From contig NZ_CP004353.1 in NCBI RefSeq assembly GCF_000550805.1, positions 248,001 to 312,000 on the forward strand: 64,000 nt of DNA, in the 5' to 3' direction. The notes under the pieces are model-generated. The model did not search any database. It was not told where the DNA came from and worked only from the letters and a program-made list of their open reading frames with translations. This document shows, one piece after another, positions 1-64,000 of the stretch. Every line of letters starts with the position of its first letter. Position 1 is the first letter of the stretch. Origin of the DNA: Corynebacterium vitaeruminis DSM 20294 (GTDB taxonomy: Bacteria > Actinomycetota > Actinomycetes > Mycobacteriales > Mycobacteriaceae). A program made the position numbers and the translations under genes.

Positions 1-1
1 G

Positions 2-1225
2 GCCCCCGGCCTCGTCATCGCGATCGTCGTCTTCGCCCTCGGCGCGCTCACGATCCCGGCCTCGCAGCTGCACCTCTCGCTGCCGAGCGATACCCAGTCC
101 GACTACACCACCACCCAGCGTAAGCAGGCCGACATCATGGCCGAGGGCTTCGGCGAGGGCATCAACTCACCGTTCCTCGTGGTGGTCGACGCCCACGACG
201 TCAACCCGGACGCGCCCGCGCTGTCCGCGCTGGTAGCGGCGCAGAAGACCACGGCCGAGGCCAATGGCACCGAGTTTGATCAGAAGAAGGCGGCGGCCCA
301 GGCCTCCTTCCTCTACGTGCTGCAGAAATACTCGACCAACGTCGACGTCAAGCACATCCAGATGATTGGGCAGTCCGACGACGGCTACGCGGTCCAGATG
401 CTGCTCACCCCGGAATCCTCGCCGGAGAACGAGGCGACCAACGACCTCATCACCTCGCTGCGCATCCAGCAGACCGAGGTCGACGACGCCACCGGCATCT
501 CCTCCGGCATCACCGGCCTCGTCCCGATCCAGCAGGACATCACCAACCGCCTCTCCGGCGTGATGGGCGTCTACCTCGCCATCGTGGTGGGACTCGCGAT
601 CATCCTGCTCATGATCATCTTCCGCTCGGTGATGATCCCGCTGGTCGCGGGCGTGGGCTTCCTGCTGTCCGTGGGCGCGGCCTTCGGCGTGACGGTGCTG
701 TTCTGGCAGGAGGGCCTGTGGGGCTTGGTGCCCACTCCGGGGCCGATCATCGCCTTCATGCCGATCTTCTTGATCGGCGTGTGCTTCGGGCTGGCCATGG
801 ACTACCAGGTGTTCTTGGTCTCCGCGATGCGCGAGCGGTTTACCCACTCGGGCGGCAAGGCCACCGAGGGGTCCAAGTACAACGCCGTCGAGGAGTCCGT
901 CATCGCGGGCTTCACCAACGGCGCCCGCGTGGTCACGGCCGCGGCCCTCATCATGATCTCGGTGTTCATCGCCTTCATCAGCCAGCCGCTGCCGTTCATC
1001 CGCATCTTCGGCTTCGCCCTCGGCGCGGGCGTGCTCTTCGACGCCTTCTTCATCCGCATGGCCTTCGTCCCCGCAGCGATGTTCATCCTCGGCCGCTCGA
1101 CGTGGTGGATGCCGCGCTGGCTGGACAAGATCCTGCCGAGCCTCGACATCGAGGGCAAGGCCCTCGAGGAGGCATGGGAGGCGGAGCACCGTGACGCGCT
1201 GCCGTCGCCGGTCGACGCCCGATAG
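2..1225 (+). CDS. MMPL-family (MmpL-type) membrane transporter, 3' part
   Basis: The frame is open from the first bases of the window, so the gene starts upstream; 407 residues are visible. They fit the second half of an RND-superfamily MMPL transporter: one membrane helix at the left edge, an extracytoplasmic domain of roughly 150 residues, then about five helices. The family signature GLAMDYQVFLVS lies near residue 262, and its Asp-Tyr pair belongs to the proton relay of this family. In mycolata such proteins export lipids, glycolipids or drugs; the substrate cannot be told from this half. The gene ends with a short hydrophilic acidic tail and is followed by a hairpin, so it is probably not co-transcribed with tgt. 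Confidence 0.85.
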   Translation, partial: APGLVIAIVVFALGALTIPASQLHLSLPSDTQSDYTTTQRKQADIMAEGFGEGINSPFLVVVDAHDVNPDAPALSALVAAQKTTAEANGTEFDQKKAAAQASFLYVLQKYSTNVDVKHIQMIGQSDDGYAVQMLLTPESSPENEATNDLITSLRIQQTEVDDATGISSGITGLVPIQQDITNRLSGVMGVYLAIVVGLAIILLMIIFRSVMIPLVAGVGFLLSVGAAFGVTVLFWQEGLWGLVPTPGPIIAFMPIFLIGVCFGLAMDYQVFLVSAMRERFTHSGGKATEGSKYNAVEESVIAGFTNGARVVTAAALIMISVFIAFISQPLPFIRIFGFALGAGVLFDAFFIRMAFVPAAMFILGRSTWWMPRWLDKILPSLDIEGKALEEAWEAEHRDALPSPVDAR

Positions 1226-1259
1226 GCCTCACCTGGACTACCGGTAGCCCAACGCGCCC

Positions 1260-1307
1260 GCACGGGACCGCTCCTTCGCCGAGCATCCGCGCGGGCGGTT
1301 TCCGTGC
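1260..1307 (+). terminator. Putative terminator hairpin after the MMPL gene
   Basis: GCACGGGACCGC at 1260-1271 pairs with GCGGTTTCCGTGC at 1295-1307 apart from one bulged base. There is no T-run, so this is a weak call. Confidence 0.35.
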
Positions 1308-1313
1308 GGACTG

Positions 1314-1319
1314 TAGGAT
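1314..1319 (+). promoter_or_regulatory. -10 hexamer of a probably leaderless tgt promoter
   Basis: TAGGAT ends 8 nt before the ATG at 1328 and there is no Shine-Dalgarno between them, which suggests that transcription starts at or next to the start codon. Confidence 0.45.
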
Positions 1320-1327
1320 GGTCAACC

Positions 1328-2566
1328 ATGGATACAACCTTCACCCTTGGCACCCAGCTGCACGACGGCCCGGGTCAGCACGGCCGCACGGGCACCATCC
1401 ACACCCCGCACGGCGACATCCAGACCCCGGCGTTCATCCCGGTGGGAACCAAGGCCACGGTGAAGACGCTCACCCCGGAGCAGGTCAAGGACACCGGCGC
1501 CCAGGCGGTGCTGTCCAACGCCTACCACCTCTACCTGCAGCCGGGTCCGGACATCGTCGATGAGGCTGGCGGCGTCGCCGCCTTCGAGCACTGGGACGGC
1601 CCCACCTACACCGACTCCGGCGGATTCCAGGTTATGAGCCTCGGCGTGGGGTTCAAGAAGGTGCTGGCCATGGACACGAAGGGGCTCCAGGACAGCGACA
1701 TCCGCGCGCAGAAGAAGGACCGCTTCGCGCAGGTCGACGAGGACGGCGTGGACTTCCGCTCGGTCATCGACGGCTCCAAGCACCGCTTCACACCCGAGGT
1801 GAGCATGCAGATCCAGCACCAGCTCGGCGCGGACATCATCTTCGCCTTCGACGAGTTGACCACGCTCGTGGACACCCGCCTCTACCAAGAGCAGTCGGTC
1901 GCGCGCACCCATCGCTGGGCCAAGCGCTGCCTCGACGAGCACGAGCGCCTCACCAACGAGCGCCCGGGCAAGCCGCTGCAGTCGCTGTGGGGCGTGGTGC
2001 AGGGGGCGCAGTACGAGGACCTGCGCCGCCAGGCCATCCGCGGGCTGCTGGACCTGTCCAAGGAGGCCGAGGACGCGGGTCGCCGCGGCTTCGGCGGATT
2101 CGGCATCGGCGGCGCCCTAGAGAAGGAGAACCTAGGCACGATCGTGGGCTGGGTCTGCGACGAGATCCCCGCCGACAAGCCCCGCCACCTGCTGGGCATC
2201 TCCGAGCCGGACGACCTGTTCACCGCGATCGAGGCGGGCGCGGACACCTTCGACTGCGTGGCGCCGACCCGCCTGGGCCGCCGCGGCGGCGTGTACACCC
2301 TCGACGGCCGCATGAACCTCCCGGCCGCGCGCTTCAAGCGCGACTTCACCCCGATCGACGCGGAGGTCGGCGGCTACGTCAACGAGCACTACACCCGCGC
2401 GTACATCCACCACCTGTTCAAGGCGAAGGAGTACCTGGGGCAGTCGCTGTGCACGATGCACAACCTCACGTTCATGATCCAGCTCGTCGACAACATCCGC
2501 GCCGCCATCAACGACGGCACCTACTGGGAGTTCAAGCAGGAGTTCCTGGGCAGGTACTACGCCTAG
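1328..2566 (+). CDS. tgt: tRNA-guanine (queuine) transglycosylase lacking the zinc cysteines
   Basis: This enzyme exchanges G34 of GUN-anticodon tRNAs for a queuosine base. The start at 1328 (412 aa) matches the family N-terminus; an in-frame upstream extension to 1304 looks non-coding. The catalytic pieces are present: TDSGGFQ with general base Asp96, AFDE with Asp175, and the nucleophile Asp309 in DTFDCVAPTR. The usual zinc site (Cys-x-Cys-x2-Cys plus His) is not: the Cys positions are Val347, Gly349 and Asn352, while His378 in the HN motif is kept. The substrate loop reads GFGIGG where bacterial enzymes usually have GLAVGE. A YhhQ-type transporter and gluQ lie 2.4-5 kb away, which supports a role in Q salvage. 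It is probably active on a base taken up from outside, but the changed loop leaves the preferred base (preQ1, preQ0 or queuine) open. Confidence 0.88.
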   Translation: MDTTFTLGTQLHDGPGQHGRTGTIHTPHGDIQTPAFIPVGTKATVKTLTPEQVKDTGAQAVLSNAYHLYLQPGPDIVDEAGGVAAFEHWDGPTYTDSGGFQVMSLGVGFKKVLAMDTKGLQDSDIRAQKKDRFAQVDEDGVDFRSVIDGSKHRFTPEVSMQIQHQLGADIIFAFDELTTLVDTRLYQEQSVARTHRWAKRCLDEHERLTNERPGKPLQSLWGVVQGAQYEDLRRQAIRGLLDLSKEAEDAGRRGFGGFGIGGALEKENLGTIVGWVCDEIPADKPRHLLGISEPDDLFTAIEAGADTFDCVAPTRLGRRGGVYTLDGRMNLPAARFKRDFTPIDAEVGGYVNEHYTRAYIHHLFKAKEYLGQSLCTMHNLTFMIQLVDNIRAAINDGTYWEFKQEFLGRYYA

Positions 2567-2588
2567 CTTGCTTATCGACGCCTACGGC
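2566..2588 (+). repeat. Dispersed GTCGAC-type element, copy 1
   Basis: GCTTATCGACGCCTACGGC follows the tgt stop codon directly and has the orientation of the gene. It belongs to the dispersed family described under the 26209-26260 palindrome. Confidence 0.7.
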
Positions 2589-2596
2589 GGGCATCC

Positions 2597-3307
2597 CTAG
2601 GGCCTGCCGGGAGCAAAGGGGATCCCGGCAAGAGTTGCGATTCCGCTAAGGAACAGGTCGACGCCCTCCTGGAACTGCAGGGCGTCGTCGTGGTGCTCGA
2701 ACTCGTCGACGATGGAGTGAAGAAAGGGGAATTCCTCCTCGTCGAAGGCGCGCCACCGGTCCGCGACGGTGCCCAGATCCTCCTGCTTCGAGGCGTCGTT
2801 GTTGGCCACCGGGGCGGCCGAATGCTGCTCGCTCATCTCCGCGCCGAAGCCGGTGACGAAGTTGATGAGCGAGGTCACGGCGTTGAAGCGCTGCCTCGGG
2901 GTGAGGTCGAGGGGGAGGAGCTGCTGGCCGAAGAGCTCGAAGAGCTTCATCGAGTTCGGCTGCATCGTCGTGTCCCGCATGAGGTAAGGACCCAGCCAGA
3001 AGTGGCGCTGCATGGCTGTGAAGAAGGCCATGGACAGCTCGCGGAGCGCGTCGATGGGGTCGTCGGGTAGATCGAGGGTGGCGATCGCCTCGCCCATGAC
3101 CTCGTTGGTGGCTAGGTTGATGAGGTCTTCCTTGCTGGCCACGTAGTGATACAGGCTGCCCACGCCCGTGTCGAGGCGGGAGGCGAGCGCACGCAGGGTG
3201 AGCGCGGCGACCCCGGATTCGTCGAGAAGCGCCACCGCATTGGATACGACGGTGTCGAGGGAAAGCGTGGGGCGGCGGCCTCGTCGGCGGGTGTTCTCGG
3301 TGCTCAT
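2597..3307 (-). CDS. TetR-family repressor of the adjacent DHA2 exporter
   Basis: 236 aa counting from the ATG at 3307; a 24-residue upstream extension is open but would run into the operators. The N-terminal helix-turn-helix (about residues 15-60; ALTLRALASRLDTGVGSLYHYVASKEDLI) is typical of TetR proteins. The C-terminal half resembles the TetR_C_11-like dimerisation and ligand domain. It is divergent from the exporter gene at 3402 and shares a 94-bp intergenic region containing three GAACNNNGTTC palindromes, which are the obvious operators. It most likely represses the pump, and possibly itself, until a ligand binds; the ligand is unknown. Confidence 0.85.
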   Translation of the reverse strand: MSTENTRRRGRRPTLSLDTVVSNAVALLDESGVAALTLRALASRLDTGVGSLYHYVASKEDLINLATNEVMGEAIATLDLPDDPIDALRELSMAFFTAMQRHFWLGPYLMRDTTMQPNSMKLFELFGQQLLPLDLTPRQRFNAVTSLINFVTGFGAEMSEQHSAAPVANNDASKQEDLGTVADRWRAFDEEEFPFLHSIVDEFEHHDDALQFQEGVDLFLSGIATLAGIPFAPGRP

Positions 3308-3328
3308 GGCCCCATTGTGCCACAAGGC

Positions 3329-3357
3329 TTGACTATTTCCGAACGCAGTTCTATTCT
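3329..3357 (+). promoter_or_regulatory. Promoter of the DHA2 exporter
   Basis: TTGACT (3329-3334) and TATTCT (3352-3357) are separated by exactly 17 bp, close to the sigma-A consensus. Operator 1 fills the end of the spacer. Confidence 0.65.
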
Positions 3358-3384
3358 CGAACGCAGTTCGATAGAACATGGTTC
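3341..3384. promoter_or_regulatory. Three TetR operators (GAACNNNGTTC)
   Basis: Palindromes lie at 3341-3351 (GAACGCAGTTC), 3359-3369 (the same sequence, extended to CGAAC..GTTCG) and 3374-3384 (GAACATGGTTC). Start-to-start distances are 18 and 15 bp. Operator 1 lies in the -35/-10 spacer and operator 2 begins 2 nt after the -10, so occupancy would block the exporter promoter. Confidence 0.75.
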
Positions 3385-3401
3385 GAAATTAAGGAGATGC
3401 C

Positions 3402-4850
3402 ATGACTTCCACCCTCACCGCCGCTCCCGCGGCGAAGGAGACGCTGCGCGGGGCCTGGGTTCCGCTCGCGGCGCTCTGCCTCGCGTTCTTCGTCGAGATG
3501 GTTGACAACACGATCATGGTTATCGCGCTGCCGTCCATCACCCGTGACCTGGGCGCTTCCACCGCTCAGCTGCAGTGGGTCACCGGCGCCTATTCGCTGG
3601 TCTTCGGCTCTCTGCTGCTGACGGCGGGCTCCATCGCCGATCGCTTCGGCCGCCGCCGCACGCTCGTGTGGGCGCTCGGTGGCTTCGGTGCCGTCTCGGC
3701 GCTCGTGTGGTTTGTTCACACGCCGGGCGAGCTCATCGCAATGCGCGCGCTGCTCGGCGTCGCCGCCGCGGGCATGGCGCCCGTGACCATGAGCCTCGTG
3801 TTCCGGCTCTTCCAGGACACTGCCGTGCGCATGCGCGCGATCAACCTGATGGTCGTCATCGGCATGAGCTCCATGGCCATCGGCCCGCTGGCAGCGGGCC
3901 TCGCGCTGGAGCAGGTCAGCTGGCATTGGCTGCTTTTCGTCAACACCCCTATCGCCGCGCTCGCCGTCCTCGGCGTGATGAGGGGCGTCGGCGCCGACAC
4001 TGCCGATGAGCTTCACGACGCCCCCATCGACCTCCCCGCGGTCTTCTTCACCATCGCCGCGATCGGCCTGGGCTGCTACACCTTGACCAGCGGCACGGAC
4101 TTCGGCTGGCTCAGCGTGCGCACCCTGGCCTGCGCGATCGGCGCTGCGGTCGCCATTGCCGCTTTCGTCGTGCGCGAACGCACCGCTTCCCACCCCATGA
4201 TTGAGCTCTCGTTGCTTTCCCACCGCACGGTCCGCGGCGCCGCTCTCGCCCAGGCTGGCGCCTCCATCGCCCAGATGGCGATGATGCTGCTCATCATGAT
4301 GCACCTGCAGTTCGCCCTCGGCTGGTCCCCGCTCAAGGCGGGACTGGGCAACCTGCCCTTCCTGTTTACGATGCTCGCGGCCACCCCGCTCGCGGAGAAC
4401 CTCACCGCCCGCTTCGGTCACCGCATCACCTGCCTCATCTCCGGTGCGCTCATCGCCGTCGGCCTCGGCCTGCTCGGCTGGGGCGTGCCCCACGGCTTCG
4501 CCGCCATGATCCCCGGCATCGTCGTCATGACCGCCGGGCTGCGCGTCATCATGACCGTCTGCGCCGTGGCGCTCATCGAGGCAGCGCCCGAGGACCGAAC
4601 CACGCTCGCCACCGCGCTCAACGACGTGGTCCAGGAGGTCGGCGCCTCCCTCGGCACCGCCATCGAGGGCACCCTCATCGCGGTGCTGGTCACCAAGGTC
4701 CTACCCGCCGACGCCTGGCCCGCCGCGCTCCAGCTCAGCTTCTTCCACGGCGAGCGCGTCGTCTACATCGTGGTCGCCGTCATCGTGGCGCTCGTCGTGG
4801 GCTACGGTGCGGCTACGCTCACCGACTCCACGGCCACCGAGGAACACTAG
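3402..4850 (+). CDS. MFS drug exporter, DHA2 (EmrB/QacA) type
   Basis: 482 aa, very hydrophobic, with 12-14 predicted helices. The first helix contains the DHA2-type FVEMVDNTIMVIALPSI stretch. Motif A is GSIADRFGRRR (about residues 76-86), and the motif C region is GPLAAGLALEQVSWHW. Such proteins export drugs, biocides or metabolites in exchange for protons. A strong AAGGAG ribosome binding site ends 5 nt before the ATG. The gene is divergent from the TetR gene, and the pair sits as a cassette between two queuosine genes, so it may be an insertion into an older tgt-yhhQ neighbourhood. The substrate is unknown. Confidence 0.85.
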   Translation: MTSTLTAAPAAKETLRGAWVPLAALCLAFFVEMVDNTIMVIALPSITRDLGASTAQLQWVTGAYSLVFGSLLLTAGSIADRFGRRRTLVWALGGFGAVSALVWFVHTPGELIAMRALLGVAAAGMAPVTMSLVFRLFQDTAVRMRAINLMVVIGMSSMAIGPLAAGLALEQVSWHWLLFVNTPIAALAVLGVMRGVGADTADELHDAPIDLPAVFFTIAAIGLGCYTLTSGTDFGWLSVRTLACAIGAAVAIAAFVVRERTASHPMIELSLLSHRTVRGAALAQAGASIAQMAMMLLIMMHLQFALGWSPLKAGLGNLPFLFTMLAATPLAENLTARFGHRITCLISGALIAVGLGLLGWGVPHGFAAMIPGIVVMTAGLRVIMTVCAVALIEAAPEDRTTLATALNDVVQEVGASLGTAIEGTLIAVLVTKVLPADAWPAALQLSFFHGERVVYIVVAVIVALVVGYGAATLTDSTATEEH

Positions 4851-4867
4851 CCCCGCCAACGCGCAAG

Positions 4868-4951
4868 CCCGACTTCACTCACTAGACTTCGCCCCAAAAC
4901 ATACCCCTGACGGGTATCAAAATCGGGTGAAGTCTAGTGACTGAAGTCGGG
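4868..4951. repeat. Large nested inverted repeat between two convergent genes
   Basis: A 27-nt arm (4868-4894) is the inverse complement of 4925-4951 with only two mismatches. The 30-nt loop contains a second palindrome, ATACCC (4901-4906) and GGGTAT (4912-4917). It could end transcription of the exporter (+) and the transporter (-), although it has no T-run. Its length and near-perfect arms also fit a small mobile palindromic element. Confidence 0.75.
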
Positions 4952-4967
4952 TCTGCGATCGGGGCTG

Positions 4968-5630
4968 CTAGGCGTAGTAGTTCTCGCGCTTTTTCACCCA
5001 CGCGATGACCGTGTAGGTGATCGGCATGACGATGACCTCCACCAGGGTCTTCCAGATGAACCCCACCACGACGTAGTTGACGGTGTCGGAGACCGTCGTG
5101 ATCCCGATGACCGGGGCCGCGATGAGGCAGAAGATGAGGGTGTCGCCGAACTCGCCGACGATGGTGGAGCCGATGAGCCGCTGCCACAGCGACTTCTCGC
5201 CGGTGCGGCGCTTGATGAGCGTCAGCGTCCACGCGTTGAGCATCTGGCCCACGGCGTAGCCGCACAGCGAGGCGAAAACGATGCGCGGCACGAGTCCCAG
5301 GATGGCGCTGAACGCGTCCTGGTTCTCGTAGAAGTCGGCGGCGGGCAGCCAGATTGCCACGTAGAAGGCGACCACGGCCATGATCGTGGTGAAAAAGCCC
5401 GCCCAGATGGCGCGCCGGGCCGCCTTGAACCCGTAGCACTCGGCGAGGACGTCGCCGATGACGTAGGCGGCGGGGAAGAGGAAGAAGGCGCCGTCGGTGA
5501 CGAGCGGCCCGATCGTCACGCCCTTCGTCGAGGTGATATTCGAGATCATGAACACCGCCACGAAGAGCGAGAGCAGGATCGGGTACAGGCTGTCTTGGAC
5601 GCGGATAAAGCGCGGTTGAGTATTTGTCAC
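4968..5630 (-). CDS. Queuosine precursor transporter, YhhQ/VUT family
   Basis: 220 aa with about six membrane helices. The pattern matches the YhhQ family (COG1738): [17 protein letters not shown] near the N-terminus, [22 protein letters not shown] about residues 52-73, and [15 protein letters not shown] about residues 151-165. Members import preQ0, preQ1 or queuine. The start is GTG (5628-5630), 6 nt after a TAGGAT -10 on the same strand, with no Shine-Dalgarno. The divergent gluQ gene starts 23 bp away and tgt lies upstream, so the three genes together indicate salvage of a queuosine base rather than its synthesis; no queCDEF gene is in this window. Confidence 0.85.
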
Positions 5631-5636
5631 CCGTAA

Positions 5637-5646
5637 ATCCTACGAT
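5637..5646. promoter_or_regulatory. Overlapping back-to-back -10 boxes for the transporter and gluQ
   Basis: ATCCTACGAT reads TAGGAT on the minus strand (5642-5637, 6 nt before the transporter GTG) and TACGAT on the plus strand (5641-5646, 7 nt before the gluQ ATG). The two hexamers share TA. A possible -35 for gluQ is TTGAGT at 5616-5621. Confidence 0.55.
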
Positions 5647-5653
5647 GGATGCC

Positions 5654-6541
5654 ATGAGTTCCCCACGCGGCGCCGGCCGCTATGCCCCCAGCCCCTCCGG
5701 CGACCTGCACTTCGGCAACCTGCGCACGGCACTGCTCGCGTGGCTGTTCGCGCGCTCGACGGGGCGGGAATTTTACATCCGGGTCGAGGACGTCGACACG
5801 CAGCGCTCCTCGCAAGAGTCCGCCGCCCGCCAGCTGGAGGACCTCGCCGCGATCGGGCTCGACTGGGACGGGGAGGTGCTCTACCAGCACGATCGCTTCG
5901 CCGCCTACGAAGAGGCGCTTGCCACGCTGCCGGTCTACGAGTGCTACTGCTCCCGCCGCGACATCCAGGAGGCGTCCAGCGCCCCGCACGTCATCCCCGG
6001 GCACTACCCCGGAACGTGCCGTGAGCTTTCCGACGCTACGCGCGCGGCCAAACGGGCGGAGCTCTCAGCCCAGGGCCGGGTCCCCGCCCTGCGGCTCAAG
6101 GCCGAGGTCACAGAGTGGACCATCCACGACTTCTACGCCGGCGAGGTTGCTGGCGAGGTCGACGACATGATCCTGCGCCGCGGCGGGCAGCAGCCCGACT
6201 GGGCCTACAACCTCGCCGTCGTGGTCGACGACGCCTTCCAAGGCGTGGACCAGGTGGTCCGCGGCGATGACCTGTTGAGCTCCGCCGCGCGCCAGGGCTA
6301 CCTTGCCCACCTGCTGGGGGTTTCCACCCCGGAGTTCGTGCACGTCCCGCTGGTTCTGAACGAGCAGGGTGGGAGGTTGGCCAAGCGGGATGGGGCCGTC
6401 ACCCTTCGGGAGATGGGCGAGCCTTTGGCCGTCGTCAAGCAGCTTGCAACCTCGCTGGGAATGGAAGCGGGATCGGCGCGGGAGATGCTGGAGCGCTTCG
6501 ACCCGGCCGCGCTGAGCAGGAAGCCGTGGGTGTGGAAGTGA
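5654..6541 (+). CDS. gluQ: Glutamyl-queuosine tRNA(Asp) synthetase
   Basis: 295 aa, the short GluRS-like form without an anticodon-binding domain. It activates glutamate and attaches it to the queuosine at position 34 of tRNA-Asp. Visible motifs are the HIGH-like HFGN (residues 19-22), the KMSKS-like LAKRDGA near residue 240, and the GluQ zinc site Cys97-x-Cys99, Tyr118 and Cys122. The ATG at 5654 was chosen because it gives the family start [12 protein letters not shown] and sits 7 nt after a TACGAT -10. Upstream in-frame starts at 5624 and 5645 would overlap that promoter. Its presence implies that queuosine is really formed in this organism. The stop overlaps the next gene. Confidence 0.92.
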
Positions 6542-7086
6542 GCGAGTTTTTCGACGTCATCGACGCGAACCGGCAGCCGACCGGCGAGCGCAAGGAGCGC
6601 GGCAGCCTGTTCGAGGAGGGCAAGTTCCGGCAGGTGGTGCACGTGTGCCTCATCGACGAAGGCGGCCGCATGCTGCTGCAACGCCGCGCAAACGACAAGG
6701 CGACCTGGCCGGGAAAGTGGGACGTCTCGGTGGGCGGCAGCGTCATCGCGGGCGAGACCAGCGCGCAGGGGGCGGCGCGCGAGGCGAGAGAAGAGCTCGG
6801 TATCGACCTGGATCCGGCGGCGCTGCGACCGGCGATGAGCTTTAGCTTCCCCTACGGCTACGACGACTTCTATCTCATCCCGTGGACGGGCGGCCACGAC
6901 GGCTTCCGCGTGCCGAACGACGAGGTCAGCGAGGTGCGGTGGGCAACCGAGCGGGAGGTGATGGCGCTGCACGCGGCGGGCGAGTTCGTCACCTTCCGTG
7001 AGTCCGCGCTGCACATGGCCTTCGACCTGGCGGGCAAGCGATCGATCCTCGACGGCGGGGAGGAGCATCTGGGGACCTACGGGTAG
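6538..7086 (+). CDS. NUDIX hydrolase (IDI/YfcD-like)
   Basis: 182 aa from the GTG at 6538, whose GTGA overlaps the gluQ stop, so translation is probably coupled. An in-frame GTG at 6526 is an alternative. The full Nudix box is present (GGSVIAGE followed by REAREELG, about residues 60-82). The N-terminal [17 protein letters not shown] and the [11 protein letters not shown] stretch resemble the group shared by YfcD and isopentenyl-diphosphate isomerase. It should hydrolyse a nucleoside-diphosphate-linked substrate; which one is unknown. The link to queuosine is positional only. Confidence 0.82.
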
Positions 7087-7112
7087 CGCTTCCGCCGAAA
7101 ACAACGGAAGCG
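7087..7112 (+). terminator. Hairpin after the gluQ-NUDIX operon
   Basis: CGCTTCCG at the left end pairs with CGGAAGCG at the right across a 10-nt A-rich loop. No T-run follows. Confidence 0.35.
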
Positions 7113-7138
7113 ACGCGGTTAGTGGCTTTGACGTGCTC

Positions 7139-7174
7139 TGTTCACTAATAATGAACGTTCATTTTTGGTGAACA
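7139..7174. promoter_or_regulatory. Symmetric AbiEi operator over the abiEi promoter
   Basis: Four RTGAAC half-sites (R = A or G) are arranged symmetrically: GTTCAC 7140-7145, ATGAAC 7151-7156, GTTCAT 7157-7162 and GTGAAC 7168-7173. Each pair is spaced 11 bp start to start, one helical turn, and the dyad centre lies between 7156 and 7157. The -10 (TATTCT, 7181-7186) follows immediately. This fits the known negative autoregulation of AbiE operons by AbiEi. Confidence 0.7.
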
Positions 7175-7192
7175 TCGTGATATTCTGGCCGC

Positions 7193-8383
7193 ATGACGGC
7201 AGAACTCTTCCAAGATTGGAACGAAAGATTGGAACGCGCCAGCGTCCCGATCCGTCTTTACTCAACGGGCCCCTCTCGGCCGCATGAGCTGGTCGAGGGA
7301 GTCACCGAGGCTCCTGCTCGGTTGCAAGTGGTGCATGAGGGGCCCCTGAATGATGCCGCGTTCGTTGTTTACGAGGTGGAGTCTTTCGAGCCGATCAGAA
7401 AGTTAATGCAGATCTTGGGAAACTACCGTTTGAACACGCCATCAGTGAAGGACACGCGGGCGCCGATCGACGCGAAGCGCGGGATGCTGCTGGCCCCGCA
7501 GATTCGGCCGCGGGAGGCAGAAAGACTACGCGAGATGGGAGTTGCCTTCGCAGATTACCGGGGTAACTGCTTCCTCAGCCTGCCGGAGAGTCTCATCGAC
7601 ATCAGGGGTAAGACGGCCCCCGCGCCTTCGGAAGGGAAGGCAGCTTCGGCGAGTCGGCGGAGCAAGCGGCGCGCGGCGGCTCTGTTTACCCCGCGAAGGG
7701 CGCAGGTGGCGGCTATGCTGCTTTCCTACCCAATGCTCCTAAGCTCCTCGGTGCGCGAGATCGCATGGGCTGCGAATGTTTCCACTGGTACGGCCGCCGG
7801 TGCCCTGAAACTGTTCGCGGAATCCGGCTATCTTTTTTCCATGGGGGACCGTTACTGCTTCCGCTCGGCGACGCTCATGCTCTCCGCGTGGGCGAGGGAG
7901 TACCCGTCGGGGCTGGGTAGGCAGCTGAGCAGATTCGACGGAGTAGGCGACCTAGCGCGGATTGCAGAGGGGGATCGGCTCGGGTGGGTGAGCGGAGACC
8001 TTGCTGTCTCCGACCTCATCAGCACACTTGAGGGAATCTTCTACGTAGAAGATGAAACAACTGCCAGGCGCCTAGTCCGAGAGGGAAGGGTTCGACTCAA
8101 CACAGGGGAGAATTCGTCGCGGCGCGTCGCAGGCGGGACGGCCTTGGGAGTGTCCATCAACCAGGCATTCTGGGCGGGTACGGTTCTTAGGCAGCTCGAG
8201 GCGCGGGAGGGGTCTCCAAGTTTTAGACAGAGGGGGACTTGGGCGCGGTGGGAAGTCGCACCGCTGGCGGTCATCTACGCCGATCTGATAAACAACGTGG
8301 ATCCTCGGCTCCACGAAGTCTCAGTGCGGGTCGAAGAGGCCATGGCAGCGAGATGGGAGGCCCATGGATTCGGAAAACCATGA
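7193..8383 (+). CDS. abiEi: AbiEi-type antitoxin of a type IV toxin-antitoxin system
   Basis: 396 aa. A winged-helix-like segment near residues 160-215 (RRAQVAAMLLSYPML..SVREIAWAANVSTGTAAGALKLFAESGYL) fits the DNA-binding part of AbiEi proteins. The C-terminal part is the longer domain thought to neutralise the toxin. The ATG lies 6 nt after a TATTCT -10 with no Shine-Dalgarno, so the mRNA is probably leaderless. The gene overlaps the toxin gene by 20 nt. Base composition and codon choice are less GC-biased than in the neighbours, suggesting horizontal acquisition. The assignment depends more on the partner gene and operator than on this divergent sequence. Confidence 0.75.
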   Translation: MTAELFQDWNERLERASVPIRLYSTGPSRPHELVEGVTEAPARLQVVHEGPLNDAAFVVYEVESFEPIRKLMQILGNYRLNTPSVKDTRAPIDAKRGMLLAPQIRPREAERLREMGVAFADYRGNCFLSLPESLIDIRGKTAPAPSEGKAASASRRSKRRAAALFTPRRAQVAAMLLSYPMLLSSSVREIAWAANVSTGTAAGALKLFAESGYLFSMGDRYCFRSATLMLSAWAREYPSGLGRQLSRFDGVGDLARIAEGDRLGWVSGDLAVSDLISTLEGIFYVEDETTARRLVREGRVRLNTGENSSRRVAGGTALGVSINQAFWAGTVLRQLEAREGSPSFRQRGTWARWEVAPLAVIYADLINNVDPRLHEVSVRVEEAMAARWEAHGFGKP

Positions 8384-9167
8384 CCTGGTTTTCGTGATGC
8401 AGCGACTCTGCGAAGTGGTCGATTCCTCTAGGCTCCTATTGGTCGGCGCCCGATGCCGAGACATTCATCAGCAACTCATCATGGGAGAACCGGCCGCCCG
8501 AGCCACGAGAGATATTGATCTCGCATTCGGCGTCGAATCATGGGCGGAATTTGAGAGGCTGAAGGAGGCGTTTCCTGCACCGGGACATGGATGGCAATCG
8601 ATCAGTGTGGAGGGATTGCTTGTAGACATCCTCCCCTTCGGAGAGATCGAGTATCCGCCGGGTGAGGTCTTGTCCGAAGATGGCTTTCGCCTCAACGTGT
8701 CCGGTATGAAAGAAGTTTTCGCGGCGGCCCAGCCGATCGGGTTAGACAACGAGACCACCGTCTTACTGCCAACGGTCCCGGGACTCGCCGCCCTAAAATT
8801 ACACGCCTGGTTAGACAGGAAAGAACGTGGAATATACAAGGACGCCAATGACATTGCCTTGATATTTACGTGGTACGAGGAATCACGAGACCGGCTGTGG
8901 GAGAAGTACCCAATGGCAGAGCCGGATGAATACCTTGGCGACGAAAGCGCCATGGCTGCACTCCTTGCAGGCTACGAGGTCGGGAAGTTGCTAGGGGAGA
9001 AGGAAACGAAAGCGTTGCTGTCGCGGTTCGCGGACGGTCGCGAGGCGGGCAGGCGGCTATTCGCCGACAAGCTGGGGGCTCTTTCAGGGACCTCGATCCC
9101 ATTTACGGAGAGGCAGCTGCAGGTTGAGGCGCTGATTCGGGGGATGGAGCGGGCGCTAGAAGAATAG
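8364..9167 (+). CDS. abiEii: AbiEii/AbiGii-family nucleotidyltransferase toxin
   Basis: 267 aa. It has the motifs of the AbiEii group of DNA polymerase beta-like nucleotidyltransferases: VGARCRDIHQQ (about residues 27-37), TRDIDLAF with the two metal-binding Asp residues (about 49-56), and KLHAWLDRKERGIYKDANDIALI (about 142-164). Related toxins add nucleotides to RNA, including tRNA, and cause reversible growth arrest; some give phage abortive infection. The start overlaps abiEi by 20 nt behind GGGAGG, so translation is coupled and the antitoxin is made first. Confidence 0.8.
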   Translation: MDSENHDLVFVMQRLCEVVDSSRLLLVGARCRDIHQQLIMGEPAARATRDIDLAFGVESWAEFERLKEAFPAPGHGWQSISVEGLLVDILPFGEIEYPPGEVLSEDGFRLNVSGMKEVFAAAQPIGLDNETTVLLPTVPGLAALKLHAWLDRKERGIYKDANDIALIFTWYEESRDRLWEKYPMAEPDEYLGDESAMAALLAGYEVGKLLGEKETKALLSRFADGREAGRRLFADKLGALSGTSIPFTERQLQVEALIRGMERALEE

Positions 9168-9168
9168 G

Positions 9169-9204
9169 CGACCCCGCAAAGCCGATAACGGCTTCGCGGG
9201 GTCG
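9169..9204. terminator. Bidirectional terminator hairpin after abiEii
   Basis: A 16-nt arm (9169-9184) pairs with 9189-9204 with one mismatch and a 4-nt loop. It sits between two convergent genes and may serve both. Confidence 0.65.
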
Positions 9205-9237
9205 TCCTTGAGTCGAGCGAAATGCTTCGCCTAGGGG

Positions 9238-11121
9238 CTATGCTCCGGTCGAGGCAGAGGTGCCTGAGTCACTGGTCCCAGAAGTGCTTCCCTGCTGCCC
9301 GGGCATGCCCATTCCGCCGCCCATGCCGCCGGGGCCCATCGTGGACTGCGTCGCCTCACCGGCGGTGACGGAGGTGTCGGTGCCGTTGACGCTCACGGTG
9401 TAGGACTCGCCGTTGGTGATCTTCGAGGAGGAGAACTGAACCAGCCCGAAGTCCTTGGTGGCCGTGAACTCGGCGATCGTGTTGCCGGAGGAGTCCTTGA
9501 CGGTGATGGTGTCGCCCGCGCTGCCGGAGGCGGCGGCGGAGATCCATCCCTGGCCGTCGGTGCTGGTCGGGTCCGCGGCCATGCCGTTGGAGCCGACGCC
9601 GATGAGCGTACCGCCGGTGATGGTGTAGTCGCCCGCGTAGTCGATGGTGCCGTTGCCGCCGTTGGTCGGGCCCCAGACGGTGACGGTGCCGCCGCTGATG
9701 GACAGGTCGCCGTTGGAGTCGAGGCCGTCGCCGCCCGCGTTGACGGTGAGCGTGCCGCCGGTGATGTTGACCTGCTCGCCGGTGGACTGGTCGCCGCCGC
9801 CCATGCCGCCGCCGGGGCCGCCCTGTGGCATCTGCGAGCCGTCGGAAGGCATCTGCATGTCGGTGGGCGGTGTCATGCCGGAGCCGTCGCCGGAGGGCGC
9901 CTGCATGTCGGTCGGCGGGGTCATACCCTGCTGATCCTGCTGGCCCTGCTGCCCGGCTGCGCCCGGATCGGTGCTGGTGGTGTCGTCGGTCGCCTCCTCC
10001 GAGGAGGCGGCGAGGCCGTCCTCGACGGTGGTGGAGCCGGAGCCGTTGACGCCGTCGTCGGTGGAGGTGACCTCGACCTGGCCATCGGAGATCGTGATGA
10101 GGCCGCCCTCCAGGCCCTCGTTGGACTTGGTCACGTTGACGTTGGCGCCGTCGAGGACGAGCGCGACCTCGGCGTGGACGCCGTCGTCGGAGGTGGCCGC
10201 GGTGATGTCGCCGCCGGTCAGGCGGGCCGCGCCCTTGGAGTGGATCGCGTCGTCGGCGGAGGAGATATTGATGGTGCCGCCCTCGATGATGACGTAGGTG
10301 TCGGCCTTGATGCCCTTGGCGGAGGTCTCCGTCTTGGAGGCGTCCGAGCCGCCGCCGGCGTTGAGGTCCAGGCTGCCGCCGGTGACGATGACGTCGGTGT
10401 AGCCGTAAACGGCGTCGCCGGTGGAGGTGACCTTGATAGTGCCGCCGGAGATGTCGACGTAGCCCTTGGTCTCGTCGTCGTCCTTGTCGGACTTGATGCC
10501 GTCGCCGCCAGCCTCGACCGTGACGGTGCCGTCCTTGATCACGAGGGCGTCGTTGCCCTGGATGCCGTCGTCGGCGGCCTTGACGTTGATGGTGCCGGAC
10601 TCGATGACGAGGTCGTCAGAGGAGGTGATGCCGTCGGCGTCGGAGGTGACGTTGAGCGTGCCGGACCCCATGAGCGTGAGGTCGGAGGAGGCGGTGATCG
10701 CGCCGGTGGAGTTGGTGCCGGTCGTGGAGATGGCAACGTCGTCGGCGGCGGTGACGGTGATCGTTCCGCTGATGGTGGCGTTGTCGAGGATGAGCGCGAC
10801 CTGGGCGCCGTCGGCGTTGATCGTCACGGAATCGTAGTCGCCGCTGAGCTTGTACACGCCGCCCGAGGTGATCTCCACGTTCTTGTCGGTCACGGTGGTG
10901 GCGTCCGACTCGTTCCACTCGGTGTAGGCCGAGGCGTCGGAGTTGTCGGCGAGCGCCTGCTCGGCGGTCGGCGGGTTGGTCGTGTCGTAGCTGCCGGAGG
11001 TCGACGCCGACTGGCTCACCGAGGTTGAAGTCGAGGAGATGGAATCGGTGCCAGTGGAGCAGGCGCCGAGAGCCAAGGTGGTGGCGAGGAGCGCTGCGGA
11101 GAGGGTCTTTTTCAGGTTCAT
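9238..11121 (-). CDS. Beta-helix lipoprotein with carbohydrate-binding-like repeats (DUF4353 type)
   Basis: 627 aa. The signal peptide ends in lipobox LALGAC, with Cys21 as the lipidated residue, so the protein is anchored outside the membrane. Residues of about 70-370 and 445-560 are short repeats of the form SGGTIxVxSxDDGI, with alternating hydrophobic residues and frequent Asp-Asp-Gly turns, typical of a right-handed parallel beta-helix. A linker of about 70 residues rich in Gly, Gln, Met and Pro has two MTPPTDMQ copies, and the C-terminus is again Gly-Met rich. It is the last gene of a reverse operon after DUF4956 and VTC genes, a grouping seen in many bacteria, often with CotH. A role in binding or organising a surface polymer is an inference. 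Confidence 0.75.
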   Translation of the reverse strand: MNLKKTLSAALLATTLALGACSTGTDSISSTSTSVSQSASTSGSYDTTNPPTAEQALADNSDASAYTEWNESDATTVTDKNVEITSGGVYKLSGDYDSVTINADGAQVALILDNATISGTITVTAADDVAISTTGTNSTGAITASSDLTLMGSGTLNVTSDADGITSSDDLVIESGTINVKAADDGIQGNDALVIKDGTVTVEAGGDGIKSDKDDDETKGYVDISGGTIKVTSTGDAVYGYTDVIVTGGSLDLNAGGGSDASKTETSAKGIKADTYVIIEGGTINISSADDAIHSKGAARLTGGDITAATSDDGVHAEVALVLDGANVNVTKSNEGLEGGLITISDGQVEVTSTDDGVNGSGSTTVEDGLAASSEEATDDTTSTDPGAAGQQGQQDQQGMTPPTDMQAPSGDGSGMTPPTDMQMPSDGSQMPQGGPGGGMGGGDQSTGEQVNITGGTLTVNAGGDGLDSNGDLSISGGTVTVWGPTNGGNGTIDYAGDYTITGGTLIGVGSNGMAADPTSTDGQGWISAAASGSAGDTITVKDSSGNTIAEFTATKDFGLVQFSSSKITNGESYTVSVNGTDTSVTAGEATQSTMGPGGMGGGMGMPGQQGSTSGTSDSGTSASTGA

Positions 11122-11151
11122 GGGAGTTAGGGAGGTCCTTGGGTTTGTGTT

Positions 11152-11186
11152 TTTTGCTTATCGACGCCCACCGCTTCGCGGTGGGG
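11152..11186 (+). repeat. Dispersed GTCGAC-type element, copy 2, with hairpin
   Basis: TTTTGCTTATCGACGCCC runs into a small perfect hairpin, CCCACCGC (11167-11174) and GCGGTGGG (11178-11185). It lies between the VTC gene and the lipoprotein gene, pointing against their transcription. Confidence 0.65.
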
Positions 11187-11203
11187 TACTACGTGGGAAA
11201 GGT

Positions 11204-12004
11204 TTAGTCGTGGAAGTACTCGTTGAGGACGCGGTTCCAGCGATTGTGGGGGAGCGAAGGATCAAGGGCAGCCATGCCGGTGCCGAACTTGGAGATCTTC
11301 GCCGGCCGGTGGCCGGAGGCCCACAGGAGCCGGTCGATCTGGCTCGCCTGCGCGCCGGACTTGGTCTCAACGATGACCATGTCGGGCCGCTCGATGTAGC
11401 CCTGGCGGCTGGCCCAGTCGAGCTCGGTGTCCACGGTGGCGCGGCCGGAACCATCGGCCATGAGCAAAGTGGTGCGGTTGTAAGTGCCCCACATGGAGGC
11501 CTCGAGCCGCTCGCTGATGCCCGCCGGCTGCCCGGCCTTGACCAGCTTGTGCTCCAGCCAGTCGCGGATGCTGTTGTCGAGTTCACCCTTGTTGGCCAGC
11601 TCCGGGGAGTAGGGGATGCGCTCCTTCACGGTCACCCCGCGCGGCCCCTTGGCCTTGACCTCGAGGAAGGAGGTGTCGGAATCGACGTAGGTGCGGGTAC
11701 GCACCTTGAACTTGCGGCGGCGCTTGTGGGCCGCCAGGTAGAAGCTGCGGTGGTCGTCGGTGTCGAAGTAGATGGAGCGGTAGGGCTGTGGGGCCTTGCC
11801 GTTGATCTTGAGCACCTTGGTGTGCGGATCCAGACCGCCAAGCGCCTGTGCAAGATCCTGCCGGTGCAGGACGTACTTGCGGTCGATGCGGGTGAGCATG
11901 GCGGCCTTTGCGACGAGGTCATCGAGGCTGATCGGCTCGAGCTGTGCGTAAAAATCCATGGCGTTGCGGTGGCGGGGCGGAAGGGTGCGGACGGTGGTGC
12001 TCAT
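11204..12004 (-). CDS. VTC-domain polyphosphate polymerase-like protein
   Basis: 266 aa from the ATG at 12004, preceded by AGGAG; a longer frame to 12082 overlaps the upstream gene. Basic tunnel-type motifs are present: RIDRKYVLHR (about residues 43-52), YRSIYFDTDDHRSFY, KRRRKFKVRTRTY, the acidic metal site FLEVKAKG, VKERIPY, and VETKSG near the C-terminus. These match the VTC catalytic fold, which in yeast Vtc4 makes polyphosphate from ATP. Bacterial members are paired with DUF4956 membrane proteins, as here 10 bp upstream. Whether this one polymerises phosphate is not shown by sequence alone. Confidence 0.82.
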   Translation of the reverse strand: MSTTVRTLPPRHRNAMDFYAQLEPISLDDLVAKAAMLTRIDRKYVLHRQDLAQALGGLDPHTKVLKINGKAPQPYRSIYFDTDDHRSFYLAAHKRRRKFKVRTRTYVDSDTSFLEVKAKGPRGVTVKERIPYSPELANKGELDNSIRDWLEHKLVKAGQPAGISERLEASMWGTYNRTTLLMADGSGRATVDTELDWASRQGYIERPDMVIVETKSGAQASQIDRLLWASGHRPAKISKFGTGMAALDPSLPHNRWNRVLNEYFHD

Positions 12005-12014
12005 GATGAATCTC

Positions 12015-12623
12015 CTAGCTGCTGAAGGTGTCGATGGACTCGCGCTGCGGGTTTTCCTGGATGGAAGGGGCGTCGGGGTCACGGTGGAGGCTGACCTCGA
12101 CGAGCGTGAGGTCGTTGACTAGGTCGAGCTTGTTGACCTTGACCGACTTGACGTGCGCGCCGGTCAGATCCTCGAGCTCGCGGTGCAGCTCGTCCGGATC
12201 CGCGATGGCCCGGTCGAGCTGGATGGTGGTGTGCTCGACCCCGCGGCGGGCGATGGCGTCGGTGTCGGCGATGGACACGACGAGCAGCGGCAGGACGATC
12301 ATGACGATGCCAAAGACGTTGACCGAGGTGGCTAGGCCGGCGATGAGGCCCATGGCCAGGGAGGTGAAGTAATAAGACACCTCGCGCTGGTTGATCTCCG
12401 AGGAACGCAGGCGGATGATGGACAGCACACCGAAGAGGCCGAGCCCGAGCTCCGCGCCCTCGTGGGTGTTGGCGAGGACCTGGGAGACGGCGAGGACGCC
12501 GATGTTGACTCCCCAAAAGGCGACGATGAGGTCGGAGCGATGGTGTCGGGGGAAGTAGATGCCGAAGGTCAAGATGCCCATCGCGACAAAGTCGATGGCG
12601 ATCATGATGGCGGTGGCGGTCAT
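12015..12623 (-). CDS. DUF4956 family membrane protein, VTC partner
   Basis: 202 aa from the ATG at 12623 (GAAAGG upstream). Four to five helices fill the N-terminal 130 residues, including NIGVLAVSQVLANTHEGAELGLGLFGVLSIIRLRS, the most characteristic DUF4956 stretch. A cytoplasmic alpha/beta tail follows (about residues 131-202). It is the first gene of the DUF4956-VTC-lipoprotein operon. It is thought to be the membrane platform for the VTC enzyme, perhaps the exit route of the polymer; that role is inference from gene pairing. Confidence 0.82.
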   Translation of the reverse strand: MTATAIMIAIDFVAMGILTFGIYFPRHHRSDLIVAFWGVNIGVLAVSQVLANTHEGAELGLGLFGVLSIIRLRSSEINQREVSYYFTSLAMGLIAGLATSVNVFGIVMIVLPLLVVSIADTDAIARRGVEHTTIQLDRAIADPDELHRELEDLTGAHVKSVKVNKLDLVNDLTLVEVSLHRDPDAPSIQENPQRESIDTFSS

Positions 12624-12859
12624 TATGGGGCCTTTCAGGGGATAGGGGCGACGGTTAAAGGGTGGGGAGGAGGTGTCTCCCACCGGCGTTGGAATTAACT
12701 ATCGCGAGCTATCCTGTGGATGCCCTGAAAAATCCTCGCGAGATGCGTCGGAAGTGCCGCAGAACAAAAGCAATCGGAAGTCAAGTTTTCAATAAAACTG
12801 ACATATTCCCAGCTCAAAGGTTAATACTGGGTGTCCCTTCGATGAATATCGGATACGTC

Positions 12860-12883
12860 GCCGTAGGCGTCGGCAAGCGAAAA
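12860..12883 (-). repeat. Dispersed GTCGAC-type element, copy 3
   Basis: On the minus strand, TTTTCGCTTGCCGACGCC begins 3 nt after the benE stop codon and has the gene's orientation. Confidence 0.65.
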
Positions 12884-12886
12884 CCG

Positions 12887-14023
12887 CTAGCGCCTGCGCA
12901 AAACCGCAAAGAGAACAAGGCCCGTGACGAGCGCCCACATGGCCTGGCTGACGCCGAAAAAGGAGACGCCGGACGCGGCGACGACGAAGGTGCCCACGAC
13001 CGGTAGGCGCGCGGACTCGTCCTTCCACGCGCCCGCGACGGACGAGCCAAATGTGCCCAGCAGCGCGAGGCCGGCGACCGCCGCGATGACGCCCGCGGGC
13101 GCGACCGTGGCCACCGCGACCACCGCCGCGCAGGCCACTGCGAGCACCACATAGGACGCGCCGGAGAACAGCGCTGCCTGGTAGCGCTTCTCCTTGGAGA
13201 CTCCCGTCTCGGGCGCCGCGGCCAGCGCCGCAGAGATCGCCGCGAGGTTGACCGACAGGCCGCCGCCTGCGGCCGCGAGGGCCGACCCCAACCCCGTGAC
13301 CAGCATCGATGCGCGCCAGTTAGCCTCGTAACCGTAGGCCTTGAGCACCGCCACGCCCGGCAGGTTTTGCGAGGCCATCGTGACGATGAACAGCGGCAGC
13401 GCCACGCCGATGATCCCCGCCATGCTGAACTGAGGGGCGACCAGCTCGAGGTGCGGCAGCAGCTGCGCGGCGTCGATGCCGTGAACCTGCACGCCGATGA
13501 CCGCGACGGCAATCCCGAATGCCGCGGGCACCGCCCACTGCGGGAAGAACCGCATACCCACGACCCACACCACGACGACCGGCGCGACCGACCACGGGTT
13601 CACCTTGAGACCCGTGACCACCTGCGCGCACAGGGGGAGCAGCACGCCCGCGAGCATCGCCTGGGCGATGGGGGCGGGGATGCGCGCCACGAGGTCGGCC
13701 AGCGGCCGCCACAGCCCCGAGGCGACGATGAGCGCCGCGCAGACGAGGAAGGCACCCACGGCCTCGCCGAAGCTGCCGGTCGCCGCGCCCGCGCCGCCGA
13801 GCAGGGCCGCGCCGGGTGTGGACCACGCCGCGGTGGTGGGGATGCGGGTGCGCCACGCGAGGACGAGCGTGCTCAGCCCCACCGCGAGGCACAGGAGGGT
13901 CAGCCCGCTGGCGGCCTGGCCGGGGGTCGCGCCCACCGCTTGGAGCCCGGTGAGCACGATCGTGAACGAGGAGCAAAAGCCCACGAGCGTGGTGATGAGT
14001 CCTGCGGCGGCTGCGCGTGTCAT
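12887..14023 (-). CDS. benE: BenE-family benzoate/proton symporter
   Basis: 378 aa, about 11-12 helices. The family hallmark ASQNLPGVAVLKAYGYE is at about residues 217-233, and AWSTPGAALL at about 67-76 resembles the other conserved BenE segment. It imports benzoate or a similar aromatic acid. The ATG at 14023 is preceded by GAAAGG. No benzoate degradation genes are next to it, so the substrate is inferred from the family. A 24-bp palindrome lies about 40 bp upstream and probably controls it. Confidence 0.85.
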   Translation of the reverse strand: MTRAAAAGLITTLVGFCSSFTIVLTGLQAVGATPGQAASGLTLLCLAVGLSTLVLAWRTRIPTTAAWSTPGAALLGGAGAATGSFGEAVGAFLVCAALIVASGLWRPLADLVARIPAPIAQAMLAGVLLPLCAQVVTGLKVNPWSVAPVVVVWVVGMRFFPQWAVPAAFGIAVAVIGVQVHGIDAAQLLPHLELVAPQFSMAGIIGVALPLFIVTMASQNLPGVAVLKAYGYEANWRASMLVTGLGSALAAAGGGLSVNLAAISAALAAAPETGVSKEKRYQAALFSGASYVVLAVACAAVVAVATVAPAGVIAAVAGLALLGTFGSSVAGAWKDESARLPVVGTFVVAASGVSFFGVSQAMWALVTGLVLFAVLRRR

Positions 14024-14063
14024 GGCTGTTACCTTTCGATTCTTCCTGAGTGAAAGGTATCAC

Positions 14064-14087
14064 GTTACCTATCGGGCAATAGGTGAC
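14064..14087. promoter_or_regulatory. Palindromic operator upstream of benE
   Basis: GTTACCTAT (14064-14072) and ATAGGTGAC (14079-14087) are inverted across a 6-bp spacer with one mismatch. A second pair, ACCTTTC (14031-14037) and GAAAGGT (14052-14058), lies nearer the gene. No regulator gene is adjacent, so the binding protein is unknown. The rest of 14088-14238 shows nothing recognisable. Confidence 0.5.
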
Positions 14088-14238
14088 GAGGTAAGGCATA
14101 ATGGACTCATTGTTGAGAAAACGAAAGTCAGTGTCCTTTGATTTTTCAGAACGCTCTCAGCAGCCCCATGGGCACCTGACTGGAGACAGTCTGGCGCCTA
14201 GTGGCCGTCAGTGACCGTACCAGCCACTTTTTGGCCGC

Positions 14239-14313
14239 GTGACCACCCGAAGAATCTCTTTCCTCGCCCTAGCGCTCATCGCGGGCGTTGCGGCGGCCCG
14301 CAGGAAGAAGTAG
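14239..14313 (+). CDS. Possible 24-residue membrane peptide
   Basis: GTG at 14239 to TAG at 14311-14313 encodes VTTRRISFLALALIAGVAAARRKK: a basic start, a 14-residue hydrophobic core and a basic tail. That fits a small single-helix membrane peptide. There is no clear ribosome binding site, and I cannot name a family. It may be chance in a GC-rich gap. Confidence 0.25.
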   Translation: MTTRRISFLALALIAGVAAARRKK

Positions 14314-14321
14314 GGTTTGCC

Positions 14322-14363
14322 CTTGCTTTCCGACGCCAAGGCCACGGGCCTAACGCCGGAAAG
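14322..14363. repeat. Dispersed element, copy 4, forming a hairpin
   Basis: GCTTTCCGACGCCAAGGCC pairs with the inverse GCCTAACGCCGGAAAGC just downstream of the 14364 gene (minus strand). It is a diverged full palindrome and a likely terminator for that gene. Confidence 0.55.
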
Positions 14364-15203
14364 CTAGCGCTTGGTGGCGAGCGTCGTCACGCCGAGCGTC
14401 GCGAGGATCGCGACGATGAGCGCGGCGGCCAGCCAGCCGATCTGCTGCGCGGCGCTGACCGTATTTTCCACCTTCGGCGCCGCCGTGACCGGCGCGGCCT
14501 GTGTCGACGAGGGCGCGGGTGCCGCGGGAACTGGGGCGGGGCTAGACGCCGGCGACGTGGCGGGCTCGGACGAGGCGGTCGGAGTCGCCGTGCTGCTGGG
14601 AGTCGACACGGCGGTCGAGGACTCGCCCGCGCCCAACAGGTCCGCGCAGTCCTCGACGGCCGCGTTGAAGTCCGCGGCGAAGTAGTCGAACCCGTCCGCC
14701 TCGAGCAGCCCCTGGAAGTAGGCGAGCGCCGCCTGGGTGTGCACGTACTCGGCCGCGATGGAGGCTGCCGACTGCTTCTTCGCGTCGAGGTTCATGAGGT
14801 CCGCGTTCGTGATCGACAACGGCTTGTCGTAGAAGCCGGTCATGCCCGCGTACATCGCCGCGCGCAGCATGGTCTCCGCCTCGCCCGAGTCGAAGCCAGC
14901 GGATGCGGTGGCCTTGTCGATGGCCGCCTGCGATTCCGCCGGGATCGGCTGGGTCGGGCTTTCCTTCGTGGCGTTGGCCAGCTCGTTGAACTGCTGGGCA
15001 GCCTGCGGGAAGTCGCTGACCAGGGCCGCGCGCACGCGGTCACCGTGGCCGGAGGAGTTCCACGAGGATCGGTCGGCGGTGATGTAGCACTGCTGCTGGC
15101 CGGTGCCGTCATCCTCGAGGCTCACGGTCGCCGCCTGCGCGAGCGGCGCGGCGGTCAGTGCCGCGGCGGCAACAACCCCCAAGAGAGCGATTCGTGTGCG
15201 CAT
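14364..15203 (-). CDS. Secreted, C-terminally membrane-anchored protein of unknown function
   Basis: 279 aa from the ATG at 15203, which follows a strong GAGGAGG. Residues 1-25 are a Sec signal peptide ending near AQAA. A mostly helical extracellular domain (about 25-165) has two cysteines, in QQQCYIT and EDCADLL, that could pair. A linker of about 55 residues is made of Ala, Pro, Ser and Thr. One membrane helix (WLAAALIVAILATLGVTTLA) and the short tail TKR finish it. The layout is that of a surface-exposed, membrane-tethered protein. I do not recognise the extracellular domain. Confidence 0.75.
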   Translation of the reverse strand: MRTRIALLGVVAAAALTAAPLAQAATVSLEDDGTGQQQCYITADRSSWNSSGHGDRVRAALVSDFPQAAQQFNELANATKESPTQPIPAESQAAIDKATASAGFDSGEAETMLRAAMYAGMTGFYDKPLSITNADLMNLDAKKQSAASIAAEYVHTQAALAYFQGLLEADGFDYFAADFNAAVEDCADLLGAGESSTAVSTPSSTATPTASSEPATSPASSPAPVPAAPAPSSTQAAPVTAAPKVENTVSAAQQIGWLAAALIVAILATLGVTTLATKR

Positions 15204-15263
15204 GGTGACCTCCTCGCGGCCGAGACGGGTTCTTACTGCCACTCTAACCCCTTAAGGTGGCTG

Positions 15264-15285
15264 GCCGTAGGCGTCGGAAAGCGAA
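15264..15285 (-). repeat. Dispersed GTCGAC-type element, copy 5
   Basis: On the minus strand, TTCGCTTTCCGACGCCTACG lies downstream of the tRNA-Ser terminator in the direction of tRNA transcription. Confidence 0.65.
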
Positions 15286-15305
15286 CTGCAATCGGAAAAC
15301 GCAAA

Positions 15306-15339
15306 AATCCCCTTGACCTGCGAAAAGTCAAGGGGATGG
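15306..15339 (-). terminator. Terminator of tRNA-Ser
   Basis: ATCCCCTTGAC and GTCAAGGGGAT form an 11-bp stem with a 9-10 nt loop. On the minus strand a run of T follows directly. Confidence 0.8.
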
Positions 15340-15343
15340 ACTG

Positions 15344-15429
15344 CGGAGGATGTGGGATTTGAACCCACGAGGGTCGTGAAACCCGCACGCGTTCCAGGCG
15401 TGTGACATAGGCCGCTAGTCGAATCCTCC
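15344..15429 (-). tRNA. tRNA-Ser (anticodon GGA)
   Basis: The minus strand folds into a class II cloverleaf. The acceptor GGAGGAT pairs with ATCCTCC. The anticodon stem CACGC/GCGTG encloses CTGGAAC (anticodon GGA), followed by a long variable arm and the T-loop GGTTCAAATCC. CCA is not encoded. It reads UCC and UCU. Confidence 0.92.
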
Positions 15430-15531
15430 AGCGTTCACAGGTGTTCACCTGCGTACTCGGAACACAATACACAAGCGCCACAAAAAACTGCAAATCACGC
15501 CGTGAGCGCGCGTTTTTGCACGTCATGCGGC

Positions 15532-15550
15532 TTTTGCTTGTCGACGACTA
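15532..15550 (+). repeat. Dispersed GTCGAC-type element, copy 6
   Basis: TTTTGCTTGTCGACGACTA lies in the gap between tRNA-Ser and the bgl promoter. The rest of 15430-15606 shows nothing recognisable. Confidence 0.6.
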
Positions 15551-15606
15551 AAGCTATGACCGCCGCCACATCGCGGGGTGCAAACGGTGACGTACCACAC
15601 TGACTA

Positions 15607-15635
15607 TTGACTTCGATAGGGCGGTGATGCATAGT
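15607..15635 (+). promoter_or_regulatory. Promoter of the bgl operon
   Basis: TTGACT (15607-15612) and CATAGT (15630-15635) are 17 bp apart. The transcript would start near 15642 and run through the RAT/terminator before bglF. Confidence 0.6.
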
Positions 15636-15668
15636 CGAGTCAAGCGCTTACCCCACGAGGTAGGCCCT

Positions 15669-15702
15669 GGATTGTAACCCCGTTTGAACCGGGGGCAAGA
15701 CC
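15669..15702 (+). promoter_or_regulatory. RAT (ribonucleic antiterminator) of the bgl operon
   Basis: GGATTGTAAC, a short CCCC/GGGG stem, then GGCAAGACC match the BglG/SacY/LicT target. Its 3' end overlaps the left arm of the terminator that follows, the standard arrangement for antitermination by the BglG-type protein encoded at 19194. Confidence 0.85.
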
Positions 15703-15746
15703 TGAGAAACGAGCCGATGATGTCGGCCCGTGGCTCGGGTCTTTTT
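15698..15746 (+). terminator. Conditional leader terminator of the bgl operon
   Basis: AGACC..CGAGCC pairs with GGCTCGGGTCT, followed by TTTTT. It overlaps the RAT, so only one of the two structures can form. Confidence 0.85.
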
Positions 15747-15816
15747 GTGTTTCTAGGGCTTGACCTCCTTGTTTGTTCAATTACAACGGCACACTAACTC
15801 GGAAGGAGCCATCACG

Positions 15817-19157
<3,341 letters not shown>

Positions 19158-19193
19158 GCCAATTGTCCCATCCGCGAAGAAAGGAAGCACCTC

Positions 19194-20057
19194 GTGAAGG
19201 TCCTCCGCGTCCTCAATAACAACGTGGTGCTTTCCACCCGTCCGGATGGGACGGAGGTCGTGCTCACCGGCTGGGGCGTCGGTTTCAAGATGAAGCCGGG
19301 GCAGCTTGTCGACGAAACCAAGGTGACGCAGGTCTTCGTCCCCGAAAACAGCCGCGACGTGGACAACATGGCCCAGCTGCTCGCCGCGATCGACCCCGAT
19401 TACCTCGAGCTCGTGGGAACGCTGCTGGCCAAGCACAAGGACGCCTTCGACGAGGAGTTCGGCTCGGCGACCGTCGTGGCGCTCGCCGACCACCTCCAGG
19501 TCGCCGTCAAACGCAACGGCATCGACCCGGAGCTCAGCGCGCAGCCGAACCCGCTCGAGGCCGAGGTGCGCAACCTCTACCCAGAGGAGTACCGCATCGC
19601 CGCGGAGATGCTGGGCGTGACCAACTCGTGGTTGGTGAGGCGGGGCACGCCGCCGCTGCCGGACTCTGAGGCCACCGCCATCGCGTTGCACCTGGTCAAC
19701 GCCGGTTTCCGCACGGAGGACCTCGCCGAGACCTACAAGATGACGGGCCTGTTCAGCCAGCTTTTCGACGTCATCGACTCCGCCCTCGGCATCACCATCG
19801 ACAGGCACTCCGTCAACGCCGCCCGGTTCATCACCCACATGCGCTACTTCTTCGTGCGAGTGAACCGGCACAAGCAGTTCGACGAGGGCATGTCGGTGCT
19901 GCGCTCGAGCCTCGAGATCTCCCACCCGGAGGCGGTGATGTGTGCCCACCGCCTCAAGAGCGTGCTCGAGCTGCGGCTGGAGACCGAGCTGCTCGACGAC
20001 GAGGTGGCCTACCTCGCCCTGCACGTCGCGCGGCTGGCCAGCGAGGTAGAACGGTAG
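19194..20057 (+). CDS. bglG: BglG/LicT-family transcription antiterminator
   Basis: 287 aa from the GTG at 19194 (AAAGGAAG upstream). It has an N-terminal CAT RNA-binding domain (residues 1-60, KVLRVLNNNVVLST) and two PRD domains. The four phosphorylatable His residues are all there: ADHLQVAVKR and IALHLVNAG in PRD1, ITHMRYFF and YLALHVARL in PRD2. It should bind the RAT at 15669 and prevent the leader terminator. Being last in the operon it controls, it forms a positive loop. Many bgl operons carry this gene first. Confidence 0.92.
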   Translation: MKVLRVLNNNVVLSTRPDGTEVVLTGWGVGFKMKPGQLVDETKVTQVFVPENSRDVDNMAQLLAAIDPDYLELVGTLLAKHKDAFDEEFGSATVVALADHLQVAVKRNGIDPELSAQPNPLEAEVRNLYPEEYRIAAEMLGVTNSWLVRRGTPPLPDSEATAIALHLVNAGFRTEDLAETYKMTGLFSQLFDVIDSALGITIDRHSVNAARFITHMRYFFVRVNRHKQFDEGMSVLRSSLEISHPEAVMCAHRLKSVLELRLETELLDDEVAYLALHVARLASEVER

Positions 20058-20130
20058 GGGCCGAGTAGTAGGGGAGCGCCGTGCCCTTAGCCTTTGGGGT
20101 TTTCCCGAACATGGGTTAGTCTTTATGGCA

Positions 20131-20216
20131 GGACTTCGCATGGCGTTTATCCCGTGAACTCCCCCAGGGCAGGAATGCAGCAAGGGTCAGCGGGCTCTGG
20201 CGGGTGTGCGGAGTCC
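20131..20216 (+). ncRNA. ffs: Signal recognition particle RNA (small, 4.5S type)
   Basis: The ends pair (GGACTTCGCATG with TGTGCGGAGTCC, with G-U pairs). The centre has the conserved SRP domain IV: CCCAGGGCAGGAATGCAGCAA with its asymmetric loop and GNAA-type tip. The ends may extend by a few bases. It scaffolds Ffh for co-translational membrane targeting. It precedes aspT and dnaX, which I recall as the usual place in this order. Confidence 0.9.
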
Positions 20217-20313
20217 CCTTAACGTTTTGAGGTGTTTTTCACCCGCGTGGTGTCCAACCTCGGGGAAGTTGGCTAAAGTCAAAGAGACTCTATTGTTTCA
20301 AGTCCCCCGAAGG

Positions 20314-21594
20314 GTGAAAGATTTGTCTTTGCTTGATTTTGACGCCGAGCGCCTCGCACAGTTCAACGCGGAAATCACCGCGAAGTACGAGGACCTGAAG
20401 GCCAAGAACCTCAATCTGAATCTCACCCGCGGCAAGCCGTCCTCCGAGCAGCTCGACTTCGGCAACGCCCTGCTTTCCCTTCCGGGCGAGAACTACATCG
20501 CCGCCGACGGCACCGACTGCCGTAACTACGGAGGCGTCACCGGCATCGCCGACATCCGCAACCTCTGGGCCGAGGTGCTGGGCATCCCCGCCGAGAACCT
20601 CTACGCGGGCGACGCCTCCTCCCTCAACATCATGTTCGACCTCATCTCCTGGTCCTACATCTTCGGTAACAACGACTCCGAGCGCCCGTGGAAGGACGAG
20701 GAGAAGGTCAAGTGGATCTGCCCTGTTCCGGGCTACGACCGCCACTTCACCATCACCGAGCACCTCGGCTTCGAGATGATCACGGTGCCGATGACCGACG
20801 AGGGCCCCGACATGGACGCCGTCCGCGAGCTGGCCGCCGACCCGCAAGTCAAGGGCATGTGGACCGTCCCGGTCTTCGGTAACCCCACCGGCATCACCTT
20901 CAGCGAGGCCACCTGCCGCGCGCTCGCCGAGATGGAGACCGGCGCCCCCGACTTCCGCATCGTGTGGGATAACGCCTACGCCGTGCACACGCTCACCGAC
21001 GAGTTCCCGGTGGTCTACAACGTGCTCGACTTCGCCAAGGAGGCCGGCAACCCCAACCGCTTCTGGTTCATGAGCTCCACCTCCAAGATCACCCAGGCTG
21101 GCGCCGGCGTGTCCTTCTTCGCCTCCTCGAAGGAGAACCTCGACTGGTACGCCTCCCACGCCAACGTGCGCGGCATCGGCCCGAACAAGATTAACCAGCT
21201 CGCCCACGCCCAGTTCTTCCACGACGCTGAGGGCGTGCGCATCCAGATGCGCAAGCACGCAGGCTCGCTGGCCCCGAAGTTCCAGCGCGTGCTGGAGATC
21301 CTCGACGAGCGCCTGAGCGAGTACGGCGTGGCCACCTGGACCAAGCCGAAGGGCGGTTACTTCATCTCCCTCGACGTCGTCGACGGCACCGCCGCACGCG
21401 TCGTGCAGCTGGCCAAGGAGGCGGGCATCGCGCTGACCGGCGCCGGTTCTTCCTTCCCGCTGCACAAGGACCCGAACAACCGCAACATCCGCCTCGCCCC
21501 GTCGCTGCCGCCGGTGGAGGAGCTCGAGGTCGCGATGGACGGCGTGGCAACGTGCGTGCTTCTCGCCGCCTGCGAGAAGGCGCTCGAAGCCTAA
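20314..21594 (+). CDS. aspT: Aspartate aminotransferase (class Ic, AspT)
   Basis: 426 aa from the GTG at 20314, which gives the N-terminal length of the C. glutamicum enzyme; a TTG at 20323 has better spacing from AAGG. The frame upstream runs through the SRP RNA and is not used. PLP-fold landmarks are the substrate loop LTRGKPSSEQLDF (about residues 36-48), NPTGITFS, WDNAYAVHTLTDEF, and the lysine of SSTSKITQAGAGVSFF. It interconverts aspartate and 2-oxoglutarate with oxaloacetate and glutamate, feeding lysine and threonine synthesis. The M. tuberculosis counterpart is Rv3722c. A strong terminator follows. Confidence 0.93.
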   Translation: MKDLSLLDFDAERLAQFNAEITAKYEDLKAKNLNLNLTRGKPSSEQLDFGNALLSLPGENYIAADGTDCRNYGGVTGIADIRNLWAEVLGIPAENLYAGDASSLNIMFDLISWSYIFGNNDSERPWKDEEKVKWICPVPGYDRHFTITEHLGFEMITVPMTDEGPDMDAVRELAADPQVKGMWTVPVFGNPTGITFSEATCRALAEMETGAPDFRIVWDNAYAVHTLTDEFPVVYNVLDFAKEAGNPNRFWFMSSTSKITQAGAGVSFFASSKENLDWYASHANVRGIGPNKINQLAHAQFFHDAEGVRIQMRKHAGSLAPKFQRVLEILDERLSEYGVATWTKPKGGYFISLDVVDGTAARVVQLAKEAGIALTGAGSSFPLHKDPNNRNIRLAPSLPPVEELEVAMDGVATCVLLAACEKALEA

Positions 21595-21610
21595 GCTTTT
21601 CGACGCCAAG
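21595..21610 (+). repeat. Dispersed element, copy 7
   Basis: GCTTTTCGACGCCAAG starts right at the aspT stop codon and leads into the terminator stem. Confidence 0.6.
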
Positions 21611-21646
21611 GGGACGCCCGCTATCGAAGCGGGCGTCCCCTTTTTT
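21610..21646 (+). terminator. Rho-independent terminator of aspT
   Basis: A perfect 12-bp stem (GGGGACGCCCGC and GCGGGCGTCCCC) is followed by six T. Confidence 0.92.
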
Positions 21647-21712
21647 ACCGCAGGCGGGCGGGGCTAAACTAAATAAGCGTTGGTGCATGCTGAACAGGGC
21701 GGAAAGGACGAC

Positions 21713-22264
21713 ATGAACGCAACCGAGATCGCGGCCTGGATGGACAACTTGGTCCCCGGCGAGCTGACCATCCACGAGCCGGTGGGCAACGAGCACGCGG
21801 TGGAGATGGCCACGGTCAACCTCGGCAACGAGGTGCTGGCCACGACTCTCGAGTTCAGCGAGGTCGACACCGGCTTGGTCAGCGAGGGCATCTCCGTGCG
21901 TTCCGAGCTTTTCACCGTCGCCCACACCTCCGCCGAGACCGCGCTCATCGCGGTGGCAGGTGCCGCCGAGATCTTCCGGCGGATGGAGGGCAGGCTGCCC
22001 GCACAGCCCGGCACGCTGGTCCCGGGCATCGGCGACTTCGTCGAGCTGCCCTCGGACATCACGGTCCGGCACGGGCTGTGCGTGGTTCCCTATGTCTGGG
22101 GCGATCAGGTTCCCCAGCTCAAGGAGCCCGACCGGCTCACCGTCTTGCTGCAGCTGCTCATGCTCACCCAGGACGAGTTCGACTACGCGGTCACCTACGG
22201 CATCGGCGCCCTGCAGGGGGAGCTGATGAAAGCCGAGGTAGACCTCAACGACTGGACCCGCTAG
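21713..22264 (+). CDS. Suppressor-of-fused (SUFU)-like domain protein, function unknown
   Basis: 183 aa from the ATG at 21713 (GGAAAGGA upstream). The pattern resembles the SUFU-like fold: a hydrophobic SELFTVAH core, then PGTLVPGIGDFVELP, HGLCVVPYVWGD, and the C-terminal LLMLTQDEFDYAVTYGIGALQGEL. Bacterial SUFU-domain proteins are often immunity or housekeeping proteins of unknown role. The gene sits between aspT and dnaX. There is no signal peptide, and it should be cytoplasmic. Confidence 0.6.
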   Translation: MNATEIAAWMDNLVPGELTIHEPVGNEHAVEMATVNLGNEVLATTLEFSEVDTGLVSEGISVRSELFTVAHTSAETALIAVAGAAEIFRRMEGRLPAQPGTLVPGIGDFVELPSDITVRHGLCVVPYVWGDQVPQLKEPDRLTVLLQLLMLTQDEFDYAVTYGIGALQGELMKAEVDLNDWTR

Positions 22265-22298
22265 GCGGGCGGCCCTCGCCTGAGTCGGGGGCGCTGGG

Positions 22299-22304
22299 TA
22301 GTCT
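22299..22304 (+). promoter_or_regulatory. -10 hexamer of a probably leaderless dnaX promoter
   Basis: TAGTCT ends 6 nt before the GTG start, with no Shine-Dalgarno between. Confidence 0.4.
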
Positions 22305-22310
22305 TAGGGC

Positions 22311-24956
22311 GTGGCTTTATATCGCAAGTATCGCCCGGGCTCCTTCGCGGAGCTGGTGGGCCAGGAACAGGTAACTAAGCCGCTGTCTACCGCGTTGGAC
22401 AGCGGTCGCATCAATCACGCTTATCTGTTCTCGGGCCCTCGCGGTTGCGGTAAGACGTCGTCGGCGCGCATCCTCGCGCGCAGCCTCAACTGCGTCAATG
22501 GCCCCACCTCCACGCCGTGCGGCGTGTGCCCCTCGTGCATCGCGCTCGCCCCCAACGGACCCGGCACCCTCGATGTCACCGAGCTGGACGCCGCCAGCCA
22601 CAACGGCGTAGAGGACATGCGCGAGCTGCGCGATCGCGCGGCCTACGCGCCCGCCGAGTCGCGCTATCGCATCTTCATCATCGACGAGGCGCACATGATC
22701 ACCAACGCGGGTGCGAATGCCCTGCTCAAGGTGGTCGAGGAGCCGCCAGCGCACCTCATCTTCATTTTTGCCACGACCGAGCCGGAGAAGGTCATCCCCA
22801 CCATCCGCTCGCGCGTGCACCACTATCCCTTCCGCCTGCTCACCCCGCAGGCTATGCGCCAGGTGATCTCCAACGCGGTGGCGGGCGAGGGCATCCCGGT
22901 GGAGGAGTCCGTCTACCCGCTGGTCATCCGCGCTGGCGGCGGCTCCCCGCGCGACACCCTCTCCGTCCTCGACCAGCTGCTGGCCGGTGCTGGCCCGGAG
23001 GGCCTGACCTACGACCTGGCACGCATGCTGCTCGGCGTCACCGACGACACGCTCATCGACGGCGCCGTCGCCTCGCTGGCCGCCCAGGACCCGGCGGGGA
23101 TGTTCCAGGTGGTCGACGACGTCATCGAGGCGGGTCTCGAGCCCCGTCGCTTCGCCGACGACCTCCTCGATCGCCTCCGCGACCTCATGATCTTGCAGAC
23201 GGTCCCGCAGGCCCTCGACATGGGGCTTGTCGACGTCCCCGCCGACCGCGGCGGCATGCTCCTCGAGCAGTCCGCCACCTTCGCTCCCTCGGAGCTCCCG
23301 CGGCTGGCGACCACGCTCAACGACGGCCTTTCGGGGCTGAAGGGTGCGACCTCGCCGCGGCTTCTGCTCGAGATCCTCTGCGCCAAGCTGCTCATGCCGC
23401 AGGCGGCGCCACAGATCGCCGCCCCGGCCCCGACCGCGCCCGGCCAGGGGCTGCCCGCGGCGGCACCGGCAGCAGCCGCACCGAGCGCCGTCCCGCCGAA
23501 GTACGAGCGTAAGTCCGTGCGGCTTGCCCGCGAGAAGGCGGAGCGCGAGGCCAGGGAGGCCGAGGAAGCACGCAAGGCGCAGCAGGAGCAGGCGGCTCCC
23601 GCCCCTGCCCCGGAGCCGAAGGAAGAGCCGAGGCCGGAACCCGCGGCAGCCGCACCGGAGCCGCGACCAGCGGCCCCTGCGCAGCCGACACCCGGGGCGA
23701 AGCCGGAGCCAGCACCAGCGCCGACCCCCGAGCCCGCGCCGCAGCCGGTCGCCGAGGAGCCAGCCACGGCACCCGAGGCCGCGGACCCGATGGAGGAGAT
23801 CCGCGCCAAGTGGTCCACGCTGCGCGCGATCGTGCAGAAGAACAACCTCGCCGCGGGCATCATCATGGCCGAGGCCCGGCCGCTGGGCATCCGCGAGGAC
23901 ACCCTCGTCCTCGGCCACAACACCGGCGCGCTCGCCGCGAGCCTCAACAACGAGTCGCATAATTCCGCCATCGTAGCCGCGCTCAAGGCAGAAACCGGCC
24001 GCGACCTCAAGGTCACCTGCGTCATCGGCACCGACCCGGTGGCCGCGGGCTTCGGGGCGAAGGCGGAGAAGCCGGTGTGGGACCCCACCCAGGCGGCGCA
24101 GTCGGTTCAGTCGAGCCCGCGCGAGTCCGAGTCCGCCCAGGAGCCTGAGAGATCGGCTGAGCCGGAGCGGGTCGTTGAGCAGCAAAAGCCCGCGCCCACG
24201 CCGGAACCCGCGCCAGCGCCCGAGCCCGAACCGGAACCCGAGCCCGCGGTGGCCAACGACGGCTGGGGCGAGCCCGCCCCCATCGGGCAGTCGCTGCCTA
24301 AGCCGAAGGCACCGCGCGTCGAGCCGCCCGCGCCGCAATCCTCCCAGGAGGTCTGGGGTGCGCCCGCGCCGATCGGTCAGCAGGCACCCGCCGAGGAGCA
24401 GGAGCCCGCGCCACAACCCGAGCCGGAACCGGCGCCTGTGCCCGTCGTCGAGCAGCCGAAGGCACCCGAGCCCGAGGCTTCCGCGCCACGGCCGAGCGAG
24501 CAGGCGCCGGAGGTGGACGTCGACAAGCAAAGCCAACCGCAGCGCCGCCACTGGCAGGAGGCCGCCGCGCGCGGGGCCGCGATTCTGGAGGAGCAGGCGA
24601 AGCACTCGTTCTCCGATGGGGCGCCGCTGCCGCCGGAGCCGGACTTCGACGAGCCGCCCGCGCCGGACCCGTACGGCTACCCGCCGGACGAGGGGATTCC
24701 CGAGCCGGTTCCGCCGGCGGCGGCCGCGCCCGAGCGCCCGCAGATGTCGCGCATGGAGCGATTCCGACAGATCCAGGCCCAGGCCGCCCAGGACGCGCAG
24801 GTTCCGGCGGAACCGGAGGTCCCTGAGGACAGTCAGTCGGAGGAGGAAGAGATGATGGCCGCCGCGGCCGCCGAGCCGGGCACGCGCGACCATCGCGATG
24901 CCATGAGCGTGGCGGTCGAGCTTCTCGAGGAGCAGCTGGGCGCCCGCCGCCTCTAA
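22311..24956 (+). CDS. dnaX: DNA polymerase III subunit gamma/tau
   Basis: 881 aa, GTG start. The AAA+ clamp-loader ATPase has Walker A SGPRGCGKTSSAR (about residues 42-54), zinc module CVNGPTSTPCGVCPSC (about 64-79), Walker B IIDEAH and the sensor motif FATTEPEKV. Domain III runs to about residue 365. A low-complexity linker rich in Pro, Ala and Glu fills about 370-490 and 600-800, on either side of a folded module (about 500-590). Two copies of WGxPAPIGQ lie in the second linker. I see no A-rich slippery site, so a short gamma form by frameshifting is not supported. Order dnaX-ybaB-recR is conserved across bacteria. Confidence 0.95.
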   Translation: MALYRKYRPGSFAELVGQEQVTKPLSTALDSGRINHAYLFSGPRGCGKTSSARILARSLNCVNGPTSTPCGVCPSCIALAPNGPGTLDVTELDAASHNGVEDMRELRDRAAYAPAESRYRIFIIDEAHMITNAGANALLKVVEEPPAHLIFIFATTEPEKVIPTIRSRVHHYPFRLLTPQAMRQVISNAVAGEGIPVEESVYPLVIRAGGGSPRDTLSVLDQLLAGAGPEGLTYDLARMLLGVTDDTLIDGAVASLAAQDPAGMFQVVDDVIEAGLEPRRFADDLLDRLRDLMILQTVPQALDMGLVDVPADRGGMLLEQSATFAPSELPRLATTLNDGLSGLKGATSPRLLLEILCAKLLMPQAAPQIAAPAPTAPGQGLPAAAPAAAAPSAVPPKYERKSVRLAREKAEREAREAEEARKAQQEQAAPAPAPEPKEEPRPEPAAAAPEPRPAAPAQPTPGAKPEPAPAPTPEPAPQPVAEEPATAPEAADPMEEIRAKWSTLRAIVQKNNLAAGIIMAEARPLGIREDTLVLGHNTGALAASLNNESHNSAIVAALKAETGRDLKVTCVIGTDPVAAGFGAKAEKPVWDPTQAAQSVQSSPRESESAQEPERSAEPERVVEQQKPAPTPEPAPAPEPEPEPEPAVANDGWGEPAPIGQSLPKPKAPRVEPPAPQSSQEVWGAPAPIGQQAPAEEQEPAPQPEPEPAPVPVVEQPKAPEPEASAPRPSEQAPEVDVDKQSQPQRRHWQEAAARGAAILEEQAKHSFSDGAPLPPEPDFDEPPAPDPYGYPPDEGIPEPVPPAAAAPERPQMSRMERFRQIQAQAAQDAQVPAEPEVPEDSQSEEEEMMAAAAAEPGTRDHRDAMSVAVELLEEQLGARRL

Positions 24957-25042
24957 AGTGAATCTAAAGGTAGACTCGTACAGGGTAAAAGACGCCGCCG
25001 CTTGTTCGCCTGGCGGCGAGACGACGAAAGGTAATTCCCAAG

Positions 25043-25363
25043 ATGACTCAGCCAGATATGTCCCAGATCCTCGCCCAGGCCCAGGCCATGCAGGCTCAGC
25101 TGCAGGAGGCCCAGCGTGAGATCCTGGCGTCCACCGTCACCGGCACCGCTGGCAACGGCCTGGTCAGCCTAGACATGACCGGTGACGGCAAGGTCGCCGC
25201 CGTCCGCATCGACCCGCAGGTCGTGGATCCGGAGGACATCGAGACCCTGCAGGACCTCATCGTTGGCGCCTTCAGCGAGGCACACGGCAAGCTCGCCTCC
25301 CTGGCGGAGCAGAAGATGGGCCCGCTGTCCCAGGGCTTCGACTCGCTCAACGGCATGTTCTAA
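25043..25363 (+). CDS. ybaB: YbaB/EbfC nucleoid-associated protein
   Basis: 106 aa. It starts MTQPDMSQILAQAQAMQAQLQEAQ, a helical arm, and contains GLVSLDMTGDGKVAAVRIDPQVVDP and the end of the typical fold. It is a small homodimeric DNA-binding protein of the nucleoid. It lies between dnaX and recR, and the AAAGG ribosome binding site is clear. Confidence 0.93.
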   Translation: MTQPDMSQILAQAQAMQAQLQEAQREILASTVTGTAGNGLVSLDMTGDGKVAAVRIDPQVVDPEDIETLQDLIVGAFSEAHGKLASLAEQKMGPLSQGFDSLNGMF

Positions 25364-25393
25364 GAGCGTCCGGGTGCCGCTTGGGTACCCGAA

Positions 25394-25438
25394 GCGGCGG
25401 CCGCCTGCGCGTGTGTGCGGGCGGTTGCCGCCTTTTTT
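25394..25438 (+). terminator. Terminator after ybaB
   Basis: GCGGC and CCGCC segments pair with GGCGG and GCCGC, followed by TTTTTT. recR would then need its own start or read-through. Confidence 0.65.
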
Positions 25439-25541
25439 GTGAGATAGTTTTCTACGTTGTTAACGTGGTCGGTGGTCGACACCATGAGAAGAAGCGCGCT
25501 CGCGTCGCGCGGATGGCCCGGCCAGAAAGAAGGTTTCCCCG

Positions 25542-26198
25542 GTGTTTGAAGGTCCCCTGCAAGATCTCATCGATGAGCTCTCGCGGCTGCCCGGGGTGGG
25601 GCCCAAAAGCGCCCAGCGCATCGCCTTCCACCTGCTCACCGTGGAGCCCACCGACATCACCCGCCTGCAGGACGCCCTCGGTGCCGTGCGCGACGGCGTG
25701 ACCTTCTGCCGCATCTGCTGCAACATCTCGCGCGAGTCCGTGTGCCGCATCTGCGCCGACTCCGGCCGCGACCGCGGCATCATCTGCGTAGTGGAGGAAC
25801 CGAAGGACATCCAGGTCATCGAGCGCACCGGCGAGTACAACGGCCGCTACCACGTGCTCGGCGGCGCGCTTGACCCGCTGGCCAGCATCGGCCCCCGCGA
25901 GCTCAACATCTCCCAGCTCCTCCAGCGCATCGGCGGCGTCCTGCCCGACCGCGAGCTCGCCGACTCCACCCCCGACAACCCGCTGTACGACGACACCCCG
26001 GAGATCCGCGAGGTCATCTTGGCCACCGACCCGAACACCGAGGGCGAGGCCACCGCGAGCTACCTCGCGCGCCTGCTCAAGGACTTCCCGGACCTCGTGG
26101 TCTCGCGGCTGGCGTCTGGCATGCCGCTGGGCGGAGACCTCGAGTTCGTGGACGAGCTGACGCTGTCGCGCGCGCTGAGCGGGCGGTTGCGGCTCTAG
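25542..26198 (+). CDS. recR: Recombination mediator RecR
   Basis: 218 aa, GTG start. It has the helix-hairpin-helix [17 protein letters not shown] (about residues 14-30), the zinc finger [16 protein letters not shown] (about 55-70) and the Toprim domain with [11 protein letters not shown] and [12 protein letters not shown]. It works with RecO and RecF to load RecA at gaps. Confidence 0.95.
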
Positions 26199-26208
26199 CC
26201 TCGTCGCA

Positions 26209-26260
26209 TTTTGCTTGTCGACGCGTACCGCTGCGGAGCCGTAGGCGTCGGAAAGCAAAA
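26209..26260. repeat. Dispersed element, copy 8: complete 52-nt palindrome
   Basis: TTTTGCTTGTCGACGCGTAC at the left and its inverse, ending in GTCGGAAAGCAAAA, form a near-perfect hairpin with 24-nt arms and a 4-nt centre. It sits between convergent recR and the monooxygenase gene and probably terminates both. Most other copies are a single arm. Those I see start at 2566, 11152, 12860, 14322, 15264, 15532, 21595, 28294, 30355, 31587, 41203, 44858, 46670, 53232, 55452, 57153, 59245 and 62601. Confidence 0.8.
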
Positions 26261-26312
26261 GCCCAACCCCGAGGAACATTGCGAACAATGAGATCCCCGG
26301 GGCGTGTGTCGA

Positions 26313-28106
26313 TTAGCAGGCGTGATGCACCTCGGCGAGCTCATAGACGGGCGTGTAGAGCCCCTCGTAACGCGCCTTGAGCTGCAGCGACAGGTAGCGC
26401 GAGTAGTGGCGCGACTGGTGGAGGTTGCCGCCGTGGAACCAGAGCTGGTCGACCTGGGTGGGCTTCCACATGTTGCGCAGCTCGCCCTCCCAGGGGCCGG
26501 GGTCCTTCGTGGTGTTTGAGCCGAGTCCCCAGCAGCGGCCCACCTTGTCGGCGACCTCCTTGGAGATGAGCATCTCCGCCCACCCGTTCATCGAGCCGTA
26601 TCCGGTGGCGAGCACGATGACGTCGGCGGGCAGCTCGGTGCCGTCGGTGAGCACCACCGAGTTCTCCTTCACGGAGGCGATGGACACGCCCGAGCGGACC
26701 GGGATCGAGCCGTTGGTGACCAGCTCGGAGGCGCCGACGTTGATGTAGTAGCCCGAGCCGCGGCGCAGGTACTTGAGGAACAGGCCGGAGTCGTCGTCGC
26801 CGAAGTCGATGAGGAACCCGGCCTTCTCGAGCCCGTCGTAGAAGTCCTTGTCGTCCTCGCGGATCTTGTCGAAGGCCTGCTTCTGCACGCCGGGCAGCAC
26901 CTTGTATGGCCAGGACGCGAACAGCAGGTCGGCGGAGTCGACGTTGAGGCCGGCGTCGACCGCATCCTCCGAGTACAGCGGCCCGAAGACCTCGCGCATG
27001 AGGGAATCCGACTGGACGATGTGGGTCGACGAGCGCTGGATCATGACCGGCTTCGCGCCGTTTTCGTAGAGGTCCGCGCAGATGTCGTGGGCGGAGTTGT
27101 TCGCACCGAGCACCACGACGTTCTTGCCCGCGTTGCCCGGCCCGCCGGGGTGCTCGCTCGAGTGGCGGATCTCGCCCTGGAACTGCTCCTGGCCTTCCAG
27201 ATGCGGGCGGTTGGGCACCCCCGACATGCCCGTCGCCAGCACGAGCTGGGTGGGGTGCAGCGTCAGCGGCTTACCGTCGCGGGTGACCTGCACGGTCCAC
27301 GACTGCGAGGCCTCGTCGTAGTCGGCCTTGTCGCAGGTGGTGTTGGTCCAGTAGTCGAGGTCCATGATGCCCACGTAGTGCTCGAGCCAGTCGCCCATCT
27401 TGTCCTTCGGGGTAAACACCGGCCAGTCGTCGGGGAACGGCAGGTAGGGCAGGTGGTCGTACCAGACCGGGTCGTGCAGGCACAGGGAGTGGTAGCGGCC
27501 GCGCCACTGGTCGCCGGGCCGACCCGCCTTGTCGATGATGAGCCTGGGCACGCCGAGCCGCTTCAGCCGCGCGCCAAGCGCGATGCCGCCCTGGCCGCCG
27601 CCGACGATGAGGACGTACGGCTGCTCGCTGTAGCCGAGGCTCGCGCGGCGCTTCTCGCGCTTGTCCGCCCAGTTCTCCGGGTTGGCGTGGGTGCCGTGCT
27701 CGGCGCCCATGACCCTCCGGCGCCGCGAGGGCTCGGGGAAGTCCTTAAGCTCGCGCGCGGAGCTGAGCATGGTCCAGCACTTGCCGTCGCGCAGGCGGGC
27801 GATGCCCTTGCAGTGGAAGTCGGCGGAGTCGAAGGTGAAGTGGACCCGGGTCACGCCCTCGCCCTCGTCGGCGACGTCGGTGAGCTCGAAGTTAATCAAT
27901 TCAGAATTGGTCTGCGAGAGCATGTCGGCGATCGCGTCCGGTCCTTCTGCCGTGTGCAGGTTCCACGTGAACGCGAGCAGGTCGCGCCAGTAGCAGTCGT
28001 CCTGAAACACCTCGAGGACCTGTTCCCTCGTCGGGTGGTCTTCGTGCGTGAGCGCTTCGAGCTGGCCAAGCCATGAGCGTGCTGAGTCGGCGGAAGTGGG
28101 GGACAT
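26313..28106 (-). CDS. Flavin-containing monooxygenase with N-terminal SnoaL-like domain
   Basis: 597 aa, ATG at 28106 behind GAGGAGGAG. Residues 1-130 look like an NTF2/SnoaL-type fold (CYWRDLLAFTWNLHTAEGPDAIADML). From about residue 163 a two-dinucleotide-domain oxidoreductase follows: FAD site VLIVGGGQGGIALGARL, NADPH site VVVLGANNSAHDIC, and ATGYGS near the C-terminus. Such proteins oxygenate ketones, amines or thioethers, or act as Baeyer-Villiger enzymes. The substrate is unknown. It stands alone, with no adjacent pathway gene. It ends next to the 52-nt palindrome, which should act as its terminator. Confidence 0.85.
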   Translation of the reverse strand: MSPTSADSARSWLGQLEALTHEDHPTREQVLEVFQDDCYWRDLLAFTWNLHTAEGPDAIADMLSQTNSELINFELTDVADEGEGVTRVHFTFDSADFHCKGIARLRDGKCWTMLSSARELKDFPEPSRRRRVMGAEHGTHANPENWADKREKRRASLGYSEQPYVLIVGGGQGGIALGARLKRLGVPRLIIDKAGRPGDQWRGRYHSLCLHDPVWYDHLPYLPFPDDWPVFTPKDKMGDWLEHYVGIMDLDYWTNTTCDKADYDEASQSWTVQVTRDGKPLTLHPTQLVLATGMSGVPNRPHLEGQEQFQGEIRHSSEHPGGPGNAGKNVVVLGANNSAHDICADLYENGAKPVMIQRSSTHIVQSDSLMREVFGPLYSEDAVDAGLNVDSADLLFASWPYKVLPGVQKQAFDKIREDDKDFYDGLEKAGFLIDFGDDDSGLFLKYLRRGSGYYINVGASELVTNGSIPVRSGVSIASVKENSVVLTDGTELPADVIVLATGYGSMNGWAEMLISKEVADKVGRCWGLGSNTTKDPGPWEGELRNMWKPTQVDQLWFHGGNLHQSRHYSRYLSLQLKARYEGLYTPVYELAEVHHAC

Positions 28107-28487
28107 GGTGCTCCTCCTCGAGTCGTTGGTCGGTGGGCCCGCGAAAGGGGGGCCGGGCGCGGCGCGCTAGCCGCCATCGTAGGTGCACGAACGTGATGCG
28201 CGACACAAGTGAAGCCTGCAAAGTTTCCCGCCGGCGGGTTTGCGCGGGGAGGGTGCAAGAAAATTGCAATGAAGCTAATGCGCCGTTCTTTGCTTTCGCT
28301 TGTCGACGCGTACCGCTGGCGGCGCCAAATCCCTCGAGGATGGCTCGACTTGGAAGAAAGGGGGCCGAAGCTCAAGCGCAATGGAACCTCGGCCACGAAA
28401 GGCGCGGCAACACGCCCGCCAAGGTATCAACGCATAGGAAGCCTCGCCCTAGGTAGGGGTCTAAGCGTTGCTGGGCGGATATTCTCT
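28107..28487. other. Gap without a gene
   Basis: This is the upstream region of the monooxygenase and the downstream region of the broken higA-immA gene. Apart from one dispersed element (28294-28316) I see no gene, RNA or clear hairpin. Confidence 0.5.
28294..28316 (+). repeat. Dispersed element, copy 9
   Basis: TCGCTTGTCGACGCGTACCG, nearly identical to the left arm of the 52-nt palindrome. Confidence 0.7.
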
Positions 28488-29588
28488 CTACAAGGAGGTG
28501 GACGGGATCGCAGATTCCCGCTGGCCGAGGTCTTCAAGCGCGCTCGGTGTGCCTTTTGCGAGGCTCGATTTCCAGCTGAGCAAGCCATAGTATTGCAAAC
28601 GGCCGGTGACGAGTATCGGGTGGACCGCATGGAGAGTTGCCTGTTCGGCGATCCACGAGGCGGTGATCCGTCGCGGCGGCGCCGCCAGTCCGTTGCCCCA
28701 CATACTCTCGCTTGCCAGCTCATCTGCTTCTTTTTCGATGTCCTCGCCGGATTCGCTGAGATCATCCAAGGGGGCCTCCGAGGGCGTTTAGGTGGCCTAA
28801 TAGAACGTGGGCAAGCTCGTGCATGATGGTGAAGAAAACCTTGTCGAGGTGCTTACCCGGCCGGAAATCCCGATGACCGGCGTTGCCCCTTCAAGAAACG
28901 CGCAGCCGTCGATCTTTCCGCTTGGGAAGGCCTCGACGAACACAATCTTGACTCCGACTTCGGCGAGGCGACCTTGAATGGAACCCAAATCTGCTGGGTT
29001 GCCGGTCGATCTGGCGAGCGAAGGATATAGCTCGCTTAGGACGCTGGGGGAGTAGCTACCCACGTGCACGTCCTGTGCGGCGGCTCGAATGCAGGCCACC
29101 CATGAGTTTTGAAGTAGAGTTTTCTCGTTCGAGTGACTATTGCGTCGGGCCGCAAAACGAGACTGGGCGATCTCCCCAAGGGATCGGATGCCGACGAACT
29201 TGAGTATTTCTTGTTCTTGCTCCTCAGGCGCTTCGCTCGTGATGTATCCTCGCTTTCGAAATTCTGCGAGCGGGACAGCCTCGTGCAATTGGGCACGCAA
29301 ATGCACCTGATTCAGCTTTTGCTGCTCCTGAGGATCCTGTTCCTGCTTCCATAGCAGATATTCGTCCTGGAAGGAAAGCCAGAACTGCGCAGAAACTCCC
29401 AGCGCGGCCTCGAACTGGGCTGCCGATTCGCGAGTGATCTCTTTCTTTCCGGCGATCACCTCGTTGACGAACTGGGCTGGCCGATCGATGATTGCCGCGA
29501 ACTCCGCCTGAGTCCAGCCGCGTGCCTCCAACTCATCCGCCAGAATCTCGCCGGGAGGGAAAAGCTCCACGGCTGTCAGTTTGCTCAT
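28488..29588 (-). pseudogene. HigA-type HTH / ImmA-IrrE peptidase fusion, split by two frameshifts
   Basis: Starting at the ATG 29588 (AAAGGAG upstream), the first part encodes a HigA-like Xre domain (PPGEILADELEARGWTQAEFAAIIDRP) and runs to a premature stop at 28797. The zinc motif HELAH (28807-28821) is in another frame, and the C-terminal part (LSESGEDIEKEADELASESM) in the 28488-28769 frame. One base missing near 28855-28860 and one extra base in the G-run 28770-28774 would account for this. HigA-ImmA fusions are antitoxin or phage-response regulators whose peptidase domain acts on the regulator. The remains of higB lie directly upstream. Either it is decayed or the base calls are wrong at two homopolymers. 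Confidence 0.8.
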
Positions 29589-29604
29589 GATTCTTCTCCT
29601 TTCG

Positions 29605-29800
29605 TTACCGGTGGTAATCAACCATTTCGATGACATACCCAAATTGCTCGGATGAATGTCTTCATCCTTTCATTGAAGTCATACAATTTTCAGACTACAG
29701 CGCTGGCAATACGTGCGAGATCCGATCACGAACAGACGGCTTCCGGCGGTGACGGCATTTCCTCGCTATCGCCGGTAACCCCTTGTAGGGCATGCGCTCA
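29605..29800 (-). pseudogene. Remnant of a HigB-type toxin gene
   Basis: Immediately upstream of the HigA-like start, 29605-29649 encodes EQFGYVIEMVDYHR and a stop, the characteristic C-terminus of RelE/HigB toxins. Further upstream only scattered HigB-like pieces can be read in different frames, broken by stops. The upstream limit is a guess. Confidence 0.5.
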
Positions 29801-29824
29801 CCCTTGGAACTTGGTAGTTGAGGG

Positions 29825-30738
29825 CTATTCGAAGTAGTCCTCATCTACCTCCACGATTGACACGGTTCGCTTGACTTGGACTCCCACGCCATAGCGGATC
29901 ATTAGACGAGTGAGTCGATCCCCGTCGATCAGCACAACCCGTGAGGCGACTGCGTTGGCATAATCCATTGCCCCAGTAGAGAACCTTGCCGTGGTCATGA
30001 ACACCCCACGGTCGGCCTGCGCACCCTGCAGCGCACCCACGAAAGCCTGAATCGCGGGACGGCGATGGCGATACTCGGCTCATATCGCTTGGCCTGGACG
30101 TAGATCCGCGAGAGCCCCAGCGCATCTTGGTCGATGATTCCGTCGATACCGCCGTTGTTGGACAGCTGCGTCCGAGTTGCCTTGCCCTGCGTGCCACCGT
30201 ATCCCATCGCAATCAGCAGATCGAGCACGGCTTGCTCGAAGAATTCTGGGTCGTTTCCGTGCAAGCGCGCCAGTAGGTCCGCGGCGACAGAGGCATCGTT
30301 CCTGGCCACACCAGTTTCGATCTGCTCCACCGGATCCAGCAGGCTTTCTTGCTCTTGCTTGTCGACGCCTACGGCACCCGTCTCAATCCCTATCCACGCT
30401 GTACCTTGCGAGCCAGAATCCTCAATTGCCTGTCGCATTTGCCTAGGATTTATGCCCTCGGGGTATCTAGCGAGCAGCTCGCGCCCGCGTTGTGTAATCC
30501 GGAAATGAGCACGCATCGGAGACTCAACGCATCCTGCTTTCTTCAGGTCAGAAAGCGCCCAACCATTTCGATTTACATACATCTGCTGGCCAGAAGGAAT
30601 GAGGACCGTCCGATCTTCATCTGTGATCCCCGAGATCTCCGCCGACTTCTCGATGAGCTGCTTGCGCCGCCACACTTCACCATCGCTTAACGCTGTCAGC
30701 AACGGAATTAGATATCCATCCCATGTACGGATTGGCAT
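29825..30738 (-). pseudogene. Mrr-type restriction endonuclease, split by one frameshift
   Basis: The ATG at 30738 (AAGGAG upstream) opens an Mrr N-terminal winged helix. The Mrr catalytic core follows, GIDGIIDQDALGLSRIYVQAKRYEPS, with the Asp and the QAK motif of the PD-(D/E)XK family. The frame then breaks near 30059-30066: restoring one base would give GRPAIQAFVGALQGAQADRGVF, which continues in the 29825-30040 frame to the normal C-terminus. Mrr enzymes cut modified DNA. A copy of the dispersed element is inserted in frame in the linker (GAVGVDKQEQE). In its present state the enzyme loses its last 70 or so residues. Confidence 0.82.
30355..30375 (+). repeat. Dispersed element, copy 10, inside mrr
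   Basis: TTGCTTGTCGACGCCTACGG lies antisense within the mrr linker and keeps the reading frame. Confidence 0.7.
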
Positions 30739-31602
30739 GAGAGTTCTCCTTGGAAGGCGAGCGCGCGGTGGAAAGGCTGGGGTCTTTTCAAGTTTTGCCC
30801 CTTTGAGTGAGTTTATGCTTCATCCTCGCGGCACGAAGCAAAAATGCGTTCCGCGACAAGGAGTGTCAAGCTTGATGAGTGTCTTTTGGCGGCGGTGGGG
30901 CGGAATCTGAATGGTCATGGACTGCGGAGACTTGGGGCGAACAGCCAATTAGTCGTCGAAATTCGAGATTATCAATGATGAAATTTGAAAGAGCCGCGGG
31001 CATTGAGCTTTCGGAGATTCACTTGGTTTACCCCTGTGAACAGGGATTTTTATCGCGAGTGGTCAGCGTTTCGCGAGAATATCAATCACATTCTTGACTC
31101 ATCATTCTTAATTCCGAAATATCATTGATCATTCGAAATTAAGAAAGATGTTGGAGTTACAGCGCGTCCAAATGCGTCATGATTCAGAGAACGGCGACTA
31201 CGCATCGAAGCCAGCGTCGTGTCAGTGGGGGAGTTTGGGGGCCGCGATATGACATTGGCTGCGTTCGACAGCTGTCAGTAGGTTTGCTGACGAGAGCACC
31301 CAGTCGCCCCTACTTCGTCGATGTAGGCCAAAGCAATTGGTGCGTCCCTGATACGTCAAAAGCCCGCTCATGCGGGCTTCTCCGAATGGTGCTCAAGGAA
31401 ACTATTTCATTCCCCGCTGCCGATAACGAAGTTAGCATGACCTCACACCTACGGCAATCGGGTGAAGGGGCGTATCACCCCGACGGCTCTGGAGTTAGGA
31501 AAGGAACCTGACGCAGCTCGACGAGACGATATTCAGAGCAATGCACGGCACTGAGAGTGGGAGTGCTGGGGAGTCGTGGGTGTAAACCGTAGGCGTCGAC
31601 AA
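30739..31602. other. Gap of about 860 bp without a recognisable gene
   Basis: Upstream of mrr, and more AT-rich than the surroundings (especially 30950-31160). Small open frames do not look like genes. A short hairpin, AGCCCGC and GCGGGCT at 31361-31378, is the only clear structure. It may be the eroded remainder of the defence patch. Confidence 0.5.
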
Positions 31603-31610
31603 GCGAAAAA
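31587..31610 (-). repeat. Dispersed element, copy 11
   Basis: On the minus strand TTTTTTCGCTTGTCGACGCC follows the gatD terminator stem; its T-run is the T-run of the terminator. Confidence 0.7.
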
Positions 31611-31633
31611 AGACGGCTCCGAAAGGCCGTCTT
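31603..31633 (-). terminator. Terminator of murT-gatD
   Basis: AAGACGGC and GCCGTCTT form an 8-bp stem; six T follow on the minus strand. Confidence 0.85.
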
Positions 31634-31643
31634 CGAATGGCTG

Positions 31644-32399
31644 CTAGTGCGCGAGGCGCTCCTTGCGCAGCTGCGCCACCACCGGAATGTCCAGCGGCTC
31701 CATGTCGCTGAGCTCCTTGCCCATGGCCTGCGCGAGCAGAAGGTCGGCCAGCTGCGGGTTGCGCGCCAGCGCCGGGCCGTGCATGTAGGTGCACACGACC
31801 GAGCCCTGCACCGCGCCCTCGGCGACCTTCTGGGATACGTCCACGCCCGCCTGCTCCACCGCGGCGGGATCCGCGTTGCCGATGCCGTGGGTGACCTTGC
31901 CCAGCGGCTGGGCGTCGGGGCCCAGGATGGTCGCGCCCATGTGGTTCTCGAAGCCGGTGAGCTTCTCGGTGAGCTGGGAGGTCCAGCCCGCGCCGGTCGG
32001 GGTGGTGGCGACCTCGCCGATGGCGCGCTTTTGCATGGAGATGGTGGTGGCGTCGATAAGGCCCACGCCGTCGACGATGCCGCCGCCCGCGCGGAAGGAG
32101 ACGCCGAGCACCTGCAGACCTGCGCAGATGGCCAGGATCGGGGTGTTCTTCGCCGCGGCGCGCTGCAGGCCGCCGTCCTTGATGAGGTGCTCCGCCGCAA
32201 GTATCTGCGCGGTGTCCTCGCCGCCGCCGACGCAGTAGAGGTCGAGGGAGTCCGGCACGGGTTCGCCGAGCTTGATCGGGACGATCTCCGCGTCTAGGCC
32301 GCGCATGCGGGCGCGCTGGCGCAGGACGAGCGCGTTGCCGTCGTCGCCGTAGGTGCCGAGGACATCGGGCAGGATGAGTCCGATATTCAGGGTGCTCAT
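31644..32399 (-). CDS. gatD: Lipid II isoglutaminyl synthase, glutamine amidotransferase subunit GatD
   Basis: 251 aa from the ATG at 32399, whose ATGA overlaps the murT stop. It is a class I amidotransferase of the CobB/CobQ type: LPDVLGTYGDDGNALVLRQRA at the N-terminus, the nucleophile Cys in ILAICAGLQVLG (about residues 90-101), and His in YMHGPALARNPQLAD. It supplies ammonia to MurT for amidation of D-Glu in the peptidoglycan stem peptide. The longer frame upstream to 32699 runs inside murT in another frame and is not used. Confidence 0.93.
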   Translation of the reverse strand: MSTLNIGLILPDVLGTYGDDGNALVLRQRARMRGLDAEIVPIKLGEPVPDSLDLYCVGGGEDTAQILAAEHLIKDGGLQRAAAKNTPILAICAGLQVLGVSFRAGGGIVDGVGLIDATTISMQKRAIGEVATTPTGAGWTSQLTEKLTGFENHMGATILGPDAQPLGKVTHGIGNADPAAVEQAGVDVSQKVAEGAVQGSVVCTYMHGPALARNPQLADLLLAQAMGKELSDMEPLDIPVVAQLRKERLAH

Positions 32400-33766
32400 G
32401 AGTTCTGCTCCTCGCTGTTCTTGTCGTTCGCGGCGGCTCCAGTGGTTTCGGTCGCTTCGGCGTTGGCGGTCTTTGCGGCGTTGACCTCGTGCGCGAGCGC
32501 CTTCTTCAGGTCGCGGAAGGCGGTGTAGTTGGCCAGCACCTCCACCCGGCCGGGCGGGCAGGCCTTGATCGCCTTGACCGGGTCCTTGATGAGCTCGTGC
32601 TCGACCGAGGCGTAGGTCAGCCGTACGGCCAGATCCGTGCCGCGCTCGCCGGCGGCCTTGACCTTCAGGCTCGAGAGATCCTCGAACTTCACGTCCCACA
32701 GCCAGGAGAGGTCCTCGCCGTCGGCGACCTGGCCGTTGACCGCGATGACCAGGCCCTCGGCGCTGCGGTCGACCATGGACAGCGCCTCCTGCCAGCCCGC
32801 CGGGTTCTTGGCCAGAAGCAGGTGGATGTCGTGCTCGCCGAGCGTGACGGTGGAGTAGCGTCCGGCCACGTCATCGACGGTTTCTACGGCCTGGATGGCT
32901 GTGGCCGGCGCGATGCCGAAGCAGTCGACGGCCGCCGCGACTGCCTGCGTAGCGTTGCCGCGGTTGGCGTTTCCTGGCAGCTTCAGGTTCAACTCGTATT
33001 CGTTGCCTGGCTTATCGACGATCCCCTCCGGCGTGATCATCCAATCCGGCGTGGGGCGCTCAAAGATGCGCCCGTCGGGAAGCGGCTTGGCTGCACGCCA
33101 GTACAGCCCCTCGTGGATGATATGCCCGCCGGTGCGCGGGCAGCTGGTGGCGTCGTTGAGCCAGCCCGCGCCCGCGGACACCCAGACGACGTTCTTGGCA
33201 TCGTAGGCGACGGAGGTGACCAGCACGTCGTCGCAGTTGGCGATGACGGTCATGTCGGGGTTGGCCGCAACGCAGTCGCGCAGGGCGCGCTCGATCTTGT
33301 TGATCTCGCCGACGCGGTCGAGCTGGTCGCGGGAGAGGTTCAGGATGACCAGGCACGAGGCCTTCAGGCGCTTCGCGGCGGCGGGAACGTGCAGCTCGTC
33401 GACCTCGAGGACCACGTGGCTGGCCTTCTGCCCCGCCATGAGCGCGGAGATGATGCCCGCGTCCATGTTGTCGCCGCCCTCGTTGGTGGCCACGGTGTGC
33501 GCGGTGCGCACGGCGGACGCCAGCATGCGGGTGGTGGTGGACTTGCCGTTGGTGCCGGTCACGAGCGCGACCGGGCGGCCGCCGCCGAGCGAGGCCATGA
33601 TGTTCGGATCGATCTTCTCCGCGATGAGCCCGCCGATCATGCCGCCGGATCCGCGGCCGGTGGCGCGGGAGGCGGTGGTGGCCAGGTTGGCCAGCCCGAC
33701 GGCGAGGCGGGTGCGCAGCCCGCTTAGAGGTACGTCACGCAGCGAAGATAACTGTGGGAACTTCAT
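32396..33766 (-). CDS. murT: Lipid II isoglutaminyl synthase, Mur ligase-like subunit MurT
   Basis: 456 aa. Mur ligase ATP site VTGTNGKSTTTRML (about residues 69-82), central domain with EVDELHVPAAAKRL and NLSRDQLDR, then a C-terminal DUF1727 domain. With GatD it amidates the alpha-carboxyl of D-Glu in lipid II. The Cys4 zinc ribbon described in some MurT proteins is reduced to one Cys (SCPRTGGHIIHEGLYWRA, about residues 213-230). A TAGACT -10 lies 8 nt before the ATG, so the transcript is probably leaderless. Confidence 0.93.
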   Translation of the reverse strand: MKFPQLSSLRDVPLSGLRTRLAVGLANLATTASRATGRGSGGMIGGLIAEKIDPNIMASLGGGRPVALVTGTNGKSTTTRMLASAVRTAHTVATNEGGDNMDAGIISALMAGQKASHVVLEVDELHVPAAAKRLKASCLVILNLSRDQLDRVGEINKIERALRDCVAANPDMTVIANCDDVLVTSVAYDAKNVVWVSAGAGWLNDATSCPRTGGHIIHEGLYWRAAKPLPDGRIFERPTPDWMITPEGIVDKPGNEYELNLKLPGNANRGNATQAVAAAVDCFGIAPATAIQAVETVDDVAGRYSTVTLGEHDIHLLLAKNPAGWQEALSMVDRSAEGLVIAVNGQVADGEDLSWLWDVKFEDLSSLKVKAAGERGTDLAVRLTYASVEHELIKDPVKAIKACPPGRVEVLANYTAFRDLKKALAHEVNAAKTANAEATETTGAAANDKNSEEQNS

Positions 33767-33774
33767 GGGCGATA

Positions 33775-33780
33775 AGTCTA
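33775..33780 (-). promoter_or_regulatory. -10 hexamer of a probably leaderless murT promoter
   Basis: TAGACT on the minus strand, 8 nt before the murT ATG. Confidence 0.4.
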
Positions 33781-33836
33781 GTCGCCCGCCGCGCGGGGAG
33801 GCCGCATCCGGCGTGGCCCCGCGGGGAAATTCACCC

Positions 33837-34952
33837 CTAGGCGCCGGTTGTGGCCTCGGCCTCCGAGGCCGCCTTCCGGGCCACCGCGGCGAGGAACTCC
33901 TCGTCGCTGAGCAGCGGGATCTCCTTGCGCTCGGCGTGCATGGCCTTGCCCACTAGATCCTCACGCTTGTTGCACACCACCAGCGAGGACTTCCGCGTGA
34001 TCTTCTCCGAGTACGCGAGCCCCTCGCGCATGCCTGCGGCGATGATCTCGTCCGGGTCGCGGGTGATCTCCGGGGCCACGACGAATTCCATGCCGGGCTG
34101 CAGGCCCGCCTCCTCGGTGTACACACCCGGGTTGTCCACCCCGCGCGGGGCGGCGAGCGCGTCGACGCGAATGTGGCTGCGCTGCAGGCCGAACTTGTCG
34201 GCGCGCAGCTCGTCGGGGGAGTAGGCGGCTAGCTCGCCGCGGGCGTGCTCGACGAAAAAGACGCGCGCGGTGAGCATGGTCTCCTCGCGGGTCACCGCGA
34301 GCTCCTCCCGCTGGGCGCGTTCCACGCTCGCAGCCGCCGCGGTGGCCTCGAGGCCGAGGTCCTTGGCCACGGCGCGCACGCGCGTGTCCTTCGACTGCAG
34401 GCCCTGCCTGCGCGCGCTTGCAAGCGTATCGACGATTACCTTCGGCTGCGGGACGTGACCCACCCGCTGGCGCCTGCGCCCGCGGCTGCGATTCCGGCTC
34501 CGGTTAGCCCGGGCGGCGTTGCTCATGGCGCGCCGGGCCTCGGAGACGATGAAGCCCCAGGTTGAGGCGGCATTGTGCACAATGAGAGTGCGGCCGTCGA
34601 TGATGCGGCCCAGTGGCTTGAGGATCTGGCTGAACCGCTTGCCCTCCTCGACCTCCTCGTGGCTGAGCCCGTGCAGGTGCACGGGGCCGGGGTCGCCCGC
34701 CGGGTTGAGCACGACGTGGAAGTCATCGACCTGATTGCCGTCGACGTCGAGGGTGACCGCGTCGATGACGATCGCCCGCGAGGTGGACGGGTGGATGCCC
34801 GACGCCTTGAGCGTGAGCACCACGTACGGCGAGGCCTCGAGCTCCTTTTGGCGCTGAAGCTCGCGCTCGGCGCGCGCCTTGTCGTCCCTAGGCGACCGCT
34901 CCTTGGCGGGGCGGCCGGAGGACGTGGGCTCGTGCGCTTCTTCGTTGGTCAT
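33837..34952 (-). CDS. DnaQ-like exonuclease-fold protein with BRCT-like C-terminus, probably catalytically dead
   Basis: 371 aa. The order of segments follows the DEDDh exonuclease fold of DnaQ (YVVLTLKASGIHP, VIDAVTLDVDGNQVDDFHVVLNP, HGLSHEEV, LIVHNAASTWGFIVSEARR, VIVDTL), but the catalytic residues are replaced. The D-x-E of motif I is T-L-K, the Asp after HNA is Thr, and the last His and Asp are not found. About 35 basic residues interrupt the middle. The C-terminal 90 residues (EKITRKSSLVVCNKREDLVGKAMHAERKEIPLLSDEEFLAAV) look like a BRCT domain. The place beside murT matches a gene usually annotated as DNA polymerase III epsilon. A structural or DNA-binding role is more likely than proofreading. 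Confidence 0.8.
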   Translation of the reverse strand: MTNEEAHEPTSSGRPAKERSPRDDKARAERELQRQKELEASPYVVLTLKASGIHPSTSRAIVIDAVTLDVDGNQVDDFHVVLNPAGDPGPVHLHGLSHEEVEEGKRFSQILKPLGRIIDGRTLIVHNAASTWGFIVSEARRAMSNAARANRSRNRSRGRRRQRVGHVPQPKVIVDTLASARRQGLQSKDTRVRAVAKDLGLEATAAAASVERAQREELAVTREETMLTARVFFVEHARGELAAYSPDELRADKFGLQRSHIRVDALAAPRGVDNPGVYTEEAGLQPGMEFVVAPEITRDPDEIIAAGMREGLAYSEKITRKSSLVVCNKREDLVGKAMHAERKEIPLLSDEEFLAAVARKAASEAEATTGA

Positions 34953-34988
34953 AGTGGGTCTAAGTCTAGCCGCAACGGTCCGCGCGGC

Positions 34989-35480
34989 TTAGTCCAGCGC
35001 CCAATCTGAGGGCAGGCGCCACAGCTTCTCGCCGAGCGGGGTGATCCGCACGCCGGGGCGAACCTTGATGATGTAGTCCTTGTCCGCGGCGCCGCGCGGG
35101 ACGTAGGCGAATCCGTTGGTGTTGGTCAGCCCCGGCTGCGCGAGGTAGTCCGGGTCATAGTCGACGACCACGTTGAAGCGGATGAGCTTGCGATAGAAGC
35201 CGAGCAGCTTATTCTGGGACGTCGCCGAGATCTTCTCCTTGCCCGCGAGCATCATGTGGCCGTGCAGCGTGACACCCTTGTAGATGGTGTTTGCGTAGAA
35301 TGCCGGGTCGACCTCCCAGGGGAGGTTTCGGCTCACCTTGGTGATCGGCGAGTCGTAGCCGCCCTGCTTGGCCAGCTGGCCCACGTACTGCCGGGACACC
35401 CCGTACTCGCGCGCGATCTCCGACTGCCGGACTCCCTTGGACATCAAGTACAGAACAACATCTGAAGACAAACCGGACAT
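34989..35480 (-). CDS. Small helix-turn-helix protein, function unknown
   Basis: 163 aa from the ATG at 35480 (GGAAAGGCGAGG upstream); a 54-residue upstream extension looks non-coding. Residues 1-45 have a Hin/Sigma70-r4-like HTH (VRQSEIAREYGVSRQYVGQLAKQGG). The remainder (RNLPWEVDPAFYANTIYKGVTLHGHMML..NKLLGFYRKLIRFNVVVDYDPD) is a compact alpha/beta domain I do not recognise. It resembles conserved actinobacterial hypothetical proteins that combine an immunity-repressor-like HTH with such a domain. Confidence 0.7.
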   Translation of the reverse strand: MSGLSSDVVLYLMSKGVRQSEIAREYGVSRQYVGQLAKQGGYDSPITKVSRNLPWEVDPAFYANTIYKGVTLHGHMMLAGKEKISATSQNKLLGFYRKLIRFNVVVDYDPDYLAQPGLTNTNGFAYVPRGAADKDYIIKVRPGVRITPLGEKLWRLPSDWALD

Positions 35481-35605
35481 GACCTCGCCTTTCCTAGATT
35501 TCGATGGGGCATCTTGTGAGGGGAAGGACAAGGTAACTCTAGGGATCGACACCCAGCGAGCGGACTTGGATTGGGTGTTCGAAAAGGATTTCAGAATAGT
35601 TTTAA

Positions 35606-35653
35606 GGCCCAGGCGCGTGCGTCGGGGACGCAGGGGCGGCACTGGGCCTTGAA
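35606..35653. terminator. Hairpin between the small HTH gene and the alcohol dehydrogenase gene
   Basis: AAGGCCCAG pairs with CTGGGCCTT around a second small GC-rich hairpin. There is no strong T-run. Confidence 0.45.
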
Positions 35654-35663
35654 AAGGAGAGCT

Positions 35664-36677
35664 TTAGGGCTTCAGCAGCACCTTCGTCGCGGTGCGCTCG
35701 TCCATCGCCTTGTAGGCGTCGGCCACCTGGGACAGCGGGAGCTCGAGGTCGAAGACCTTGCCCGGTTCGATCTTTCGTTCGAGGACCAGCTGCAGGAGCT
35801 GCTCGAGGTAGGCGCGCACGGGCGCGACGCCGCCCTGGATGCCCTTGTTGCCCCAGAACATCTGCTCGATGTCGATGCCGCCGTGCGGGACGCCAACCAC
35901 GCCGATCATGCCGCCGGGGCGCAGGCAGTCCACGGCCTGCTGGCGAGCGCCCTCGGTGCCCACGCACTCGAGGACCACGTCGGCGCCGATGCCCTCGGTG
36001 AGCTCCTGGATCTTCTTCATGCCCTCCTCGCCGCGCTCCTCGACGATGTCGGTGGCCCCGAAGGCCCTGGCGATCTTCTGGCGATCGGCGTGGCGGCTCA
36101 TGGCGATGACCCGGCCCGCGCCGAGCTGCACGGACGCGAGGATGGCGGACAGCCCCACGGCGCCGTCGCCGACCACGGCAACGGTGTCGCCGGGCTGGAC
36201 GTGCCCGCTGACCGCGGCGTGCCAGCCGGTGCAGGCGACGTCGGACAGCGCCAGCAGAGAGGGGACGAGATCGTCGTCGGGCATGCCGGGCGTGGCAACG
36301 AGGGTGCCGTCGGCCTGCGGGATGCGGATCTTCTCCGCCTGGCAGCCGTCGTAGCCGCCGCCGTGCTGGCAGTTGGCCGTCGCGCCCTTGCGGCAGACCG
36401 GGCAGGTGTTGTCGCTGTAGGTAAAGCCGCCGACGACGAAGTCGCCCACCTTCACGTTCTTGACGGCGTCGCCTACCTCCTCGACGATGCCCACGTACTC
36501 GTGCCCGATGGGGGTGGGCTTATTCACCGGCGCGATGCCGCGGTAGCGCCACAAGTCAGAGCCGCACACGCAGGTGGCGACGGTGCGGATGACGGCGTCG
36601 GTGGGCTCGATGATGGTGGGGTCCGTGCGCTCCTCGAAGCGCACGTCGCCGGCACCGTAGATGACTGCTCCGAACAT
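35664..36677 (-). CDS. Zinc-dependent alcohol dehydrogenase (MDR family)
   Basis: 337 aa. Catalytic zinc ligands are CVCGSD (about residues 36-41) and GHEYVGIVEEVGD (about 59-71). The structural zinc lobe CPVCRKGATANC keeps three of the usual four Cys. The nucleotide fold is VVGDGAVGLSAILASVQLGA (about 168-187). It oxidises an alcohol or reduces an aldehyde with NAD(P). The MmyB-type regulator gene ends 9 bp upstream on the same strand, so the two may be co-transcribed, and an SDR gene is divergent. All three may form one redox-detoxification locus. Confidence 0.85.
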   Translation of the reverse strand: MFGAVIYGAGDVRFEERTDPTIIEPTDAVIRTVATCVCGSDLWRYRGIAPVNKPTPIGHEYVGIVEEVGDAVKNVKVGDFVVGGFTYSDNTCPVCRKGATANCQHGGGYDGCQAEKIRIPQADGTLVATPGMPDDDLVPSLLALSDVACTGWHAAVSGHVQPGDTVAVVGDGAVGLSAILASVQLGAGRVIAMSRHADRQKIARAFGATDIVEERGEEGMKKIQELTEGIGADVVLECVGTEGARQQAVDCLRPGGMIGVVGVPHGGIDIEQMFWGNKGIQGGVAPVRAYLEQLLQLVLERKIEPGKVFDLELPLSQVADAYKAMDERTATKVLLKP

Positions 36678-36686
36678 GGTCTTCTC

Positions 36687-37565
36687 CTAGTTGTTGATGG
36701 TGGTGTCGCTGGTCCAGCTAGCCAGCAGAGCGAGGTTCTCGGCGCTTGTTGAGTCCGGCGGGGCGGTGTAGATGTTGAGCCGAAGGCCCTCGTCGGCAGC
36801 AATCTCCAGCGCCTCGTAATCGAGGGTGAGCTCGCCGACGACGGGGTGGCGTAGCACCTTCGTGCCGGCCCGATGGGGCCCGACGTTTTGCTGCGCCCAC
36901 AGCACGCGGAACGCCTCCGAGCGGGTGGACAGCTGCCCGATGAGGTCGCTGAGCTCCTTGTCGTAGGGGGAGCGGGCGGCCTCGGTGTGGAGTGCGGCGA
37001 CGACCCCGTTGCAGATGGACTCGTAGTCGACGAAGAACTCCGCCGCCTGCGGGTCGAGGAAGGTAAAGCGCGCGGTGTTGGGGAAGCCCTCGAGGCTGGT
37101 GACCGAGTCGAAGACCGGCTGGTAGAGGGCCCTGCCCAGCGCGTTGGCGGCGAGGATGTCGAAGCGCGAGTTGCGCACGTAGGCGGGCGTGGGCAAAAGG
37201 TCGATCATCCGCTGCACGGGCTGCCGCACCGACTGCGGTGCGTGCGAGCGCCTGGCCGCGCGCTTGCGGGCGCCGAGCCCCTGGGGAGCGGCGGCGCGCA
37301 CGAGTCGAACCAGGTGGTCGCGCTCGTCGGCACCCAGCAGGAGCGCCTGGCTCACCGAGTCAAGGATCTCCTCGGAGACCTGGCCGGGATTGCCGCGCTC
37401 GAGGCGGGTGTAATACTCGACGCTGATGCCAGCAAGGGTCGCGACCTCCTCGCGCCGCAACCCCGGGACGCGGCGCGTGCCGCCGGCGGGGAGCCCGACC
37501 TGGTCGGGGGTCACTAGCCCGCGGTGGGCGGTGAGGAAGTCGCCGAGTTCGTTTCTTGCTGTCAT
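36687..37565 (-). CDS. Xre-family regulator with MmyB-type ligand domain
   Basis: 292 aa from the ATG at 37565; the open frame upstream to 37982 overlaps the SDR gene and is not used. The HTH is GLRREEVATLAGISVEYYTRLERG (about residues 32-55). The C-terminal part (RNSRFDILAANALGRALYQPVF, NTARFTFLDP, FVDYE) is the MmyB ligand domain, thought to bind a fatty-acid-like molecule. Actinobacteria use such regulators to control adjacent SDR genes, and here the divergent gene is an SDR. Binding sites would be in 37566-37695. Confidence 0.85.
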   Translation of the reverse strand: MTARNELGDFLTAHRGLVTPDQVGLPAGGTRRVPGLRREEVATLAGISVEYYTRLERGNPGQVSEEILDSVSQALLLGADERDHLVRLVRAAAPQGLGARKRAARRSHAPQSVRQPVQRMIDLLPTPAYVRNSRFDILAANALGRALYQPVFDSVTSLEGFPNTARFTFLDPQAAEFFVDYESICNGVVAALHTEAARSPYDKELSDLIGQLSTRSEAFRVLWAQQNVGPHRAGTKVLRHPVVGELTLDYEALEIAADEGLRLNIYTAPPDSTSAENLALLASWTSDTTINN

Positions 37566-37695
37566 GAACCCCAGTCTAGGAGCGGGCCCGGACCTGAAAC
37601 AGGTACTGCGAGTTCCCCTGAAAGCAATGCCTCCCTCCGATCGTGAAACGCACGTAGCGTGGGTGCCAACACCAACCGGAAGTCGGAGGAACACC

Positions 37696-38553
37696 ATGAA
37701 TGCCATGAACAAGGAAGTAGTCGTTGTCATCGGAGCGGGGCTCATCGGGCAGGCCATCGCGCGCCGGGTCGGCTCGGGGAAGAAGATCATCCTCGCCGAC
37801 TTGAGCCTCGAGCACGCGGGCGCGGTAGCGGAGCTCTTCAAGGACGCGGGGTTCGACGCCACGGCGGCGCAGGTCGACATCTCCTCGCGGGAGTCGGTCA
37901 CCGCGCTCGCGGACGCGGCCGCCGCCGAGGGCGACGTGAAGGCGCTCATCCAGGCCGCGGGGGTCTCGGCCTCCCAGGCCACCCCGGAGCAGGTGCTCAG
38001 CGTCGATCTCTACGGCACGGCGCTCGTGCTCGAGGTCTTCCGCGGCGTCGTGGCACCGGGCGGGGCCGCGGTGGTCATCTCCTCGCAGTCCGGGCACCGC
38101 CTGCCCGCCCTGACGATCGAGGAGGACCGGCAGCTGGCCACCACCCCGGTCGAGGAGCTGCTCGACCTCCCGCTGCTTCAGCGAGAGAACATCACCGACG
38201 GACTTCACGCCTACCAGCTGTCCAAGCGCGCCAACGTGCTGCGCGTGCGCGCCGAGGCCGTGCTGTGGGGCGAGAAGGGAGCGCGTGTCAACGCGATCAG
38301 CCCCGGCATCATCATGACGCCGCTGGCCCGCGACGAGCTCAACGGCCAGCGCGGGGCGGGCTACCGCCGGATGCTCGCGCTCTCGCCCGCGGGCAGGGCG
38401 GGCACCCCGGACGAGATGGGCGCCATCGGCGAGCTGCTCCTCGGTCCCCAGGGCGCGTTCATCACCGGCAGCGACATCCTGGCCGACGGCGGCTCGACGG
38501 CCTCGTTCTTCTACGGCCCGATCGGCGAGGACGCGCCCACGCCGGGCAAGTAA
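37696..38553 (+). CDS. Short-chain dehydrogenase/reductase
   Basis: 285 aa from the ATG at 37696 (CGGAGGA upstream). The NAD(P) site is the variant VIGAGLIGQAIARRV, with GxGxxG spacing rather than the classical TGxxxGxG. The catalytic YQLSK is at about residues 173-177, and NAISPGIIMTPL and GGSTASF follow. It probably reduces or oxidises a carbonyl compound. Control by the divergent MmyB-type regulator is likely. It ends in a strong hairpin. Confidence 0.85.
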   Translation: MNAMNKEVVVVIGAGLIGQAIARRVGSGKKIILADLSLEHAGAVAELFKDAGFDATAAQVDISSRESVTALADAAAAEGDVKALIQAAGVSASQATPEQVLSVDLYGTALVLEVFRGVVAPGGAAVVISSQSGHRLPALTIEEDRQLATTPVEELLDLPLLQRENITDGLHAYQLSKRANVLRVRAEAVLWGEKGARVNAISPGIIMTPLARDELNGQRGAGYRRMLALSPAGRAGTPDEMGAIGELLLGPQGAFITGSDILADGGSTASFFYGPIGEDAPTPGK

Positions 38554-38554
38554 G

Positions 38555-38590
38555 AAATCCCCGGAACCAAACCGGTTCCGGGGAATTTTC
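38555..38590. terminator. Bidirectional terminator between the SDR gene and mnhG
   Basis: AAATCCCCGGAACC pairs with GGTTCCGGGGAATTTT; T-rich on the plus side and A-rich before it, so it can serve both strands. Confidence 0.85.
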
Positions 38591-38592
38591 CT

Positions 38593-38913
38593 CTAGCGGG
38601 ATGAGGAGTCCTCCTGCTCGAGGGCCAGCCCCAGCAGGGAGCGGCCCATGACGAAGGAGCCGATCGCCAGCACCACGAGGAAGGCCACGATGGCCAGCAG
38701 CGCGCGGATGAGTCCGCCCACGCTGACATCGCCCGCCCCGATGTCGTGGATGACCTTCGCGATCACCAGCGAGGGCATGGCCACGCCGGTGGTGGGGCCG
38801 AGCAGGTTGGCGCGGGTGAGCGCGTCGGGGGCGCGCCACAGCGCCACCGCGGTGATTACCATGAGGATTCCCGCGAAGATGATGAGCGCGCCGGCGATGA
38901 TGTCGAACGCCAT
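38593..38913 (-). CDS. mnhG: Mrp-type cation/proton antiporter subunit G
   Basis: 106 aa from the ATG at 38913, three helices (MAFDIIAGALIIFAGILMVI, ALTRANLLGPTTGVAMPSLVI, LLAIVAFLVVLAIGSFVM). It is the last gene of the Mrp/Mnh operon, 2 bp after mnhF. In Staphylococcus all seven subunits are required for Na+/H+ exchange. Confidence 0.85.
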   Translation of the reverse strand: MAFDIIAGALIIFAGILMVITAVALWRAPDALTRANLLGPTTGVAMPSLVIAKVIHDIGAGDVSVGGLIRALLAIVAFLVVLAIGSFVMGRSLLGLALEQEDSSSR

Positions 38914-38915
38914 GG

Positions 38916-39182
38916 CTATCGCCTGCCTTTCGAGATGATGCGGGCCGTGGACATCGTCGGCAGGACGCCGCCGACGATGGCGGTGAGGAAGATGACCTCG
39001 TAGTCGATCTGGGAGTCGTGGAACATTGACCACACGATGTAGAAGCCGACCATCGAGTAGAACAGCAGGTCGGAGATGACCGCGACGGTGAGCTGGTCGC
39101 GGGTTGCGGCCATGAGCGCCACGGTGGCGATCACCGCGACGGCGATGAGCCCCATCCCGATGGAAGCCAGGATGACAAACAC
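38916..39182 (-). CDS. mnhF: Mrp-type cation/proton antiporter subunit F
   Basis: 88 aa, GTG start directly abutting the mnhE stop. Three helices; RDQLTVAVISDLLFYSMVGFYI is the recognisable MnhF segment. Confidence 0.85.
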   Translation of the reverse strand: MFVILASIGMGLIAVAVIATVALMAATRDQLTVAVISDLLFYSMVGFYIVWSMFHDSQIDYEVIFLTAIVGGVLPTMSTARIISKGRR

Positions 39183-39608
39183 TTACTTCTCCTCCTTCAG
39201 CACGGGCTTGGGCGCGGGGTAGAGCACCCTCGCCTCATCGAGGCGGTTGTCGATGCCCTTGACGTGCGGGGCCATGGTCTCCTCCATGGCGGCAAGATCT
39301 GCCAGCACGCCGCGCGGGTCGGATCCGTGGACCGCGTGCACCGCCAGCAGGCGGGGCACGTCCGGGGCGTGACCGGCCGAAGGCTGATCGTCGACAAGCT
39401 CGAGCGACATTGTGCCGGGCGTGATCGTGATCGAGGCGGCGAACGCCGTGATCTGCCAGTCCTTGGTCACCCGCAGCGGGTAGTAGACCACGCACGGGTC
39501 GACCTTTTTGGAGCCGGTAACAACGTCGGCGACGACGGTCCAGCAGGCTTTGGACAGCTCGCCGACCAGCCAGAACGCGTACCAGGTGGAATGGAATACT
39601 CCGGACAT
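39183..39608 (-). CDS. mnhE: Mrp-type cation/proton antiporter subunit E
   Basis: 141 aa. The N-terminal membrane part is short, so this is a small MnhE. VVYYPLRVTKDWQITAFAASITITPGTMSLEL is the diagnostic stretch, followed by a cytoplasmic tail. Its ATG overlaps the mnhD stop by one base. Confidence 0.85.
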   Translation of the reverse strand: MSGVFHSTWYAFWLVGELSKACWTVVADVVTGSKKVDPCVVYYPLRVTKDWQITAFAASITITPGTMSLELVDDQPSAGHAPDVPRLLAVHAVHGSDPRGVLADLAAMEETMAPHVKGIDNRLDEARVLYPAPKPVLKEEK

Positions 39609-41161
39609 TAGTTTCCTCCCTGCAGGCTCGTGCCGGTGGCAACCCCCACCGGCGGCTCATCCCCGTGCGGGCCGGTGTGCAGCACGGCCTGCTGGTAGGC
39701 GCCGGTGTCCAACAGATCCTCGGCCGCGCCCTGGGTGGCGCCCACGAGCGGGCCGGCGAAGATGAACATCCCGAAGGAGATGAGGATAAGGAACGCGCTC
39801 GGCGCCAGTCGCGCGAAGGGGACGCGCAGCGCCTGCGGGATGCGCTCCCGGCTCATCTCCGCGCCCCAGAACACCTCGCGCCACAGGCGAAGCATGGATA
39901 GGAACGCGCCGAAGGACGCGAGGACGATGACGGTGATGACCAGCCACGCGGCACCGCTACCGGCGCGGGCGACGTTGAGTACCACGCCCACCTTGCCCCA
40001 CAGGCCCGAGAACGGCGGGAAGCCGACGATGGAGAAGGCGCCCGCGACGAAGACCGCCGCCACCCACGGGTCGCGCTTGGCGATGCCGGAGAGCTTGGAC
40101 AGGAGGTCCGTGCCGTAGGTTTCCTCGACCGCGCCGGTGTTGAGGATGAGCGAGCCGACGGTGATCATGTGGTGCAGCGCGTAGAAGATGCCCGCCCCGA
40201 GCGCCGCCTTCGCGTTGCCGCTGGTGAAGGCGAGCATGACGATGATGAACGGCATGCCGTTGACCATCTGGTAGGACAGCACCCGGCGCATCGAGTTCTC
40301 CGCGAGCCCGGCGAAGGCGCCGACCAGCATGGACACCACCGAGAAGGCGATGATGAGCCACATCCAGCGGGTGTCGAGCCCGAAGACGGTGACGTAGATG
40401 CGGAAGATCATGTACACCGCGACCTTGGTGTGCAGCGCGGAGAACAGCCCCATCACGGACGCGGAGGTCGAGGGGTAGGTGCGCGGCAGCCAGGTGTGCA
40501 CTGGGAAGAGGCCAGCCTTCACCGCGAGCGCGATCATGACGATGCCCGCGGCGACCGTCACCGGGCCGTGGCCCGCGGCGGCGTCCTTGAGGGCTGCGAT
40601 GTTCACCGCGCCGACCACGCCGTAGAGGACGGAGACGCCGATGAGCAGCAGGGTCGAGGTGGCCAGGTTCACCAGCACGAAGGTGCGCGCGGCCGAGAGC
40701 CTGGCCCAGGTGCCGGTCATGGCCATGAGCCCGTAGCTCGGCAGCAGCATGACCTCGATGAACACGAAGAAGTTGAACAGGTCGGCGGTGAGCAGCGCGC
40801 CCATCACGCCGGTGACCAGCATGAGCGCCAGCGCCGGGTAGAAGCGCGACTGGGTCTCGCCGACGACGATGGCGAACCAGTTGGCCGCTAGGGCCACGAG
40901 GGAGGCGGTGACGATCATGATCGCCGCGAACTGGTCGGCGGCGAACGGGATGGCCACGCCGCCCACGTACGAGCCCACCGAGTGCGCGATGGTCCCGTGC
41001 GCGCCGGTGTAGTGGAACAGGAAGGCGCCGCCGCACAGCGTCATGAGCGGGGTAAACAGGGCGAGCCCGTCGCGCAGCCATCGCCACGGCGCCATCGCGG
41101 CGATCGCCACGGTGGCCAGCGGCAGGCCCACGAACAGGGGAAGGATCACGTCGACGTTCAT
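39608..41161 (-). CDS. mnhD: Mrp-type cation/proton antiporter subunit D
   Basis: 517 aa, about 14 helices, homologous to the NuoL/M/N proton-channel subunits. VEVMLLPSYGLMAM carries the key helix-5 Glu, and VKAGLFPVHTWLPRTYP the conserved Lys and His. The start overlaps the mnhC stop. Confidence 0.92.
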   Translation of the reverse strand: MNVDVILPLFVGLPLATVAIAAMAPWRWLRDGLALFTPLMTLCGGAFLFHYTGAHGTIAHSVGSYVGGVAIPFAADQFAAIMIVTASLVALAANWFAIVVGETQSRFYPALALMLVTGVMGALLTADLFNFFVFIEVMLLPSYGLMAMTGTWARLSAARTFVLVNLATSTLLLIGVSVLYGVVGAVNIAALKDAAAGHGPVTVAAGIVMIALAVKAGLFPVHTWLPRTYPSTSASVMGLFSALHTKVAVYMIFRIYVTVFGLDTRWMWLIIAFSVVSMLVGAFAGLAENSMRRVLSYQMVNGMPFIIVMLAFTSGNAKAALGAGIFYALHHMITVGSLILNTGAVEETYGTDLLSKLSGIAKRDPWVAAVFVAGAFSIVGFPPFSGLWGKVGVVLNVARAGSGAAWLVITVIVLASFGAFLSMLRLWREVFWGAEMSRERIPQALRVPFARLAPSAFLILISFGMFIFAGPLVGATQGAAEDLLDTGAYQQAVLHTGPHGDEPPVGVATGTSLQGGN

Positions 41162-41607
41162 TAGTGCTCCTCCTCCGTGGCGTCGCCCATGCGCTTGTGC
41201 AGTTTCGCTTGTCGACGCCGAAGGTGCGCCTCGTGAGCCGCCAGCTCAGCCGTGGTCGTGGATCGGCCGAGCGTCTGCAGCGGCGAATCCTCGTCGGCGA
41301 CCTCCTCGGCGTCGGTGTCGTCGGAGCGACCCAGGCCGGAGAGGGTGAGCATGTAGGCGGTGGTTGCCATGGCGATGACGATGGCCGTGAGCACGAAGGC
41401 TTGGGGAACCGGGTCGGCCATGGTGGCGATGTCGTGCAGGTTCGGGAACGGCTCGTCGCGCCCGGTGGTGCCGCCGATGACCAGGATGATGAGGTTGGTG
41501 GCGTGGCTGATCAGCGTCATGCCGATGACGATGCGCAGCATGCCGCGCTGGAGGACGAGGTAGACGCCGCCCGCGGCGAGGATGGCGATTGTCAGTGCGA
41601 GAATCAC
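41161..41607 (-). CDS. mnhC: Mrp-type cation/proton antiporter subunit C with extended tail
   Basis: 148 aa from the GTG at 41607 (GGAGAG upstream), NuoK-like with three helices. RIVIGMTLISHATNLIIL is typical. The core ends near residue 100; the last 40-45 residues are an acidic then basic tail whose segment HLRRRQAKL is encoded by a copy of the dispersed element. Confidence 0.88.
   Translation of the reverse strand: MILALTIAILAAGGVYLVLQRGMLRIVIGMTLISHATNLIILVIGGTTGRDEPFPNLHDIATMADPVPQAFVLTAIVIAMATTAYMLTLSGLGRSDDTDAEEVADEDSPLQTLGRSTTTAELAAHEAHLRRRQAKLHKRMGDATEEEH
41203..41224 (+). repeat. Dispersed element, copy 12, inside mnhC
   Basis: TTTCGCTTGTCGACGCCGAA lies antisense within the mnhC tail codons. 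Confidence 0.6.
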
Positions 41608-41609
41608 GG

Positions 41610-44600
41610 CTAGCTCTCCTTTCCGCGGCGGTCGGTCGTGTCGGTCGCATCTGTCTGTCCTGTGCTGCCTCGCGAGTGCTTGGCCTGGTCTTCCGCGAGC
41701 CGTTTGCGTTCGCGCTCCGCCTCGCGGAGGATGACGCTGCGCTGCCCCTCGGGGGCGGTGCGCTCGTAGTCGCGGAAGTCGTCCAGGTGCCCCGGTCGGC
41801 GCTTGCGCGCCGCGGTCGCGCCGGCGAGCTCCTCCTCGACGGTCATCGGCGAGACGAGCGGGGAATCCTCGCGGGTGAAGTTCAGGTCCTTGTACTCCAT
41901 GCCGGGGCGCAGGTAGCCGCCGAGCGCGTTGATCGCCATGGACAGCATGCCGAGCACGGCCATGTAGACGCCCGCGTCGAAGATCATCGCCGAGGTCCAG
42001 TGCTGGCCCAGCCCCTCGCCGTGGATGGCGTAGAGGAAGGAACCGTGCGAAAGCCCCCAGAGGCCGTCGCCGATGGCGAAGAGCATGCCGGTGCCGGTGA
42101 GGTAGAGCGGCGTGCGCACGGGGAAGATTCGCTTGTCCCGCGGGAAGGATAGGTAGCTGAGCATGAGCGCGCCGCCCGCGATGAGCGCGGCGATGAAGCC
42201 GCCGCCCGGCTGCTGGTGCCCGCGCCAGAAGACGAGCAGGCTGAGCACGAGCAGGACCGGGATGAGGAAGCGCAGCAGTACCCGCAGCGGGATGGAGTTG
42301 ATGCGCGACTGCCCGAAGGGGGCCGGGTGTGCGCCCTCGGCGAAGGGGTAGCGCGGCATCGAGGTGACCACGGCGGCGATGACGATGGCGGACATGCCGA
42401 GCACCGACAGCTCGCCCATGGTATCGAAGGCACGGAACTCGACCAGGATCGTGTTGACCACGTTGTGGCCGGTGGAGATGTCGGGGCCGTTTTGCAGGTA
42501 CCACAGCGCCAGCTCGCCGCGGTCGCGGCGGCCGAGCAGAACGAAGACCATGAGGAAGGCGGAGATGCCCACGGCCAGCGCGATGAGGAGCGCGGAGCGG
42601 TTCGCCCGCTTGCGGGTCTTGTGGAAGTTGTCGGGCTGCTGGCGCACGATCATCATCATGATGACCACCGTCAGCGCCTCCACCACGAACTGGGTCAGCG
42701 CCACGTCCGGCGCGCCGAGCATGAGGATCTGCAAGGTCACGCCGATGCCCACCGCGCCGATGAGGACCACCGCGGTCAGGCGCTTGCGGGTGCGAACGAG
42801 GGCGATGACCGACAGCGCCACGATGGCCAGCGGCAGCAGGTCGTAGACGCGCTCGCCGCCCGGCCAGCGCCCGGCCAACGGCATGCCGTCGACCCCGCCG
42901 CGCGCGAGGCCCGCCACGGTGGTGGTGCCGGTGAGCAGGATGATGAGCGAGAACATGTATCCCAGGTGGCGGCCGGGGGCCAGGGTGTCGGCCATCGCGC
43001 CGAAGCGCTTGCCCAGTTTGGTGAGCATGAGCGTGAGCCCGCCCAGGAGCTCGTTTCCGGAGAAGGGTAGGAGCGAAGCGTCGGAAAGCAATGCCCAGAT
43101 CCGCTGGCGGTAAACGATGCCGACGACGCCGGCGATAAGTACCGCCGCGGAGATCAGAAGCGGGGTGGTCACGCCGTGCCACAGCGCGAGGTGCGCGTGC
43201 GGGTCGGCGGCGACGGACGAGACCGCGCCGGAGATCGGGTGATCGAGCATGCCCACGACGAACGCCAGCGGCAGGGCGATGAGACCAGGCAGCGCGGCGG
43301 GCAGCCACAGCATGACCGGGGCCTCCTTGACGCTGGTCATGTCGCGGTCGCCGTCGATGAAGCCGTCGCAGACGATGCGGGCGGAGTACGTGAAGGTGAA
43401 GAACGCGCCGATGCCTGCGGCCAGCAGCAGGACGCCGATGCCGAGACCGTCCATGGGTGCCTCGGTGAACGCGTCGAGCATGCCCTCCTTAGAGACGAAT
43501 CCCATGGTGGGCGGCACGGCGGCCATGGAGGCGGCGGCGATGACCACGGAGCCGAAGGTAAACGGCAGCTGGCGCCACGAGGAGCCGAGGCGGGCGGCGT
43601 CCCTCGTACCGGTCTGGTGGTCGACGACGCCGATGAGCATGAACAGCGAGGACTTAAACAGCGCGTGCGTGAGCGTGTGCACCAGCGCCGCAGCCAGCGC
43701 GAGCGGCGTGCCGACGCCGATGGTGGCAACGATCCAGCCCAGGTGCGAGACGGTCGAGTAGGCCGTGAGCTTCTTCAGGTCGGTCTTCTGGATGGCGAAC
43801 AGCCCCGCCATGACGGCGGTGGCCATGCCCACGCTGATGAGCAGGTAGTTCCAGACGTGGTCGCCGGAGAAGACGGCCGAGAACCGCATGAGAAGGTAGA
43901 TGCCCGCCTTGACCACGGCGGCGGCGTGCAGGAACGCCGAGACCGGGGTGGCGGCGGCCATTGCCTCCGGCAGCCAGAAGTGGAAGGGCAGCTGCGCGGA
44001 CTTCGTGAACGCCGAGACTGCCACCAGCACCGCCAGCGCGGAGGTAAGCCGCGGGTTCGCCGCCCAGAAGTCGGAGGCGAGGATCCCAGACAGGCTGGTG
44101 GTGCCCGCCTGGGTGGCGGCGATCGCCAGGGCCACCAGCAGCGTGAGCCCGCCGATGAAGGTGAGGATGAGCGTGCGCTGGGAGCCCATCTCGCCGCCCT
44201 TGCCGCCGGAGCGGGCGATGAGCATGAAGGAGGCGAGCGAGACCAGCTCCCAGCCGATGAACAGCACGAAGACGTCGTCGGCGAGCACGAGCAGCAGCAC
44301 GGCGGCCATGAACGCGGTCATGAGCGTGTAAAAGCTCATGTTTCCCTGGCGCCTGGGCAGGTAGGCGGCGGAGTAGACGAACACCACCGCGCCGATGCAC
44401 AGCGCAAGCAGGGCGAAGAAGGCGCTCAGCCCGTCGGCGCGCAGGGCGAGGGTAACGCCCACGCCGTCGTCGAGCAGATTGGGGATCCAGTCGTACTTCC
44501 ACTCGAGCGGCTGCCCGTCGAGGATGCCGGGCAGCTTCTGGAAGAGCAGGGTCGCGGCGGCGACGAACAGGGCGGCCAGCGGCCAGCCCGCGAGCCTGTC

Positions 44601-44672
44601 GCCCACCCGCACCGCGACTGGCGCGGCTATCACCGCGGCGAGCGCCAGCGCGAGAACTAATACTAGAGTCAC
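41610..44672 (-). CDS. mnhA: Mrp-type cation/proton antiporter, fused subunits A and B
   Basis: 1020 aa, GTG start. Residues of about 1-780 are MnhA, NuoL-like, with the proton-channel motifs LFIGWELVSLASFMLI and SAQLPFHFWLPEAMAA and a DUF4040-type C-terminal domain (GVTLQILMLGAPDVALTQFVVEALTVVIM). About residues 800-940 are MnhB (PFGQSRINSIPLRVLLRFLIPVLLVLSLLVFWRGHQQPGGGFIAALIAGG). A hydrophilic tail follows. First gene of mnhA(B)CDEFG. The complex exchanges cytoplasmic Na+ or K+ for protons in alkaline or salt stress. Confidence 0.92.
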   Translation of the reverse strand: MTLVLVLALALAAVIAAPVAVRVGDRLAGWPLAALFVAAATLLFQKLPGILDGQPLEWKYDWIPNLLDDGVGVTLALRADGLSAFFALLALCIGAVVFVYSAAYLPRRQGNMSFYTLMTAFMAAVLLLVLADDVFVLFIGWELVSLASFMLIARSGGKGGEMGSQRTLILTFIGGLTLLVALAIAATQAGTTSLSGILASDFWAANPRLTSALAVLVAVSAFTKSAQLPFHFWLPEAMAAATPVSAFLHAAAVVKAGIYLLMRFSAVFSGDHVWNYLLISVGMATAVMAGLFAIQKTDLKKLTAYSTVSHLGWIVATIGVGTPLALAAALVHTLTHALFKSSLFMLIGVVDHQTGTRDAARLGSSWRQLPFTFGSVVIAAASMAAVPPTMGFVSKEGMLDAFTEAPMDGLGIGVLLLAAGIGAFFTFTYSARIVCDGFIDGDRDMTSVKEAPVMLWLPAALPGLIALPLAFVVGMLDHPISGAVSSVAADPHAHLALWHGVTTPLLISAAVLIAGVVGIVYRQRIWALLSDASLLPFSGNELLGGLTLMLTKLGKRFGAMADTLAPGRHLGYMFSLIILLTGTTTVAGLARGGVDGMPLAGRWPGGERVYDLLPLAIVALSVIALVRTRKRLTAVVLIGAVGIGVTLQILMLGAPDVALTQFVVEALTVVIMMMIVRQQPDNFHKTRKRANRSALLIALAVGISAFLMVFVLLGRRDRGELALWYLQNGPDISTGHNVVNTILVEFRAFDTMGELSVLGMSAIVIAAVVTSMPRYPFAEGAHPAPFGQSRINSIPLRVLLRFLIPVLLVLSLLVFWRGHQQPGGGFIAALIAGGALMLSYLSFPRDKRIFPVRTPLYLTGTGMLFAIGDGLWGLSHGSFLYAIHGEGLGQHWTSAMIFDAGVYMAVLGMLSMAINALGGYLRPGMEYKDLNFTREDSPLVSPMTVEEELAGATAARKRRPGHLDDFRDYERTAPEGQRSVILREAERERKRLAEDQAKHSRGSTGQTDATDTTDRRGKES

Positions 44673-45231
44673 AGCTTATTCACACCCGTTTTTGTTAAGG
44701 AGGGGTCGTTGTCGCATTCGGTTCAACTTTCCCAACTTTAGCAGGCCGACCAGCGACGAAAATGCCCGTGGTGTGCCGTTTTGGGGTTTTGGCCTGTCTA
44801 TCGTTAGGTGTTTGCGCGCGGCGTGCGGCGCGTCGCGCGGCGTGGTTTTGTGTGGTCTTTTGCCCGCTTTTCGACGCGTACCGCGGCCGCCCATAGCCCC
44901 AAGGCCTTGGCTTTTGGTCGCTGCCCGCCTTGCGTCTTGTGCTCGAGAGTTTGGCGCGTCAGCGTCGGGCGGCGCCTGTGGAACCCCTGTAGAAACCCGC
45001 CGCGGCGGCGCCGAATCCTACCTGTGATGTGAGAAATAGCATGGGGCATTCGTTATCGGATTGATATGATAGGTGTCCCTCCGAAAGGAGTCGAAGGGGG
45101 CGACGGTTGGTTGTGGCGAGGGTTGGCCGGAAACCGCCAGCTGGAATGAGGGAGAAGCGCACGTGTGTGAAAAAAGTACATTTCTGATTCATTCCCCGGT
45201 GCGCCTGAAAACCTGTGTCGCGTGGGGGCGA
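44673..45231. other. Gap between the divergent mnh operon and the YhgE/Pip-like gene
   Basis: About 560 bp. It must hold the mnh promoter on the minus strand. I see one dispersed element (44858-44884) and no gene or RNA that I can name. Confidence 0.5.
44858..44884 (+). repeat. Dispersed element, copy 13
   Basis: Ends in CCGCTTTTCGACGCGTACCG; the spacing after TTTTG is one to two bases longer than in most copies. Confidence 0.6.
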
Positions 45232-45237
45232 TAGATT
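45232..45237 (+). promoter_or_regulatory. -10 hexamer, probably leaderless, of the YhgE/Pip-like gene
   Basis: TAGATT, 8 nt before the ATG at 45246, no Shine-Dalgarno. Confidence 0.4.
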
Positions 45238-45245
45238 CAACAAGC

Positions 45246-46655
45246 ATGAGACTTCCCGCCCGTCGCATCACCGCCGCCGCCCTCCTCGCCCTGCCGCTGG
45301 TCGCAGGGGCCGCCTACGGGGCGGTATCCGGAACCGACATCGCCAGCTCCTGGAGCGCGGGCGCGGACACCTCGGCGCCCGTGGCCGCCACGAGCGACTC
45401 CTCGCTCGTCGACGCCCGCCGCGCGGCCGGCGAGGCGGGAACCCAGGCGGGCTTCCTCAAGCAGGGCACCACCGAGCTGGTCGACGGCACCGGCAAGCTC
45501 AGCGATGGCGCGAAGCAGCTGGCCGACGGCACGAAGTCCGCGGTCGACGGCGCCAGCCAGCTCTCCGACGGCATGACCCAGCTCCAGGCGGGCACCGGGC
45601 AGCTGGGCGCGGGCGCGACCCAGGTCGCCGACGGCGTGGGGCAGGCCGTCGACCAAGTGGTCGGGCTCGAGGCCGTCCGCGGGCAGATCCTCGGCGCCAT
45701 CGACCGCGTCCTCGGGGACCTGAAGGACACCACCGACCCCGACGCCGTCTCCTTCCGTGACCAGCTGCAGGGGCTGCGCGGTCAGGTGGACAGCTTCAAG
45801 CTCGACGAAAATGTCACCAACCAGCTCACCCAGCTGCGTGACGGCTCGCGGGAGATCGCCAACCAGCTCAACACCCCCGGCTACGGCTTCCACGACGGCA
45901 TCTACTCCGCGACCAAGGGTGCGAAGGACCTCTCCGCCGGGCTCAACCAGCTCAACGAGGGCGTCGACTCGGCGCTCAGCGGCGTCGACCAGCTCGACCA
46001 GGGCGCGCAGAAGCTCGACGGCATGGCCGACAACAACAAGGACAAGGTCGCCTCGGTCTCCCGCGCGCTGCCGATCGCCCAGGCGGGTACGGCCGCGGCG
46101 CAGGAGGAGGGCATCACCCGCACGCTCGCGCCGATGTACGCCTTCCTCATCGCCGCGGGCGTGCTGCTCGTCGCGGTCTTCGGTTCGCGCCGCTCGTTCG
46201 CCAACACCCTGCTCGCGGGCGTAGTCCTCTCCGTGCTCGCGGGCGGCCTCGTGGCGATGCTGGGCGCCGGTATGACGGCCACGGTCGCCATCGCCGCCGC
46301 GGGCATCGCCGGCCTGTTGTTCGCCGCCAGCGCCCTGTCCGCCGCGGCGATCCAGCGCATGGCGGGCCCCAAGGTCACCCCGGTGCTGCTCGCCGTGGGC
46401 GCGCTGGCGCAGATCGGCGTCGTCGGCTGGGTGTGGAACAAGGCGGCCACCGCGCAGGTGTCCACCGTGTGGCAGGTCGTCTCCGAGCTCATGCCGGTGC
46501 ACTACTCCACCGCGGCGATCAGCGCGTTTGCTAACGGCGGCCACCCCGAGGTGGCGTGGATGAGCACCGCCGTGCTCGCCGCGCTCACGCTCGCCGCCGC
46601 TGCCGCGTACAAGCTTGCCGACGCCAAGGCGGCACCTGCCGAGTCCGACGCCTAG
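45246..46655 (+). CDS. YhgE/Pip-type membrane protein with heptad repeats (short form)
   Basis: 469 aa from the ATG at 45246. An N-terminal helix (residues 8-28) is followed by an extracytoplasmic part rich in repeats of the form L-x-x-G-x-x-x (GTGKLSDGAKQLADGTKSAVDGASQL), about residues 80-290, that should form a long coiled rod. Five to six C-terminal helices follow, resembling the ABC-2-like end of YhgE/Pip proteins. Homologues such as phage infection protein are usually 700-900 aa with a larger outer domain. Related genes in mycolata sit near MmpL genes. The function is unknown. Confidence 0.78.
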   Translation: MRLPARRITAAALLALPLVAGAAYGAVSGTDIASSWSAGADTSAPVAATSDSSLVDARRAAGEAGTQAGFLKQGTTELVDGTGKLSDGAKQLADGTKSAVDGASQLSDGMTQLQAGTGQLGAGATQVADGVGQAVDQVVGLEAVRGQILGAIDRVLGDLKDTTDPDAVSFRDQLQGLRGQVDSFKLDENVTNQLTQLRDGSREIANQLNTPGYGFHDGIYSATKGAKDLSAGLNQLNEGVDSALSGVDQLDQGAQKLDGMADNNKDKVASVSRALPIAQAGTAAAQEEGITRTLAPMYAFLIAAGVLLVAVFGSRRSFANTLLAGVVLSVLAGGLVAMLGAGMTATVAIAAAGIAGLLFAASALSAAAIQRMAGPKVTPVLLAVGALAQIGVVGWVWNKAATAQVSTVWQVVSELMPVHYSTAAISAFANGGHPEVAWMSTAVLAALTLAAAAAYKLADAKAAPAESDA

Positions 46656-46669
46656 GGCTAGGGCGGGTA

Positions 46670-46695
46670 GCCGAAGGCGTCGGCAAGCGAAAAAC
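46670..46695 (-). repeat. Dispersed element, copy 14
   Basis: On the minus strand TTTTTCGCTTGCCGACGCCT follows the tRNA-Pro terminator repeats. Confidence 0.65.
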
Positions 46696-46752
46696 AAAAA
46701 ACCCAGCAAGCGAAAAACAAAAAACCCAGCAAGCGAAAAACTTGCTGGGTTT
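46685..46752 (-). terminator. tRNA-Pro terminator with tandemly repeated downstream half
   Basis: The hairpin arms are 46722-46733 and 46741-46752 (AAACCCAGCAAG and CTTGCTGGGTTT, perfect, with a 7-nt loop and T-rich tail on the minus strand). The right half, a 23-bp unit, is then repeated: 46708-46730 and 46685-46707 are identical. Slippage or unequal crossing-over would explain this. Confidence 0.8.
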
Positions 46753-46757
46753 AGTTG

Positions 46758-46831
<74 letters not shown>

Positions 46832-46930
46832 ATGTATCCGCTGTGCGGGTACTCAAAGCACTTTAGTACCTGCGCGGCCTAGGAGCAAAACGGCTGCTCA
46901 AGGGGGTAATTTCGGGCGATCGTTGCGGCG

Positions 46931-47845
46931 TTAGGAAGTCTTTTCCACGACGTGCACAAGCGTTGCCGACGGGCGGCAGAAAATCCGCACGGGCGCGAAC
47001 TTGGACGTACCCAGCCCGTTGGAGACGTGCATCCACATCTTCCCGAAGCGGTGCAGCCCCTGGACGCGCTCGCGGTCGATCTCGCAGTTGGTCACCAGCG
47101 CCCTAGAGCCGGGCAGGCAGATCTGGCCGCCGTGGGTGTGGCCGGAGAAGCTGATGTCGTAGCCGTCGTTCTCGAAGCGGGTGAGCACGCGCGGCTCGGG
47201 GGAGTGCAACAGCGCGATGGCGAGGTCCGCGTCCGGGTTGGGCGCGCCCGCGACCTCGTCGTAGTCATCGAGGTCGTGGTGCGGATCGTCGACGCCGGTG
47301 GCAGCGATGCGCACGTGCCCCACCTGGAACTCGTGCCGGGCCTGGTTGGCGTCGAGCCAGCCGTGCTCCATGAAGGCCGCGCGCATGCCGCGCCAGGGCA
47401 GGTCGATGTCGCTGACCTTGCGCTTCTTGCCCAGCAAGTACACGAAGGGGTTGACCATGCGCGGGGCGTAGTAGTCGTTGGTGCCGAAGACGAACAGGCC
47501 GGGGAAGCGCAGCAGCGGCCCCACCGCGCGCAGCACGCCGGGCACGCCCTTGGGGTCGGAGAGGTTGTCGCCGGTGTTGATCACCAGGTCGGGGTTGAGG
47601 CTTGCCAAGCCCGCGACCCATTCCTGCTTCTTCTTCTGGTTCGGGATCATGTGCAGGTCGGAGATGTGCAGGATGCGGAACTCCTCCTCGCCGCGCAGCG
47701 TGCCCGGCTCGAGCAGCGGCACGGTGACCTCCTTGAGCTCAAACTGGCTGCACTCGCGCACGCCCCACGCGAACGCGCCGAGCCCCGCGGCTCCGAGGCC
47801 CGTCAGCGCGGTCAAAACGGTGCGTGACCAGTTCGAAAGTGCCAT
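46931..47845 (-). CDS. Membrane-anchored calcineurin-type metallophosphoesterase
   Basis: 304 aa from the ATG at 47845. One N-terminal helix (LTALTGLGAAGLGAFAWGV) is followed by the phosphoesterase fold with all metal motifs: ISDLHM (about residues 61-66), GDNLSD, GTNDYYAP, HSPEP and GHTHGG (about 241-246). It matches the gene next to ponA in M. tuberculosis (Rv3683). Family members hydrolyse phosphodiesters, for example on lipids; the substrate here is unknown. Confidence 0.88.
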   Translation of the reverse strand: MALSNWSRTVLTALTGLGAAGLGAFAWGVRECSQFELKEVTVPLLEPGTLRGEEEFRILHISDLHMIPNQKKKQEWVAGLASLNPDLVINTGDNLSDPKGVPGVLRAVGPLLRFPGLFVFGTNDYYAPRMVNPFVYLLGKKRKVSDIDLPWRGMRAAFMEHGWLDANQARHEFQVGHVRIAATGVDDPHHDLDDYDEVAGAPNPDADLAIALLHSPEPRVLTRFENDGYDISFSGHTHGGQICLPGSRALVTNCEIDRERVQGLHRFGKMWMHVSNGLGTSKFAPVRIFCRPSATLVHVVEKTS

Positions 47846-47988
47846 GGTGAGAGTAATCCTTCGCTTTCTCGTGCTTGTCCGTGCTTGTTGATGCCTGTCG
47901 GCACCGAACCTAATGTTCAAGCCTAGTGGGTATCCCACGATACAACGGCGGCTCGACACGATCGCATCGGGACCGGGCTGCTGCCGGG

Positions 47989-47994
47989 TACGAT
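47989..47994 (+). promoter_or_regulatory. -10 hexamer, probably leaderless, of yqeY
   Basis: TACGAT, 8 nt before the ATG at 48003, no Shine-Dalgarno. Confidence 0.4.
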
Positions 47995-48002
47995 AGACAA
48001 CC

Positions 48003-48464
48003 ATGAGCGAACTGAAAGCACAAATCCGTACCGACATGACCGCCGCGATGAAGGCGCGCGAGAAGGAGCGCACGGGCGCGCTGCGCATGCTGCTCGCCGC
48101 CCTGCAGACGGAGGAGACCGCAGGCTCCAAGCACGAGCTCACCGACGAGGACGTCCTCAAGGTCATCGCCCGCGAGATCAAGAAGCGCCGCGAGTCCGCC
48201 GAGGTCTACGCGGGCGCGGGCCGCCAAGAGCTGGCCGACGCCGAGCTCTTCGAGGCGGAGGTCATGTCCGCCTACCAGCCGAAGCAGCTCGAGGACGACG
48301 AGCTCAACGCGCTCGTCGCCTCCTCCATCGAGGAGGTCAAGGCGGAGGTCGGCGAGGTCGGCATGCGCCAAATGGGCCAGATCATGAAGCTCGCCACCGC
48401 CAAGGCGGCTGGCCGCGCCGACGGCAAGCGGCTGTCCACCGCGGTGCGCGCCGCGCTGAACTAG
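48003..48464 (+). CDS. yqeY: GatB/YqeY-domain protein
   Basis: 153 aa, all-helical, with the family start LKAQIRTDMTAAMKAREKERTGALRMLLAAL and the end GMRQMGQIMKLATAKAAGRADGKRLSTAVRAAL. The fold resembles the tRNA-binding tail of GatB, but stand-alone YqeY has no proven function. A terminator follows and ponA is convergent. Confidence 0.88.
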   Translation: MSELKAQIRTDMTAAMKAREKERTGALRMLLAALQTEETAGSKHELTDEDVLKVIAREIKKRRESAEVYAGAGRQELADAELFEAEVMSAYQPKQLEDDELNALVASSIEEVKAEVGEVGMRQMGQIMKLATAKAAGRADGKRLSTAVRAALN

Positions 48465-48465
48465 G

Positions 48466-48505
48466 AAAAAGCGGTGGCCTCCCACACGGGGGCCACCGCT
48501 TTTTC
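48466..48505. terminator. Bidirectional terminator between yqeY and ponA
   Basis: AAAAAGCGGTGGCC and GGCCACCGCTTTTT, perfect 14-nt arms. Confidence 0.92.
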
Positions 48506-48516
48506 GTATGTCGTGC

Positions 48517-50904
48517 TTAGGGGTTGAGTAGCTGCTGGATCTGGTTGGCCAGTGAGTTGAGGTCGTCCTGGTTCACGCCGGGAACCTGCGGGATCGCGGG
48601 AAGCTGCTGAGTGCCCTGGCTGGTCGGCGTAGGCGTGGTGACCCGCGGGGTCGTGCCGTCCGAGACGTAGAGCGTGACCTTCGAACCGCGGGTGAGCGGC
48701 AGGGTGGCCTCGACCCGCATGACCATGCCCTTGGCCGTGCCGTCGCCGGTCGTGGTCTGGACCGACACGTCGTAGCCCTGGCTGGTGAGCTCCTGGCGCA
48801 CGCTGTCGGCGCTCTTGCCGCGGTACTTGCTGGACAGCTCGCCGACCGCGCCTGCGTTGTACGACGGGTTGTATCCCGGCAGGGTGCCGGAGCTGGCGCC
48901 CACGGCGTTGGCCGCGCGGAACCACGTGGCCGCCGGCTCGTCGCCGCCGTAGAGGGAGCCGCCCGAGCACTGGGTGATCGGGGAGGTGCACAGCGGGGCG
49001 ACGGTGGTGCCGTCGTTGTAGATGTAGGTCGCGGCCGCGAACTTGCTGTTGAATCCCAAGAACGCCGCCGACTGGTGGGACTCGGTGGTGCCGGTCTTCG
49101 CACCGATCGGGCTGGTCCACCCGGCCGCCTTCGCGGCGTCGGCCGCCGTGCCCTTGACCGCGTCCTGGCTCAGGCCGTTGGCCAGCGCGTTCGCGACGTC
49201 GGTGGGGATGGCCTGCTCGCAGGAGGGCTTGTCAATGTAGACCTCCTTGCCGTCCTGATCGGTGACCGACTCGACCGGGGTGGGCTCGCACCAGGTGCCG
49301 CCGGAGGCGATCGTCGCGGCGACGTTGGACAGCTCGAGCGCGTTGACGGCCGTGGGGCCGAGCGTGAACGAGCCCAAGTTGTGGTCCTTGACGTAGTCGG
49401 CGATCGAGCTTTGCCCGTCGAAGGTACCGGCGTCGGTGTAGGCGCGCAGGCCCATCTTCACCGCGAGGTCGACGACGTTGCTCACGCCGACCTTCTCGAT
49501 GAGCTGGACGAAGGGCGTGTTCGGCGACTGCGCTAGCGCGTCGCGCAGCGACATGGTGGCCGGGTAGGTGCCGGTGTTCTCCACGCAGTAGCTGCCAGCA
49601 GGGCAGCCGCTGGCGCCGCCCTCACCTATGCCCTGGGCGACGTAGCGGGTGGGCACCTGCAGCGTCGTGTCGAGCCCGTAGCCCTGCTCGAGGGCCGCCG
49701 CCGCGGTGAAGATCTTGAAGATGGAACCCGCGCCGTTGCCCACGAGCGAGGAGGCCTGGGGGAACACGGTCTGTCCGGACTCGAGGTCGAGGCCGTAGTC
49801 GCGGGAGGAGGTCATGCCGAGGATGCGGCGAGTGTCGCTGCCCGGCTCGACCACGTTCATCACGTCGGCGACGCCGTTGGTGCCGGAGGGAACCTGGCTG
49901 GTGGCGGCGTTGTGGATGGAATCCTGGACGTTCTGGTCCAGCGTGGTCTTGATCGTGTACGAGCCCTTGCTGAGCTTGTCGGCGTCGAGGCCCTTCTGGC
50001 TCAGGTAGTTGAGCACGTAGTCGCAGAAGAAGCCGTCGTTGCCCGCGGCGATGCAGCCGTTGGGGACGGACTCGGGCGTTTCCAAGACGCCGAGGGGCTC
50101 GAGGTGGTAGCGGTCGGCGTCCTCCGCGGTGATCGCACCGTAGGAGACCATGGCGTCGAGCACCGTGTTGCGGCGATCAAGGACCGCGTCGGCGTTGGTG
50201 TAGGGATCGAGATACGACGACGACTGCACCATGCCCGCGAGCATCGCGGCCTGCGGCACGGAAAGCTGGTTGGCGGAGATTCCGAAATAGGTCCGCGCGG
50301 CGGCCTCGATGCCGTAGGCGCCGTTGCCGAAGGGGACGAGGTTGAGATACCTGGTGAGGATCTCGTCCTTGGACATGGTCTGGTCGATCTTCGAGGCCAT
50401 GCGCATCTCGCGCAGCTTGCGGGGAATCGAGGTCTCGATGGCGGCGGCTTGGTCATCGGCGTTGTCCGAGGCCACCAGCAGCAGGTAGTTCTTCACGTAC
50501 TGCTGGTCGATGGTGGAAGCGCCCTGTTCGACGCCGCCGGCGAGCAGGTTGGTGGCGATGGCGCGCAGGTTGCCCTGGATGTCCACGCCCTTGTGCTCGT
50601 AGAACCGGCGGTCCTCGATGGAGACGATCGCGTCCTTCATCACCTGGGCGATGCCCTCGCTGGGCACCTCGTAGCGGCGCTGGGAGTAGACCCACGCGAT
50701 CGGGTTGTCGCTCGAGTCGGTGATGGTGGTGACGCCGGGGGCGGAACCGTCGGTGAGATCCGCGAGGTTGGACTGCATCGTTGCGTTGGTGCGGTCGACC
50801 GCAACGCCAGCGATGGCGGCGAGCGGCGTGAACGCAACAGCGCACGCCACGCCCGCGGCCAGGGTGGCTCCGAGCAACTTATTCAGTGAATTCCGCTTTG
50901 ACAC
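48517..50904 (-). CDS. ponA: Class A penicillin-binding protein with PASTA domain
   Basis: 795 aa, GTG start. One N-terminal helix, GT51 glycosyltransferase (catalytic Glu in VSIEDRRFYEHKGVDIQGNLRA, about residues 95-116), transpeptidase with GSIFKIF (SxxK), SPN (SxN) and AKTGTTE (KTG), then one PASTA repeat (about 690-755) and a Pro/Thr/Gln-rich end. It polymerises and cross-links peptidoglycan outside the membrane. The PASTA repeat and the divergent WhiB gene match M. tuberculosis ponA2-whiB4 and, as I recall, C. glutamicum cg0336-cg0337. Confidence 0.93.
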   Translation of the reverse strand: MSKRNSLNKLLGATLAAGVACAVAFTPLAAIAGVAVDRTNATMQSNLADLTDGSAPGVTTITDSSDNPIAWVYSQRRYEVPSEGIAQVMKDAIVSIEDRRFYEHKGVDIQGNLRAIATNLLAGGVEQGASTIDQQYVKNYLLLVASDNADDQAAAIETSIPRKLREMRMASKIDQTMSKDEILTRYLNLVPFGNGAYGIEAAARTYFGISANQLSVPQAAMLAGMVQSSSYLDPYTNADAVLDRRNTVLDAMVSYGAITAEDADRYHLEPLGVLETPESVPNGCIAAGNDGFFCDYVLNYLSQKGLDADKLSKGSYTIKTTLDQNVQDSIHNAATSQVPSGTNGVADVMNVVEPGSDTRRILGMTSSRDYGLDLESGQTVFPQASSLVGNGAGSIFKIFTAAAALEQGYGLDTTLQVPTRYVAQGIGEGGASGCPAGSYCVENTGTYPATMSLRDALAQSPNTPFVQLIEKVGVSNVVDLAVKMGLRAYTDAGTFDGQSSIADYVKDHNLGSFTLGPTAVNALELSNVAATIASGGTWCEPTPVESVTDQDGKEVYIDKPSCEQAIPTDVANALANGLSQDAVKGTAADAAKAAGWTSPIGAKTGTTESHQSAAFLGFNSKFAAATYIYNDGTTVAPLCTSPITQCSGGSLYGGDEPAATWFRAANAVGASSGTLPGYNPSYNAGAVGELSSKYRGKSADSVRQELTSQGYDVSVQTTTGDGTAKGMVMRVEATLPLTRGSKVTLYVSDGTTPRVTTPTPTSQGTQQLPAIPQVPGVNQDDLNSLANQIQQLLNP

Positions 50905-50988
50905 CCCTTTACCCTAGCGGGGAAACCTGTGTAGGGGGAATGCGCAAACCCCCCTCAATGTGTGATCCATTCGACGAGCGGTATTTCA

Positions 50989-51004
50989 TGTGAATACACT
51001 TACA
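50989..51004. promoter_or_regulatory. Candidate GlxR/CRP site between ponA and whcA
   Basis: TGTGAATACACTTACA differs from the symmetric TGTGA-N6-TCACA by one base, and lies 50 bp before the whcA start. glxR is 2.3 kb away. Confidence 0.4.
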
Positions 51005-51053
51005 AGTGTGACAGCCGTGAGGCTTAGGTTCCAATAAGGTAGGAGGACGACCA

Positions 51054-51398
51054 ATGACCGCATCGCTTCTCAACGACACGAAGCGAAACCCATTCGCTGT
51101 TTCGAATCAGGGAATGACCAGCGGTGAGCGCGGGGATTGGGTCATGCAGGCTCACTGCCGAAACGGGGATCCGGACGCGCTCTTCGTCCGCGGCGCCGCG
51201 CAGCGCCGCGCCGCCGCCATTTGCCGCCAGTGTCCTGTGGTTATGCAGTGCCGCGCGGACGCGCTCGACAACAAAGTGGAGTTCGGCGTGTGGGGCGGCC
51301 TCACGGAACGCCAGCGCCGCGCGCTGCTCCGCAAGAATCCTCACATCACCAATTGGGCCAATTATCTCGCCGCGGGCGGCGAGCTCGTTGGAATCTAA
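51054..51398 (+). CDS. whcA: WhiB-family iron-sulfur regulator (WhcA/WhiB4 type)
   Basis: 114 aa. Four Cys for a 4Fe-4S cluster: Cys35 in AHCRNG, then CRQCPVVMQC (three Cys). GVWGGLTERQRR is the WhiB turn and basic DNA-binding part. Its position divergent from ponA identifies it with WhcA of C. glutamicum, reported to restrain the oxidative stress response, and WhiB4 of M. tuberculosis. A GGAGGACG ribosome binding site is present. A terminator follows at 51451. Confidence 0.87.
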   Translation: MTASLLNDTKRNPFAVSNQGMTSGERGDWVMQAHCRNGDPDALFVRGAAQRRAAAICRQCPVVMQCRADALDNKVEFGVWGGLTERQRRALLRKNPHITNWANYLAAGGELVGI

Positions 51399-51450
51399 TA
51401 ATTAAATAAGGATCAGGCGGGAAATTCTATGGAATTTCCAAGCTGACTTC

Positions 51451-51491
51451 ATCCGCGACCCCGCGCGTAAGGCGTGGGGTCGCGGATTTTT
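51451..51491 (+). terminator. Terminator of whcA
   Basis: ATCCGCGACCCC and GGGGTCGCGGAT, perfect 12-bp stem, then TTTTT. The rest of 51492-51670 shows no gene. Confidence 0.9.
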
Positions 51492-51670
51492 CTCGTTTCC
51501 CGAGGCGAGGGGGTTGACGTCTTTCGGGGGTGAATAAAAAGGCGGAGAAGGTCCTACCTTATATAGAGGTATAGGGCGAAGAAAAGCTTAAATCCTCCGG
51601 CGCGCGGTATCGGTCCCGGTGCTGGCGAATATTAACCGGCCGCCGCGGTGGCCGCGTCGGCGGGAGTCGG

Positions 51671-51676
51671 TAAAGT
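51671..51676 (+). promoter_or_regulatory. -10 hexamer, probably leaderless, of the 51684 gene
   Basis: TAAAGT, 7 nt before the ATG at 51684. This distance favours that ATG over the in-frame one at 51678. Confidence 0.4.
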
Positions 51677-51683
51677 GATGGGC

Positions 51684-51839
51684 ATGACTAAATGGGAATA
51701 CGCAACGGTCCCGCTGCTGACGCACGCCACCAAGCAGATCCTCGACACCTGGGGTGAAGATGGCTGGGAGCTCGTGTCGGTCGTCCCCGGGCCCAATCCA
51801 GAAAACGTCGTCGCCTACATGAAGCGCGAGGTCCAGTAA
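51684..51839 (+). CDS. Small conserved protein (DUF4177-like)
   Basis: 51 aa: MTKWEYATVPLLTHATKQIL..WGEDGWELVSVVPGPN. WEY at the start and DGWELV in the middle are the marks of the DUF4177 group of small beta-sheet proteins. The TAATG at its end couples it to ridA. It corresponds in place to Rv3678A of M. tuberculosis. The function is unknown. Confidence 0.82.
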   Translation: MTKWEYATVPLLTHATKQILDTWGEDGWELVSVVPGPNPENVVAYMKREVQ

Positions 51840-52300
51840 TGGCTACTAATACAGAGCGCCTAGCGGAGCTGGGCATCGAGCTTCCCGCCGTCGCGGCCCC
51901 CGTCGCCGCCTACGTCCCCGCCGTCAAGGTCGGCAACCAGGTCTGGACCTCCGGCCAGCTGCCGTTCTTGGAGGGGAAGCTGCCCGCCACCGGCAAGGTG
52001 GGAGACGCGGTCTCCCCGGAGGATGCGCAGGCCTACGCCCGCCAGGCCGCGCTCAACGCGCTGGCCGCGGTCGACGCCCTCGTGGGGATCGACAACGTGA
52101 CCCGCGTGCTCAAGGTTGTGGGCTTCGTCGCCTCCGCCGAGGGGTTCGGCGGCCAGCCCGCCGTCCTCAACGGCGCGTCCAACCTCATGGGTGACGTTTT
52201 CGGGGAGGCCGGGGCGCACGCGCGTTCGGCCGTCGGCGTCGCTGAGCTGCCGCTCGATGCCCCCGTTGAGGTCGAGATTGTAGTTGAGGTCACCTCTTAG
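51839..52300 (+). CDS. RidA/YjgF-family protein
   Basis: 153 aa. The fold and substrate-pocket residues are recognisable: VGNQVWTSGQLPF, PEDAQAYARQAALNALAAVDAL, and the catalytic-type Arg in HARSAVGVAELPLDAPVEVEI. RidA proteins deaminate reactive enamines and imines; this longer group is less well characterised. The start overlaps the preceding stop. Confidence 0.85.
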   Translation: MATNTERLAELGIELPAVAAPVAAYVPAVKVGNQVWTSGQLPFLEGKLPATGKVGDAVSPEDAQAYARQAALNALAAVDALVGIDNVTRVLKVVGFVASAEGFGGQPAVLNGASNLMGDVFGEAGAHARSAVGVAELPLDAPVEVEIVVEVTS

Positions 52301-52342
52301 CCTCCCGGGTCCGATAACTAGTACAAAGCTTTGGAAAGTGGC

Positions 52343-52348
52343 TAAGCT
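52343..52348 (+). promoter_or_regulatory. -10 hexamer, probably leaderless, of the MBL hydrolase gene
   Basis: TAAGCT, 7 nt before the ATG at 52356, no Shine-Dalgarno. Confidence 0.4.
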
Positions 52349-52355
52349 AGAACCC

Positions 52356-53168
52356 ATGCAGCATCCTGCCTACAGCCAGTTGCGGCCGGTCACTCCGTCC
52401 GCTTCCGTTGTCCTTTGCCCGAACCCCGGTTACTCCTCCCTCGAAGGAACCAACTCCTGGGTCATCCGTGCGCCTGAAGATCCGCGCAGCATCGTGATCG
52501 ACCCGGGTCCCGCAGACGAGGGGCACCTCAACGTCCTCAACTCGAAGGCGGAAGAGGTCGGGCTTGTCCTGCTTACCCACCGGCACCACGATCATGCCGA
52601 TGGCGCGCAGCGCTTCCGTCAGCTGACCGGTGCCCCGGTTCGCGCCGTGGACGCCTCGTACTGCATGCGTGCTGAGCCGCTCGAGGGTGGGGAGATCATC
52701 TCCATTGACGGTGTCACCCCGCAGATCGAGGTCGTGGCCACCCCGGGCCACACCAGCGACTCCGTCTGCTTCTTCATCTGGAGCGGCGAGCCCCACAAGT
52801 CCACCCTCGAAGGCATCTGCACCGGCGACACCATCGCCGGCCGCCACACCACCATGATCTCCGAGACCGACGGCGATCTGGGCCGGTACCTCGACACCCT
52901 GCGCCTCCTGCAGGAGCGCGGCAAGGGCGTCAAGCTGCTCCCGGGCCACGGCTCGGAGGGCGATGACCTGTCCGCCTACGCGGAGAAGTACATCCAGCGC
53001 CGCGAGCAGCGCCTCGGCCAGATCATCGAGGCCAAGAAGAAGCTCGGCGATGACGTCGCGCTCAAGGACCTCATCGACGAGATCTACGACGACGTCGATC
53101 CGGTGCTGCGTGGCGCGGCGGAGCAGTCCACTCGCGTGGCGCTTCGCTACCTCGCTAAGCAGAACTAG
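52356..53168 (+). CDS. Metallo-beta-lactamase fold hydrolase
   Basis: 270 aa from the ATG at 52356. The metal motif THRHHDHADG (about residues 73-82), ATPGHTSDSVCF, GDTIAG and PGHGSEGDD are all present; the C-terminal 70 residues form a helical LACTB2-like extension. LACTB2-like enzymes act as nucleases, while others are thioesterases; the substrate is not evident. It corresponds to Rv3677c beside crp. Confidence 0.88.
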   Translation: MQHPAYSQLRPVTPSASVVLCPNPGYSSLEGTNSWVIRAPEDPRSIVIDPGPADEGHLNVLNSKAEEVGLVLLTHRHHDHADGAQRFRQLTGAPVRAVDASYCMRAEPLEGGEIISIDGVTPQIEVVATPGHTSDSVCFFIWSGEPHKSTLEGICTGDTIAGRHTTMISETDGDLGRYLDTLRLLQERGKGVKLLPGHGSEGDDLSAYAEKYIQRREQRLGQIIEAKKKLGDDVALKDLIDEIYDDVDPVLRGAAEQSTRVALRYLAKQN

Positions 53169-53185
53169 GCTTTCTCCTAATAGAT

Positions 53186-53223
53186 AAGGTCCCCTCCCGC
53201 GGCAAAGCGGGAAGGGACCTTAT
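53186..53223. terminator. Bidirectional terminator after the MBL hydrolase gene
   Basis: AAGGTCCC..TCCCGC pairs with GCGGGA..GGGACCTT. Confidence 0.85.
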
Positions 53224-53231
53224 CCGTGTGC

Positions 53232-53251
53232 GCCGTGAGGCGTCGAAAAGC
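53232..53251 (-). repeat. Dispersed element, copy 15
   Basis: On the minus strand GCTTTTCGACGCCTCACGGC; its first T-run is the tail of the glxR terminator. Confidence 0.6.
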
Positions 53252-53280
53252 GGCGTGCGGAAGAACAACCGCACGCCGCT
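53246..53280 (-). terminator. Terminator of glxR
   Basis: AGCGGCGTGCGG and CCGCACGCCGCT, perfect 12-bp stem, followed on the minus strand by TTTT and the dispersed element. Confidence 0.85.
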
Positions 53281-53290
53281 GTGAACTTTT

Positions 53291-53974
53291 CTAGCGTGCG
53301 CGCTTGGCGAGGTGCTCCGGGTCGACGATGAGCACCGACTTGCCCTCGAGGCGGATCCAGCCGCGGTGGGCGAAGGTGGCCAGCGCCTTGTTCACGGTCT
53401 CGCGGGAGGCGCCGACGAGCTGGGCGATCTCCTCCTGGGTGAGGTCGTGGTTGACGCGAAGTGCGCCGCCCTCCTGGGTGCCGAAGCGGTTGGCCAGCTG
53501 CAGCAGGGTCTTGGCGACGCGGCCGGGAACGTCGGTGAAGATGAGGTCGGCAAGCGAGGCGTTGGTGCGGCGCAGGCGGCGAGCCAGCACGCGCAGCAGC
53601 TGCTCGGAAATTTCCGGGTGCTCCGCGATCCACTTGTGCAGCATCTCGGAGTTCATGGTTGCCGCGTGGACCTCGGTGACGCAGACGGCGGACGAGGTGC
53701 GCGGGCCCGGATCGAAGATGGACAGTTCGCCGAACATGTCGGACGGGCCCATGACGGTGAGCAGGTTCTCGCGGCCGTCGGTGGAGTGGCGAGCCAGCTT
53801 CACCTTGCCGGAGGTGATGATGTAGAGGCGGTCACCCGGTTCGTGTTCCTCGAAGATGGTGGCCCCGCGGGGGAAACGAACGGTCTCGAGCTCCTGAATG
53901 AGGTTGTTGACAGCAACGGGATCCACGCCCTGGAAAATTCCAGCGCGGGACAGGATGTCGTGTACACCTTCCAC
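53291..53974 (-). CDS. glxR: Global cAMP-responsive regulator GlxR (Crp/Fnr family)
   Basis: 227 aa, GTG start. The cyclic nucleotide pocket [16 protein letters not shown] (about residues 80-95) has the Glu, Arg and Ser that contact cAMP. The [27 protein letters not shown] is at about 175-198. It is the counterpart of M. tuberculosis Crp (Rv3676), and in C. glutamicum a regulator of well over a hundred genes. An IS element now lies 256 bp upstream of its start. Confidence 0.95.
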
Positions 53975-54230
53975 GTCTAAGACTCCTCTACTAATGGACG
54001 CGACCTCTGTGCCGGAATTCTTGGCCCCCGAAACTTGAGGGCCGATTCACCGCGAGAGATTACCTCGCGGCGGTCGCATCGTGGTACCTAAGTTATCTCC
54101 CCATACCTTACTATGAAATAGGTAACAGGGGCACCTCAAAAATCGAAGTATCACAAAGCACTAACAATTAGGGGAGTCATACGGGGGTAAAACCAACAAT
54201 TTGAATGCAAAAAGACCTAGTGGCTGGCTA

Positions 54231-55204
54231 GGGCGTGTCTCCTAAATAAGTTGGGCCCGTCAGCGATAATTGCTCAGTGAGTAATAAACGCAGCCGGTAC
54301 CAGGTACTGACTGACCAGCAGTGGCAGAAGATTGAGCCTTTGCTGCCCACCAGTACCGGCCGACGGGGCAGGCCGTTTCGCAACAGCCGCCAGATCGTCG
54401 AAGGCATCATCTTCCGTTACCGCACCGGTATCGCCTGGCGGGATCTGCCCCGCGAACAGTTCGGCCCCTGGCAAACGGTGTGGAAACGCCACCGCCGCTA
54501 CGCCGCCGACGGCACCTGGGACACCCTCCTGACCTACCTGCTCACCCAGGCCGACGCCGCCGGAAAGATTGACTGGAACGTCTCCGTCGACGCCTCCATC
54601 ACGCGTGCTCACCAGCACGCGACGAACACCACCCGCCCGGAGCAGGACACAGGGGGCTCAAGCGAATCACAAGAATCTGCCGCTGTCGTTGCTTGAACCG
54701 GCAGGTCACGGCATCGGACGCTCGCGCGGTGGGTTATCAAGCAAGATCCATGCCGCCGTCGACGGGCACGGCCGTCCCCTGTCGCTGGTGGTCACCGGCG
54801 GCCAGCGCAACGACGGGGCGATGCTTCAGACCGTGCTGGAAGAGATCCACGTTCCGCGCCTGGGGCCGGGACGGGCAAGGACTCGCCCGGATGCGGTGCT
54901 GGCTGATCGTGGGTATGCCAGCGGTGTGATCCGCCGGCAGTTGCGCCGTCGGGGTATCAAGGCGGTGATCCCGGAAAAGCGCGACAGTGTCGCCGCCCGG
55001 AAACGCCGCGGCAGCACCGGTGGCCGGCCGCCGGCGTTTGATGCGGTGGCCTACCGGGGCCGGAACGTGGTGGAACGCTCGTTCGCGTTGGCGAAGCAGT
55101 GGCGTGGTCTTGCGACCCGGTACGACAAACTTGCCGTGGTGTACCGGGGTGCGGCGGTGCTATGCGCGATTATCACCTGGCTCCGAGCTTTAGGAGACAC
55201 GCCC
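54231..55204 (+). mobile_element. IS5-family insertion sequence, complete
   Basis: 974 bp bounded by perfect 16-bp inverted repeats GGGCGTGTCTCCTAAA and flanked by the duplicated TA of a CTAG target. The transposase is encoded in two overlapping frames. The element looks intact and recently inserted, since the ends and the target duplication are undamaged. Confidence 0.92.
54277..54696 (+). CDS. IS5-family transposase, first frame (orfA)
   Basis: 139 aa, GTG start. It carries the N-terminal helix-rich region of IS5 transposases (LTDQQWQKIEPLLP, RQIVEGIIFRYRTGIAWRDLPREQFGPW) and the first catalytic Asp in VSVDASITRAH (about residues 105-115). The family homology continues in the +1 frame after about 54645-54665. 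Confidence 0.88.
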   Translation: MSNKRSRYQVLTDQQWQKIEPLLPTSTGRRGRPFRNSRQIVEGIIFRYRTGIAWRDLPREQFGPWQTVWKRHRRYAADGTWDTLLTYLLTQADAAGKIDWNVSVDASITRAHQHATNTTRPEQDTGGSSESQESAAVVA

Positions 55205-55207
55205 TAG
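54569..55207 (+). CDS. IS5-family transposase, second frame (orfB)
   Basis: Homology begins at about 54665 (GIGRSRGGLSSKIH) and contains the second Asp in AVLADRGYAS and the Glu region NVVERSFALAKQWRGLATRYDK, completing DDE. It is probably made only as a fusion with orfA through +1 frameshifting in the overlap around ACAGGGGGCTCAAGC. The stop lies in the flanking TAG. Confidence 0.85.
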   Translation: MTGTSPSTPPSRVLTSTRRTPPARSRTQGAQANHKNLPLSLLEPAGHGIGRSRGGLSSKIHAAVDGHGRPLSLVVTGGQRNDGAMLQTVLEEIHVPRLGPGRARTRPDAVLADRGYASGVIRRQLRRRGIKAVIPEKRDSVAARKRRGSTGGRPPAFDAVAYRGRNVVERSFALAKQWRGLATRYDKLAVVYRGAAVLCAIITWLRALGDTP

Positions 55208-55386
55208 TTGTCGGTGGTCGGGGAGGCCGGGGTGTCGCCTGACGCGCCCTCGCTGGAGGTCTTTTCGGCATCGACGGCCGGGGTTTTCGCTGCGGCCGGG
55301 CGCAGGATCCGCGCCTCCATCCGATCCATCCACAGCAGGAACAGTGTGAGGAAGATCGGGACGAGGATGACAAGAAATGCGCTCAT
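55204..55386 (-). CDS. Small single-helix membrane protein
   Basis: 60 aa: [28 protein letters not shown], one helix, then a hydrophilic tail rich in Ala, Ser and Pro. It lies between glxR and nth, where M. tuberculosis has the membrane protein gene Rv3675. Its TAG stop spans the IS boundary: before insertion the same TAG came from the CTAG target, so the insertion left the protein unchanged. Confidence 0.65.
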
Positions 55387-55451
55387 AGTCCCTGCATTTT
55401 ACCCTGTGCCGCCGCAAGTCGCCCCTCGCGGCCGAAGCCCTCGTCGCATTC

Positions 55452-55471
55452 CACTTTCCGACGCCTACGGC
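55452..55471 (+). repeat. Dispersed element, copy 16
   Basis: ACTTTCCGACGCCTACGGC in the region just before the nth -10. The preceding TCGTCGCATT also precedes the 26209 palindrome. Confidence 0.65.
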
Positions 55472-55479
55472 AACGCGCC

Positions 55480-55485
55480 TAATGT
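55480..55485 (+). promoter_or_regulatory. -10 hexamer, probably leaderless, of nth
   Basis: TAATGT, 7 nt before the ATG at 55493. The region where a -35 would lie is the dispersed element. Confidence 0.4.
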
Positions 55486-55492
55486 AGAAGCC

Positions 55493-56365
55493 ATGCCCGC
55501 ATCCAGCCCTACCGACGCCACCGCCATCACCGTGCCCGACACCCCGCCGATCGCGCGCGTGCGCGTCGGCAAGCACCGGGCACTGAAGGGGGAGACTGAA
55601 CTGGGCCGCACCCGGCGTGCCCGGCGCATCAACCGGGCACTCGCCGCGGGATACCCGGACGCGCACTGCGAGCTCGACTTCACCAACACCCTCGAGCTGG
55701 TCGTGGCCACCGTCCTGTCCGCGCAGTGCACCGATGTGCGCGTCAACCAGGTCACCCCGGCGCTGTTTGCCCGCTACCGCACGGCGGAGGACTACGCCAC
55801 CGCCGACGAGGCCGAGCTGCAGGAGATCATCCGCCCGACCGGCTTCTACAAGGCCAAGGCCGGGCACCTCATCGGCATGGGGCGGCTGCTCGTCACCGAC
55901 TACGGCGGCGAGGTGCCCAGCGCCCTCGAGGACTTAGTGCGGCTGCCCGGCGTGGGCCGAAAGACCGCCCACGTGGTGCGCGGCAACGCCTTCGGGATCC
56001 CGGGGCTCACGGTCGACACCCACTTCGGGCGGCTCGTGCGCAGGCTCAAGCTCACCGAGGAGGAGGATCCGGTGAAAGTCGAGCGCGTTCTGGCTAAGCT
56101 GATCGAAAAGAAAGAGTGGACGATGTTCTCCCACCGGATCATCTTCCACGGCCGGCGCGTGTGCCACGCGCGCAAGCCCGCCTGCGGCGCCTGCTTCCTC
56201 GCACCCGAGTGCCCGAGCTTCGGGCTGGGGCCGGTCGAGCCGGACCAGGCCGCGGAGCTGGTCACCGGGGACAACCGGGAGCACCTTCTGTGTCTGGCCG
56301 GGCTCGGTCAGCCGGGCGAAAACGAGGAAACCACGGGCGTGGAGAAGGAGCGTAACGATGCCTAA
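55493..56365 (+). CDS. nth: Endonuclease III
   Basis: 290 aa from the ATG at 55493; the frame further upstream passes through the adjacent small gene. The helix-hairpin-helix [12 protein letters not shown] carries the catalytic Lys, VDTHFGRL the catalytic Asp, and [17 protein letters not shown] fits the C-x6-C-x2-C-x5-C iron-sulfur pattern. It removes oxidised pyrimidines. The N-terminus is about 50 residues longer than in E. coli. The stop overlaps the next gene by 8 nt. Confidence 0.94.
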
Positions 56366-56954
56366 GAAGACGATCATCGGCTCGGTGGTTGTGTTCATCG
56401 TCGGCGTGGCGGTCATCCTCGCCCTGGCCACGTCGATGCGCACCTCGGGACAGCCCAACAGCCCCGCGGCCTCGGGGACGTCGCAGGCCCAAGTGCAGGA
56501 CGTTTCCTCGGACGAGATCCCGGCGCGCCCCGACTGCCCCGACACGCAGGTCGCGGGCGTGGCGCTGCCGTGCCTCGGCGGGAACGAGGCCAGCGCGCCG
56601 AGCTCCGCCCAGTACACCATCGTCAGCCTGTGGGCCTGGTGGTGCGAGCCCTGCCGCACGGAGCTGCCCTTCTTCGACGAGCTGCAGGCCAAGCACCCGG
56701 AGTACTCGGTCGTCGGGGTGCACGCGGACCAGTCGGCGGGCAACGGCGCGGCCATGCTCAACGACCTCGGCGTGAAGATCCCGTCCTACCAGGACGACTC
56801 GAACGCCTTCGCCGGGGCCCTCGGGCTGCCCGGGGTCGTGCCCATCACGGTCATCGTCGGGCCAGACGGGAAGATGAAATCGTTCATCCCCAAGGCCTTT
56901 ACCACCTACGATGACCTTGAGGCGGCCATCGCCCAGAAGATCCAAGGAGCGTGA
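56358..56954 (+). CDS. Membrane-anchored TlpA-like thioredoxin
   Basis: 198 aa. An N-terminal helix (residues 5-27) anchors it outside; the thioredoxin fold has [15 protein letters not shown] (CxxC) and [12 protein letters not shown] with the cis-Pro. A second Cys pair, DCPDTQ and LPCLGG, precedes the domain. It is the Rv3673c counterpart and probably reduces extracytoplasmic disulfides, possibly in cytochrome c or MarP folding. Confidence 0.85.
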
Positions 56955-56959
56955 CCCAC

Positions 56960-57724
56960 ATGAGCTATCCCTCGACCGACCTGCCCGGCGTGAACACCGC
57001 GTTGCGCCCCGAGGCCGCGCCCGGCTGGCTGCGCCCGGTGGTCGACGCCGTCCACCACGGGCACGCCTCCGCCGCGCTGGAGCGCGAGCTGCACGAGCGC
57101 TATAAGGAGGACGATCCCAGCAAGCGGGCCGCCGTGCTCATGCTGCTGGCCAGCCGTGAGGCGTCGACAAGCGACGCCGAAACCCTGCCTGGCGACGCCT
57201 CCGTGCTGCTCACGCACCGCTCGCCGCGACTGCGCAGCCACTCGGGCCAGATCGCGTTCCCCGGCGGCCGCGTCGACCCCGGCGACATCGACATCGTGGA
57301 CTGCGCCCTGCGCGAGGCGTGGGAGGAGACGGGGCTCGATCGCCGCAGCGTCACCCCGCTCGCCGCGCTCGACGAGGTGCAGATCCGGCCCACCGGCAAC
57401 CCCGTGCACCCGATCGTGGCCCACTGGGATAACGAGGTGCCAGTCGGCGTCATCGATCCGATGGAGGCCGACGAGGTGTTCCTCGCCCCGCTCTCCGAGC
57501 TCATCCTGCCGGATAACCGCATCACGGTCTCGCGCGGCCTGTGGACGGGCCCGGCGTTCCTGATCAACGACTACCTCGTGTGGGGCTTTACCGGCGGGCT
57601 GTTGTCGGTCATGATCCAGGAGGCCGGCTGGGAGCAACCCTGGGACCGAGGCCACGTCGTGCCGCTGGAGGAGGCCCTCGCGACCACCCGCAACAACGAG
57701 CGCTGGGGGCGCGCGCTGCCGTAA
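56960..57724 (+). CDS. nudL: NUDIX hydrolase, CoA pyrophosphatase-like
   Basis: 254 aa from the ATG at 56960, 10 nt after AAGGAG. A GTG at 56951 overlaps the upstream stop but is too close to that site. The NudL signature LRSHSGQIAFPGGRVDPGD is followed by the Nudix box REAWEETG. The expected reaction is cleavage of CoA or related dinucleotides. The segment REASTSDAE (about residues 65-73) comes from an inserted copy of the dispersed element in a loop before the fold. Counterpart of Rv3672c. Confidence 0.85.
   Translation: MSYPSTDLPGVNTALRPEAAPGWLRPVVDAVHHGHASAALERELHERYKEDDPSKRAAVLMLLASREASTSDAETLPGDASVLLTHRSPRLRSHSGQIAFPGGRVDPGDIDIVDCALREAWEETGLDRRSVTPLAALDEVQIRPTGNPVHPIVAHWDNEVPVGVIDPMEADEVFLAPLSELILPDNRITVSRGLWTGPAFLINDYLVWGFTGGLLSVMIQEAGWEQPWDRGHVVPLEEALATTRNNERWGRALP
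57153..57174 (-). repeat. Dispersed element, copy 17, inside nudL
   Basis: On the minus strand TCGCTTGTCGACGCCTCACG, in frame within a loop of the protein. Confidence 0.6.
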
Positions 57725-57997
57725 TACCGGCGAAACGTGTCACGGCATGCATTTCACAGCTAAGGGGTGTAGGTTGCGTAGTCTGAAGCGCCCTGTCGCG
57801 CTCGGCGGTTGCGCATGGTCGCGTTGCGGTCGTGTCGGTCGCATCGGGTACGGTGCGAGTATGCCGTCCACACGGAGGCACTCCCTTGCGGGTTCGCCTT
57901 CGCCTCGGCGGCAATTGCCTTAACGGCACCCAGCTGGCGTGGGGGAACCCCCTCTCGCGCGAGCTCAACGAGTACATGCAATGCGGGAAGGTACCTA

Positions 57998-59197
57998 GTG
58001 CATTTAGCCCCTGACACCATGGTCGACGTGGTGGTCATCATCGCCGTCATCATCGCCTGCTTCTCCGGCTGGCGCCAAGGAGCGTTCTCCGCGGTGCTGT
58101 CCACCGTGGGCGTGATCGCGGGACTCATCTGCGGTGCGGCGCTGGCGCCCACCGTCATGCAGCTGACGGACTCCGTCGCGCTGCGCTTCCTGCTGGCGCT
58201 CGGGACCGTCGTCATGCTGGTCGGCATCGGCAACCTCGTGGGCGGCCTCCTAGGGGCTAGCCTGCGCGACCGCATGCGCTGGAAGTCCACGATGGTGCTC
58301 GATTCCTCCATCGGCGCGGTTTTCCAGGGCCTCGCCACCCTCATCGTCGCCTGGCTCGTGGCCATCCCGCTGGCCACCGGCATGGGCGGCAGCGTGGCCC
58401 AGGGGATTAGGGATTCCAAGATCTTGGGCGCGGTGGACGAGCACACACCCGACGCGCTGGCCACGCTGCCGTCGCGGATCTCCGCGATGCTCAACGACTC
58501 CGGGGTGCCGTCGCTGGTCTCGCCGTTTAGCGGGCAGACCACCAAGCAGGTCGAGGCCCCCAACATCCAGGTGGACGACGTCGCGCTGGTGGAGAAGATG
58601 CGTCCCTCGGTCATCCACGTCATGGGCGAGTCCGACCAGTGCTCCCGCAGGCTCATGGGCTCCGGCTTCGTCATTGATTCCAAGCACGTGATGACCAACG
58701 CCCACGTCGTCGCGGGCACCAACAAGGTCAGCCTCGACACCGTCGAGGGCGTGCTCGACGCGCAGGTGGTCTACTACAACCCGGAGCTGGACATCGCGGT
58801 CCTGCGCAGCGACAACCTCGACCTGCCGGTCCTGCCGTGGGCGGACGAGGTCGCCCAAAGCAGCGACGATGCGATCGTCATGGGATTCCCCGAGTCCGGC
58901 CCGTTCGAGGCAGCACCCGCCCGCATCGCCGACCGCATCACCATCTCCGGCCCGGACATCTACGCCACCGGCCGCGTCGAGCGCGAGTCCTACACCGTCC
59001 GCGGCACCATCCGCCAGGGCAACTCCGGCGGCCCCATGGTGGACACCTCCGGCAACGTCCTCGGAGTCGTCTTCGGCGCCTCGGTGGACAACAGCGACAT
59101 CGGCTACGCGCTGACCGCCCAGGAGGTCCGCTCGCAGGTGGGGGACGCCTCGCAGCTGGCTACGCCGGTGGATACCGGCCAGTGCGTCCTGAGCTAA
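57998..59197 (+). CDS. marP: MarP-type membrane serine protease
   Basis: 399 aa from the GTG at 57998, 6 nt after GGAAGG; an ATG at 58019 is possible. Four CvpA-like helices (residues 1-130) are followed by a periplasmic trypsin-fold protease: His in TNAHVVAG, Asp in PELDIAVL, Ser in GNSGGPMV. The Cys in DQCSRR and the C-terminal GQCVLS match the disulfide that holds mycobacterial MarP active. MarP protects against acid and oxidative stress by cleaving cell wall enzymes. The 57725-57997 gap before it holds no gene I can name. Confidence 0.93.
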   Translation: MHLAPDTMVDVVVIIAVIIACFSGWRQGAFSAVLSTVGVIAGLICGAALAPTVMQLTDSVALRFLLALGTVVMLVGIGNLVGGLLGASLRDRMRWKSTMVLDSSIGAVFQGLATLIVAWLVAIPLATGMGGSVAQGIRDSKILGAVDEHTPDALATLPSRISAMLNDSGVPSLVSPFSGQTTKQVEAPNIQVDDVALVEKMRPSVIHVMGESDQCSRRLMGSGFVIDSKHVMTNAHVVAGTNKVSLDTVEGVLDAQVVYYNPELDIAVLRSDNLDLPVLPWADEVAQSSDDAIVMGFPESGPFEAAPARIADRITISGPDIYATGRVERESYTVRGTIRQGNSGGPMVDTSGNVLGVVFGASVDNSDIGYALTAQEVRSQVGDASQLATPVDTGQCVLS

Positions 59198-59207
59198 AAA
59201 CGATAGA

Positions 59208-59248
59208 AGCGGCCACGCCAGTGCAATGCACGGTGCGTGGCCGCTTTC
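59208..59248 (+). terminator. Terminator of marP
   Basis: AGCGGCCACGC and GCGTGGCCGCT, perfect 11-bp stem, then TTTCGCG, which is also the start of a dispersed element. Confidence 0.85.
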
Positions 59249-59267
59249 GCGTATCGACGCCTACGGC
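59245..59267 (+). repeat. Dispersed element, copy 18
   Basis: CGCGTATCGACGCCTACGGC directly after the marP terminator stem, same orientation. Confidence 0.7.
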
Positions 59268-59269
59268 TC

Positions 59270-60196
59270 CTAGCCCTCGACCTGTGTGATGAGCGCGAAG
59301 TCCGCGATGACCCGGGCGAGCTCGTCAGGGGACTCGAGGTGCGGGCGCCAGCGCGCGTTCGGCAGGGTGATTCTCTGGAACCGCCCCTGCGCCCGGGCGT
59401 TGGCGAAGTGGGCGAGCGTGGTGCTGTGGCGGGTGTCGTCGCCGATGAACTGGACCGGGATGGTCACCTTGGTTCCCATCCACTTGGTGGGAGGCACGGC
59501 CGTGGCCAGCCTCTGGGTGCGCATGACGGCCGGGTAGGTCGACTCCACGGACATCGCCTGCTGGCGCAGACCGAGGTCCTCGGAGAACTGCTCGCTTTGC
59601 TGGTAGCCGAGCGAGGTGACCGCGCGGAGGTCGTGGGCCAAGAAGCGGTCGCGGCGGCGCCAGACCATCTGGCGCAGGGGCCGGGGCAGGCGGGTGAGCG
59701 CGTTGTTGACCACGAGGTTGCTATAAAGCCACGGGCGCGTGAGCAGCGCCCTGCGCATGTCGACGGGGTGGATGCCGTCGATGCAGGTCAGCCCGTTGAT
59801 GTGCTCGGGGTGAGAGGCCGCCATCGTCCACGCGATCGCCGCGGTCGACCCCACGCCGACGACGTGGGCGTCGTCGTGGCCAAGGGTGCGGATGACGCCG
59901 GAGACGTCGCCGTTGAGGTGGCGCAGGTCGTGGCCCGTCGGCGGCTTGTCGGAGTAGCCGTAGCCGCGCAGGTCGAGGGCGACCACGTGCAGACCCCGCG
60001 CGGCGAGCGGCTCGATGACCCGCCGGAAGTCCATCCAGCTGCCGAAGCAGTCGTGAAGCAGCACCACCGCGGGGTCGCCGGGGTCGCCGGCGGTGACGGC
60101 GTGCAGCCTCAGTCCTCGGGTGTGCAGCACCTGATGGTGGAATCCATCGAGCAGCACGACCTTCGGGGACAGCGTGCGGTGAGAGTAGGGGCTCAT
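59270..60196 (-). CDS. Alpha/beta hydrolase (EphE-like) with altered catalytic residues
   Basis: 308 aa. The fold is clear: VVLLHDCFGSWMDFRRVIEPLAARG (oxyanion region), ALDLRGYGYSDKPP, and the cap RRRDRFLAHDL. At the nucleophile elbow, where GHSxGG or GHDWGG is expected, the sequence is VVGVGSTAAIAW, so the nucleophile position is Gly. The C-terminal GH that supplies the catalytic His reads ARWRPHLESPDEL, so that His is Arg. It sits where M. tuberculosis has ephE (Rv3670), divergent from marP. It may be a non-enzymatic or very unusual member. Confidence 0.8.
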   Translation of the reverse strand: MSPYSHRTLSPKVVLLDGFHHQVLHTRGLRLHAVTAGDPGDPAVVLLHDCFGSWMDFRRVIEPLAARGLHVVALDLRGYGYSDKPPTGHDLRHLNGDVSGVIRTLGHDDAHVVGVGSTAAIAWTMAASHPEHINGLTCIDGIHPVDMRRALLTRPWLYSNLVVNNALTRLPRPLRQMVWRRRDRFLAHDLRAVTSLGYQQSEQFSEDLGLRQQAMSVESTYPAVMRTQRLATAVPPTKWMGTKVTIPVQFIGDDTRHSTTLAHFANARAQGRFQRITLPNARWRPHLESPDELARVIADFALITQVEG

Positions 60197-60361
60197 TGTC
60201 TTCCTAGGTTGGCCAGCAAGCGGGACTTACCAGCGGCGTGATGGGAGTAAGGCGAGGGGCCGATAAAAGGGAACACGCCCCGCAAGTGCGAGGCGCGCCT
60301 GAAACAAGGAGATCGGTGGCCGCGAACGGCGCGCGGTGGGAAACCGGCGCGGGTGCGCGAG

Positions 60362-60865
60362 CTAGCTGTACATGCCTCGGTGGCGGGACTCCAGCTTCTT
60401 CTGTGCCTGACCAGGGACGAGGTTCTTCAGCTCGTTGACGGAGCTGATGGTCTCCTTCGGTGCCTGGATCTTCTTCAGCTTGCGGAAGCCGATGAGCGCG
60501 AAGACTCCGGCGAGCACGAGCATGAGGAGGAACACGATGAGGAAGGCCGCCCAGCGGTCGAGCCACAGGTAGTCGAGCAGCTCGGCGAGGAAGAAGAAAA
60601 AGAAGAAGGAGCTGTAGAGGGCGACCGTGCCGGCCACGCCGAACAGGCCGCCGCCGATGGCGCCCTTCTTGGCCTCCGCGGCCAGCTCGGTCTTGGCGAG
60701 CTCGATCTCCGCGCGGAACAGCGAGGACATCTGGGAGGTAGCGTCGCTGACCAGTGCGCCGATGCTCCCCTTGTTGCCGGTGTCCACATCGGCGAGCGGG
60801 ATGGAGTTCACCTTCGCGTCAAAGGTCTCTGCGCCGCTGGTAAAAAGTCCGTTGTCGTTGCTCAC
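60362..60865 (-). CDS. DUF1469/holin-superfamily III-type membrane protein
   Basis: 167 aa, GTG start. An amphipathic N-terminal part (SIGALVSDATSQMSSLFRAEIELAKTELAAEAKK) leads to a pair of helices, FGVAGTVALYSSFFFFFFLAELL and AAFLIVFLLMLVLAGVFALIGF. Such proteins are widespread in actinobacteria and not prophage-borne. Counterpart of Rv3669. The role is unknown. Confidence 0.82.
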   Translation of the reverse strand: MSNDNGLFTSGAETFDAKVNSIPLADVDTGNKGSIGALVSDATSQMSSLFRAEIELAKTELAAEAKKGAIGGGLFGVAGTVALYSSFFFFFFLAELLDYLWLDRWAAFLIVFLLMLVLAGVFALIGFRKLKKIQAPKETISSVNELKNLVPGQAQKKLESRHRGMYS

Positions 60866-60995
60866 GAGTCGCTTCCCTCCGAAAGATTCTTTCTAAAAAA
60901 GTGCAATCACTACTTATCGTGCCACGAAATGACCGATTAGGTGAATTCCTCACGCGAAATTCTCGCCCCAATTCTGTGGTCGGCGCCCGGATTCG

Positions 60996-61001
60996 TAAGA
61001 T
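60996..61001 (+). promoter_or_regulatory. -10 hexamer, probably leaderless, of the Rv3662c-like gene
   Basis: TAAGAT, 7 nt before the ATG at 61009, no Shine-Dalgarno. Confidence 0.4.
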
Positions 61002-61008
61002 TGGCGGC

Positions 61009-61677
61009 ATGGATTCGCTCTCGCAGCTCGCCGCCGTCCCCGCCCTCGCCTCGCTCATCGAGGAGGCCACGGGCGCCATCAACGCGGTGCATCGCAGGCC
61101 GGTCAACCTGCGCAAGGTCGAGCTGACCAGCTCCGAGTCCACGCTGCGCGGCGCGAGGGCGAACGTGGATCTGTACCGCGCCGGGGTCACGGAGGAGGAG
61201 TCGATCTCCGCCTACAGCGTGCTCGCGCCGGGCTCGGTCGACGCCACCGTGCGGACCTTCGTGCGAGCCCCGCTGCAGGTGCTGGCCCGCATCGACGCCC
61301 TAGCTGGCGGCCCCGGCCGCCCAGAGCAAGGTGCCGATCGGCTTTCCGCGCTGGCCGGGCTCGTCGCTACCACCAAGGGCGGGGCGCTTCTGCCCGCGAT
61401 CCTCCACGGGGAGCTCCTCCGCGGCGGTTACTTCGGCAGGCGCAGCGGCACGGTCGCCAGGGTCGCAGCGCGCGTGAGCGCCATCGGCACCGGCTTCGAC
61501 CCGCGGGGCCTGACCGTTCCGGAGACCTACCTGCGCCGGCACCGCGAGGACTACCGGCGACTCGCGGAGCGCTTCGGTTCGGATGAGGCGAGCATCGAGG
61601 AGTTCTTAGCCTTCCACGTGCGCGCCTTCATCGCTGGGGCCACCGAAGCCGAGGGCATCGCCAGCGCAGCGTCGTAA
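61009..61677 (+). CDS. Conserved actinobacterial protein, Rv3662c-like
   Basis: 222 aa from the ATG at 61009; the frame upstream to 60901 would include the promoter. An all-helical, Ala- and Arg-rich protein with VNLRKVELTSSESTLRGARANVDLYRAG and LARIDALAGG as the most distinctive parts. No signal peptide or membrane helix, and no known catalytic motif. Its place next to the HAD gene and ssd matches Rv3662c of M. tuberculosis. Confidence 0.72.
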   Translation: MDSLSQLAAVPALASLIEEATGAINAVHRRPVNLRKVELTSSESTLRGARANVDLYRAGVTEEESISAYSVLAPGSVDATVRTFVRAPLQVLARIDALAGGPGRPEQGADRLSALAGLVATTKGGALLPAILHGELLRGGYFGRRSGTVARVAARVSAIGTGFDPRGLTVPETYLRRHREDYRRLAERFGSDEASIEEFLAFHVRAFIAGATEAEGIASAAS

Positions 61678-61695
61678 AGCGAAAAGCTAAAAAGC

Positions 61696-62556
61696 TTAGG
61701 TGGGGGACTCGTCCTCGCGGTACTTCTTCGCCAGCCAAATGCCACCCGCGGCGGCCGCAGCGAGCGCCGCGACGACGCCGGTGGTCTTGCCCAGCTCCTT
61801 GCCCGTGGGCAGCTGGAAAAGCGGCACGGGGTTGCGGAAGGAGTGGATCTCCCAGCCCTTGTCCGTGGCCACCTTGCGCAACGCGCGGTCGGGGTTGACG
61901 GCGTTGGGGTGGCCGACCGCCTCGAGCATGGGCAGGTCAACGGCGGAATCGGAGTAGGCGTAGCTTCGCGAGAGGTCGTAGCCGCGGCGGGCGGTGAGGT
62001 CCATGATCGCCTGCGCCTTGGCCGCGCCCTTGCAGTAGAAGGTGATCTCGCCGGTGAACTTGCCGTCTTCCTTGGCCAGCTCCGTGGACACGACGTGCTC
62101 GACGCCGAGCTCGCGCGCGATGGGCTCGACCAGCTCGCGCGCGGAGGCGGAGATGATGACCACGTCGTGGCCTGCGGCGATGTGCTGATCGATGAGAGCG
62201 CGGGCCTCGGAATAGATGGTGGGTGTGACCACCTGCTGCATCGTCTCCTCGGCGATGGCCTTGACCTGCTCGACGTCCCAGCCCGTGACCATCTGCGTGA
62301 GCTGGTCGCGGGTTGCGTCCATTTGCCCGTCGGAGTGCCCGGCGAACATGTAGGTTGCCTTGGCCATGGACATCTGCAGCGCCTCCACGGGCGTGATGAG
62401 CCCGGAGTTCAAGAACTCCTTGCCGTAGGCGAACGCCGAGGAGGTAGCGATGATGGTCTTGTCCAGATCGAAGAACGCGGCCACGCGATGAGGCGCGAGG
62501 ACCACGTCGGTGCCGGGTCGTCGCGCCAGGGCGCCGTGTTCGTTCGAATCAACCAT
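61696..62556 (-). CDS. HAD-IB hydrolase (SerB-like) with C-terminal membrane helix
   Basis: 286 aa. Nucleophile motif FFDLDKTII (about residues 28-36), motif II VIISAS, and motif IV YAYSDSAVDLPML (about 219-231). A C-terminal helix, TTGVVAALAAAAAGGIWLA, probably tethers it to the membrane. The group includes phosphoserine phosphatase-like and lysophospholipid phosphatases. Counterpart of Rv3661, divergent from ssd with the 6C RNA between them. Confidence 0.88.
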   Translation of the reverse strand: MVDSNEHGALARRPGTDVVLAPHRVAAFFDLDKTIIATSSAFAYGKEFLNSGLITPVEALQMSMAKATYMFAGHSDGQMDATRDQLTQMVTGWDVEQVKAIAEETMQQVVTPTIYSEARALIDQHIAAGHDVVIISASARELVEPIARELGVEHVVSTELAKEDGKFTGEITFYCKGAAKAQAIMDLTARRGYDLSRSYAYSDSAVDLPMLEAVGHPNAVNPDRALRKVATDKGWEIHSFRNPVPLFQLPTGKELGKTTGVVAALAAAAAGGIWLAKKYREDESPT

Positions 62557-62600
62557 TGCCCTTCGAGTCTAGTCGCAAATGGGGTCGCGGTGAATGATGC

Positions 62601-62621
62601 ATTTTGCTTGTAGACGATTAC
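62601..62621 (+). repeat. Dispersed element, copy 19, diverged
   Basis: TTTTGCTTGTAGACGATTAC; the CGAC core is changed to AGAC. Confidence 0.45.
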
Positions 62622-62756
62622 TAAAGCCGGTCCTCACATGTCCTAAGGGGAAGCTGAGAAATGGGGACGGGTCGGGGCCCGCTGCGGGGGCGCGGCCGGA
62701 CGGAAAAACTTTCGGGAGCTGTGCAAACGCGCCCGGCGGGTAAGGAAAAGGGGAGG

Positions 62757-62785
62757 TTGCCAAGCGGTAGGGGCTGTGTCATAAT
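62757..62785 (+). promoter_or_regulatory. Promoter of the 6C RNA
   Basis: TTGCCA (62757-62762) and CATAAT (62780-62785), 17-bp spacer; transcription should start near 62792. Confidence 0.7.
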
Positions 62786-62791
62786 GACACC

Positions 62792-62899
62792 TGCAAGGCC
62801 CCGATATACAGTGCGGCCTGCCCCGGCCCGCCCCCCTGTGGCCGGGATTGGCGGCTCGCGCATTACCCCCCCCTAGCGCGAGCCGCCCCTTTATTTTTC
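62792..62899 (+). ncRNA. 6C RNA (actinobacterial small RNA)
   Basis: Two hairpins expose runs of six or more C. The first is CCCGGCC (62822-62828) and GGCCGGG (62840-62846) around CGCCCCCCTGT. The second is GGCGGCTCGCGC (62850-62861) and GCGCGAGCCGCC (62876-62887) around ATTACCCCCCCCTA, followed by a T-rich tail that makes it the terminator. This matches the 6C RNA family. The M. tuberculosis member (B11) lies in the same place, between the Rv3660c and Rv3661 genes. It is thought to act on mRNAs of growth and division genes through the C-loops. Confidence 0.9.
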
Positions 62900-62911
62900 G
62901 TGTCCGGCGGG

Positions 62912-62962
62912 TTATCCACAGAAATTACTGTGACATATCAGCAAAACCGGGGGTTATCCACA
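62912..62962 (+). promoter_or_regulatory. Two perfect DnaA boxes upstream of ssd
   Basis: TTATCCACA occurs at 62912-62920 and 62954-62962, same strand, 42 bp apart (four helical turns), 54 bp before the ssd start. Confidence 0.6.
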
Positions 62963-63015
62963 GGCCGGAAACGGCCGCCTCGACGGCTCTGCGGTACTCG
63001 ATCAGACTGTGGGGC

Positions 63016-64000
63016 ATGAGCAACTTACCGACCTCCATCGACGACCTCGTCCCGCCGCTGCCGCGCGTCTCGCCGAGCGCACCGCCACCGAAGGAGCCGC
63101 CGCGGCCCCGGCACATTTCTCCCCGGGGGCGGACGAAGCCGATCTCCGGCGAGCCCGTGCTCGTCGCCGTGGCGGACCCGCTGCTGCACCCGGAGGTGAC
63201 CACCATCGTCGCCGCGACCGGGCGCCAACGCCTGGATACGACCGAGCCTGCGGAGATCACCCGCCACGGGCACCGCGCGTCCGCCCTCATCATCGACCCC
63301 GAGACCGCGCGCGGCCTCGGCGCGTCGCAGCTACGGGTGCCCGTCTTCCTCGTTCACCCTGAGCCGGGGCCCGTCGACTGGAAGCTGGCCATGGCGGTGC
63401 GCGCGGAGGAGGCGTTCATCCTCCCGGCCCAAGCCCCTGAGCTCTTGCGTGCGCTCGGTCGCGGGGAGGACCCCACTGAGCCCGACGCCGCGACCGTCAC
63501 GGTGTGCGGGGCCGTGGGCGGGGCGGGAACGTCGACGCTGGCCGCGGCGATAGCTCGGGACCGGGGTACGTGCGTGCTTGTCGACGCCGATCCCTGCTCC
63601 GGCGGGCTCGACCTGCTCCTCGGCCTCGAGGACTCCCTGGGGATCCGGTGGAGCGATCTCGACTTCACCCGCGGGCAGATGGCGGCATCCGAGCTGCTCA
63701 AGGCGCTACCCAGGGCGGGCGACGGGCCCCGGGTGCTCACCCACTCGCGCGGCGACCTCGGGCGCGCGGAGATCGCACCGGAGCAGCTCGTGGGCGCCAT
63801 CGACTGCCTGCGCGGGCACGCGAGCGTCGTCATCGACTCGCCAGCCCACGGCGAGGGGTTCGAGGTCGCCTGCGAGGCCTCGGACCTCATCGTCGTCGTG
63901 GTGCCCGCGGAGGTGCGCGCGGCCGTCTCGGCGCACGCGCTCGTGGGTCGGCTCCAGGCCAAGCGGCACCGGGTGATCGCCGTGCTGCGGCACCGGGGCT
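63016..64000 (+). CDS. ssd: Septum-site determining protein Ssd (CpaE/MinD-like), cut by window end
   Basis: 328 residues visible from the ATG at 63016; the frame stays open to the last base. A Pro-rich start (residues 1-45), a receiver-like domain (about 46-150), then a MinD/ParA-type domain: GAVGGAGTSTLAAAIA (about 167-182), VLVDADPCSGGLDLLLG (about 191-207) and SVVIDSPAH. The P-loop lacks the usual Lys of GKT/S, as GTST. The counterpart is Rv3660c, which influences septation and dormancy genes in M. tuberculosis and precedes the tad pilus genes. Those would be expected beyond the window. Confidence 0.88.
   Translation, partial: MSNLPTSIDDLVPPLPRVSPSAPPPKEPPRPRHISPRGRTKPISGEPVLVAVADPLLHPEVTTIVAATGRQRLDTTEPAEITRHGHRASALIIDPETARGLGASQLRVPVFLVHPEPGPVDWKLAMAVRAEEAFILPAQAPELLRALGRGEDPTEPDAATVTVCGAVGGAGTSTLAAAIARDRGTCVLVDADPCSGGLDLLLGLEDSLGIRWSDLDFTRGQMAASELLKALPRAGDGPRVLTHSRGDLGRAEIAPEQLVGAIDCLRGHASVVIDSPAHGEGFEVACEASDLIVVVVPAEVRAAVSAHALVGRLQAKRHRVIAVLRHRG

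Follow-up and report, generated by a model that had tools for sequence, protein, structure and literature searches.

A short bipartite word iterated through Corynebacterium genomes as a candidate DNA-uptake signal

The window analysed here, a 64-kb stretch of the Corynebacterium vitaeruminis DSM 20294 genome (G000), carries 23 matches to GCTTNNCGACGC, 13 on the plus and 10 on the minus strand, while 100 dinucleotide shuffles of the window gave 0.42 on average and never more than 3. The word is nine-letter, bipartite (GCTT-N2-CGACG(C)) and not palindromic, with a pyrimidine-rich lead in G000. An earlier note on this DNA had claimed copies far above chance, and these counts confirm it; the exact core string that it gave has one match in the window, as the family is degenerate. 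According to the home-made gene finder with which all genes were predicted, 15 of the 23 copies are intergenic and eight lie inside genes.

The leftmost copy (2570..2581, +) stands directly after the stop codon of tgt (PF01702), and is followed by two copies in genes (4010..4021, +; 6025..6036, +), the second of which has the same word in the nearest relative, G222. A copy in G222 also matches the intergenic copies at 11156..11167 (+) and 14325..14336 (+), and the one directly after the benE stop (12867..12878, -). Further on there are a copy behind tRNA-Ser (15271..15282, -), one right after a stop that runs into a terminator-like stem (21595..21606, +), an inverted pair (left arm 26213..26224, +; right arm 26245..26256, -), an intergenic copy (28298..28309, +) and the copy in the title spelling of the earlier note (30357..30368, +). 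A terminator-like stem separates the copy at 31593..31604 (-) from a GATase_3 gene (gatD), which adjoins a MurT gene. Of the remaining copies within genes, those at 41207..41218 (+), 55563..55574 (-, in the endonuclease III gene nth) and 57161..57172 (-) are antisense, and those at 43078..43089 (-), 46613..46624 (+, close to the 3' end of its gene) and 63576..63587 (+, in an Ssd/CpaE-like gene) complete the set. The copy at 46613 has its inverted partner behind tRNA-Pro (46677..46688, -), and the other copies are intergenic at 44866..44877 (+), behind a cNMP/Crp-type regulator gene (glxR; 53240..53251, -) and between convergent genes (61669..61680, -). In addition, two degenerate copies were found, one with ACTT in place of GCTT (55453..55471, +) and one behind marP with GCGT in that place (59249..59267, +). 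Seven of the nine neighbours named in the earlier note were checked (tgt, benE, the GATase_3 gene, the cNMP/Crp-type regulator, MarP, tRNA-Ser and tRNA-Pro), and all proved to be as described, with a copy behind each in the orientation of the gene.

Genome-wide, GCTTNNCGACGCNTNCNGC has 219 exact matches and its reversed pattern 0. The G000 sample for density consisted of 60 stretches, up to five of which had been chosen at or close to known matches; it holds 375 copies in 1.254 Mb (1 per 3.3 kb), and 336 in 1.164 Mb (1 per 3.5 kb) when the five are removed, in agreement with the previously proposed density of about 1 per 3.4 kb. The over-representation is real, with counts above the expectation of both dinucleotide and synonymous-codon shuffles. 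The two outcomes by which the earlier note would have been refuted, a count at Markov level and no enrichment at 3' ends, were both looked for and did not occur. When all 10-mers were ranked, the word came first in G000, G222, G060 and G175, and first as GCTTGCCGAT in G006. No Rfam family matches at the word at gathering scores, and the open-access literature gave no description of it among the matches listed.

A 19-base form is restricted to G000 (194 copies, vs. 0–5 in 150 other genomes), yet the core is found genus-wide in Corynebacterium, and a species-specific repeat was rejected on this ground. Among 242 genomes, 176 are worded and 66 wordless. Within the family sample the core is genus-specific, with 0–3 copies per genome in other genera and 0–4 for the reversed control (185 genomes, 30 genera). 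There are at least two spellings, CGACG and CGATG, which are clade-specific and mutually exclusive across the genus: each of 17 genomes contains 136–578 copies of the CGATG spelling and, with the stricter TTY lead, 0–3 CGACG words. The T-rich lead is present in the seven CGACG-spelling genomes examined and was not seen in G006, a CGATG species. Of the wordless, Tad-strong genomes, which include G200, G133 and G014, G200 was searched for a further dialect; no clear word was found in 40 kb, with a weak CGACGCC signal.

Inside genes, the word is strongly enriched against a synonymous-codon null. In G000, 173 coding copies of the 12-base form were observed on both strands vs. 17.5 expected, and the enrichment is present in all frames; the 11-base form gave 144 vs. 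10.4 in G222, 65 vs. 6.6 in G060 and 106 vs. 10.2 in G175, and the CGATG spelling gave 59 vs. 4.9 in G006. These four genomes and the wordless G153 were sampled contiguously or on an even grid, while the G026, G168 and G100 stretches were picked at or close to known matches, which inflates over-representation in these three, including the coding ratio of G026 (54 vs. 2.1, 11-base form). The other spelling stays near the null in each case (observed/expected: G000 16/10.2, G222 10/8.1, G060 3/5.0, G175 5/4.5, G026 3/2.5, G006 6/3.4), and the counts in G153 are only 6 vs. 2.9 and 3 vs. 2.0. In G060, G175 and G006, the density of the word inside genes exceeds that in intergenic DNA. Most one-mismatch forms in G000 coding sequence are at or below the null, the exceptions being changes at the last base and a few more.

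Between genes, a predicted gene end is no more than 40 nt away for 45% of the 185 intergenic G000 copies vs. 10% of random intergenic positions, so the enrichment at 3' ends that the earlier note had expected is present in the G000 sample. Neighbouring words no more than 100 nt apart (21 neighbours, G000 only) are convergent in 13 cases, divergent in 6 and in the same direction in 2. Mobile DNA is poor in the word: three of 59 20-kb stretches of G000 are word-free, and all three carry mobile-element genes (phage capsid, TraG/D-type, D5-primase). One of these is nearly identical to phage Poushou, which has 1 GCTTNNCGACG vs. about 20 expected; two plasmids have 0 and 1, and 5 occur in the phage Juicebox, which belongs to another species.

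Comparison of G000 with G222 bears on how copies come and go. Coding copies not common to the two differ by substitutions, with the core ungapped, in 22 of 24 cases and in 36 of 39 in the reverse direction (18/24 and 26/39 are gap-free within 25 nt), and a core gap is found in 2/48 and 3/62 coding alignments in the two directions. Intergenic intervals worded in one species alone are longer in that species in 10/16 and 4/5 cases, while among wordless control intervals G000 is longer in 14/51; this weakens an in-place origin for the copies between genes, where insertion could account for the extra length. Shared coding sites (24/48) include blocks more than 92% identical and a shorter core, and we therefore claim no conservation; site conservation did not clearly exceed that of the controls, among which the half-word had 333 alignments and the others were small (5–11).

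We consider it probable, at roughly 0.6, that the word marks self DNA for recognition in the manner of the DNA-uptake words of Neisseriaceae and Pasteurellaceae. Direct support comes from its over-representation, its spread over both strands of coding and non-coding DNA, the substitutions in genes, the exclusive spellings, the restriction to the genus and the absence from three mobile stretches, while uptake action, a receptor and molecular drive are what we infer. A natural-transformation machine, probably a Tad/Flp pilus plus ComEA/ComEC, would have a surface receptor that favours DNA bearing the word, and repeated uptake and recombination would convert near-words to words where sequence constraints allow, genes and both strands included, the same cycle letting individual sites appear and vanish. 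Receptor drift would carry the spelling along and produce dialects, and phage or plasmid DNA, arriving by other routes, would gain no word. The chromosomal mark suggested in the earlier note fits these findings.

Weak Tad matches were obtained in 31/66 wordless vs. 6/176 worded genomes; strong matches occur in 26 wordless genomes, and the six worded genomes with weak matches include G084 and G008 (one contig, 98–99% complete). The eight sampled Tad-weak wordless genomes group together on the tree, so that few events underlie the Tad association, which is confounded by phylogeny. ComEC was also considered as a phyletic marker and set aside as uninformative, being nearly universal (241/242 genomes). 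Among the titles of the literature matches listed, there is no report of natural transformation in Corynebacterium. Further points against the uptake reading are most one-mismatch forms not being enriched, the site conservation between G000 and G222 that does not clearly pass the controls, the longer worded intergenic intervals, the five words in Juicebox and the result for wordless, Tad-strong G200. We give about even odds to the fuller proposal that a Gram-positive, mycolate-type actinobacterium has a genus-wide system of uptake words split into dialects. A competence pilus of the Tad/Flp type would recognise these words, and the system would hinder recombination from one Corynebacterium species to another.

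DUS of Neisseriaceae occur in genes and on both strands, and to our knowledge none is known outside Neisseriaceae and Pasteurellaceae; the USS of Pasteurellaceae has a T-rich stretch. Like DUS, the Corynebacterium word is short, present in many copies and split into dialects, which in Neisseriaceae follow phylogeny according to excerpts of PMC3630211, and its absence from three mobile stretches resembles the reduced DUS density in genomic islands given in passages of PMC7371117. Unlike DUS, it has another sequence, a bipartite form with N2, a Gram-positive host genus and a sparser distribution (one copy in about 3.3 kb of G000, vs. one per 400–1100 bp in the same passages). It shares with USS the combination of a core and a T-rich stretch (the lead of the seven CGACG-spelling genomes) and the inverted pairs near gene ends (tested in G000), as described for H. 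influenzae in part of PMC5217627; it differs in the word itself, in G006 being without the T-rich lead and in most one-mismatch forms not being enriched. Graded over-representation of such forms, with gradual drive, is described for H. influenzae and N. gonorrhoeae in sections of PMC1939737; G000 coding sequence does not show this grading, which is not a defining feature of DUS or USS.

A doubtful alternative is that the word is highly iterated without any link to uptake, as a nucleoid protein site or a modification-linked word like HIP1 of cyanobacteria, which is likewise highly iterated in genes. The sharp specificity, with most one-mismatch forms at the null in G000 coding sequence, would suit this, and dialects could track a DNA-binding protein; however, the sites are not clearly conserved above the (small) controls, G000 has inverted pairs and a gene-end preference, and three mobile stretches are without the word. 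In addition, HIP1 is a palindromic octamer, unlike the Corynebacterium word with its non-palindromic form and two spellings.

Chromosome-wide coding over-representation and scarcity in phages would also be produced by a Chi-like recombination-hotspot word, read by AdnAB or a RecBCD-type end-processing nuclease, which would protect self DNA and direct recombination. We regard this as improbable, as the Chi words known to us are biased with respect to the replication strand and no such bias was found in G000 (192/183, 188/187 and 190/185 for three terminus positions), and we know of no Chi word with a bipartite form (here 4-N2-5) and inverted pairs at gene ends.

The intergenic copies, inverted pairs and hairpin tail of G000 recall REP/BIME elements with RAYT, and a selfish dispersed repeat (a REP/RAYT element or a MITE inserting after terminators) would be in line with the 3'-end enrichment, the longer intergenic intervals of worded species (10/16, 4/5) and some covariation in the stem of the tail in G000 (Y16=C in 11/19 given X12=G and in 73/286 given X12=C, p 0.006). 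The mini-hairpin tail is, however, mainly confined to G000 and G222; of six further species tested, four (G168, G100, G006 and G175) have it at the level of the shuffle, and in G060 it reaches 0.36 vs. 0.17 in the shuffle, yet CGACGC sites without GCTT reach 0.42, so it was dropped as a general feature. In the DNA-uptake model the tail of G000 and G222 has no role, which counts against that model. A Y1 transposase (RAYT-type, PF01797) was not found in G000, while 5/14 control genomes have one, and RAYT/REP was rejected for this reason. Together with the substitutions without core gaps in genes, the coding enrichment in every frame and the two exclusive spellings genus-wide, this makes a selfish repeat very unlikely; the miniature mobile palindrome offered by the earlier note is not supported for coding copies, and for copies between genes the greater length of worded intervals could mean insertion.

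The two RNA-level proposals of the earlier note, a terminator tail and an RNA processing signal, would explain the excess of intergenic copies at 3' ends (45% vs. 10%), but are hardly credible with no significant orientation bias along the gene (48 same vs. 37 opposite, p 0.28, G000), 173 copies in predicted coding sequence, some of them antisense to the gene, and, for G060, G175 and G006, a density that is higher inside genes than outside.

Whatever its function, few 10-mers in the worded genomes examined are as over-represented as this word. If a role in DNA uptake is true, most members of Corynebacterium would be, or would lately have been, naturally transformable, and natural transformation could be approached from sequence in a genus that includes commensals, pathogens and industrial strains. 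The word would then predict what DNA a given species takes in and between which species genes are exchanged, and the spread of sequence-specific uptake and its receptor in Tad-pilus bacteria would become testable.

The dispersed short word (GCTT, two variable bases, then CGACG or CGACGC), searched as GCTTNNCGACGC, gave 23 matches in the window (13 on the plus and 10 on the minus strand), against a mean of 0.42 and a maximum of 3 after shuffling. The genome holding the window, G000, is one contig of 2,931,780 bases with the window at 248001-312000, and 375 copies were counted in 61 pieces covering 1.254 Mb, i.e., 1 per 3.3 kb (1 per 3.5 kb without the five pieces sited near known matches). Intergenic DNA of G000 contained 187 copies in 217 kb against 0.9 expected (Markov-2), and coding DNA 173 copies in 982 kb against 16.6 expected from a synonymous-codon shuffle. 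According to a home-made gene finder, copies split into 200 intergenic and 167 genic (those near piece ends omitted); coding copies exceed the null in every frame and on either strand, with 109 copies against 4.5 expected in sense frame 2, which encodes L-x-D-A.

In G000, 45% of 185 intergenic copies are no more than 40 nt from a 3' end, compared with 10% of random intergenic positions. The word has the same orientation as the gene with the adjoining 3' end in 48 cases and the opposite one in 37 (p 0.28), a further 21 copies being located between two 3' ends, and no replication-strand bias of the word was seen in G000 with the terminus set at half length (192 vs. 183) or at 1.725 Mb (190 vs. 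185), a position near the peak of cumulated GC skew. Neighbouring words at most 100 nt apart form 21 pairs (11 expected), with 13 of them convergent, 6 divergent and 2 running in the same direction; for Haemophilus influenzae, PMC5217627 describes terminators formed by inverted pairs. Since genes are denser in the word than intergenic DNA in three further Corynebacterium genomes (G060, G175 and G006), the preference for 3' ends seen in G000 is no general rule.

The mini-hairpin tail is a lineage feature, mainly of G000 and its nearest relative, G222. A small GCC-loop-GGC stem continues the word at 79% of 368 sites in G000, against 36% with downstream letters shuffled, its stems and loops being variable with some covariation, and it is also present in G222 (64% vs. 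36% shuffled). The stem is weak in G060 and G026, and was not seen at word sites of G168, G100, G006 and G175.

Across the genus, TTYGCTTNNCGACGC is present at least once in 191 of 242 genomes, with a maximum of 267 copies (reversed control 0–2), while 185 genomes from 30 further genera in the family, sampled out of a larger set and searched for the CGACGC form only, had 0–3 copies (reversed control 0–4). The word is the top-ranked 10-mer in G000, G222, G060 and G175, and in stretches sited at known matches it is also the top 10-mer of G026 and of G100, and takes third place in G168. The favoured variable bases are GT or TC in G000, GC or TC in G222, TT in G026, and AT in G060 and G175. The top-ranked 10-mer of G006 is a second spelling with CGATG, GCTTGCCGAT, and the first form is absent there. 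Counted genus-wide as GCTTNNCGATGCC, the G006 spelling reaches 136–578 copies in 17 genomes, which hold 0–3 copies of the first form (with a stricter TTY lead), and none of the 242 genomes has both spellings together at 20 and 60 or more copies. In each of six genomes, coding DNA is enriched in its own spelling and close to the null for the other; in the wordless G153, neither is enriched.

Other repeats were met alongside. G100 has a second over-represented palindrome, AATTGCCCTAGGGCAATT-like (L225 and L226; CCTAGGGCAA 17 copies vs. 0.1 expected in 40 kb), G168 has CTCGACCTTT (L220-L224; 13 vs. 0.2 in 100 kb), and G060 has AAAGAATTCA (L251-L260; 10 vs. 0.1 in 200 kb). Three places (L132, L176 and L178) share a longer repeat, about 110 nt in length, around GCTTGCCGACGCAACACCT. 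The window also carries a bacterial small SRP RNA (20127-20223), a 6C RNA (62819-62891) and, at 9598-10834, tandem repetition with a register of about 66 nt inside the open reading frame 9238-11121.

Change of the word by substitution was shown for genes only, by comparing G000 with G222, its closest relative among the 242 genomes (tgt 90% identical), at coding sites with the core GCTTNNCGACG. From 67 G000 sites taken, 48 aligned, where G222 retains the word in 24, is substituted without a core gap in 22 and has a core gap in 2; from 133 G222 sites, 62 aligned, the corresponding numbers being 23, 36 and 3. Non-shared coding sites with a gap no further than 25 nt away amounted to 6/24 and, in reverse, 13/39. 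Of 127 intervals between genes, 85 were paired, with the word in both (13), G000 only (16), G222 only (5) or neither (51). An interval with the word in one species only is longer there in 10/16 (G000) and 4/5 (G222) cases; among the 51 word-free pairs, G000 has the longer interval in 14. It is this length asymmetry that confines the substitution claim to genes, and an origin by insertion is possible for intergenic copies. Identity at word sites was not clearly above controls (34 alignments below 92%; three controls of only 5–11 alignments). Separately, window blocks 4849-7086 and 9275-16205 are 92–96% identical to G222 and flanked by 73–87% identity, which suggests recent exchange between the two species.

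Of 59 stretches, each 20 kb long and averaging 5.9 words, three were word-free and four others had 1 or 2 words. In the word-free L129, a phage capsid gene belongs to a prophage located at 200 kb and near-identical to phage Poushou (196/198 sampled 200-base pieces in common), whose recorded host is C. vitaeruminis; L138 has a TraG/TraD-type coupling protein, and L139 genes for a D5-type primase, DUF2800 and a family A DNA polymerase. Poushou (40 kb) has 1 GCTTNNCGACG vs. 19.7 at chromosome average, phage Juicebox of another host species 5, and two Corynebacterium plasmid sequences 0 and 1.

ComEC was found in 241/242 genomes and, being near-universal, says little on a link between word and machinery. 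When the Tad pilus was scored by T2SSF and T2SSE matches, and genomes with at least 5 CGACG or at least 30 CGATG words were taken as worded, 31/66 wordless vs. 6/176 worded genomes were weak for both, with a Fisher value of 4e-15 that is not to be taken at face value, because the eight Tad-weak wordless genomes sampled group together (midpoint-rooted tgt tree of 25 genomes). The Tad-weak worded genomes are G215, G119 and G075 (53–90% complete), G021 (draft assembly, about 80 contigs), and the one-contig G084 and G008. Strong Tad matches in 26 wordless genomes count against the link. The final gene of the window is Ssd/CpaE-like (TIGR03815), a gene that adjoins the actinobacterial tad locus. 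For Micrococcus luteus, also an actinobacterium, PMC6667448 terms tadA1, tadA2 and comEA competence-related.

The literature matches listed, with preprints and most subscription papers outside coverage, contained no description of the word or of Corynebacterium uptake words. In the portions available, PMC5217627 sought spaced motifs in many genomes and gives CRISPR motifs alone for Corynebacterium, and PMC2267715 gives stem-loop family numbers for C. diphtheriae, the word not being among them. A Chi-like word is possible, as is an iterated word of other function. The word differs from the DNA uptake sequence (DUS) of Neisseriaceae in density and host group, and it is sharply specific, whereas PMC1939737 reports a graded drive. 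It resembles the DUS in clade-specific dialects (PMC3630211) and in a density drastically lowered in islands (PMC7371117). Being non-palindromic, enriched on both strands in genic and intergenic DNA, changed by substitution in genes, spelled by clade, restricted to a single genus among those sampled and absent from three stretches of mobile DNA, the word would, with a probability of roughly 0.58, work like a DUS in Corynebacterium, membership of that class itself not being claimed.
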